This document shows, in pieces, positions 1 to 64,000 of a DNA stretch of 64,000 nt; position 1 is the stretch's first letter, and every line of letters starts with the position of its first letter. Below the pieces are notes generated by a model that did no database searches, was not told the DNA's origin, and saw only the letters and a list, made by a program, of their open reading frames with translations. The DNA is taken from NCBI GenBank assembly GCA_032622095.1, contig CP136061.1, positions 2,542,001-2,606,000 on the forward strand, written 5' to 3'. Origin of the DNA: Siphonodentalium dalli. Lineage: Eukaryota; Mollusca; Scaphopoda; Gadilida; Siphonodentaliidae. The position numbers were made by a program, and so were the translations under genes.

Positions 1-20
1 CAAATTATACGTTTATGTTT

Positions 21-95
21 ATTTTAATATGGGATTTATTATGCCAGGATTATTTATTTATGTGTCTCTGATATTTTAATATGGGATTTATTATG
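21..95 (+). repeat. Two-copy 23-bp direct repeat
   Basis: The 23 bases at 21-43 recur exactly at 73-95, an offset of 52 bp. The shared core includes TAATATGGGATTTATTATG. Both copies are followed by a similar AGGATT at a short distance (47-52 after CC, 97-102 after TA). The flanks before the copies differ. This looks like a small local duplication or the tail of a longer degenerate tandem repeat that begins to the left of the window. No function is implied. Confidence 0.75.
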
Positions 96-540
96 TAAGG
101 ATTCACACACTATCATAAAAGGTTATATTGTTGGTGCGAATTTGGGAGGTGTCGTTGTTATTGCGACACTGATACGTGGGAGAATATAAAATGTCACATA
201 CAATAATACCGAATTATAGGTACGCGTATTTGTAGTTGAAGTGGTGTGAAACACCCCGGCAGGGCGATAAACATAAATTGAGAATGTTGGTCAAAGTAGT
301 TATTTATCATGTATATTAAACACAATTGACAACATAATTGGCAGCTATACTTAGATATTAATTAAATGTAATGACTCTTGATGGCGAAATCATTTGTGTT
401 ATTTTATCGCCGATATTTGTGTCCCGAATCGAGATGCAAATATTTACAATTGTGAGTATTTCAGACGATGTTTTCTGTGGAGTGGTGTGGTCGATTTCTT
501 TGAAATTTTCGGCGATGTTAGTTGAATGTTACATTCCCCA
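96..540. other. AT-rich unique sequence, no gene seen
   Basis: No convincing coding exon, RNA gene or transposon was recognised. The only small structure I noted is a perfect 6-bp inverted repeat, GTGTCG at 149-154 and CGACAC at 164-169 with a 9-base loop, too short to mean anything alone. An open frame begins at 371, but its predicted protein is low-complexity and runs into the G-run element, so I treat it as chance. Confidence 0.5.
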
Positions 541-543
541 TGT

Positions 544-680
544 TGACGCAGGGGGGGGGGGGTCGCGAAATTTTTTTACATATATAGGGCGAAAAAAATG
601 GTTTTGCCCCTTTCGGGGACCCACCACCCCTCTACCTGCAATTGTTTTCTTTTTTTTCCGCCCAATTTTTGGGACCCACC
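544..680 (+). repeat. G-run dispersed element, copy 1
   Basis: A 12-base G run (551-562) is followed by TCGCG, a T-rich stretch, ATATATAGGGCG and then C-rich GGGACCCACC motifs, one near 618 and a second near 670. The order G-run, TCGCG, A/T tract, CATATAT, GGCG is repeated in reverse complement at 2086-2185. Two related copies 1.5 kb apart in opposite orientation argue for a dispersed element rather than chance homopolymers. The right border is uncertain: the second GGGACCCACC may be an internal duplication or a separate fragment. No coding capacity is seen and the family is not identified. Confidence 0.5.
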
Positions 681-712
681 CCCCAAAATCTTACAAAAAA
701 CATAAAATATAA

Positions 713-1069
713 ACCAAATCAAAGCCTAGCAAAGAATTGTTCCATTTCTTATTATTTAATACTATTCCCAGCATTTTAGTAAACCTCTAAACTGCTCTAA
801 AGGGAAATAATTATATTAGTATAAAATGTGGAAATGCTGAACGCATGCACTTAAAAACATTGGGCATAATGCCATAAAACATAATAATTACGAGGTAATA
901 CATTTCCTGATATCCTCAATAACTCCATATTCTTTTATATAACAATAGTATAAGATGTTTTAGTTTCAAGGCCCAATAGTAATACTGTAGTAATAGGGGT
1001 AGAACAAATTTCATCTGGGACCCAAGCCAAGGAAAGTCACACTCACAGCAGCTCAGTCTAAATACATGT
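713..1069. other. AT-rich unique sequence, no feature seen
   Basis: The stretch has many stops in all frames. A minus-strand open segment at 916-1107 gives a protein of no recognisable type and is probably spurious. No RNA gene or repeat was recognised. Confidence 0.45.
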
Positions 1070-1354
1070 ATGTATGTCATGTTGGTTTGCAGATTGACAT
1101 ATACCAATATTAGCGAAAAATTGGTAGTATTATTAACTTATTATCAGAGTACAAAGTTTAGTTTAAAGCCAGCAGAGATATCCAAGCCACGGTCACCTTG
1201 TACAAACCGTCTGTATACATGTAGGTTCCCCCTGTGCAATGTGGTTTACTGGACGTATCACATGGAAACCCATTATAAGAACAAGCATCCTGGATCAGAC
1301 TGTTCAGTTGAGATATGTGACTCTGAGAAAGTTCACATGAAGAGAGTTGCATAG
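1070..1354 (+). CDS. Possible C2H2-like zinc-finger exon or pseudogene fragment
   Basis: This 94-codon open segment is the only non-repetitive frame in the window with a plausible protein signature. Around residues 49-76 it reads YTCRFPLC, then about 11 residues, then HYKNKHPG. This gives Cys-x4-Cys-x11-His-x4-His, close to the C2H2 pattern (Cys-x2-4-Cys-x12-His-x3-5-His) but one residue short in the central spacer. The HPG after the last His resembles the end of many real fingers. The upstream half (residues 1-40) looks non-coding, and a splice acceptor such as CCAGCAG near 1175 could be the true left edge, although no good pyrimidine tract precedes it. A donor-like CAG/GTTAGTATG lies at about 1375, but only after the in-frame stop at 1352-1354. 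It may be one exon, a decayed transposon-borne finger, or chance. No partner exon was recognised nearby. Confidence 0.22.
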   Translation: MYVMLVCRLTYTNISEKLVVLLTYYQSTKFSLKPAEISKPRSPCTNRLYTCRFPLCNVVYWTYHMETHYKNKHPGSDCSVEICDSEKVHMKRVA

Positions 1355-2085
1355 ATTACCTGTGCAGTTTGATCCAGGTTAGTATGATTTATGATTAGTT
1401 TCAAGAACAAAGTTCATATTAGTCATGTTTATATTCTAGCTTTATGTTGCATATGGAATAAGTTGAGACTTTAATACCAAAAGCTACTTTTATAGTTACA
1501 TTGCTCTATCCTGCTATATCCTAAATTGAATATCAAATTTAGCAACCAATAATGAACAAACAACTAATAATTACAATACCATATGTATTGGCAGTCAAAT
1601 AACTGGAACTCCAAGATATACTACCTTATTACATGTATATGTACAGTACCTAACTGCTTAGACTTGTGAATAATAACTGTGGTTGATTTAATATCACAAA
1701 AGGCTAAGTTTTCATATTGTTATCCAAATAGTATGAACTTTTTGTATGAGTTATTTTGTTTTATAGTTTTAAACCAGTGGAATATAGTGGAACTGTTATT
1801 TTTGTTTGTATCATCAAGTTTATCTTGATAACAAATAATATCCATTATGTGGATTAAGAACAGAAGATGGTAATCATTTAATAATTATGCTTATATAATA
1901 TATCTTTCATCCGTCGAAATCTGGTACATTAATTTTGGCATACATCAGCATACATACACCCCTAAATGGTAGTTAGTTCTGGTTAGTATGTTTTAAATAG
2001 CATAGCGTGTCATATGGTTGATATTAACAGATTACATGAGCACAAAAACAGTGATTTTAAGTGGAGGAAAAAATTTGCATTTTTG
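1355..2085. other. AT-rich unique sequence, no feature seen
   Basis: No open frame of interest, RNA gene or clear repeat was found. Short palindromic AT words such as TACATGTATATGTACA near 1631 are present, as is usual in AT-rich invertebrate intergenic DNA. Confidence 0.45.
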
Positions 2086-2185
2086 GTCATTTACGCATTT
2101 TTTCCGGGTGAAATGACCCACCCACCCCCGCCTCATATATGGAATTTTTGTGCGCGACCCCCCCCCCCCCCCCCACTGGTTGACG
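2086..2185 (-). repeat. G-run dispersed element, copy 2 (inverted)
   Basis: A 17-base C run at 2158-2174 is preceded by GCGCGA and a T-rich tract, then CATATATG and CCGCC. Read on the minus strand this gives G-run, TCGCG, A/T tract, CATATATG, GGCGGG, the same order as copy 1 at 544-680. The minus strand continues into GGGTGGGTGGGTCA, which is not obviously shared with copy 1. The long homopolymer is a likely site of sequencing length error. Open frames crossing it on both strands are low-complexity and not coding. Confidence 0.5.
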
Positions 2186-2339
2186 TAGCAGTTTATAGCT
2201 GTTTGCATAAACCCAAAGTATCATGTCAGTATGAGATTGGGGTGTTTTAAAAATAGGCTTATGGATATATAAGGTGTTAGCAGGGTGACACGACATATCC
2301 GAGCTGTTCCCCTTATGTTTAGCGTGATAACCCCGCATT

Positions 2340-2725
2340 GACCATTTTGTAGGTCAAAGTAAGGTCATGGTCACGACCCGTCTCGTACAACATTGCCCGG
2401 ACATAAATACCCCTAGGTATCAATTTATGCCGATATTTCGTCGAAGGGCGCGATATGGACTTGATATGACCTTTGTGTGGTGAAGGTAAGGTCGGGGTCA
2501 TGATTGGATTGGTCGAAAAACGTTCTCTAAACAAAAATACCCCAGGTATCAAGTTTCGTAGCGACTCGTCGAAAGGCGTAATATGACATCGAAATGACTA
2601 TTTTGAAGGTCAGGGTATGTTCGGGGTCACGTTATGACCCGTCATAAACACTTCGCGGGTAATTACCCTTATGTATAATTTTATAAACTTGTACATCAGC
2701 TATCCCGGATATTGTTAACAAACAC
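2340..2725 (+). repeat. Three degenerate tandem copies of a GGTCA-rich ~128-bp unit
   Basis: Corresponding GGTCA-rich blocks start at 2352 (GGTCAAAGTAAGGTCATGG), 2479 (GGTGAAGGTAAGGTCGGGG) and 2608 (GGTCAGGGTATGTTCGGGG), giving periods of 127 and 129 bp. In the first two units each block is followed by a RTAAATACCCC/AAAATACCCC motif, then AGGTATCAA and a TCGTCGAARGGCG motif near 2440 and 2565. The third unit is more diverged and has GGGTAATTACCCTTATG instead. From general knowledge, similar GGTCA-rich degenerate units are abundant in bivalve and other molluscan genomes, which is the main taxonomic hint here. A weak further partial unit may lie at 2281-2339. Confidence 0.65.
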
Positions 2726-2810
2726 ATATATATACAGACAGACGCCCCCAAAAATTATATATGTATATTCGAAGATGATACAGCAGACAACCAGACAAAC
2801 AGACAGACAT
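2722..2810. repeat. CAGACAGA/AT-rich simple sequence
   Basis: ACAGACAGACG occurs near 2735, and a degenerate CAGACAA/CAGACAGA tract covers about 2780-2810, separated by an ATATATGTATAT stretch. The run directly follows the GGTCA block and may be its tail. Confidence 0.6.
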
Positions 2811-3199
2811 AAACATATTATAACTTACTCATTAGTATTCTAGCATGCAGTATCAGGAAGGGGGTTTTTATAAACACGAATAATGTGGCAAGAGAACGGG
2901 GAGGATGTCTGCTGAGCATATTAAAGAAAAGGCTGGTGTTTTATGGTCAGTGTCCCAATTCTGTGCAGACAAATTGTTCCTCGTTCTCTTGACATAACTT
3001 TTGCAGTGGAGAGTAGGATTCTGGAGCGGTTTAATGTAATTTTGAAAAGGTTTTGGAACGTACCCCCTAAAGTTTATTTAGTTACGCCAAAGGTGTAATT
3101 TGGAATTTTAGATTTATATAAATAGGTTGATGTTTTGGAAAAGGTGCCAAAGTTTTTGGTAGGGTCATCATCAGTTGCAGCTTGCTGACTTGTGCCATG
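2811..3199. other. Unique sequence bordering the satellite array
   Basis: No open frame or known repeat was recognised apart from the imperfect palindrome listed separately at 2889-2991. The last unique bases before the array (3185-3199, GCTGACTTGTGCCAT) show no similarity to the repeat unit, so the array edge is abrupt. Confidence 0.55.
2889..2991. repeat. Imperfect 103-bp palindrome (possible MITE remnant or hairpin)
   Basis: The left arm CAAGAGAACGGGGAGGA at 2889-2905 pairs with the right arm TCCTCGTTCTCTTG at 2978-2991, with a two-base bulge. Just inside, TGTCTGC (about 2906-2912) pairs with GCAGACA (about 2966-2972). The two paired segments are in the correct nested order. The arms enclose roughly 50 bases of unique sequence. 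No clear target-site duplication flanks it. It could be a degenerate foldback element, a transcribed hairpin, or coincidence. Confidence 0.4.
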
Positions 3200-5600
3200 C
3201 TGTAGTGTGTCTTATAGGTATGGGTTATCAATATCCACCGGCCTTAAGTGTGTCTTATAGGTATGGATTATCAAAGTCAACTGGCCTCATGTGTGTCTTA
3301 TAGGTATTGATTATCAATATCCACCGGCCTCATGTGTGTCTTATAGGTATGGATTATCAATATCCACTGGCCTCATGTGTGTCTTATAGGTATGGATTAT
3401 CAATATCCACCGGCCTCATGTGTGTCTTATAGGTATGGATTGTCAATATCCACCGGCCTTATGTGTGTCTTATAGGTATGGATTATCAATATCCACCGGC
3501 CTCATGTGTGTCTTATAGGTATGGATTGTCAATATCCACCGGCCTTATGTGTGTCTTATAGGTATGGATTATCAATATACACAGGCCTTATGTGTGTCTT
3601 ATAGGTATGGATTATCAATATCCACCGGCCTTATATGTGTCTTATAGGTATGGATTATCAATATCCAACGGCCTTATATGTGTCTTATAGGTATGGATTA
3701 TCAATATCCACCGGCCTGTAGTGTGTCTTATAGGTATGGATTATCAATATCCACAGGCCTTATGTGTGTCTTATAGGTATGGATAATCAATATCCAACGG
3801 CCTTATGTGTGTCTTATAGGTATGGATTATCAATATCCACCGGCCTTATGTGTGTCTTATAGGTATGGATTATCAATATCCACCGGCGTTATGTGTGTCT
3901 TATAGGTATGGATTATCAATATCCAACGGCGTTATGTGTGTCTTATAGGTATGGATTATCAATATCCACCGGCCTTATGTGTGTCTTATAGGTATGGATT
4001 ATCAATATCCAACGGCCTTATGTGTGTCTTATAGGTATGGATTATCAATATCCACCGGCCTCATGTGTGTCTTATATGTATGGATTATCGATATCCACCG
4101 GCCTTATGTGTGTCTTATAGGTATGGATTATCAATATCCAACGGCCTGTAGTGTGTCTTATAGGTATGGATTATCAATATCCACCGGCGTTATGTGTGTC
4201 TTATAGGTATGGATTACCAATATCCACCGGCCTTATGTGTGTCTTATAGGTATGGATTATCAATATCCACCGGCCTTAAGTGTGTCTTATAGGTATGGAT
4301 TATCAATATCCACCGGCCTTATGTGTGTCTTATAGGTATGGATTATCAATATGCCACCGGCCTTATGTGTGTCTTATAGGTAACGATTATTAATATCCAC
4401 CGGCCTTATGTGTGTCTTATAGGTATGGATGATCAATATCCACCGGCCTTATGTGTGTCTTATAGGTAACGATTATTAATATCCACCGGCCTTATGTGTG
4501 TCTTATAGGTATGGATTATCAATATGCCACCGGCCTTATGTGTGTCTTATAGGTATGGATTATCAATATCCACCGGCCTTATGTGTGTCTTATAGGTATG
4601 GATTATCAATATCCACCGGCCTTATGTGTGTCTTATAGGTATGGATTATCAATATGCCACCTTCCTTATGTGTGTCTTATAGGTATGGATTATCAATATC
4701 CACCGGCCTTATGTGTGTCTTATAGGTATGGATTATCAATATCCACCGGCCTGTAGTGTGTCTTATAGGTATGGATTATCAATATCCACCGGCCTTAAGT
4801 GTGTCTTATAGGTATGGATTATCAATATCCACCGGCCTTATGTGTGTCTTATATGTATGGATTATCAATATCCACCGGCCTTATGTGTGTCTTATAGGTA
4901 TGGATTATCAATATCCATCGGCCTTATGTGGGTCTTATAGGTATGGATTATCAATATCCACCGGCCTTATGTATGTCTTATAGGTATGGATTATCAATAT
5001 CCACAGGCCTTATGTGTGGCTTATAGGTATGGATTATCAATATACACCGGCATTATGTGTGTCTTATAGGTATGGATTATCAATATCCACTGGCCTTATG
5101 TGTGTCTTATAGGTATGGATTATCAATATCCACAGGCCTTATGTGTGGCTTATAGGTATGGATTATCAATATACACCGGCATTATGTGTGTCTTATAGAT
5201 ATGGATTATCAATATCCATCGGCCTTATGTGGGTCTTATAGGTATGGATTATCAATATCCACTGGCCTTATGTGTGTCTTATAGGTATGGATTATCAATA
5301 TCCACAGGCCTTAAGTGTGGCTTATAGGTATGTATTATCAATATCAACCGGCATCATGTGTGTCTTATAGGTGTGGATTATCAATATCCACCGGCCTCAT
5401 GTGTGTCTTATATGTATGGATTATCAATATCCACCGGCCTTATGTGGGTCTTATAGGTATGGATTATCAATATCCACCGGCCTTATGTGTGTCTTATAGG
5501 TATGGATTATCAATATCCACCGGCCTGTAGTGTGTCTTATATGTATGGATTATCAATATCCACCGGCCTCATGTGTGTCTTATAGGTATGGATTATCAAT
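3200..5600 (+). repeat. Outer 43-bp subfamily (TATGGATTATC / CCACCGGCC)
   Basis: Units in this zone are mostly exactly 43 bp, with GGATT after TAT and CCACCGGCC or close variants (CCAACGGCC, CCACAGGCC). A few 44-bp units with an extra base (ATGCCACC) appear near 4351, 4524 and 4653. Small higher-order duplications are visible: the odd variant GGTAACGATTATTAATATCC occurs twice, 86 bp apart (4381 and 4467), and CCACAGGCC units recur at 5003, 5132 and 5304 (3 and 4 units apart). Units here are the least like those of the 7505-64000 array, as expected at an array edge. Confidence 0.85.
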
Positions 5601-7404
5601 ATGCCACCTTCCTTATGTGTGTCTTATAGGTATGTATTATCAATATGCCACCTTCCTTATGTGTGTCTTATAGGTATGTATTATCAATATACACCGGCCT
5701 GATGTATGTCTTATATGTATGGATTATCAATATGCCACCTTCCTTATGTGTGTCTTATAGGTATGGATTATCAATATGCCACCTTCCTTATGTGTGTCGT
5801 ATAGGTATGTATTATCAATATGCCACCTTACTTATGTGTGTCTTATAGGTATGGATTATCAATATGCCACCTTCCTTATGTGTGTCTTATAGGTATGTAT
5901 TATCAATATGCCACCTTCCTTATGTGTGTCTTATAGGTATGTATTATCAATATGCCACCTTCCTTATGTGAGTCTTATAGGTATGTATTATCAATATACA
6001 CCGGCCTTATGTGTGTCTTATAGGTATGTATTATCAATATGCCACCTTCCTCATGTGTGTCTTATAGGTATGTATTATCAATATACACCGGCCTTATGTG
6101 TGTCTTATAGGTATGTATTATCAATATGCCACCTTCCTTATGTGTGTCTTATAGGTATGTATTATCAATATCCACCGGCCTTATGTGTGTCTTATAGGTA
6201 TGCATTATCAATATACACCGGCCTTATGTGTGTCTTATAGGTATGTATTATCAATATACACCGGCCTTATGTGTGTCTTATAGGTATGTATTATCAATAT
6301 CCACCGGCCTCATGTGTGTCTTATAGGTATGTATTATCAATATACACCGGCCTTATGTGTGTCTTATAGGTATGTATTATCAATATCCACCGGCCTCATG
6401 TGTGTCTTATAGGTATGCATTATCAATATACACCGGCCTTATGTGTGTCTTATAGGTATGTATTATCAATATACACCGGCCTTATGTGTGTCTTATAGGT
6501 ATGTATTATCAATATCCACCGGCCTTATGTGTGTCTTATAGGTATGTATTATCAATATACACCGGCCTTATGTGTGTCTTATAGGTATGCTCAATATACA
6601 CCGGCCTTATGTGTGTCTTATAGGTATGTATTATCAATATACACCGGCCTTATGTGTGTCTTATAGGTATGTATTATCAATATACACCGGCCTTATGTGT
6701 GCTCTTATAGGTATGTATTATCAATATCCACCGGCCTTATGTGAGTCTTATATGTATACATTATCAATATGCCACCCTTCCTTATGTGAGTCTTATAGGT
6801 ATGTATTATCAATATGCCACCTTCCTTATGTGAGTCTTATAGGTATGTATTATCAATATGCCACCTTCCTTATGTGAGTCTTATAGGTATGTATTATCAA
6901 TATCCACCTTCCTTATGTGAGTCTTATAGGTAAGTATTATCAATATACACCGGCCTTATGTGTGTCTTATAGGTATGCATTATCAATATACACCGGCCTT
7001 ATGTGTGTCTTATAGGTATGTATTATCAATATACACCGGCCTTATGTGTGTCTTATAGGTATGTATTATCAATATACACCGGCCTTATGTGTGTCTTATA
7101 GGTATGTATTATCAATATCCACCGGCCTTATGTGAGTCTTATAGGTATACATTATCAATATGCCACCTTCCTTATGTGAGTCTTATAGGTATGTATTATC
7201 AATATGCCACCTTCCTTATGTGAGTCTTATAGGTATGTATTATCAATATGCCACCTTCCTTATGTGAGTCTTATATGTATGTATTATCAATATCCACCTT
7301 CCTTATGTGAGTCTTATAGGTATGTATTATCAATATACACCGGCCTTATGTGTGTCTTATAGGTATGTATTATCAATATCCACCTTCCTTATGTGAGTCT
7401 TATA
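5601..7404 (+). repeat. Inner mixed 43/44-bp subfamily (TATGTATTATC / GCCACCTTCC)
   Basis: From about 5600, GGATT gives way to GTATT, and GCCACCTTCC (44-bp class) or ACACCGGCC (43-bp class) replaces CCACCGGCC. GTGAGTC becomes common from about 6730 in place of GTGTGTC. These are the states seen, reverse-complemented, in the array after the gap, so this zone is intermediate between the outer edge and the main array. Alternation of 43- and 44-bp units (87 bp = 29 codons) explains the long open frame at 5908-6240. Confidence 0.85.
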
Positions 7405-7504
7405 NNNNNNNNNNNNNNNNNNNNNNNNNNNNNNNNNNNNNNNNNNNNNNNNNNNNNNNNNNNNNNNNNNNNNNNNNNNNNNNNNNNNNNNNNNNNNNNN
7501 NNNN
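7405..7504. other. Assembly gap of exactly 100 N
   Basis: One hundred N lie inside the satellite, interrupting a unit on both sides. Exactly 100 N is a common placeholder for a gap of unknown length. The repeat is in opposite orientations on the two sides, so the true length and the relative orientation of the flanks cannot be trusted. Confidence 0.99.
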
Positions 7505-7607
7505 ACATACCTATAAGACACACATAAGGACGGTGGCATATTGATAATACATACCTATAAGACTGACATAAGGAAGGTGACATATTGATAATACATACCT
7601 ATAAGAC

Positions 7608-8018
7608 TCACATAAGGACGGTGTATATTGATAATACATACCTATAAGACTGACATAAGGACGGTGGATATTGATAATACATACCTATAAGACTCACATA
7701 AGGACGGTGACATATTGATAATACATACCTATAAGACTGACATAAGGACGGTGGATATTGATAATACATACCTATAAGACTGACATAAGGACGGTGGCAT
7801 ATTGATAATACATACCTATAAGACTCACATAAGGACGGTGGATATTGATAATACATACCTATAAGACTCACATAAGGACGGTGACATATTGATAATACAT
7901 ACCTATAAGACTCACATAAGGACGGTGGATATTGATAATACATACCTATAAGACTCACATAAGGACGGTGGCATATTGATAATACATACCTATAAGACAC
8001 ACATAAGGACGGTGGCAT
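7608..8018 (-). repeat. 87-bp dimer tract
   Basis: Units of 43 bp (GTGGATA or GTGTATA) alternate with units of 44 bp (GTGACATA or GTGGCATA). The 87-bp pair is 29 codons, so one minus-strand phase stays open for 136 residues with a 29-residue period. The pattern is a length-class alternation, not evidence of coding. Confidence 0.8.
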
Positions 8019-11000
8019 ATTGATAATACATACCTATAAGACTGACATAAGGACGGTGGCATATTGATAATACATACCTATAAGACACACATAAGGACGG
8101 TGACATATTGATAATACATACCTATAAGACTGACATAAGGACGGTGGCATATTGATAATACATACCTATAAGACACACATAAGGGACGGTGACATATTGA
8201 TAATACATACCTATAAGACTCACATAAGGACGGTGACATATTGATAATACATACCTATAAGACTGACATAAGGACGGTGGCATATTGATAATACATACCT
8301 ATAAGACACACATAAGGACGGTGACATATTGATAATACATACCTATAAGACTCACATAAGGACGGTGACATATTGATAATACATACCTATAAGACTGACA
8401 TAAGGACGGTGGCATATTGATAATACATACCTATAAGACACACATAAGGACGGTGACATATTGATAATACATACCTATAAGACTCACATAAGGACGGTGA
8501 CATATTGATAATACATACCTATAAGACTGACATAAGGACGGTGGCATATTGATAATACATACCTATAAGACACACATAAGGACGGTGACATATTGATAAT
8601 ACATACCTATAAGACTGACATAAGGACGGTGACATATTGATAATACATACCTATAAGACTGACATAAGGAAGGTGACATATTGATAATACATACCTATAA
8701 GACTGACATAAGGACGGTGACATATTGATAATACATACCTATAAGACACACATAAGGACGGTGACATATTGATAATACATACCTATAAGACACACATAAG
8801 GACGGTGGATATTGATAATACATACCTATAAGACTGACATAAGGACGGTGACATATTGATAATACATACCTATAAGACTCACATAAGGAAGGTGACATAT
8901 TGATAATGTATACCTATAAGACTGACATAAGGACGGTGACATATTGATAATACATACCTATAAGACTCACATAAGGACGGGACATATTGATAATACATAC
9001 CTATAAGACTCACATAAGGACGGTGACATATTGATAATACATACCTATAAGACTCACATAAGGACGGTGGCATATTGATAATACATACCTATAAGACTGA
9101 CATAAGGACGGTGGCATATTGATAATACATACCTATAAGACTCACATAAGGACGGTGACATATTGATAATGCATACCTATAAGACTCACATAAGGACGGT
9201 GGATATTGATAATACATACCTATAAGACTGACATAAGGACGGTGACATATTGATAATACATACCTATAAGACTCACATAAGGACGGTGGCATATTGATAA
9301 TACATACCTATAAGACTGACATAAGGACGGTGACATATTGATAATACATACCTATAAGACTCACATAAGGACGGTGACATATTGATAATGCATACCTATA
9401 AGACTCACATAAGGACGGTGGATATTGATAATACATACCTATAAGACTGACATAAGGACGGTGGATATTGATAATACATACCTATAAGAATGACATAAGG
9501 ACGGTGACATATTGATAATACATACCTATAAGACTCACATAAGGACGGTGACATATTGATAATACATACCTATAAGACTCACATAAGGACGGTGTATATT
9601 GATAATACATACCTATAAGACTCACATAAGGACGGTGGCATATTGATAATACATACCTATAAGACACACATGCGGCCGGTGGCATATTGATAATACATAC
9701 CTATAAGACTCACATAAGGACGGTGGCATATTGATAATACATACCTATAAGACTGACATAAGGACGGTGTATATTGATAATACATACCTATAAGACACAC
9801 ATGCGGCCGGTGACATATTGATAATACATACCTATAAGACTCACATAAGGACGGTGACATATTGATAATACATACCTATAAGACTGACATAAGGACGGTG
9901 ACATATTGATAATACATACCTATAAGACTCACATAAGGACGGTGACATATTGATAATGCATACCTATAAGACTGACATAAGGACGGTGGATATTGATAAT
10001 ACATACCTATAAGACACACATAAGGACGGTGACATATTGATAATACATACCTATAAGACACACATAAGGACGGTGACATATTGATAATACATACCTATAA
10101 GACTGACATAAGGACGGTGGATATTGATAATACATACCTATAAGACACACATAAGGAAGGTGACATATTGATAATACATACCTATAAGACTGACATAAGG
10201 ACGGTGACATATTGATAATACATACCTATAAGACTGACATAAGGACGGTGACATATTGATAATGCATACCTATAAGACTGACATAAGGACGGTGACATAT
10301 TGATAATACATACCTATAAGACTGACATAAGGACGGTGACATATTGATAATACATACCTATAAGACTGACATAAGGACGGTGACATATTGATAATACATA
10401 CCTATAAGTCTCACATAAGGACGGTGACATATTGATAATACATACCTATAAGACTGACATAAGGACGGTGACATATTGATAATACATACCTATAAGTCTC
10501 ACATAAGGACGGTGACATATTGATAATACATACCTATAAGACTGACATAAGGACGGTGACATATTGATAATACATACCTATAAGTCTCACATAAGGACGG
10601 TGGCATATTGATAATACATACCTATAAGACTCACATAAGGACGGTGACATATTGATAATACATACCTATAAGACTCACATAAGGACGGTGACATATTGAT
10701 AATACATACCTATAAGACTGACATAAGGACGGTGGCATATTGATAATACATACCTATAAGACTCACATAAGGACGGTGGCATATTGATAATACATACCTA
10801 TAAGTCTCACATAAGGACGGTGACATATTGATAATACATACCTATAAGTCTCACATAAGGACGGTGACATATTGATAATGCATACCTATAAGACTCACAT
10901 AAGGACGGTGACATATTGATAATACATACCTATAAGACTGACATAAGGACGGTGACATATTGATAATACATACCTATAATACTGACATAAGGACGGTGGC

Positions 11001-13743
11001 ATATTGATAATACATACCTATAAGACTGACATAAGGACGGTGGCATATTGATAATACATACCTATAAGACTCACATAAGGACGGTGACATATTGATAATA
11101 CATACCTATAAGACTCACATAAGGACGGTGGCATATTGATAATACATACCTATAAGACTGACATAAGGACGGTGGCATATTGATAATACATACCTATAAG
11201 ACTCACATAAGGACGGTGACATATTGATAATACATACCTATAAGACTCACATAAGGACGGTGACATATTGATAATACATACCTATAAGACACACATAAGG
11301 ACGGTGACATATTGATAATACATACCTATAAGACTGACCTAAGGACGGTGACATATTGATAATACATACCTATAAGACTCACATAAGGACGGTGACATAT
11401 TGATAATACATACCTATAAGACTCACATAAGGACGGTGACATATTGATAATACATACCTATAAGACTGACATAAGGACGGTGGCATATTGATAATACATA
11501 CCTATAAGACTGACATAAGGACGGTGACATATTGATAATACATACCTATAAGACACACATAAGGACGGTGACATATTGATAATACATACCTATAAGACAC
11601 ACATAAGGACGGTGGATATTGATAATACATACCTATAAGACTCACATAAGGACGGTGACATATTGATAATACATACCTATAAGACACACATAAGGACGGT
11701 GACATATTGATAATACATACCTATAAGACTGACATAAGGACGGTGACATATTGATAATACATACCTATAAGACACACATAAGGACGGTGACATATTGATA
11801 ATACATACATATAAGACTGACATAAGGACGGTGACATATTGATAATACATACCTATAAGACTCACATAAGGACGGTGACATATTGATAATACATACCTAT
11901 AAGACTCACATAAGGACGGTGACATATTGATAATACATACCTATAAGACTCACATAAGGACGGTGGCATATTGATAATACATACCTATAAGACTGACATA
12001 AGGACGGTGACATATTGATAATACATACCTATAAGACACACATAAGGACGGTGACATATTGATAATACATACCTATAAGACTGACATAAGGACGGTGACA
12101 TATTGATAATACATACCTATAAGACTGACATAAGGACGGTGACATATTGATAATACATACCTATAAGACTCACATAAGGACGGTGACATATTGATAATAC
12201 ATACCTATAAGACTCACATAAGGACGGTGACATATTGATAATACATACCTATACGACTGACATAAGGACGGTGACATATTGATAATACATACCTATACGA
12301 CTGACATAAGGACGGTGACATATTGATAATACATACCTATAAGACTGACATAAGGACGGTGACATATTGATAATACATACCTATAAGACTCACATAAGGA
12401 CGGTGACATATTGATAATACATACCTATAAGACTGACATAAGGACGGTGACATATTGATAATACATACCTATAAGACTGACATAAGGACGGTGACATATT
12501 GATAATACATACCTATAAGACTCACATAAGGACGGTGACATATTGATAATACATACCTATAAGACTCACATAAGGACGGTGACATATTGATAATACATAC
12601 CTATAAGACTCACATAAGGACGGTGGCATATTGATAATGCATACCTATAAGACACACATAAGGACGGTGACATATTGATAATACATACCTATAAGACTCA
12701 CATAAGGACGGTGGATATTGATAATACATACCTATAAGACTCACATAAGGACGGTGACATATTGATAATACATACCTATAAGACTCACATAAGGACGGTG
12801 ACATATTGATAATACATACCTATAAGACTGACATAAGGACGGTGACATATTGATAATGCATACCTATAAGACACACATAAGGACGGTGACATATTGATAA
12901 TACATACCTATAAGACTCACATAAGGACGGTGGATATTGATAATACATACCTATAAGACTCACATAAGGACGGTGACATATTGATAATACATACCTATAA
13001 GACTCACATAAGGACGGTGGCATATTGATAATACATACCTATAAGACTCACATAAGGAAGGTGGCATATTGATAATACATACCTATAAGACTCACATAAG
13101 GACGGTGACATATTGATAATACATACCTATAAGACTGACATAAGGACGGTGGCATATTGATAATACATACCTATAAGACTCACATAAGGACGGTGGCATA
13201 TTGATAATGCATACCTATAAGACACACATAAGGACGGTGACATATTGATAATACATACCTATAAGACTCACATAAGGACGGTGACATATTGATAATGCAT
13301 ACCTATAAGACACACATAAGGACGGTGACATATTGATAATACATACCTATAAGACTCACATCAGGAAGGTGACATATTGATAATACATACCTATAAGACT
13401 GACATAAGGACGGTGGCATATTGATAATACATACCTATAAGACTGACATAAGGACGGTGACATATTGATAATACATACCTATAAGACTGACATAAGGGAC
13501 GGTGACATATTGATAATACATACCTATAAGACACACATAAGGACGGTGACATATTGATAATACATACCTATAAGACTGACATAAGGACGGTGGCATATTG
13601 ATAATACATACCTATAAGACTGACATAAGGACGGTGGCATATTGATAATACATACCTATAAGACTCACATAAGGACGGTGACATATTGATAATACATACC
13701 TATAAGACTCACATAAGGAAGGTGGCATATTGATAATACATAC

Positions 13744-14090
13744 CTATAAGACTGACATAAGGACGGTGTATATTGATAATACATACCTATAAGACTCACA
13801 TAAGGACGGTGTATATTGATAATACATACCTATAAGACTGACATAAGGACGGTGACATATTGATAATACATACCTATAAGACTGACATAAGGACGGTGTA
13901 TATTGATAATACATACCTATAAGACTCACATAAGGACGGTGTATATTGATAATACATACCTATAAGACTGACATAAGGAAGGTGACATATTGATAATACA
14001 TACCTATAAGACTCACATAAGGACGGTGTATATTGATAATACATACCTATAAGACTCACATAAGGACGGTGTATATTGATAATACATACC
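13744..14090 (-). repeat. 130-bp trimer tract (43+43+44)
   Basis: Successive units follow a GTGTATA, GTGTATA, GTGACATA pattern. The second trimer repeats the first at 130 bp with few differences: compare 13744-13870 with 13874-14000. This is a small local higher-order repeat. Confidence 0.7.
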
Positions 14091-16204
14091 TATAAGACTC
14101 ACATAAGGAAGGTGACATATTGATAATACATACCTATAAGACACACATGAGGACGGTGACATATTGATAATACATACCTATAAGACTCACATAAGGACGG
14201 TGGCATATTGATAATACATACCTATAAGACACACATAAGGACGGTGGCATATTGATAATACATACCTATAAGACTGACATAAGGACGGTGGCATATTGAT
14301 AATACATACCTATAAGACTGACATAAGGACGGTGACATATTGATAATACATACCTATAAGACACACATAAGGACGGTGACATATTGATAATACATACCTA
14401 TAAGACTCACATAAGGACGGTGACATATTGATAATACATACCTATAAGACTCACATAAGGACGGTGCATATTGATAATACATACCTATAAGACTCACATA
14501 AGGACGGTGACATATTGATAATACATACCTATAAGACTCACATAAGGACGGTGCATATTGATAATACATACCTATAAGACTGACATAAGGAAGGTGACAT
14601 ATTGATAATACATACCTATAAGACTCACATAAGGAAGGTGACATATTGATAATACATACCTATAAGACTGACATAAGGACGGTGACATATTGATAATACA
14701 TACCTATAAGACTCACATAAGGACGGTGACATATTGATAATACATACCTATAAGACTCACATAAGGAAGGTGACATATTGATAATACATACCTATAAGAC
14801 TCACATAAGGACGGTGACATATTGATAATACATACCTATAAGACTCACATAAGGACGGTGACATATTGATAATACATACCTATAAGACTCACATAAGGAC
14901 GGTGCATATTGATAATACATACCTATAAGACTGACATAAGGAAGGTGACATATTGATAATACATACCTATAAGACTCACATAAGGAAGGTGACATATTGA
15001 TAATACATACCTATAAGACTGACATAAGGACGGTGACATATTGATAATACATACCTATAAGACTCACATAAGGACGGTGACATATTGATAATACATACCT
15101 ATAAGACACACATAAGGACGGTGGCATATTGATAATACATACCTATAAGACTGACATAAGGACGGTGGCATATTGATAATACATACCTATAAGACTGACA
15201 TAAGGACGGTGGATATTGATAATACATACCTATAAGACTGACATAAGGACGGTGACATATAGATAATACATACCTATAAGACTCACATAAGGACGGTGAC
15301 ATATTGATAATACATACCTATAAGACACACATAAGGACGGTGGCATATTGATAATACATACCTATAAGACTGACATAAGGACGGTGGCATATTGATAATA
15401 CATACCTATAAGACACACATAAGGACGGTGACATATTGATAATACATACCTATAAGACTGACATAAGGACGGTGACATATTGATAATACATACCTATAAG
15501 ACTCACATAAGGACGGTGACATATTGATAATACATACCTATAAGACACACATAAGGACGGTGGCATATTGATAATACATACCTATAAGACTCACATAAGG
15601 AAGGTGACATATTGATAATACATACCTATAAGACTCACATAAGGAAGGTGACATATTGATAATACATACCTATAAGACTCACATAAGGACGGTGGATATT
15701 GATAATACATACCTATAAGACTCACATAAGGAAGGTGACATATTGATAATACATACCTATAAGACACACATAAGGACGGTGACATATTGATAATACATAC
15801 CTATAAGACTGACATAAGGACGGTGGATATTGATAATACATACCTATAAGACTCACATAAGGAAGGTGACATATTGATAATACATACCTACAAGACTCAC
15901 ATAAGGAAGGTGACATATTGATAATACATACCTATAAGACTGACATAAGGACGGTGACATATTGATAATACATACCTATAAGACTCACATAAGGCCGGTG
16001 ACATATTGATAATACATACCTATAAGACTCACATAAGGACGGTGGCATATTGATAATACATACCTATAAGACTGACATAAGGACGGTGACATATTGATAA
16101 TACATACCTATAAGACTCACATAAGGACGGTGGCATATTGATAATACATACCTATAAGACTCACATAAGGACGGTGGCATATTGATAATACATACCTATA
16201 AGAC

Positions 16205-16335
16205 TCACATAAGGTCGGTGGATATTGATAATACATACCTATAAGACTCACATAAGGTCGGTGGATATTGATAATACATACCTATAAGACTCACATAAGG
16301 TCGGTGGATATTGATAATACATACCTATAAGACTC
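16205..16335 (-). repeat. Three identical AAGGTCGG 43-bp units
   Basis: Three consecutive units carry the rare AAGGTCGGTGGATATTG combination with starts spaced exactly 43 bp (about 16212, 16255, 16298). This indicates a very recent tandem triplication of one unit. Confidence 0.75.
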
Positions 16336-19300
16336 ACATAAGGACGGTGACATATTGATAATACATACATATAAGACTCACATAAGGACGGTGACATATT
16401 GATAATACATACATATAAGACTCACATAAGGACGGTGACATATTGATAATACATACCTATAAGACTCACATAAGGACGGTGACATATTGATAATACATAC
16501 CTATAAGACTCACATAAGGACGGTGACATATTGATAATACATACCTATAAGACTCACATAAGGACGGTGACATATTGATAATACATACCTATAAGACTCA
16601 CATAAGGACGGTGACATATTGATAATACATACCTATAAGACTGACATAAGGACGGTGGATATTGATAATACATACCTATAAGACACACATAAGGTCGGTG
16701 ACATATTGATAATACATACCTATAAGACTCACATAAGGACGGTGACATATTGATAATACATACCTATAAGACTGACATAAGGCCGGTGACATATTGATAA
16801 TACATACCTATAAGACTCACATAAGGACGGTGACATATTGATAATACATACCTATAAGACTCACATAAGGACGGTGACATATTGATAATACATACCTATA
16901 AGACTCACATAAGGACGGTGACATATTGATAATACATACCTATAAGACTCACATAAGGACGGTGACATATTGATAATACATACCTATAAGACTGACATAA
17001 GGCCGGTGACATATTGATAATACATACCTATAAGACTCACATAAGGACGGTGACATATTGATAATACATACCTATAAGACTGACATAAGGACGGTGACAT
17101 ATTGATAATACATACCTATAAGACTCACATAAGGACGGTGACATATTGATAATACATACATATAAGACTCACATAAGGACGGTGACATATTGATAATACA
17201 TACCTATAAGACTGACATAAGGACGGTGACATATTGATAATACATACCTATAAGACTCACATAAGGAAGGTGACATATTGATAATACATACCTATAAGAC
17301 TGACATAAGGAAGGTGACATATTGATAATACATACCTATAAGACTGACATAAGGACGGTGACATATTGATAATGCATACCTATAAGACTCACATAAGGAC
17401 GGTGGCATATTGATAATACATACCTATAAGACTGACATAAGGAAGGTGACATATTGATAATACATACCTATAAGACTGACATAAGGACGGTGACATATTG
17501 ATAATACATACCTATAAGACTGACATAAGGACGGTGACATATTGATAATACATACCTATAAGACTGACATAAGGACGGTGACATATTGATAATACATACC
17601 TATAAGACTCACATAAGGACGGTGACATATTGATAATACATACCTATAAGACTCACATAAGGACGGTGACATATTGATAATACATACCTATAAGACTCAC
17701 ATAAGGAAGGTGACATATTGATAATACATACCTATAAGACTGACATAAGGACGGTGGCATATTGATAATACATACCTATAAGACACACATAAGGACGGTG
17801 GCATATTGATAATGTATACCTATAAGACTCACATAAGGACGGTGACATATTGATAATACATACCTATAAGACACACATAAGGACGGTGACATATTGATAA
17901 TACATACCTATAAGACTGACATAAGGACGGTGACATATTGATAATACATACCTATAAGACTGACATAAGGACGGTGACATATTGATAATACATACCTATA
18001 AGACTCACATAAGGAAGGTGACATATTGATAATACATACCTATAAGACACACATAAGGACGGTGACATATTGATAATACATAACTATAAGACTCACATAA
18101 GGAAGGTGACATATTGATAATGCATACCTATAAGACTGACATAAGGACGGTGACATATTGATAATACATACCTATAAGACTCACATAAGGAAGGTGACAT
18201 ATTGATAATGCATACCTATAAGACTCACATAAGGACGGTGACATATTGATAATACATACCTATAAGACACACATAAGGACGGTGGCATATTGATAATACA
18301 TACCTATAAGACTCACATAAGGACGGTGACATATTGATAATACATACCTATAAGACTGACATAAGGACGGTGGCATATTGATAATACATACCTATAAGAC
18401 ACACATAAGGACGGTGGCATATTGATAATGTATACCTATAAGACTCACATAAGGAAGGTGACATATTGATAATACATACCTATAAGACTGACATAAGGAC
18501 GGTGGCATATTGATAATACATACCTATAAGACTCACATAAGGAAGGTGACATATTGATAATACATACCTATAAGACTGACATAAGGAAGGTGACATATTG
18601 ATAATACATACCTATAAGACTCACATAAGGAAGGTGACATATTGATAATACATACCTATAAGACTGACATAAGGACGGTGACATATTGATAATACATACC
18701 TATAAGACTCACATAAGGAAGGTGACATATTGATAATACATACCTATAAGACTCACATAAGGAAGGTGACATATTGATAATACATACCTATAAGACTCAC
18801 ATAAGGAAGGTGACATATTGATAATACATACCTATAAGACTGACATAAGGAAGGTGACATATTGATAATACATACCTATAAGACTCACATAAGGACGGTG
18901 ACATATTGATAATACATACCTATAAGACTCACATAAGGACGGTGACATATTGATAATACATACCTATAAGACTCACATAAGGACGGTGACATATTGATAA
19001 TACATACCTATAAGACTCACATAAGGACGGTGACATATTGATAATACATACCTATAAGACTCACATAAGGAAGGTGACATATTGATAATACATACCTATA
19101 AGACTCACATAAGGACGGTGACATATTGATAATACATACCTATAAGACTGACATAAGGACGGTGGCATATTGATAATACATACCTATAAGACTCACATAA
19201 GGACGGTGACATATTGATAATACATACCTATAAGACTCACATAAGGACGGTGACATATTGATAATACATACCTATAAGACTGACATAAGGACGGTGGATA

Positions 19301-20359
19301 TTGATAATACATACCTATAAGACACACATAAGGACGGTGACATATTGATAATGCATACCTATAAGACTGACATAAGGAAGGTGACATATTGATAATACAT
19401 ACCTATAAGACTCACATAAGGACGGTGACATATTGATAATACATACCTATAAGACTGACATAAGGACGGTGGATATTGATAATACATACCTATAAGACTG
19501 ACATAAGGAAGGTGACATATTGATAATACATACCTATAAGACTCACATAAGGAAGGTGACATATTGATAATACATACCTATAAGACTCACGTAAGGACGG
19601 TGACATATTGATAATACATACCTATAAGACTCACATAAGGACGGTGACATATTGATAATACATACCTATAAGACTCACATAAGGACGGTGACATATTGAT
19701 AATGCATACCTATAAGACTCACATAAGGACGGTGCATATTGATAATACATACCTATAAGACTGACATAAGGACGGTGACATATTGATAATACATACCTAT
19801 AAGACTCACATAAGGAAGGTGGCATATTGATAATACATACCTATAAGACACACATAAGGACGGTGACATATTGATAATACATACCTATAAGACTGACATA
19901 AGGACGGTGACATATTGATAATACATACCTATAAGACTCACATAAGGAAGGTGGCATATTGATAATACATACCTATAAGACTCACATAAGGACGGTGACA
20001 TATTGATAATACATACCTATAAGACTGACATAAGGACGGTGACATATTGATAATACATACCTATAAGACACACATAAGGACGGTGACATATTGATAATAC
20101 ATACCTATAAGACTCACATAAGGACGGTGACATATTGATAATACATACCTATAAGACTGACATAAGGACGGTGACATATTGATAATACATACCTATAAGA
20201 CACACATAAGGACGGTGACAAATTGATAATACATACCTATAAGACTGACATAAGGAAGGTGACATATTGATAATACATACCTATAAGACTCACATAAGGA
20301 CGGTGACATATTGATAATACATACCTATAAGACTCACATAAGGAAGGTGACATATTGAT

Positions 20360-21660
20360 AATACATACCTATAAGACACACATAAGGACGGTGGCATATT
20401 GATAATACATACCTATAAGACTGACATAAGGACGGTGACATATTGATAATACATACCTATAGGACTCACATAAGGACGGTGGCATATTGATAATACATAC
20501 CTATAAGACTGACATAAGGACGGTGACATATTGATAATACATACCTATAAGACTCACATAAGGACGGTGGATATTGATAATACATACCTATAAGACACAC
20601 ATAAGGACGGTGACATATTGATAATACATACCTATAAGACTGACATAAGGAAGGTGACATATTGATAATACATACCTATAAGACTCACATAAGGACGGTG
20701 ACATATTGATAATACATACCTATAAGACTGACATAAGGAAGGTGACATATTGATAATACATACCTATAAGACTCACATAAGGACGGTGACATATTGATAA
20801 TACATACCTATAAGACTCACATAAGGAAGGTGACATATTGATAATACATACCTATAAGACACACATAAGGACGGTGGCATATTGATAATACATACCTATA
20901 AGACTGACATAAGGACGGTGACATATTGATAATACATACCTATAAGACTCACATAAGGACGGTGGCATATTGATAATACATACCTATAAGACTCACATAA
21001 GGACGGTGACATATTGATAATACATACCTATAGGACTCACATAAGGACGGTGGCATATTGATAATACATACCTATAAGACTGACATAAGGACGGTGACAT
21101 ATTGATAATACATACCTATAAGACTCACATAAGGACGGTGGATATTGATAATACATACCTATAAGACACACATAAGGACGGTGACATATTGATAATACAT
21201 ACCTATAAGACTGACATAAGGAAGGTGACATATTGATAATACATACCTATAAGACTCACATAAGGACGGTGACATATTGATAATACATACCTATAAGACT
21301 CACATAAGGAAGGTGACATATTGATAATACATACCTATAAGACACACATAAGGACGGTGGCATATTGATAATACATACCTATAAGACTGACATAAGGACG
21401 GTGACATATTGATAATACATACCTATAGGACTCACATAAGGACGGTGGCATATTGATAATACATACCTATAAGACTGACATAAGGACGGTGACATATTGA
21501 TAATACATACCTATAAGACTCACATAAGGACGGTGGATATTGATAATGCATACCTATAAGACTCACATAAGGACGGTGACATATTGATAATACATACCTA
21601 TAAGACACACATAAGGACGGTGACATATTGATAATACATACCTATAAGACACACATAAGG
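20360..21660 (-). repeat. 13-mer / 9-mer higher-order repeat
   Basis: The rare variant CCTATAGGACTC begins matching blocks at 20461, 21032 and 21427. The spacings are 571 bp (13 units, one of them 43 bp) and 395 bp (9 units, one of them 43 bp). The downstream order of unit types is the same for about 270 bp in the first two blocks and about 120 bp in the third. I read this as two rounds of segmental duplication with a four-unit difference in length. Confidence 0.75.
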
Positions 21661-23319
21661 ACGGTGACATATTGATAATACATACCTATAAGACTCACAT
21701 AAGGAAGGTGACATATTGATAATACATACCTATAAGACTGACATAAGGACGGTGACATATTGATAATACATACCTATAAGACTCACATAAGGACGGTGGC
21801 ATATTGATAATACATACCTATAAGACTCACATAAGGACGGTGGCATATTGATAATACATACCTATAAGACTCACATAAGGACGGTGGCATATTGATAATA
21901 CATACCTATAAGACTCACATAAGGACGGTGGCATATTGATAATACATACCTATAAGACTCACATAAGGAAGGTGACATATTGATAATACATACCTATAAG
22001 ACTCACATAAGGAAGGTGACATATTGATAATACATACCTATAAGACTCACATAAGGAAGGTGACATATTGATAATACATACCTATAAGACTCACATAAGG
22101 AAGGTGACATATTGATAATGCATACCTATAAGACTCACATAAGGACGGTGACATATTGATAATGCATACCTATAAGACTCACATAAGGACGGTGACATAT
22201 TGATAATACATACCTATAAGACTGACATAAGGACGGTGACATATTGATAATACATACCTATAAGACTGACATAAGGACGGTGACATATTGATAATACATA
22301 CCTATAAGACTCACATAAGGAAGGTGACATATTGATAATACATACCTATAAGACTCACATAAGGACGGTGGATATTGATAATGCATACCTATAAGACTCA
22401 CATAAGGACGGTGACATATTGATAATACATACCTATAAGACTCACATAAGGACGGTGGCATATTGATAATGCATACCTATAAGACTCACATAAGGACGGT
22501 GACATATTGATAATACATACCTATAAGACTCACATAAGGACGGTGACATATTGATAATACATACCTATAAGACTGACATAAGGACGGTGGCATATTGATA
22601 ATACATACCTATAAGACTGACATAAGGACGGTGACATATTGATAATACATACCTATAAGACTGACATAAGGACGGTGGCATATTGATAATACATACCTAT
22701 AAGACTCACATAAGGACGGTGGCATATTGATAATACATACCTATAAGACTCACATAAGGACGGTGGCATATTGATAATACATACCTATAAGACTCACATA
22801 AGGACGGTGGCATATTGATAATACATACCTATAAGACTCACATAAGGACGGTGGCATATTGATAATACATACCTATAAGACTCACATAAGGACGGTGGCA
22901 TATTGATAATACATACCTATAAGACTCACATAAGGAAGGTGACATATTGATAATACATACCTATAAGACTCACATAAGGAAGGTGACATATTGATAATAC
23001 ATACCTATAAGACTCACATAAGGAAGGTGACATATTGATAATACATACCTATAAGACTCACATAAGGACGGTGGCATATTGATAATACATACCTATAAGA
23101 CTCACATAAGGACGGTGACATATTGATAATACATACCTATAAGACTGACATAAGGACGGTGACATATTGATAATACATACCTATAAGACTGACATAAGGA
23201 CGGTGACATATTGATAATACATACCTATAAGACTCACATAAGGACGGTGACATATTGATAATACATACCTATAAGACTGACATAAGGACGGTGACATATT
23301 GATAATACATACCTATAAG

Positions 23320-24290
23320 ACTGACATAAGGAAGGTGACATATTGATAATACATACCTATAAGACTGACATAAGGAAGGTGACATATTGATAATACATAC
23401 CTATAAGACTGACATAAGGAAGGTGACATATTGATAATACATACCTATAAGACTGACATAAGGAAGGTGACATATTGATAATACATACCTATAAGACTGA
23501 CATAAGGAAGGTGACATATTGATAATACATACCTATAAGACTGACATAAGGAAGGTGACATATTGATAATACATACCTATAAGACTGACATAAGGAAGGT
23601 GACATATTGATAATACATACCTATAAGACTGACATAAGGAAGGTGACATATTGATAATACATACCTATAAGACTGACATAAGGACGGTGACATATTGATA
23701 ATACATACCTATAAGACTGACATAAGGAAGGTGACATATTGATAATACATACCTATAAGACTGACATAAGGAAGGTGACATATTGATAATACATACCTAT
23801 AAGACTGACATAAGGACGGTGACATATTGATAATGCATACCTATAAGACTGACATAAGGAAGGTGACATATTGATAATACATACCTATAAGACTGACATA
23901 AGGAAGGTGACATATTGATAATACATACCTATAAGACTGACATAAGGAAGGTGACATATTGATAATACATACCTATAAGACTGACATAAGGAAGGTGACA
24001 TATTGATAATACATACCTATAAGACTGACATAAGGAAGGTGACATATTGATAATACATACCTATAAGACTGACATAAGGAAGGTGACATATTGATAATAC
24101 ATACCTATAAGACTGACATAAGGAAGGTGACATATTGATAATACATACCTATAAGACTGACATAAGGAAGGTGACATATTGATAATACATACCTATAAGA
24201 CTGACATAAGGACGGTGACATATTGATAATACATACCTATAAGACTGACATAAGGAAGGTGACATATTGATAATACATACCTATAAGACT
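23320..24290 (-). repeat. Homogenised 44-bp tract
   Basis: About 22 consecutive 44-bp units nearly all carry the same combination GACTGACATAAGGAAGGTGA with AATACATA. The few exceptions (AAGGACGG near 23683, 23815 and 24210) are single-site differences. Neighbouring regions mix variants from unit to unit, so this tract is a local recent amplification or conversion run. Confidence 0.8.
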
Positions 24291-24999
24291 CACATAAGGA
24301 AGGTGACATATTGATAATACATACCTATAAGACTGACATAAGGACGGTGACATATTGATAATACATACCTATAAGACACACATAAGGAAGGTGACATATT
24401 GATAATACATACCTATAAGACTCACATAAGGAAGGTGACATATTGATAATACATACCTATAAGACTCACATAAGGAAGGTGACATATTGATAATGCATAC
24501 CTATAAGACTCACATAAGGACGGTGACATATTGATAATGTATACCTATAAGACTGACATAAGGACGGTGACATATTGATAATACATACCTATAAGACACA
24601 CATAAGGAAGGTGACATATTGATAATGCATACCTATAAGACTCACATAAGGAAGGTGGCATATTGATAATACATACCTATAAGACTCACATAAGGACGGT
24701 GGATATTGATAATACATACCTATAAGACACACATAAGGACGGTGACATATTGATAATACATACCTATAAGACACACATAAGGACGGTGACATATTGATAA
24801 TACATACCTATAAGACTCACATAAGGACGGTGACATATTGATAATACATACCTATAAGACTCACATAAGGAAGGTGGCATATTGATAATACATACCTATA
24901 AGACTCACATAAGGAAGGTGGCATATTGATAATACATACCTATAAGACTCACATAAGGACGGTGACATATTGATAATGCATACCTATAAGACTCACATA

Positions 25000-26400
25000 A
25001 GGACGGTGACATATTGATAATGTATACCTATAAGACTCACATAAGGACGGTGACATATTGATAATACATACCTATAAGACTCACATAAGGACGGTGACAT
25101 ATTGATAATACATACCTATAAGACTCACATAAGGAAGGTGGCATATTGATAATACATACCTATAAGACTCACATAAGGACGGTGACATATTGATAATACA
25201 TACCTATAAGACTGACATAAGGAAGGTGACATATTGATAATACATACCTATAAGACTCACAAAAGGACGGTGACATATTGATAATGTATACCTATAAGAC
25301 ACACATAAGGACGGTGACATATTGATAATACATACCTATAAGACACACATAAGGACGGTGACATATTGATAATACATACCTATAAGACTCACATAAGGAC
25401 GGTGACATATTGATAATGCATACCTATAAGACTCACATAAGGACGGTGACATATTGATAATACATACCTATAAGACTGACATAAGGACGGTGACATATTG
25501 ATAATACATACCTATAAGACTCACATAAGGACGGTGACATATTGATAATACATACCTATAAGACTCACATAAGGAAGGTGGCATATTGATAATACATACC
25601 TATAAGACTCACATAAGGACGGTGACATATTGATAATACATACCTATAAGACTGACATAAGGAAGGTGACATATTGATAATACATACCTATAAGACTCAC
25701 ATAAGGACGGTGACATATTGATAATGTATACCTATAAGACTCACATAAGGAAGGTGACATATTGATAATACATACCTATAAGACTCACATAAGGACGGTG
25801 ACATATTGATAATGTATACCTATAAGACTCACATAAGGAAGGTGACATATTGATAATACATACCTATAAGACTCACATAAGGACGGTGACATATTGATAA
25901 TACATACCTATAAGACTCACATAAGGAAGGTGGCATATTGATAATACATACCTATAAGACTCACATAAGGACGGTGACATATTGATAATACATACCTATA
26001 AGACTGACATAAGGAAGGTGACATATTGATAATACATACCTATAAGACTCACATAAGGACGGTGACATATTGATAATGTATACCTATAAGACTCACATAA
26101 GGAAGGTGACATATTGATAATACATACCTATAAGACTCACATAAGGACGGTGACATATTGATAATGTATACCTATAAGACTCACATAAGGAAGGTGACAT
26201 ATTGATAATACATACCTATAAGACTCACATAAGGACGGTGACATATTGATAATGTATACCTATAAGACTCACATAAGGAAGGTGACATATTGATAATACA
26301 TACCTATAAGACTCACATAAGGACGGTGACATATTGATAATGTATACCTATAAGACTCACATAAGGAAGGTGACATATTGATAATACATACCTATAAGAC
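25000..26400 (-). repeat. 88-bp dimer higher-order repeat
   Basis: AATGTATACC variants lie at about 25022, 25286, 25726, 25814, 26078, 26166, 26254 and 26342. Every interval is a multiple of 88 bp (264, 440, 88, 264, 88, 88, 88). In the tightest part the units alternate between AAGGACGG with AATGTATA and AAGGAAGG with AATACATA. This is a clear two-unit higher-order repeat in register over 1.3 kb. Confidence 0.85.
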
Positions 26401-27559
26401 TCACATAAGGACGGTGACATATTGATAATACATACCTATAAGACTCACATAAGGAAGGTGACATATTGATAATACATACCTATAAGACTCACATAAGGAC
26501 GGTGGCATATTGATAATACATACCTATAAGACACACATAAGGACGGTGACATATTGATAATACATACCTATAAGACACACATAAGGACGGTGACATATTG
26601 ATAATACATACCTATAAGACTCACATAAGGACGGTGACATATTGATAATGCATACCTATAAGACTGACATAAGGACGGTGACATATTGATAATACATACC
26701 TATAAGACTGACATAAGGACGGTGACATATTGATAATACATACCTATAAGACTCACATAAGGAAGGTGGCATATTGATAATGCATACCTATAAGACTGAC
26801 ATAAGGACGGTGACATATTGATAATGCATACCAATAAGACTGACATAAGGACGGTGACATATTGATAATGCATACCTATAAGACTGACATAAGGACGGTG
26901 TATATTGATAATACATACCTATAAGACTCACATAAGGACAGTGGCATATTGATAATACATACCTATAAGACTCACATAAGGACGGTGACATATTGATAAT
27001 ACATACCTATAAGACACACATAAGGACGGTGGATATTGATAATACATACCTATAAGACACACATAAGGACGGTGACATATTGATAATACATACCTATAAG
27101 ACTGACATAAGGAAGGTGGCATATTGATAATGTATACCTATAAGACTCACATAAGGAAGGTGACATATTGATAATACATACCTATAAGACACACATAAGG
27201 ACGGTGACATATTGATAATACATACCTATAAGACTCACATAAGGACGGTGACATATTGATAATGCATACCTATAAGACTGACATAAGGACGGTGACATAT
27301 TGATAATACATACCTATAAGACACACATAAGGACGGTGTATATTGATAATACATACCTATAAGACACACATAAGGAAGGTGACATATTGATAATACATAC
27401 CTATAAGACTCACATAAGGACGGTGACATATTGATAATACATACCTATAAGACACACATAAGGACGGTGACATATTGATAATGCATACCTATAAGACTCA
27501 CATAAGGAAGGTGACATATTGATAATACATACCTATAAGACACACATAAGGAAGGTGAC

Positions 27560-28020
27560 ATATTGATAATACATACCTATAAGACTCACATAAGGAAGGT
27601 GACATATTGATAATACATACCTATAAGACTCACATAAGGAAGGTGACATATTGATAATACATACCTATAAGACTCACATAAGGAAGGTGACATATTGATA
27701 ATACATACCTATAAGACTCACATAAGGAAGGTGACATATTGATAATACATACCTATAAGACTCACATAAGGAAGGTGACATATTGATAATACATACCTAT
27801 AAGACTCACATAAGGAAGGTGACATATTGATAATACATACCTATAAGACTCACATAAGGACGGTGACATATTGATAATACATACCTATAAGACTCACATA
27901 AGGAAGGTGACATATTGATAATACATACCTATAAGACTCACATAAGGAAGGTGACATATTGATAATACATACCTATAAGACTCACATAAGGAAGGTGACA
28001 TATTGATAATACATACCTAT
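27560..28020 (-). repeat. Homogenised GACTCACATAAGGAAGG tract
   Basis: Ten or so consecutive 44-bp units share GACTCACATAAGGAAGGTGA and AATACATA, with one AAGGACGG exception near 27860. It is a second short amplification run, different in haplotype from the one at 23.3-24.3 kb. Confidence 0.7.
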
Positions 28021-28680
28021 AAGACTCACATAAGGAAGGTGGCATATTGATAATACATACCTATAAGACTCACATAAGGAAGGTGGCATATTGATAATAC
28101 ATACCTATAAGACTGACATAAGGAAGGTGACATATTGATAATACATACCTATAAGACTGACATAAGGACGGTGGCATATTGATAATACATACCTATAAGA
28201 CTCACATAAGGACGGTGACATATTGATAATACATACCTATAAGACTCACATAAGGACGGTGACATATTGATAATACATACCTATAAGACACACATAAGGA
28301 CGGTGACATATTGATAATACATACCTATAAGACACACATAAGGACGGTGACATATTGATAATACATACCTATAAGACTCACATAAGGACGGTGGCATATT
28401 GATAATACATACCTATAAGACTGACATAAGGAAGGTGACATATTGATAATACATACCTATAAGACTGACATAAGGACGGTGGCATATTGATAATACATAC
28501 CTATAAGACTCACATAAGGACGGTGGCATATTGATAATACATACATACAAGACTCACATAAGGACGGTGGCATATTGATAATACATACCTATAAGACACA
28601 CATAAGGACGGTGACATATTGATAATACATACCTATAGGACTCACATAAGGAAGGTGACATATTGATAATACATACCTAT

Positions 28681-29630
28681 AGGACTCACATAAGGACGGT
28701 GGCATATTGATAATACATACATACAAGACTCACATAAGGACGGTGGCATATTGATAATACATACCTATAAGACTGACATAAGGACGGTGACATATTGATA
28801 ATACATACCTATAGGACTCACATAAGGACGGTGACATATTGATAATACATACCTATAAGACTGACATAAGGACGGTGACATATTGATAATACATACCTAT
28901 AGGACTCACATAAGGACGGTGGCATATTGATAATACATACCTATAAGACACACATAAGGACGGTGACATATTGATAATACATACCTATAAGACACACATA
29001 AGGACGGTGGCATATTGATAATACATACCTATAAGACACACATAAGGACGGTGACATATTGATAATACATACCTATAAGACACACATAAGGACGGTGACA
29101 TATTGATAATACATACCTATAAGATTGACATAAGGACGGTGACATATTGATAATACATACCTATAAGACTCACATAAGGACGGTGACATATTGATAATAC
29201 ATACCTATAAGACTGACATAAGGACGGTGACATATTGATAATACATACCTATAAGACTGACATAAGGACGGTGACATATTGATAATACATACCTATAAGA
29301 CACACATAAGGACGGTGGCATATTGATAATACATACCTATAAGACTGACATAAGGACGGTGACATATTGATAATACATACCTATAAGACTCACATAAGGA
29401 CGGTGGCATATTGATAATACATACCTATAAGACTGACATAAGGACGGTGACATATTGATAATACATACCTATAGGACTCACATAAGGACGGTGACATATT
29501 GATAATACATACCTATAAGACTGACATAAGGACGGTGACATATTGATAATACATACCTATAGGACTCACATAAGGACGGTGGCATATTGATAATACATAC
29601 ATACAAGACTCACATAAGGACGGTGGCATA
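28681..29630 (-). repeat. 15-mer (660-bp) higher-order duplication
   Basis: The sequence from 28741 to about 28930 recurs at 29401 to 29590, offset exactly 660 bp (15 units of 44 bp), including rare CCTATAGGACTC units. The rare variant ACATACATACAAGAC also appears at about 28544, 28720 and 29600 (offsets 176 and 880 bp, 4 and 20 units). All spacings are whole unit multiples, as unequal exchange in register would produce. Confidence 0.8.
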
Positions 29631-29785
29631 TTGATAATACATACCTATAAGACTCACATAAGGACGGTGGCATATTGATAATACATACCTATAAGACACA
29701 CATAAGGACGGTGGCATATTGATAATACATACCTATAAGACTCACATAAGGAAGGTGACATATTGATAATACATACCTATAAGAC

Positions 29786-30287
29786 TCACATAAGGACGGT
29801 GACATATTGATAATACATACCTATAAGACTCACATAAGGCCGGTGACATATTGATAATACATACCTATAAGACTCACATAAGGTCGGTGGATATTGATAA
29901 TACATACCTATAAGACACACATAAGGCCGGTGGCATATTGATAATACATACCTATAAGACTCACATAAGGACGGTGGCATATTGATAATACATACCTATA
30001 AGACACACATAAGGACGGTGGCATATTGATAATACATACCTATAAGACTCACATAAGGAAGGTGGCATATTGATAATACATACCTATAAGACTCACATAA
30101 GGACGGTGACATATTGATAATACATACCTATAAGACTCACATAAGGCCGGTGACATATTGATAATACATACCTATAAGACTCACATAAGGTCGGTGGATA
30201 TTGATAATACATACCTATAAGACACACATAAGGCCGGTGGCATATTGATAATACATACCTATAAGACTCACATAAGGAAGGTGACAT
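29786..30287 (-). repeat. 7-mer (307-bp) higher-order duplication
   Basis: The run AAGGCCGG, AAGGTCGG with GTGGATA, then GACACACATAAGGCCGG occurs twice, with AGGTCGG at 29881 and 30188, offset 307 bp (seven units, one of 43 bp). The two copies also encode identical 64-residue phase artefacts except near one end. Confidence 0.8.
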
Positions 30288-31259
30288 ATTGATAATACAT
30301 ACCTATAAGACTCACATAAGGAAGGTGACATATTGATAATACATACCTATAAGACTCACATAAGGACGGTGACATATTGATAATACATACCTATAAGACA
30401 CACATAAGGACGGTGGCATATTGATAATACATACCTATAAGACTGACATAAGGAAGGTGACATATTGATAATACATACATACAAGACTCACATAAGGACG
30501 GTGACATATTGATAATACATACCTATAAGACTCACATAAGGACGGTGGCATATTGATAATACATACCTATAAGACTGACATAAGGACGGTGGCATATTGA
30601 TAATACATACCTATAAGACTCACATAAGGAAGGTGACATATTGATAATACATACCTATAAGACTCACATAAGGAAGGTGACATATTGATAATACATACCT
30701 ATAAGACTCACATAAGGAAGGTGACATATTGATAATACATACCTATAAGACTGACATAAGGACGGTGGCATATTGATAATACATACCTATAAGACTCACA
30801 TCAGGAAGGTGACATATTGATAATACATACCTATAAGACTCACATAAGGAAGGTGACATATTGATAATACATACCTATAAGACTCACATAAGGACGGTGA
30901 CATATTGATAATACATACCTATAAGACTCACATAAGGACGGTGACATATTGATAATACATACCTATAAGACACACATAAGGACGGTGACATATTGATAAT
31001 ACATACCTATAAGACTCACATAAGGACGGTGACATATTGATAATACATACCTATAAGACACACATAAGGAAGGTGGCATATTGATAATACATACCTATAA
31101 GACTCACATAAGGACGGTGACATATTGATAATACATACCTATAAGACTCACATAATGAAGGTGACATATTGATAATACATACCTATAAGACTGACATAAG
31201 GACGGTGACATATTGATAATACATACCTATAAGACTCACATAAGGACGGTGACATATTG

Positions 31260-32110
31260 ATAATACATACCTATAAGACACACATAAGGACGGTGGCATA
31301 TAGATAATACATACCTATAAGACACACATAAGGAAGGTGACATATTGATAATACATACCTATAAGACTCACATAAGGACGGTGACATATTGATAATACAT
31401 ACCTATAAGACACACATAAGGACGGTGACATATTGATAATGTATACCTATAAGACTCACATAAGGACGGTGACATATTGATAATACATACCTATAAGACA
31501 CACATAAGGACGGTGACATATTGATAATACATACCTATAAGACTGACATAAGGACGGTGACATATTGATAATACATACCTATAAGACTCACATAAGGACG
31601 GTGACATATTGATAATACATACCTATAAGACTCACATAAGGACGGTGACATATTGATAATACATACCTATAAGACACATATAAGGAAGGTGACATATTGA
31701 TAATGCATACCTATAAGACTCACATAAGGACGGTGACATATTGATAATACATACCTATAAGACACACATAAGGAAGGTGACATATTGATAATACATACCT
31801 ATAAGACACACATAAGGAAGGTGACATATTGACAATACATACCTATAAGACACACATAAGGACGGTGACATATTGATAATACATACCTATAAGACTCACA
31901 TAAGGACGGTGACATATTGATAATACATACCTATAAGACACACATAAGGACGGTGGCATATAGATAATACATACCTATAAGACACACATAAGGAAGGTGA
32001 CATATTGATAATACATACCTATAAGACTCACATAAGGACGGTGACATATTTATAATACATACCTATAAGACACACATAAGGACGGTGACATATTGATAAT
32101 GTATACCTAT
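31260..32110 (-). repeat. 15-mer (660-bp) higher-order duplication
   Basis: The rare variant GGCATATAGATAATAC occurs at 31301 and 31961 (offset 660 bp, 15 units of 44 bp), followed by the same series of unit types for about 150 bp. One base near 32051 differs (TATTTATAAT against TATTGATAAT). The same 660-bp offset appears independently at 28.7-29.6 kb. Confidence 0.8.
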
Positions 32111-35100
32111 AAGACTCACATAAGGACGGTGACATATTGATAATACATACCTATAAGACACACATAAGGACGGTGACATATTGATAATATATACCTATAA
32201 GACTGACATAAGGACGGTGACATATTGATAATACATACCTATAAGACTCACATAAGGACGGTGACATATTGATAATACATACCTATAAGACACACATAAG
32301 GAAGGTGACATATTGATAATGTATACCTATAAGACTCACATAAGGACGGTGACATATTGATAATACATACCTATAAGACTCACATAAGGACGGTGACATA
32401 TTGATAATGTATACCTATAAGACTCACATAAGGACGGTGACATATTGATAATACATACCTATAAGACACATATAAGGAAGGTGACATATTGATAATGCAT
32501 ACCTATAAGACTGACATAAGGACGGTGGCATATTGATAATACATACCTATAAGACACATATAAGGAAGGTGACATATTGATAATGCATACCTATAAGACT
32601 GACATAAGGACGGTGGCATATTGATAATACATACCTATAAGACTCACATAAGGAAGGTGACATATTGATAATACATACCTATAAGACTCACATAAGGAAG
32701 GTGACATATTGATAATGTATACCTATAAGACACACATAAGGACGGTGACATATTGATAATGTATACCTATAAGACACACATAAGGACGGTGACATATTGA
32801 TAATACATACCTATAAGACTGACATAAGGACGGTGGCATATTGATAATACATACCTATAAGACACACATAAGGAAGGTGACATATTGATAATGCATACCT
32901 ATAAGACTCACATAAGGAAGGTGACATATTGATAATACATACCTATAAGACTCACATAAGGAAGGTGACATATTGATAATACATACCTATAAGACTCACA
33001 TAAGGAAGGTGACATATTGATAATGCATACCTATAAGACTCACATAAGGAAGGTGACATATTGATAATACATACCTATAAGACTCACATAAGGAAGGTGA
33101 CATATTGATAATGTATACCTATAAGACACACATAAGGACGGTGACATATTGATAATGTATACCTATAAGACACACATAAGGACGGTGACATATTGATAAT
33201 ACATACCTATAAGACACACATAAGGAAGGTGACATATTGATAATGCATACCTATAAGACTCACATAAGGACGGTGGATATTGATAATACATACCTATAAG
33301 ACTCACATAAGGAAGGTGGCATATTGATAATACATACCTATAAGACTCACATAAGGAAGGTGGCATATTGATAATACATACCTATAAGACTCACATAAGG
33401 ACGGTGGCATATTGATAATACATACCTATAAGACTCACATAAGGACGGTGACATATTGATAATACATACCTATAAGACTGACATAAGGAAGGTGACATAT
33501 TGATAATACATACCTATAAGACACACATAAGGACGGTGACATATTGATAATGTATACCTATAAGACACACATAAGGACGGTGACATATTGATAATGTATA
33601 CCTATAAGACACACATAAGGACGGTGACATATTGATAATACATACCTATAATACTCACATAAGGAAGGTGGCATATTGATAATACATACCTATAAGACTC
33701 ACATAAGGACGGTGGCATATTGATAATACATACCTATAAGACTCACATAAGGACGGTGACATATTGATAATACATACCTATAATACTCACATAAGGAAGG
33801 TGGCATATTGATAATACATACCTATAAGACTCACATAAGGACGGTGACATATTGATAATACATACCTATAATACTCACATAAGGAAGGTGGCATATTGAT
33901 AATACATACCTATAAGACACACATAAGGACGGTGACATATTGATAATACATACCTATAAGACTCACATAAGGAAGGTGACATATTGATAATACATACCTA
34001 TAAGACACACATAAGGACGGTGACATATTGATAATGCATACCTATAAGACTGACATAAGGACGGTGGCATATTGATAATACATACCTATAAGACACACAT
34101 AAGGACGGTGGATATTGATAATACATACCTATAAGACTCACATAAGGAAGGTGACATATTGATAATACATACCTATAAGACTCACATAAGGACGGTGACA
34201 TATTGATAATACATACCTATAAGACTCACATAAGGACGGTGACATATTGATAATACATACCTATAAGACTCACATAAGGACGGTGACATATTGATAATAC
34301 ATACCTATAAGACTCACATAAGGACGGTGGCATATTGATAATACATACCTATAAGACTCACATAAGGACGGTGACATATTGATAATACATACCTATAAGA
34401 CTCACATAAGGACGGTGACATATTGATAATACATACCTATAAGACTGACATAAGGACGGTGGCATATTGATAATACATACCTATAAGACTCACATAAGGA
34501 AGGTGACATATTGATAATACATACCTATAAGACTCACATAAGGACGGTGACATATTGATAATGCATACCTATAAGACACACATAAGGAAGGTGGCATATT
34601 GATAATACATACCTATAAGACTCACATAAGGAAGGTGGCATATTGATAATACATACCTATAAGACTCACATAAGGACGGTGGCATATTGATAATACATAC
34701 CTATAAGACACACATAAGGACGGTGACATATTGATAATACATACCTATAAGACTCACATAAGGACGGTGACATATTGATAATACATACATATAAGACTGA
34801 CATAAGGACGGTGACATATTGATAATACATACCTATAAGACTCACATAAGGACGGTGACATATTGATAATACATACCTATAAGACTCACATAAGGACGGT
34901 GACATATTGATAATACATACCTATAAGACTCACATAAGGACGGTGACATATTGATAATACATACCTATAAGACTCACATAAGGACGGTGACATATTGATA
35001 ATACATACCTATAAGACACACATAAGGACGGTGTATATTGATAATACATACCTATAAGACTCACATAAGGACGGTGACATATTGATAATACATACCTATA

Positions 35101-37868
35101 AGACTCACATAAGGACGGTGACATATTGATAATACATACCTATAAGACTGACATAAGGACGGTGACATATTGATAATACATACCTATAAGACTCACATAA
35201 GGACGGTGACATATTGATAATGTATACCTATAAGACTCACATAAGGACGGTGACATATTGATAATACATACCTATAAGACTCACATAAGGAAGGTGACAT
35301 ATTGATAATACATACCTATAAGACTCACATAAGGACGGTGACATATTGATAATACATACCTATAAGACTCACATAAGGACGGTGGCATATTGATAATACA
35401 TACATACAAGACTGACATAAGGACGGTGGCATATTGATAATACATACCTATAAGACACACATAAGGAAGGTGGCATATTGATAATACATACCTATAAGAC
35501 TCACATAAGGACGGTGACATATTGATAATACATACCTATAAGACACACATAAGGAAGGTGGCATATTGATAATACATACCTATAAGACTCACATAAGGAA
35601 GGTGACATATTTATAATACATACCTATAAGACTCACATAAGGACGGTGACATATTGATAATACATACCTATAAGACTCACATAAGGACGGTGACATATTG
35701 ATAATACATACCTATAAGACACACATAAGGAAGGTGGCATATTGATAATACATACCTATAAGACTCACATAAGGACGGTGACATATTGATAATACATACC
35801 TATAAGACTCACATAAGGACGGTGACATATTGATAATACATACCTATAAGACTCACATAAGGACGGTGACATATTGATAATACATACCTATAAGACACAC
35901 ATAAGGAAGGTGGCATATTGATAATACATACCTATAAGACTCACATAAGGAAGGTGACATATTGATAATACATACCTATAAGACTCACATAAGGACGGTG
36001 ACATATTGATAATACATACCTATAAGACTCACATAAGGACGGTGACATATTGATAATACATACCTATAAGACACACATAAGGAAGGTGGCATATTGATAA
36101 TACATACCTATAAGACTCACATAAGGACGGTGACATATTGATAATACATACCTATAAGACTCACATAAGGACGGTGACATATTGATAATACATACCTATA
36201 AGACACACATAAGGACGGTGACATATTGATAATACATACCTATAAGACTCACATAAGGACGGTGACATATTGATAATACATACCTATAAGACTCACATAA
36301 GGACGGTGACATATTGATAATACATACCTATAAGACTGACATAAGGAAGGTGGCATATTGATAATACATACCTATAAGACTGACATAAGGACGGTGACAT
36401 ATTGATAATACATACCTATAAGACTCACATAAGGACGGTGACATATTGATAATACATACCTATAAGACACACATAAGGACGGTGTATATTGATAATACAT
36501 ACCTATAAGACTCACATAAGGACGGTGACATATTGATAATACATACCTATAAGACTCACATAAGGACGGTGACATATTGATAATACATACCTATAAGACT
36601 GACATAAGGACGGTGACATATTGATAATACATACCTATAAGACTCACATAAGGACGGTGGATATTGATAATACATACCTATAAGACTCACATAAGGACGG
36701 TGGATATTGATAATACATACCTATAAGACTCACATAAGGACGGTGACATATTGATAATACATACCTATAAGACTCACATAAGGACGGTGACATATTGATA
36801 ATACATACCTATAAGACTGACATAAGGACGGTGACATATTGATAATACATACCTATAAGACTCACATAAGGACGGTGGATATTGATAATACATACCTATA
36901 AGACTCACATAAGGACGGTGGATATTGATAATACATACCTATAAGACTCACATAAGGACGGTGGATATTGATAATACATACCTATAAGACTCACATAAGG
37001 ACGGTGACATATTGATAATACATACCTATAAGACACACATAAGGACGGTGACATATTGATAATACATACCTATAAGACACACATAAGGACGGTGACATAT
37101 TGATAATGCATACATATAAGACTCACATAAGGACGGTGGATATTGATAATACATACCTATAAGACACACATAAGGACGGTGACATATTGATAATACATAC
37201 CTATAAGACACACATAAGGACGGTGACATATTGATAATGCATACCTATAAGACTCACATAAGGAAGGTGACATATTGATAATACATACCTATAAGAGTCA
37301 CATAAGGAAGGTGGCATATTGATAATGTATACCTATAAGACTCACATAAGGAAGGTGACATATTGATAATACATACCTATAAGACACACATAAGGACGGT
37401 GGCATATTGATAATACATACCTATAAGACTCACATAAGGAAGGTGACATATTGATAATACATACCTATAAGAGTCACATAAGGACGGTGGCATATTGATA
37501 ATACATACCTATAAAACTCACATAAGGACGGTGACATATTGATAATGCATACCTATAAGACTGACATAAGGACGGTGACATATTGATAATACATACCTAT
37601 AAGACACACATAAGGAAGGTGGCATATTGATAATACATACCTATAAGACTCACATAAGGACGGTGGCATATTGATAATACATACCTATAAGACTCACATA
37701 AGGACGGTGACATATTGATAATGCATACCTATAAGACTCACATAAGGAAGGTGACATATTGATAATACATACCTATAGGACTCACATAAGGACGGTGCAT
37801 ATTGATAATACATACCTATAAGACTCACATAAGGAAGGTGGCATATTGATAATACATACCTATAAGAC

Positions 37869-38194
37869 TCACATAAGGACGGTGGCATATTGATAATACA
37901 TACCTATAGGACTCACATAAGGAAGGTGACATATTGATAATCCATACCTATAAGACTCACATAAGGACGGTGTATATTGATAATACATACCTATAAGACT
38001 CACATAAGGAAGGTGACATATTGATAATACATACCTATAGGACTCACATAAGGAAGGTGACATATTGATAATCCATACCTATAAGACTCACATAAGGACG
38101 GTGTATATTGATAATACATACCTATAAGACTCACATAAGGAAGGTGACATATTGATAATACATACCTATAGGACTCACATAAGGAAGGTGACAT
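37869..38194 (-). repeat. 131-bp trimer duplication with AATCCATA
   Basis: Adjacent blocks at 37869-38063 and 38000-38194 share the order CCTATAGGACTC, AAGGAAGG, AATCCATACC, GTGTATA at an offset of 131 bp (43+44+44). AATCCATA is otherwise rare in this part of the array. Confidence 0.75.
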
Positions 38195-40179
38195 ATTGAT
38201 AATGTATACCTATAAGACTCACATAAGGACGGTGACATATTGATAATACATACCTATAAGACTCACATAAGGAAGGTGACATATTGATAATACATACCTA
38301 TAAGACTCACATAAGGAAGGTGACATATTGATAATACATACCTATAAGACTCACATAAGGAAGGTGACATATTGATAATACATACCTATAAGACTTACAT
38401 AAGGACGGTGACATATTGATAATACATACCTATAAGACTTACATAAGGACGGTGACATATTGATAATACATACCTATAAGACACACATAAGGACGGTGGC
38501 ATATTGATAATACATACCTATAAGACTCACATAAGGACGGTGTATATTGATAATCCATACCTATAAGACACACATAAGGTCGGTGGCATATTGATAATAC
38601 ATACCTATAAGACACACATAAGGACGGTGTATATTGATAATACATACCTATAAGACTCACATAAGGACGGTGGATATTGATAATACATACCTATAAGACT
38701 CACATAAGGACGGTGGATATTGATAATACATACCTATAAGACTCACATAAGGACGGTGGATATTGATAATACATACCTATAAGACTCACATAAGGAAGGT
38801 GACATATTGATAATACATACCTATAAGACTCACATAAGGAAGGTGACATATTGATAATACATACCTATAAGACTCACATAAGGAAGGTGGCATATTGATA
38901 ATACATACCTATAAGACACACATAAGGACGGTGTATATTGATAATACATACCTATAAGACTCACATAAGGACGGTGACATATTGATAATACATACCTATA
39001 AGACTCACATAAGGACGGTGACATATTGATAATGTATACCTATAAGACTCACATAAGGAAGGTGACATATTGATAATACATACCTATAAGACTCACATAA
39101 GGACGGTGGATATTGATAATACATACCTATAAGACTCACATAAGGAAGGTGACATATTGATAATACATACCTATAAGATACACATATGGAAGGTGGCATA
39201 TTGATAATACATACCTATAAGACACACATAAGGACGGTGGATATTGATAATACATACCTATAAGACTCACATAAGGAAGGTGACATATTGATAATACATA
39301 CCTATAAGACACACATAAGGACGGTGACATATTGATAATACATACCTATAAGACACACATAAGGACGGTGGCATATTGATAATGTATACATATAAGACTC
39401 ACATAATGAAGGTGGATATTGATAATACATACCTATAAGACTCACATAAGGACGGTGGCATATTGATAATACATACCTATAAGACTCACATAAGGAAGGT
39501 GGCATATTGATAATACATACCTATAAGACACACATAAGGAAGGTGGCATATTGATAATACATACCTATAAGACTCACATAAGGACGGTGGATATTGATAA
39601 TACATACCTATAAGACTCACATAAGGAAGGTGGCATATTGATAATACATACCTATAAGACTCACATAAGGAAGGTGACATATTGATAATACATACCTATA
39701 AGACACACATAAGGAAGGTGGCATATTGATAATACATACCTATAAGACTCACATAAGAACGGTGGCATATTGATAATACATACCTATAAGACTCACATAA
39801 GGAAGGTGACATATTGATAATACATACCTATAAGACACACATAAGGAAGGTGGCATATTGATAATACATACCTATAAGACACACATAAGGAAGGTGGCAT
39901 ATTGATAATACATACCTATAAGACTCACATAAGGACGGTGTATATTGATAATACATACCTATAAGACTCACATAAGGAAGGTGGCATATTGATAATACAT
40001 ACCTATAAGACTCACATAAGGACGGTGTATATTGATAATGTATACCTATAAGACTCACATAAGGCCGGTGGATATTGATAATACATACCTATAAGACTGA
40101 CATAAGGACGGTGACATATTGATAATACATACCTATAAGACTCACATAAGGACGGTGTATATTGATAATACATACCTAT

Positions 40180-41150
40180 AAGACACACATAAGGACGGTG
40201 TATATTGATAATACATACCTATAAGACAGACATAAGGAAGGTGACATATTGATAATACATACCTATAAGAGACACATAAGGACGGTGACATATTGATAAT
40301 ACATACCTATAAGACTCACATAAGGACGGTGTATATTGATAATACATACCTATAAGACTGACATAAGGACGGTGACATATTGATAATACATACCTATAAG
40401 ACTCACATAAGGACGGTGCATATTGATAATACATACCTATAAGACTGACATAAGGACGGTGACATATTGATAATACATACCTATAAGACTCACATAAGGA
40501 CGGTGACATATTGATAATACATACCTATAAGACACACATAAGGACGGTGACATATTGATAATACATACCTATAAGACTCACATAAGGACGGTGCATATTG
40601 ATAATACATACCTATAAGACTGACATAAGGACGGTGACATATTGATAATACATACCTATAAGACTCACATAAGGACGGTGGCATATTGATAATACATACC
40701 TATAAGACTGACATAAGGACGGTGTATATTGATAATACATACCTATAAGACTCACATAAGGACGGTGACATATTGATAATACATACCTATAAGACTCACA
40801 TAAGGACGGTGTATATTGATAATACATACCTATAAGACACACATAAGGACGGTGTATATTGATAATACATACCTATAAGACTCACATAAGGACGGTGACA
40901 TATTGATAATACATACCTATAAGACTCACATAAGGACGGTGTATATTGATAATACATACCTATAAGACACACATAAGGACGGTGTATATTGATAATACAT
41001 ACCTATAAGACAGACATAAGGAAGGTGACATATTGATAATACATACCTATAAGAGACACATAAGGACGGTGACATATTGATAATACATACCTATAAGACT
41101 CACATAAGGACGGTGTATATTGATAATACATACCTATAAGACTGACATAA
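40180..41150 (-). repeat. 18-mer (784-bp) duplication
   Basis: The rare pair GACAGACATAAGG then AAGAGACACATAAGG occurs at 40225/40267 and again at 41009/41051, both offset 784 bp (18 units, eight of them 43 bp). Similarity extends from about 40180-40370 to 40964-41150. A nested 130-bp trimer is also visible around 40801-40990. Confidence 0.75.
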
Positions 41151-43739
41151 GGACGGTGCATATTGATAATACATACCTATAAGACACACATAAGGACGGT
41201 GACATATTGATAATACATACCTATAAGACTCACATAAGGACGGTGCATATTGATAATACATACCTATAAGACTGACATAAGGACGGTGACATATTGATAA
41301 TACATACCTATAAGACTCACATAAGGACGGTGGCATATTGATAATACATACCTATAAGACACACATAAGGACGGTGCATATTGATAATACATACCTATAA
41401 GACTCACATAAGGCCGGTGACATATTGATAATACATACCTATAAGACTGACATAAGGACGGTGTATATTGATAATACATACCTATAAGACACACATAAGG
41501 ACGGTGACATATTGATAATACATACCTATAAGACTCACATAAGGCCGGTGACATATTGATAATACATACCTATAAGACTGACATAAGGACGGTGTATATT
41601 GATAATACATACCTATAAGACTCACATAAGGACGGTGACATATTGATAATACATACCTATAAGACTGACATAAGGACGGTGACATATTGATAATGCATAC
41701 CTATAAGACTCACATAAGGACGGTGACATATTGATAATGCATACCTATAAGACTCACATAAGGACGGTGACATATTGATAATGCATACCTATAAGACTGA
41801 CATAAGGACGGTGACATATTGATAATGCATACCTATAAGACTGACATAAGGACGGTGACATATTGATAATACATACCTATAAGACACACATAAGGAAGGT
41901 GACATATTGATAATACATACCTATAAGACTCACATAAGGACGGTGACATATTGATAATGCATACCTATAAGACTCACATAAGGAAGGTGGCATATTGATA
42001 ATACATACCTATAAGACTCACATAAGGAAGGTGACATATTGATAATGCATACCTATAAGACTCACATAAGGACGGTGACATATTGATAATGCATACCTAT
42101 AAGACTCACATAAGGACGGTGACATATTGATAATGCATACCTATAAGACTCACATAAGGACGGTGGATATTGATAATACATACCTATAAGACTGACATAA
42201 GGACGGTGACATATTGATAATACATACCTATAAGACACACATAAGGACGGTGGCATATTGATAATGCATACCTATAAGACTCACATAAGGAAGGTGGCAT
42301 ATTGATAATACATACCTATAAGACTGACATAAGGAAGGTGACATATTGATAATACATACCTATAAGACTCACATAAGGACGGTGACATATTGATAATACA
42401 TACCTATAAGACTGACATAAGGACGGTGACATATTGATAATACATACCTATAAGACTGACATAAGGACGGTGACATATTGATAATACATACCTATAAGAC
42501 TGACATAAGGACGGTGACATATTGATAATACATACCTATAAGACTCACATAAGGACGGTGACATATTGATAATACATACCTATAAGACTGACATAAGGAC
42601 GGTGACATATTGATAATACATACCTATAAGACTCACATAAGGAAGGTGACATATTGATAATACATACCTATAAGACTGACATAAGGACGGTGACATATTG
42701 ATAATACATACCTATAAGACTCACATAAGGACGGTGACATATTGATAATGCATACCTATAAGACACACATAAGGACGGTGGCATATTGATAATACATACC
42801 TATAAGACTCACATAAGGACGGTGACATATTGATAATACATACCTATAAGACTCACATAAGGACGGTGACATATTGATAATACATACCTATAAGACTCAC
42901 ATAAGGACGGTGACATATTGATAATACATACCTATAAGACTCACATAAGGACGGTGACATATTGATAATACATACCTATAAGACACACATAAGGACGGTG
43001 ACATATTGATAATACATACCTATAAGACTCACATAAGGACGGTGACATATTGATAATACATACCTATAAGACTCACATAAGGACGGTGCATATTGATAAT
43101 GCATACCTATAAGACTGACATAAGGACGGTGGCATATTGATAATACATACCTATAAGACTCACATAAGGACGGTGACATATTGATAATACATACATATAA
43201 GACTCACATAAGGACGGTGGCATATTGATAATACATACCTATAAGACACACATAAGGACGGTGACATATTGATAATACATACCTATAAGACTCACATAAG
43301 GACGGTGACATATTGATAATACATACCTATAAGACTGACATAAGGACGGTGGCATATTGATAATACATACCTATAAGACTCACATAAGGACGGTGACATA
43401 TTGATAATACATACCTATAAGACTGACATAAGGACGGTGGCATATTGATAATACATACCTATAAGACTCACATAAGGACGGTGGCATATTGATAATACAT
43501 ACCTATAAGACTGACATAAGGACGGTGACATATTGATAATACATACCTATAAGACTGACATAAGGACGGTGACATATTGATAATACATACCTATAAGACT
43601 CACATAAGGACGGTGACATATTGATAATACATACCTATAAGACTCACATAAGGACGGTGACATATTGATAATACATACCTATAAGACTCACATAAGGACG
43701 GTGACATATTGATAATACATACCTATAAGACTCACATAA

Positions 43740-45600
43740 GGACGGTGACATATTGCCATGTATACCTATAAGACTGACATAAGGACGGTGACATATTGAT
43801 AATACATACCTATAAGACACACATAAGGAAGGTGGATATTGATAATGTATACCTATAAGACTGACATAAGGACGGTGACATATTGATAATGCATACCTAT
43901 AAGACTCACATAAGGACGGTGGCATATTGATAATACATACCTATAAGACACACATAAGGAAGGTGACATATTGATAATGCATACCTATAAGACTCACATA
44001 AGGACGGTGGCATATTGATAATACATACCTATAAGACACACATAAGGACGGTGACATATTGCCATGTATACCTATAAGACTGACATAAGGACGGTGACAT
44101 ATTGATAATACATACCTATAAGACACACATAAGGAAGGTGGATATTGATAATGTATACCTATAAGACTCACATAAGGACGGTGGCATATTGATAATACAT
44201 ACCTATAAGACACACATAAGGAAGGTGGATATTGATAATGTATACCTATAAGACTCACATAAGGACGGTGGCATATTGATAATACATACCTATAAGACAC
44301 ACATAAGGAAGGTGGATATTGATAATGCATACCTATAAGACTCACATAAGGACGGTGGCATATTGATAATACATACCTATAAGACTCACATAAGGACGGT
44401 GACATATTGCCATGTATACCTATAAGACTGACATAAGGACGGTGACATATTGATAATACATACCTATAAGACACACATAAGGAAGGTGGATATTGATAAT
44501 GTATACCTATAAGACTGACATAAGGACGGTGACATATTGATAATGCATACCTATAAGACTCACATAAGGACGGTGGCATATTGATAATACATACCTATAA
44601 GACACACATAAGGAAGGTGACATATTGATAATGCATACCTATAAGACTCACATAAGGACGGTGGCATATTGATAATACATACCTATAAGACACACATAAG
44701 GAAGGTGACATATTGATAATGCATACCTATAAGACTCACATAAGGACGGTGGCATATTGATAATACATACCTATAAGACACACATAAGGAAGGTGACATA
44801 TTGATAATGCATACCTATAAGACTGACATAAGGACGGTGACATATTGATAATGCATACCTATAAGACACACATAAGGACGGTGGCATATTGATAATACAT
44901 ACCTATAAGACACACATAAGGAAGGTGACATATTGATAATGCATACCTATAAGACTCACATAAGGACGGTGACATATTGATAATACATACCTATAAGACT
45001 CACATAAGGACGGTGACATATTGCCATGTATACCTATAAGACTGACATAAGGACGGTGACATATTGCCATGTATACCTATAAGACTCACATAAGGACGGT
45101 GACATATTGCCATGTATACCTATAAGACACACATAAGGACGGTGACATATTGATAATACATACCTATAAGACTCACATAAGGACGGTGACATATTGATAA
45201 TACATACCTATAAGACTCACATAAGGACGGTGACATATTGCCATGTATACCTATAAGACTGACATAAGGACGGTGACATATTGATAATACATACCTATAA
45301 GACACACATAAGGACGGTGGATATTGCCATGTATACCTATAAGACTCACATAAGGACGGTGACATATTGCCATGTATACCTATAAGACTCACATAAGGAC
45401 GGTGACATATTGATAATACATACCTATAAGACACACATAAGGACGGTGGATATTGATAATACATACCTATAAGACTCACATAAGGACGGTGGATATTGAT
45501 AATACATACCTATAAGACTCACATAAGGACGGTGACATATTGATAATACATACCTATAAGACTCACATAAGGACGGTGACATATTGCCATGTATACCTAT
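43740..45600 (-). repeat. Subarray carrying the TTGCCATG unit variant
   Basis: In place of TTGATAATACATA or TTGATAATGTATA, some units have TTGCCATGTATA, shortening the unit by one base. CCATG starts lie at 43756, 44062, 44410, 45024, 45067, 45110, 45241, 45327, 45370 and 45587, three of them in adjacent 43-bp units. The interval also contains an 87-bp dimer tract (43941-44579) whose 43+44 alternation gives the longest open phase in the window, 212 residues with a 29-residue period. Confidence 0.85.
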
Positions 45601-48600
45601 AAGACTGACATAAGGACGGTGACATATTGATAATACATACCTATAAGACTCACATAAGGACGGTGACATATTGATAATGCATACCTATAAGACTCACATA
45701 AGGACGGTGACATATTGATAATACATACCTATAAGACTCACATAAGGAAGGTGACATATTGATAATACATACCTATAAGACTCACATAAGGAAGGTGACA
45801 TATTGATAATACATACCTATAAGACACACATAAGGAAGGTGGCATATTGATAATACATACCTATAAGACTCACATAATGACGGTGACATATTGATAATAC
45901 ATACCTATAAGACTCACATAATGACGGTGACATATTGATAATACATACCTATAAGACTCACATAAGGACGGTGGCATATTGATAATACATACCTATAAGA
46001 CTCACATAAGGACGGTGACATATTGATAATACATACCTATAAGACACACATAAGGCCGGTGACATATTGATAATACATACCTATAAGACTCACATAAGGA
46101 AGGTGACATATTGATAATACATACCTATAAGACTCACATAAGGACGGTGACATATTGATAATACATACCTATAAGACTCACATAAGGAAGGTGACATATT
46201 GATAATACATACCTATAAGACTCACATAAGGACGGTGGCATATTGATAATACATACCTATAAGACTCACATAAGGAAGGTGACATATTGATAATACATAC
46301 CTATAAGACTCACAAAAGGACGGTGGCATATTGATAATGCATACCTATAATACTCACATAAGGAAGGTGACATATTGATAATACATACCTATAAGACTCA
46401 CATAAGGACGGTGACATATTGATAATGCATACCTATAAGACACACATAAGGAAGGTGACATATTGATAATACATACCTATAAGACTCACATAAGGACGGT
46501 GGCATATTGATAATGCATACCTATAAGACTCACATAAGGAAGGTGACATATTGATAATACATACCTATAAGACTCACATAAGGACGGTGACATGTTGATA
46601 ATGCATACCTATAAGACTCACATAAGGACGGTGACATATTGATAATACATACCTATAAGACTCACATAAGGACGGTGACATATTGATAATACATACCTAT
46701 AAGACACACATAAGGACGGTGACATATTGATAATACATACCTATAAGACTCACATAAGGAAGGTGACATATTGATAATACATACCTATAAGACACACATA
46801 AGGACGGTGACATATTGATAATACATACCTATAAGACTCACATAAGGAAGGTGGCATATTGATAATACATACCTATAAGACTCACATAAGGAAGGTGACA
46901 TATTGATAATACATACCTATAAGACTCACATAAGGACGGTGACATATTGATAATACATACCTATAAGACTCACATAAGGACGGTGACATATTGATAATAC
47001 ATACCTATAAGACTCACATAAGGACGGTGACATATTGATAATACATACCTATAAGACACACATAAGGACGGTGGATATTGATAATGCATACCTATAAGAC
47101 ACACATAAGGCCGGTGGCATATTGATAATGCATACCTATAAGACACACATAAGGACGGTGGATATTGATAATGCATACCTATAAGACTCACATAAGGAAG
47201 GTGACATATTGATAATACATACCTATAAGACACACATAAGGACGGTGGATATTGATAATGCATACCGATAAGACACACATAAGGCCGGTGGCATATTGAT
47301 AATGCATACCTATAAGACACATATAAGGCCGGTGACATATTGATAATGCATACCTATAAGACACATATAAGGCCGGTGACATATTGATAATACATACCTA
47401 TAAGACTCACATAAGGACGGTGACATATTGATAATACATACCTACAAGACACACATAAGGACGGTGACATATTGATAATGTATACCTATAAGACTCACAT
47501 AAGGACGGTGACATATTGATAATACATACCTATAAGACTCACATAAGGACGGTGACATATTGATAATACATACCTATAAGACTCACATAAGGACGGTGAC
47601 ATATTGATAATGCATACCTATAAGACTCACATAAGGACGGTGACATATTGATAATACATACCTATAAGACTCACATAAGGAAGGTGACATATTGATAATA
47701 CATACCTATAAGACTGACATAAGGAAGGTGACATATTGATAATACATACCTATAAGACACACATAAGGAAGGTGGCATATTGATAATACATACCTATAAG
47801 ACTCACATAATGACGGTGACATATTGATAATACATACCTATAAGACTCACATAATGACGGTGACATATTGATAATACATACCTATAAGACTCACATAAGG
47901 ACGGTGGCATATTGATAATACATACCTATAAGACTCACATAAGGACGGTGACATATTGATAATACATACCTATAAGACACACATAAGGCCGGTGACATAT
48001 TGATAATACATACCTATAAGACTCACATAAGGAAGGTGACATATTGATAATACATACCTATAAGACTCACATAAGGACGGTGACATATTGATAATACATA
48101 CCTATAAGACTCACATAAGGAAGGTGACATATTGATAATACATACCTATAAGACTCACATAAGGACGGTGGCATATTGATAATACATACCTATAAGACTC
48201 ACATAAGGAAGGTGACATATTGATAATACATACCTACAAGACACACATAAGGACGGTGACATATTGATAATGTATACCTATAAGACTCACATAAGGACGG
48301 TGACATATTGATAATACATACCTATAAGACTCACATAAGGACGGTGACATATTGATAATACATACCTATAAGACTCACATAAGGACGGTGACATATTGAT
48401 AATGCATACCTATAAGACTCACATAAGGACGGTGACATATTGATAATACATACCTATAAGACTCACATAAGGAAGGTGACATATTGATAATACATACCTA
48501 TAAGACTCACATAAGGAAGGTGACATATTGATAATACATACCTATAAGACACACATAAGGAAGGTGGCATATTGATAATACATACCTATAAGACTCACAT

Positions 48601-49575
48601 AATGACGGTGACATATTGATAATACATACCTATAAGACTCACATAATGACGGTGACATATTGATAATACATACCTATAAGACTCACATAAGGACGGTGGC
48701 ATATTGATAATACATACCTATAAGACTCACATAAGGACGGTGACATATTGATAATACATACCTATAAGACACACATAAGGCCGGTGACATATTGATAATA
48801 CATACCTATAAGACTCACATAAGGAAGGTGACATATTGATAATACATACCTATAAGACTCACATAAGGACGGTGACATATTGATAATACATACCTATAAG
48901 ACTCACATAAGGAAGGTGACATATTGATAATACATACCTATAAGACTCACATAAGGACGGTGGCATATTGATAATACATACCTATAAGACTCACATAAGG
49001 AAGGTGACATATTGATAATACATACCTATAAGACTCACAAAAGGACGGTGGCATATTGATAATGCATACCTATAATACTCACATAAGGAAGGTGACATAT
49101 TGATAATACATACCTATAAGACTCACATAAGGACGGTGACATATTGATAATGCATACCTATAAGACACACATAAGGAAGGTGACATATTGATAATACATA
49201 CCTATAAGACTCACATAAGGACGGTGGCATATTGATAATGCATACCTATAAGACTCACATAAGGAAGGTGACATATTGATAATACATACCTATAAGACTC
49301 ACATAAGGACGGTGACATGTTGATAATGCATACCTATAAGACTCACATAAGGACGGTGACATATTGATAATACATACCTATAAGACTCACATAAGGACGG
49401 TGACATATTGATAATACATACCTATAAGACACACATAAGGACGGTGACATATTGATAATACATACCTATAAGACTCACATAAGGAAGGTGACATATTGAT
49501 AATACATACCTATAAGACACACATAAGGACGGTGACATATTGATAATACATACCTATAAGACTCACATAAGGAAG
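45600..49575 (-). repeat. ~1.25-kb block duplicated at 2,725 bp
   Basis: About 45600-46850 matches about 48326-49575 at an offset of 2,725 bp (62 units). Rare markers agree: CATAATGAC at 45873 and 48598, CACAAAAGG at 46311 and 49036, and CATGTTGATAATG at 46591 and 49316. The match starts after the last TTGCCATG unit near 45590 and ends near 46853, where GTGGCATA faces GTGACATA. One base near 45607 differs close to the left edge. Confidence 0.85.
47441..49024 (-). repeat. Tandem pair of 18-mers (792 bp each)
   Basis: CCTACAAGACACAC marks the start at 47441 and again at 48233, exactly 792 bp (18 x 44) apart. The doubled CATAATGAC units at 47806 and 48598 keep the same offset. The order of unit types agrees with only isolated substitutions (for example GACTGACA against GACTCACA near 47714 and 48506). 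The second copy overlaps the 2,725-bp duplicate, so at least two rounds of amplification are layered here. Confidence 0.85.
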
Positions 49576-49974
49576 GTGACATATTGATAATACATACCTA
49601 TAAGACTCACATAAGGACGGTGACATATTGATAATACATACCTATAAGACACACATAAGGACGGTGACATATTGATAATACATACCTATAAGACTCACAT
49701 AAGGAAGGTGACATATTTATAATACATACCTATAAGACACACATAAGGACGGTGACATATTGATAATACATACCTATAAGACTCACATAAGGAAGGTGAC
49801 ATATTGATAATACATACCTATAAGACTCACATAAGGACGGTGACATATTGATAATACATACCTATAAGACACACATAAGGACGGTGACATATTGATAATA
49901 CATACCTATAAGACTCACATAAGGAAGGTGACATATTGATAATACATACCTATAAGACTCACATAAGGACGGTG

Positions 49975-52900
49975 GATATTGCCATGTATACCTATAAGAC
50001 ACACATAAGGACGGTGGATATTGCCATGTATACCTATAAGACACACATAAGGACGGTGACATATTGATAATACATACCTATAAGACTCACATAAGGACGG
50101 TGACATATTGATAATACATACCTATAAGACTCACATAAGGAAGGTGACATATTGATAATACATACCTATAAGACTCACATAAGGACGGTGGATATTGCCA
50201 TGTATACCTATAAGACACACATAAGGACGGTGACATATTGATAATACATACCTATAAGACTCACATAAGGAAGGTGGCATATTGATAATGCATACCTATA
50301 ATACACACATAAGGACGGTGGCATATTGATAATGCATACCTATAAGACTCACATAAGGACGGTGACATATTGATAATACTTACCTATAAGACTCACATAA
50401 GGACGGTGGATCTTGCCATGTATACCTATAAGACTCACATAAGGAAGGTGACATATTGATAATACATACCTATAAGACTCACATAAGGACGGTGGCATAT
50501 TGATAATGCATACCTATAAGACTCACATAAGGAAGGTGACATATTGATAATACATACCTATAAGACTCACATAAGGACGGTGGCATATTGATAATGCATA
50601 CCTATAAGACTCACATAAGGAAGGTGACATATTGATAATACATACCTATAAGACTCACATAAGGACGGTGGCATATTGATAATGCATACCTATAAGACTC
50701 ACATAAGGACGGTGACATATTGATAATACATACCTATAAGACTCACATAAGGACGGTGGCATATTGATAATGCATACCTATAAGACTCACATAAGGACGG
50801 TGACATATTGATAATACATACCTATAAGACTCACATAAGGAAGGTGACATATTGATAATACATACCTATAAGACTCACATAAGGACGGTGACATATTGAT
50901 AATGTATACCTATAAGACTCACATAAGGACGGTGGCATATTGATAATGCATACCTATAAGACTCACATAAGGACGGTGACATATTGATAATACATACCTA
51001 TAAGACTCACATAAGGACGGTGGCATATTGATAATGCATACCTATAAGACTCACATAAGGACGGTGACATATTGATAATACATACCTATAAGACTCACAT
51101 AAGGACGGTGACATATTGATAATACATACCTATAAGACTCACATAAGGACGGTGACATATTGATAATACATACCTATAAGACACACATAAGGAAGTTGTC
51201 ATATTGATAATACATACCTATAAGACTCACATAAGGAAGGTGACATATTGATAATACATACCTATAAGACTCACATAAGGACGGTGGCATATTGATAATA
51301 CATACCTATAAGACTCACATAAGGACGGTGGCATATTGATAATGCATACCTATAAGACTCACATAAGGACGGTGACATATTGATAATACATACCTATAAG
51401 ACTCACATAAGGACGGTGGCATATTGATAATGCATACCTATAAGACTCCCATAAGGAAGGTGACATATTGATAATACATACCTATAAGACTCACATAAGG
51501 AAGGTGACATATTGATAATACATACCTATAAGACTCACATAAGGACGGTGGCATATTGATAATACATACCTATAAGACTCACATAAGGAAGGTGACATAT
51601 TGATAATACATACCTATAAGACTCACATAAGGAAGGTGACATATTGATAATACATACCTATAAGACTCACATAAGGAAGGTGACATATTGATAATACATA
51701 CCTATAAGACACACATAAGGACGGTGGCATATTGATAATACATACCTATAAGACTCACATAAGGAAGGTGGCATATTGATAATACATACCTATAAGACTC
51801 ACATAAGGAAGGTGACATATTGATAATGCATACCTATAAGACTCACATAAGGACGGTGGCATATTGATAATACATACCTATAAGACTCACATAAGGACGG
51901 TGGCATATTGATAATGCATACCTATAAGACTCACATAAGGACGGTGACATATTGATAATACATACCTATAAGACTCACATAAGGACGGTGACATATTGAT
52001 AATACATACCTATAAGACACACATAAGGACGGTGACATATTGATAATACATACCTATAAGACTCACATAAGGACGGTGACATATTGATAATACATACCTA
52101 TAAGACTCACATAAGGACGGTGACATATTGATAATACATACCTATAAGACACACATAAGGAAGGTGACATATTGATAATGCATACCTATAAGACTCACAT
52201 AAGGAAGGTGACATATTGATAATACATACCTATAAGACTCACATAAGGAAGGTGGCATATTGATAATACATACCTATAAGACTCACATAAGGAAGGTGAC
52301 ATATTGATAATACATACCTATAAGACACACATAAGGACGGTGGCATATTGATAATACATACCTATAAGACTCACATAAGGAAGGTGACATATTGATAATA
52401 CATACCTATAAGACTCACATAAGGAAGGTGTATATTGATAATACATACCTATAAGACTCACATAAGGACGGTGGATATTGATAATACATACCTATAAGAC
52501 TCACATAAGGAAGGTGGCATATTGATAATACATACCTATAAGACTCACATAAGGACGGTGGATATTGATAATACATACCTATAAGACTCACATAAGGACG
52601 GTGACATATTGATAATACATACCTATAAGACTCACATAAGGAAGGTGACATATTGATAATACATACCTATAAGACTCACATGAGGAAGGTGACATATTGA
52701 TAATGCATACCTATAAGACTCACATAAGGAAGGTGGCATATTGATAATGCATACCTATAAGACTCACATAAGGAAGGTGACATATTGATAATGCATACCT
52801 ATAAGACTCACATAAGGAGGTGACATATTGATAATACATACCTATAAGACTCACATAAGGACGGTGGCATATTGATAATGTATACCTATAAGACACACAT

Positions 52901-53640
52901 AAGGACGGTGACATATTGATAATGCATACCTATAAGACTCACATAAGGAAGGTGGCATATTGATAATGCATACCTATAAGACACACATAAGGACGGTGGC
53001 ATATTGATAATACATACCTATAAGACTCACATAAGGACGGTGACATATTGATAATACATACCTATAAGACTCACATAAGGACGGTGGATATTGCCATGTA
53101 TACCTATAAGACACACATAAGGACGGTGACATATTGATAATACATACCTATAAGACTCACATAAGGACGGTGACATATTGATAATACATACCTATAAGAC
53201 TCACATAAGGACGGTGACATATTGATAATACATACCTATAAGACACCCATAAGGACGGTGTATATTGATAATACATACCTATAAGACACACATAAGGAAG
53301 GTGGCATATTGATAATACATACCTATAAGACACACATAAGGAAGGTGGCATATTGATAATACATACCTATAAGACACACATAAGGAAGGTGGCATATTGA
53401 TAATACATACCTATAATACACACATAAGGACGGTGGATATTGATAATACATACCTATAAGACTCACATAAGGACGGTGACATATTGATAATACATACCTA
53501 TAAGACTCACATAAGGACGGTGGATATTGCCATGTATACCTATAAGACTCACATAAGGACGGTGACATATTGATAATACATACCTATAAGACTCACATAA
53601 GGACGGTGGATATTGCCATGTATACCTATAAGACACACAT
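49975..53640 (-). repeat. Scattered TTGCCATG units, second cluster
   Basis: CCATG occurs at 49982, 50024, 50198, 50416, 53094, 53530 and 53616. Here it is usually joined to GTGGATA, giving 42-bp units, whereas the 43.7-45.6 kb cluster mostly has GTGACATA. The two clusters are therefore related but distinct haplotypes of the variant. Confidence 0.75.
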
Positions 53641-53879
53641 AAGGAAGGTGGCATATTGATAATACATACCTATAAGACACACATAAGGAAGGTGGCATAT
53701 TGATAATACATACCTATAAGACTCACATAAGGAAGGTGACATATTGATAATACATACCTATAAGACACACATAAGGAAGGTGGCATATTGATAATACATA
53801 CCTATAAGACACACATAAGGACGGTGGATATTGATAATACATACCTATAAGACTCACATAAGGACGGTGGCATATTGAT

Positions 53880-56800
53880 AATACATACCTATAAGACTCA
53901 CATAAGGACGGTGGCATATTGATAATGCATACCTATAAGACTCACATAAGGACGGTGGCATATTGATAATGCATACCTATAAGACTCACATAAGGACGGT
54001 GGCATATTGATAATACATACCTATAAGACTCACATAAGGACGGTGGCATATTGATAATACATACCTATAAGACTCACATAAGGACGGTGGCATATTGATA
54101 ATACATACCTATAAGACTCACATAAGGACGGTGGCATATTGATAATGCATACCTATAAGACTCACATAAGGACGGTGACATATTGATAATGCATACCTAT
54201 AAGACTCACATAAGGACGGTGGCATATTGATAATACATACCTATAAGACTCACATAAGGACGGTGTATATTGATAATGCATACCTATAAGACTCACATAA
54301 GGACGGTGACATATTGATAATGTATACCTATAAGACTCACATAAGGAAGGTGACATATTGATAATACATACCTATAAGACTCACATAAGGAAGGTGACAT
54401 ATTGATAATACATACCTATAAGACACACATAAGGACGGTGGCATATTGATAATACATACCTATAAGACTCACATAAGGACGGTGGCATATTGATAATACA
54501 TACCTATAAGACTCACATAAGGAAGGTGACATATTGATAATACATACCTATAAGACTCACATAAGGACGGTGGCATATTGATAATGCATACCTATAAGAC
54601 TCACATAAGGACGGTGGCATATTGATAATACATACCTATAAGACTCACATAAGGAAGGTGACATATTGATAATACATACCTATAAGACTCACATAAGGAC
54701 GGTGGCATATTGATAATACATACCTATAAGACTCACATAAGGACGGTGGCATATTGATAATACATACCTATAAGACTCACATAAGGAAGGTGGCATATTG
54801 ATAATGCATACCTATAAGACTCACATAAGGAAGGTGGCATATTGATAATGCATACCTATAAGACTCACATAAGGAAGGTGGCATATTGATAATGCATACC
54901 TATAAGACTCACATAAGGACGGTGGCATATTGATAATACATACCTATAAGACTCACATAAGGACGGTGCATATTGATAATCCATACCTATAAGACTCACA
55001 TAAGGAAGGTGGCATATTGATAATGCATACCTATAAGACTCACATAAGGACGGTGCATATTGATAATCCATACCTATAAGACTCACATAAGGAAGGTGGC
55101 ATATTGATAATGCATACCTATAAGACTCACATAAGGACGATGGCATAATGATAATGCATACCTATAAGACTCACATAAGGACGGTGGCATATTGATAATA
55201 CATACCTATAAGACTCACATAAGGACGGTGGCATATTGATAATACATACCTATAAGACTCACATAAGGACGGTGGCATATTGATAATACATACCTATAAG
55301 ACTCACATAAGGACGGTGGCATATTGATAATGCATACCTATAAGACTCACATAAGGACGGTGGCATATTGATAATACATACCTATAAGACACACATAAGG
55401 ACGGTGGCATATTGATAATGCATACCTATAAGACTCACATAAGGACGGTGGCATATTGATAATACATACCTATAAGACACACATAAGGACGGTGGCATAT
55501 TGATAATACATACCTATAAGACTCACATAAGGACGGTGACATATTGATAATACATACCTATAAGACTCACATAAGGACGGTGGCATATTGATAATACATA
55601 CCTATAAGACACACATAAGGACGGTGACATATTGATAATACATACCTATAAGACACATATAAGGCCGGTGGCATATTGATAATGCATACCTATAAGACAC
55701 ACATAAGGACGGTGGCATATTGATAATACATACCTATAAGACACACATAAGGACGGTGACATATTGATAATACATACCTATAAGACACATATAAGGCCGG
55801 TGGCATATTGATAATGCATACCTATAAGACACACATAAGGACGGTGGCATATTGATAATACATACCTATAAGACTCACATAAGGACGGTGGCATATTGAT
55901 AATGCATACCTATAAGACTCACATAAGGACGGTGACATATTGATAATGCATACCTATAAGACTCACATAAGGAAGGTGGAATATTGATAATCCATACCTA
56001 TAAGACTCACATAAGGACGGTGGCATATTGATAATACATACCTATAAGACACACATAAGGACGGTGACATATTGATAATACATACCTATAAGACACATAT
56101 AAGGCCGGTGGCATATTGATAATGCATACCTATAAGACACACATAAGGACGGTGGCATATTGATAATACATACCTATAAGACTCACATAAGGACGGTGGC
56201 ATATTGATAATACATACCTATAAGACTCACATAAGGACGGTGGCATATTGATAATGCATACCTATAAGACACACATAAGGACGGTGACATATTGATAATA
56301 CATACCTATAAGACACATATAAGGCCGGTGGCATATTGATAATGCATACCTATAAGACACACATAAGGACGGTGGCATATTGATAATACATACCTATAAG
56401 ACTCACATAAGGACGGTGGCATATTGATAATGCATACCTATAAGACACATATAAGGACGGTGGCATATTGATAATACATACCTATAAGACTCACATAAGG
56501 ACGGTGGCATATTGATAATGCATACCTATAAGACACACATAAGGACGGTGGCATATTGATAATACATACCTATAAGACTCACATAAGGACGGTGGCATAT
56601 TGATAATGCATACCTATAAGACACACATAAGGACGGTGACATATTGATAATACATACCTATAAGACACATATAAGGCCGGTGGCATATTGATAATGCATA
56701 CCTATAAGACACACATAAGGACGGTGGCATATTGATAATGCATACCTATAAGACTCACATAAGGACGGTGGCATATTGATAATGCATACCTATAAGACAC

Positions 56801-59800
56801 ACATAAGGAAGGTGGCATATTGATAATACATACCTATAAGACTCACATAAGGACGGTGGCATATTGATAATACATACCTATAAGACTCACATAAGGACGG
56901 TGGCATATTGATAATACATACCTATAAGACACACATAAGGACGGTGGCATATTGATAATACATACCTATAAGACTCACATAAGGACGGTGGCATATTGAT
57001 AATGCATACCTATAAGACACACATAAGGAAGGTGGCATATTGATAATACATACCTATAAGACACACATAAGGACGGTGGCATATTGATAATGCATACCTA
57101 TAAGACACACATAAGGAAGGTGGCATATTGATAATACATACCTATAAGACTCACATAAGGACGGTGGCATATTGATAATACATACCTATAAGACTCACAT
57201 AAGGACGGTGGCATATTGATAATACATACCTATAAGACTCACATAAGGACGGTGGCATATTGATAATACATACCTATAAGACTCACATAAGGACGGTGAC
57301 ATATTGATAATACATACCTATAAGACACATATAAGGCCGGTGGCATATTGATAATGCATACCTATAAGACACACATAAGGAAGGTGGCATATTGATAATA
57401 CATACCTATAAGACACACATAAGGACGGTGTATATTGATAATACATACCTATAAGACACACATAAGGAAGGTGGCATATTGATAATACATACCTATAAGA
57501 CTCACATAAGGACGGTGACATATTGATAATGCATACCTATAAGACTCACATACGACCGGTGGCATATTGATAATGCATACCTATAAGACTCACATAAGGA
57601 CGGTGGCATATTGATAATGCATACCTATAAGACACACATAAGGAAGGTGGCATATTGATAATACATACCTATAAGACTCACATAAGGACGGTGGCATATT
57701 GATAATGCATACCTATAAGACTCACATAAGGACGGTGGCATATTGATAATACATACCTATAAGACTCACATAAGGAAGGTGACATATTGATAATGCATAC
57801 CTATAAGACTCACATAAGGACGGTGACATATTGATAATACATACCTATAAGACTCACATAAGGACGGTGGATATTGATAATACATACCTATAAGACTCAC
57901 ATAAGGACGGTGACATATTGATAATACATACCTATAAGACTCACATAAGGACGGTGACATATTGATAATACATACCTATAAGACTCACATAAGGACGGTG
58001 GCATATTGATAATACATACCTATAAGACTCACATAAGGAAGGTGACATATTGATAATACATACCTATAAGACTCACATAAGGACGGTGGCATATTGATAA
58101 TACATACCTATAAGACTCACATAAGGACGGTGGCATATTGATAATGCATACCTATAAGACTCACATAAGGACGGTGGCATATTGATAATACATACCTATA
58201 AGACTCACATAAGGAAGGTGGCATATTGATAATGCATACCTATAAGACACACATAAGGACGGTGGCATATTGATAATGCATACCTATAAGACTCACATAA
58301 GGACGGTGGCATATTGATAATACATACCTATAAGACTCACATAAGGACGGTGGCATATTGATAATACATACCTATAAGACTCACATAAGGACGGTGACAT
58401 ATTGATAATACATACCTATAAGACTCACATAAGGACGGTGACATATTGATAATACATACCTATAAGACTCACATAAGGACGGTGACATATTGATAATACA
58501 TACCTATAAGACTCACATAAGGACGGTGACATATTGATAATACATACCTATAAGACTCACATAAGGACGGTGACATATTGATAATACATACCTATAAGAC
58601 TCACATAAGGAAGGTGACATATTGATAATACATACCTATAAGACTCACATAAGGACGGTGGCATATTGATAATACATACCTATAAGACTCACATAAGGAC
58701 GGTGACATATTGATAATACATACCTATAAGACTCACATAAGGAAGGTGGCATATTGATAATACATACCTATAAGACACACATAAGGAAGGTGACATATTG
58801 ATAATACATACCTATAAGACACACATAAGGAAGGTGGCATATTGATAATACATACCTATAAGACACACATAAGGAAGGTGGCATATTGATAATACATACC
58901 TATAAGACTCACATAAGGACGGTGACATATTGATAATACATAACTATAAGACACACATAAGGCCGGTGGCATATTGATAATGCATACCTATAAGACTCAC
59001 ATAAGGAAGGTGACATATTGATAATACATACCTATAAGACAGACATAAGGACGGTGACATATTGATAATACATACCTATAAGACTCACATAAGGACGGTG
59101 GCATATTGATAATACATACCTATAAGACAGACATAAGGACGGTGACATATTGATAATGCATACCTATAAGACACACATAAGGACGGTGACATATTGATAA
59201 TACATACCTATAAGACTCACATAAGGACGGTGGCATATTGATAATGCATACCTATAAGACTCACATAAGGAAGGTGACATATTGATAATACATACCTATA
59301 AGACACACATAAGGAAGGTGACATATTGATAATACATACCTATAAGACACACATAAGGAAGGTGGCATATTGATAATACATACCTATAAGACTCACATAA
59401 GGACGGTGACATATTGATAATACATACCTATAAGACACACATAAGGAAGGTGACATATTGATAATACATACCTATAAGACTCACATAAGGAAGGTGGCAT
59501 ATTGATAATGCATACCTATAAGACTCACATAAGGACGGTGGCATATTGATAATCCATACCTATAAGACTCACATAAGGAAGGTGGCATATTGATAATGCA
59601 TACCTATAAGACTCACATAAGGACGGTGGCATATTGAAAATGCATACCTATAAGACTCACATAAGGACGGTGGCATATTGATAATGCATACCTATAAGAC
59701 TCACATAAGGACGGTGGCATATTGATAATGCATACCTATAAGACTCACATAAGGACGGTGGCATATTGATAATGCATACCTATAAGACTCACATAAGGAA

Positions 59801-60500
59801 GGTGGCATATTGATAATACATACCTATAAGACTCACATAAGGACGGTGGCATATTGATAATGCATACCTATAAGACTCACATAAGGACGGTGGCATATTG
59901 ATAATACATACCTATAAGACTCACATAAGGACGGTGGCATATTGATAATGCATACCTATAAGACTCACATAAGGAAGGTGGCATATTGATAATGCATACC
60001 TATAAGACTCACATAAGGACGGTGGCATATTGATAATGCATACCTATAAGACTCACATAAGGACGGTGGCATATTGATAATGCATACCTATAAGACTCAC
60101 ATAAGGAAGGTGGCATATTGATAATGCATACCTATAAGACACACATAAGGACGGTGGCATATTGATAATGCATACCTATAAGACTCACATAAGGACGGTG
60201 GCATATTGATAATGCATACCTATAAGACTCACATAAGGACGGTGCATATTGATAATACATACCTATAAGACTCACATAAGGAAGGTGGCATATTGATAAT
60301 ACATACCTATTAGACAGACATAAGGACGGTGGCATATTGATAATACATACCTATAAGACAGACATAAGGACGGTGGCATATTGATAATACATACCTATAA
60401 GACTCACATAAGGCCGGTGGCATATTGATAATACATACCTATAAGACACACATAAGGAAGGTGGCATATTGATAATACATACCTATAAGACAGACATAAG
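53880..60500 (-). repeat. GTGGCATA / AATGCATA-rich subarray
   Basis: In this interval GTGGCATA and AATGCATA are far more frequent than elsewhere, GACTGACA is nearly absent, and most units are 44 bp. The marker ACACATATAAGGCCGG recurs at about 55651, 55783, 56091, 56311, 56663 and 57323 with offsets of 132, 308, 220, 352 and 660 bp, all multiples of 44. A dimer with GTGCATA and AATCCATA is duplicated at 87 bp (about 54981 and 55068). The zone looks like a separately homogenised subfamily. Confidence 0.7.
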
Positions 60501-61079
60501 GACGGTGGCATATTGATAATACATACCTATAAGACACACATAAGGACGGTGGCATATTGATAATACATACCTATAAGACTCACATAAGGACGGTGACATA
60601 TTGATAATACATACCTATAAGACACACATAAGGAAGGTGACATATTGATAATGCATACCTATAAGACACACATAAGGACGGTGACATATTGATAATCCAT
60701 ACCTATAAGACTGACATAAGGACGGTGACATATTGATAATGCATACCTATAAGACTCACATAAGGACGGTGACATATTGATAATGCATACCTATAAGACT
60801 CACATAAGGACGGTGACATATTGATAATGCATACCTATAAGACTCACATAAGGACGGTGACATATTGATAATACATACCTATAAGACACACATAAGGACG
60901 GTGACATATTGATAATACATACCTATAAGACACACATAAGGACGGTGACATATTGATAATACATACCTATAAGACTGACATAAGGACGGTGACATATTGA
61001 TAATACATACCTATAAGACTGACATAAGGACGGTGACATATTGATAATACATACCTATAAGACACACATAAGGACGGTG

Positions 61080-61800
61080 ACATATTGATAATACATACCT
61101 ATAAGACTGACATAAGGAAGGTGACATATTGATAATCCATACCTATAAGACTCACATAAGGACGGTGACATATTGATAATACATACCTATAAGACTCACA
61201 TAAGGACGGTGACATATTGATAATACATACCTATAAGACACACATAAGGACGGTGACATATTGATAATACATACCTATAAGACACACATAAGGACGGTGA
61301 CATATTGATAATACATACCTATAAGACTCACATAAGGTCGGTGGATATTGATAATACATACCTATAAGACTGACATAAGGACGGTGTATATTGATAATAC
61401 ATACCTATAAGACTCACATAAGGACGGTGACATATTGATAATACATACCTATAAGACACACATAAGGACGGTGACATATTGATAATACATACCTATAAGA
61501 CTGACATAAGGAAGGTGACATATTGATAATCCATACCTATAAGACTCACATAAGGACGGTGACATATTGATAATACATACCTATAAGACTCACATAAGGA
61601 CGGTGACATATTGATAATACATACCTATAAGACACACATAAGGACGGTGACATATTGATAATACATACCTATAAGACACACATAAGGACGGTGACATATT
61701 GATAATACATACCTATAAGACTCACATAAGGTCGGTGGATATTGATAATACATACCTATAAGACTGACATAAGGACGGTGTATATTGATAATACATACCT
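61080..61800 (-). repeat. 9-mer (394-bp) higher-order duplication
   Basis: AATCCATACC at 61137 and 61531 and AAGGTCGG at 61334 and 61728 are both offset 394 bp (nine units, two of 43 bp). The intervening order of unit types is the same. GACTGACA units, rare from 46 to 60 kb, are common again here. Confidence 0.8.
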
Positions 61801-63320
61801 ATAAGACTCACATAAGGAAGGTGACATATTGATAATACATACCTATAAGACTCACATAAGGACGGTGTATATTGATAATGTATACCTATAAGACTCACAT
61901 AAGGAAGGTGGCATATTGATAATACATACCTATAAGACTGACATAAGGACGGTGGCATATTGATAATACATACCTATAAGACTCACATAAGGACGGTGAC
62001 ATATTGATAATACATACCTATAGGACTCACATAAGGACGGTGACATATTGATAATACATACCTATAAGACTCACATAAGGACGGTGTATATTGATAATGT
62101 ATACCTATAAGACTCACATAAGGAAGGTGGCATATTGATAATACATACCTATAAGACTGACATAAGGACGGTGGCATATTGATAATACATACCTATAAGA
62201 CTCACATAAGGACGGTGACATATTGATAATACATACCTATAAGACTCACATAAGGACGGTGACATATTGATAATACATACCTATAAGACTCACATAAGGA
62301 CGGTGACATATTGATAATACATACCTATAAGACTCACATAAGGACGGTGTATATTGATAATGTATACCTATAAGACACACATAAGGAAGGTGGCATATTG
62401 ATAATACATACCTATAAGACTGACATAAGGACGGTGTATATTGATAATGCATACCTATAAGACTCACATAAGGACGGTGTATATTGATAATGTATACCTA
62501 TAAGACTCACATAAGGAAGGTGGCATATTGATAATACATACCTATAAGACTGACATAAGGACGGTGTATATTGATAATGCATACCTATAAGACTCACATA
62601 AGGACGGTGACATATTGATAATACATACCTATAAGACTCACATAAGGAAGGTGGCATATTGATAATACATACCTATAAGACTCACATAAGGAAGGTGGCA
62701 TATTGATAATGTATACCTATAAGACACACATAAGGAAGGTGGCATATTGATAATACATACATATAAGACTCACATAAGGACGGTGGCATATTGATAATAC
62801 ATACCTATAAGACTCACATAAGGACGGTGGCATATTGATAATACATACCTATAAGACTCACATAAGGACGGTGTATATTGATAATGTATACCTATAAGAC
62901 ACACATAAGGACGGTGTATATTGATAATGTATACCTATAAGACTCACATAAGGAAGGTGGCATATTGATAATACATACCTATAAGACTCACATAAGGAAG
63001 GTGGCATATTGATAATACATACCTATAAGACTCACATAAGGACGGTGACATATTGATAATACATACCTATAAGACTCACATAAGGACGGTGTATATTGAT
63101 AATGTATACCTATAAGACACACATAAGGACGGTGTATATTGATAATGTATACCTATAAGACTCACATAAGGAAGGTGGCATATTGATAATACATACCTAT
63201 AAGACTGACATAAGGACGGTGTATATTGATAATGCATACCTATAAGACTCACATAAGGACGGTGACATATTGATAATACATACCTATAAGACTCACATAA
63301 GGACGGTGACATATTGATAA
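61800..63320 (-). repeat. GTGTATA + AATGTATA subarray
   Basis: Repeated cassettes of GTGTATATTGATAATGTATA, then AAGGAAGG with GTGGCATA, then GACTGACATAAGG occur near 61867, 62083, 62346, 62468, 62871 and 63085. Local copies at 61860-61970 and 62080-62190 are nearly identical. The combination GTGTATA with AATGTATA is concentrated in this interval. Confidence 0.65.
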
Positions 63321-64000
63321 TACATACCTATAAGACTCACATAAGGACGGTGACATATTGATAATACATACCTATAAGACTGACATAAGGACGGTGTATA
63401 TTGATAATACATACCTATAAGACTCACATAAGGACGGTGACATATTGATAATACATACCTATAAGACTCACATAAGGACGGTGTATATTGATAATGTATA
63501 CCTATAAGACTCACATAAGGACGGTGGCATATTGATAATACATACCTATAAGACTGACATAAGGAAGGTGGCATATTGATAATACATACCTATAAGACTC
63601 ACATAAGGAAGGTGGCATATTGATAATGCATACCTATAAGACTGACATAAGGACGGTGGCATATTGATAATACATACCTATAATACTCACATAAGGAAGG
63701 TGGCATATTGATAATACATACCTATAAGACTCACATAAGGAAGGTGACATATTGATAATACATACCTATAAGACTCACACAAGGAAGGTGACATATTGAT
63801 AATACATACCTATAAGACTCACATAAGGACGGTGTATATTGATAATACATACCTATAAGACTCACATAAGGAAGGTGACATATTGATAATACATACCTAT
63901 AAGACTGACATAAGGACGGTGACATATTGATAATACATACCTATAAGACTCACATAAGGAAGGTGACATATTGATAATACATACCTATAAGACTCACATA

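What the first reader, a model, noticed from the sequence alone, without database searches (positions are those of the whole stretch)
3200..64000. Very large uninterrupted 43/44-bp satellite, no insertions seen
About 60.7 kb consists of one short repeat family, some 1,390 units, with an abrupt left edge at about 3200 and no right edge in the window. I saw no transposon or gene inserted. Arrays of this scale with short units are typical of centromeric, pericentromeric or heterochromatic satellites, but nothing here proves which. The unit resembles no family I recognise.
Basis: partly seen in the sequence, partly recalled or inferred. Interest (0 to 1): 0.7.

Follow-up and report, generated by a model that had tools for sequence, protein, structure and literature searches.

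The report
Ordinary 44-bp satellite, gapped and inverted
This stretch is a long run of one short repeated DNA word, most likely ordinary non-coding satellite DNA, but it is not one unbroken run: the assembly has a gap near its start and the repeats face the opposite way on the two sides of that gap.

Summary
The repeat is real: about 1,385 units of one 43/44-bp family fill about 3,201-64,000, with a sharp left edge, no right edge in the window and no inserted sequence. But the array is not uninterrupted. 100 N, a scaffold gap, lie at 7,405-7,504, and the unit runs forward before it (mostly 43 bp) and reversed after it (mostly 44 bp). These are two assembled pieces of unknown distance; the inversion may be real or a scaffolding error.

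The right-hand array is uniform except at four dinucleotide slots per unit. Slot alleles combine almost freely within the 44 bp, and marked lineages show exchange inside units. Ordinary satellite turnover (local unequal exchange or short conversion tracts) roughly explains this, though no simulated model matched every statistic. I found no strong higher-order repeat, CENP-B box, unusual folding or open frame in the unit, and no Rfam family in 1-12,000. No relative was found, but no eukaryotic genome collection was available, so species, location and novelty of the sequence are untested. Most likely a neutral heterochromatic satellite; a centromeric role is possible but unsupported. New member of a known kind; low interest.

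The parts
3201..7404 (+). Array 1: 96 core-to-core units, mostly 43 bp (75 of 96), bordered on the left by non-satellite sequence
   Evidence: left edge read at about 3,201, TRF starts at 3,205
7405..7504 (.). 100 N: scaffold gap of unknown true size; repeat orientation flips across it
7505..64000 (-). Array 2: 1,287 core-to-core units, mostly 44 bp (1,137 of 1,287), reversed relative to array 1; runs off the window
45608..46853 (-). Copy 1 of the longest exact repeat in array 2 (1,246 bp)
48333..49578 (-). Copy 2 of that repeat, 2,725 bp away (27 identical units at a lag of 62 units)

Best explanation
Two assembled pieces of one non-coding satellite family, placed side by side in a scaffold across a gap of unknown size. 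Units are copied and replaced within the array by local exchange (unequal exchange of small blocks, or gene conversion with tracts of about one unit), with breakpoints inside units, mostly over tens of units and occasionally further. This keeps 36 of 44 positions nearly identical in array 2 while alleles at four dinucleotide slots are shuffled among units. Array 1 borders non-satellite sequence and is more diverse, as expected of an array edge where homogenisation is weaker. The array probably lies in constitutive heterochromatin and has no sequence-specific role. Shown: the units, gap, orientation flip, slots, near-free combination of slots, exchange inside units, block duplication. Inferred: which exchange process dominates, the edge effect, the heterochromatic location, the absence of function.
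For: Arrays and units. Gap and flip. Slots: mean minor-allele frequency 17.6% in 8 slot columns against 0.38% in the other 36. Slot combinations are close to independent: normalised mutual information between different slots of a unit is at most 0.045, and the commonest combination is seen 260 times against 277 expected. Neighbouring units share slot alleles only a little more than random (F at lag 1 from 0.081 to 0.187), declining over tens of units, and rare variants are also clustered locally (18 lag-1 pairs against 1.15 expected). Of 5 units with the rare pair 5G+8T, one differs from the other four at three slots at once, and 17 units with a complex ATGGCA change carry either of two slot-2 alleles: exchange rather than point mutation. 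A 1,246-bp exact duplication; 35 runs of 5 or more identical units against 0-1 in five full shuffles and 1-12 in five block shuffles. Simulated local exchange gives similarly low neighbour similarity and low linkage. Edge: non-slot minor frequency 2.5% in array 1 against 0.38% in array 2.
Against: The eight most variable columns of array 2 fall into four adjacent pairs (P = 0.015 among random sets of 8, a test chosen after looking), and all five consensus differences between the arrays fall in the slots; neutral turnover does not specially predict this, so constraint on the other 36 columns is possible. No simulated model matched every statistic: conversion models lacked the excess at lag 2 and the 27-unit run, block models needed frequent mutation at the slots or left too much neighbour similarity. 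Several slot pairs are associated above all shuffles. Slot 2 keeps F of 0.105 at lag 50. Location was not tested.
Confidence: 0.75

Rival explanations
1. The flip at the gap is a true inverted junction inside one satellite block, not a misplaced contig.
For: Both sides are the same family, and inverted switches inside satellite blocks occur in other genomes (recalled).
Against: The flip coincides with the only N gap in the window, so no assembled sequence crosses from one orientation to the other.
Confidence: 0.35
2. The unit is the functional centromere repeat of its species: kinetochore chromatin sits on it and the conserved blocks bind a protein.
For: Large insertion-free array of one family; variation confined to four slots.
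Against: No CENP-B-box resemblance (9 of 17 mismatches in both consensuses), no dyad-like folding, no strong higher-order repeat, though none of these is required of a centromere repeat. Location unknown.
Confidence: 0.2
3. The slots are mutational hot spots, and repeated mutation rather than exchange accounts for the free combination of alleles.
For: Block-exchange simulations come near the data only with frequent slot mutation; every slot has several alleles.
Against: Marked lineages change several slots together or swap a complex allele.
Confidence: 0.15
4. The array is an assembly artefact (collapsed, expanded or chimeric).
For: Scaffold gap and flip; sequencing technology unknown.
Against: In array 2, 87% of positions start a unique 200-mer and all start a unique 1,500-mer, so accurate long reads could place it. 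This does not show that such reads were used.
Confidence: 0.1
5. The array is the internal tandem repeat of a mobile element such as a Helitron.
For: Such arrays are common in an oyster (PMC8268682, passages).
Against: More than a thousand units without element sequence in the arrays; mollusc origin itself is untested.
Confidence: 0.05

Closest known systems
Classical satellite DNA under concerted evolution (general class; review PMC5615363, passages seen)
   Same: Long head-to-tail non-coding array of high uniformity; that review names unequal crossing-over, gene conversion and reinsertion as the spreading mechanisms
   Different: Short unit; chromosomal location and genome-wide copy number unknown
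Satellites with conserved and variable segments: Meloidogyne satellites (PMC3694981, passages seen); Arabidopsis centromere repeats (Hall et al. 2003, seen only as a reference-list title there; not held)
   Same: Variation concentrated in parts of the unit; exchange in short segments
   Different: No CENP-B-box-like motif here, unit 44 bp, no higher-order repeat seen
Minisatellite variant repeats such as human MS32 (recalled, no call)
   Same: Short units with a few variable sites interspersed along the array
   Different: Array of tens of kilobases; no allele or pedigree data
Crassostrea gigas satellites, many Helitron-linked (PMC8268682, passages seen)
   Different: Those passages describe short scattered arrays, units of 21-3,287 bp with 160-180 bp commonest; the '44 bp' there is a Helitron end segment, not a unit

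Membership tests
Satellite DNA (general class) | Long tandem array of near-identical units | tested here: met
   mean pairwise identity 91.0% in array 1 and 94.5% in array 2
Satellite DNA (general class) | Non-coding | tested here: met
   Stops in all six frames of both tandem consensus units; 0 Rfam matches in 1-12,000, rest of window not scanned
Satellite DNA (general class) | High copy number genome-wide | not testable with these tools
   No whole genome held
Centromeric satellite | CENP-A occupancy or position at the primary constriction | not testable with these tools
   Needs ChIP or FISH
CENP-B-box satellites | 17-bp CENP-B box (motif recalled) | tested here: not met
   Best match has 9 of 17 mismatches in both consensuses, no better than shuffles; 4 of 9 core bases mismatched
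Higher-order-repeat satellites (alpha-satellite type) | Block of several units repeated with much higher similarity at that lag | tested here: not met
   Array 2, lags 1-60: highest mean identity 0.914 (lag 2) against 0.899 for random pairs (on MAFFT columns); a local 62-unit duplication exists
Helitron-internal satellite | Element ends flanking the array | not tested
   Only the left edge is visible; I did not search it for Helitron ends

The most novel reading that the evidence does not exclude
A satellite in which four dinucleotide slots per 44-bp unit are free to vary and recombine almost independently, while the blocks between them are held constant by a sequence-specific binding protein: in effect over a thousand spaced binding sites that also carry a readable record of exchange at sub-unit resolution.
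Probability: 0.1. Interest if true: 0.5.

Novelty: new member of a known kind. Interest (0 to 1): 0.2.

Why it matters
As an array it is ordinary. Its modest value is practical: the 100-N gap with opposite orientations marks a place where the scaffold should not be trusted, and the 56.5-kb gap-free stretch with four variable slots per unit is a convenient record for measuring exchange inside satellite units. If the conserved blocks proved to bind a protein, the unit would be a candidate centromere or heterochromatin element of its species.

Tried and rejected
Higher-order repeat: no strong period at lags 1-60; lag 2 slightly raised. RNA families: none in 1-12,000 (the rest was not scanned). 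CENP-B box, open frames, strand folding of a two-unit consensus: negative. Relatives: a 24-base pattern (one position free, otherwise exact) gave 0 matches in viral contigs and genome contigs; the flank 1-3,200 against phages and 401 bp of array against plasmids gave none. These are poor places to look for a eukaryotic satellite, so the misses say little. Papers, open-access text only, seven searches: 11-mers of the unit, 44-bp or 43-bp mollusc satellites, constraint, bivalve satellites, mosaic variants; none of the listings identified this unit. Of the papers listed I saw passages of three.

Does array 1 continue array 2 if array 2 is flipped? Comparing the gap end of array 1 (24 units) with 21 blocks of 30 units along array 2 gave no clear best end. 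Hypermutable slots as sole cause: weakened by marked lineages, not excluded. My first MAFFT alignment put the one-base gap of 43-bp units in a poor place, so site statistics from then on use a projection onto a 44-bp reference; the lag means come from the MAFFT columns. The projection splits the one ATGGCA change into several rare variant types, so 43 rare types is an overcount of events. A printed header says 200 shuffles; the script ran 100. Simulations are exploratory: one seed per setting, 18 settings (600 units) and 16 (1,000 units), three alleles per slot; one setting lost all variation and another nearly all of it.

Full report
What is there. From about 3,201 to the window's end the sequence is one family of 43/44-bp tandem units. 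TRF reports 3,205-7,404 (period 43, 97.3 copies, 93% matches) and 7,505-64,000 (period 44, 1,287.5 copies, 95% matches). Cutting at the conserved core gives 96 and 1,287 core-to-core units with 53 and 150 distinct sequences; 75 of 96 are 43 bp and 1,137 of 1,287 are 44 bp. A 25-mer of the unit is found 1,367 times with up to 3 mismatches, against a mean of 0.01 in 100 shuffles.

Positions 7,405-7,504 are 100 N. The 97 cores found on the + strand (up to one mismatch) lie at 3,210-7,355 and the 1,283 on the - strand at 7,508-63,982. The finding therefore joins two contigs. A run of exactly 100 N is a usual placeholder for a join of unknown length (recalled). Because the flip coincides with the gap, I think a misoriented contig somewhat more likely than a true inversion, but I could not decide: the gap end of array 1 is no nearer to one end of array 2 than to several other places in it (21 blocks compared).

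The two arrays. The consensuses differ at five positions (unit columns 14, 26, 27, 33, 43), all in the slots described below. Mean pairwise identity is 91.0% in array 1, 94.5% in array 2 and 87.6% between them. Outside the slots the mean minor-allele frequency is 2.5% in array 1 and 0.38% in array 2. Array 1 borders non-satellite sequence, so this fits weaker homogenisation at an array edge; since the arrays may not be neighbours, the comparison is only suggestive.

Slots. In array 2 the eight most variable columns are 13-14, 26-27, 32-33 and 42-43; mean minor frequency is 17.6% there and 0.38% in the other 36. That the eight hold four adjacent pairs has P = 0.015 among 200,000 random sets, a test chosen after seeing the data. 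Array 1's ten most variable columns include six slot columns and four others (8, 31, 37, 39), so the pattern is shared only in part. Forty-three rare variant types lie outside the slots, 25 of them in one or two units and the commonest in 18 of 1,287 units; some types are pieces of one complex change.

How units are exchanged. Slot alleles combine almost independently inside the 44 bp: normalised mutual information between different slots of a unit is at most 0.045, though several pairs exceed all 100 shuffles. Some combinations depart from independence, for example GC-GC-GT-GA 42 against 18.6 and GC-GC-GG-GT 9 against 0.2. Neighbours resemble each other weakly: F at lag 1 is 0.081 to 0.187, and at lag 50 it is -0.011 to 0.105, the highest in slot 2. 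Rare variants are also clustered locally: 18 lag-1 pairs against 1.15 expected, none at lag 50. Sharing between neighbours is coherent across slots to 0.37 of what whole-unit copying predicts. Marked lineages show exchange: 17 units carry a complex ATGGCA change, all with AC in slot 1, but 9 have GT and 8 the shorter C allele in slot 2; of 5 units with 5G+8T, one differs at slots 2, 3 and 4 together. Blocks are copied too: 27 identical units at a lag of 62, part of a 1,246-bp exact repeat.

Simulations. In exploratory models, conversion with tracts of mean 44 bp, mean distance 20 units and 3% long-range transfers came near the real diversity and neighbour similarity (F at lag 1 0.099 against 0.122; coherence 0.437 against 0.37). 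It gave too little linkage (mean 0.009 against 0.023) and, no long identical runs (5 against 27). Exchange of blocks of mean 3 or 10 units bracketed the data when slots mutated often; single-unit exchange left neighbours far too alike (F about 0.9). No setting matched every statistic. I conclude that ordinary satellite turnover is roughly sufficient and do not claim which process dominates.

Function. No CENP-B-box resemblance, no open frame in the unit, no folding beyond shuffles, no Rfam match in 1-12,000, no strong higher-order repeat. These negatives do not exclude a centromeric role. Location, copy number and species could not be tested, since no genome is held.

Novelty. Exact-pattern scans of viral and prokaryote collections, and blastn of the flank on phages and of 401 bp of array on plasmids, found nothing; seven paper searches did not identify the unit. 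None of these is a eukaryotic repeat library, so 'new family' is untested. As a kind it is a classical satellite.

Noticed in passing
window 551-2169: Inverted arms at 551-591 and 2,129-2,169 (41 nt, 76% complementary, outer ends G/C runs), with GTTGACG as a direct repeat a few bases outside both arms (read): a possible 1.6-kb DNA transposon or its remnant.
   Followed up: partly
window 983-1354: 123-codon open stretch inside that possible element with a cysteine/histidine pattern; only a sub-threshold Pfam match (Sina_ZnF, E 0.045, 14.6 bits against a cut-off of 32, 4 open stretches scanned).
   Followed up: partly
window 2383-2543: Two 31-nt stretches 130 bp apart, 71% alike, in a region with AAGGTCA-like words; possibly a degenerate longer repeat.
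   Followed up: no
window 20-103: Two 32-nt direct repeats 52 bp apart, 94% identical.
   Followed up: no
window 7505-64000: Neighbour similarity is higher at lag 2 than at lag 1 in all four slots, a faint two-unit rhythm that the conversion simulations did not reproduce.
   Followed up: partly
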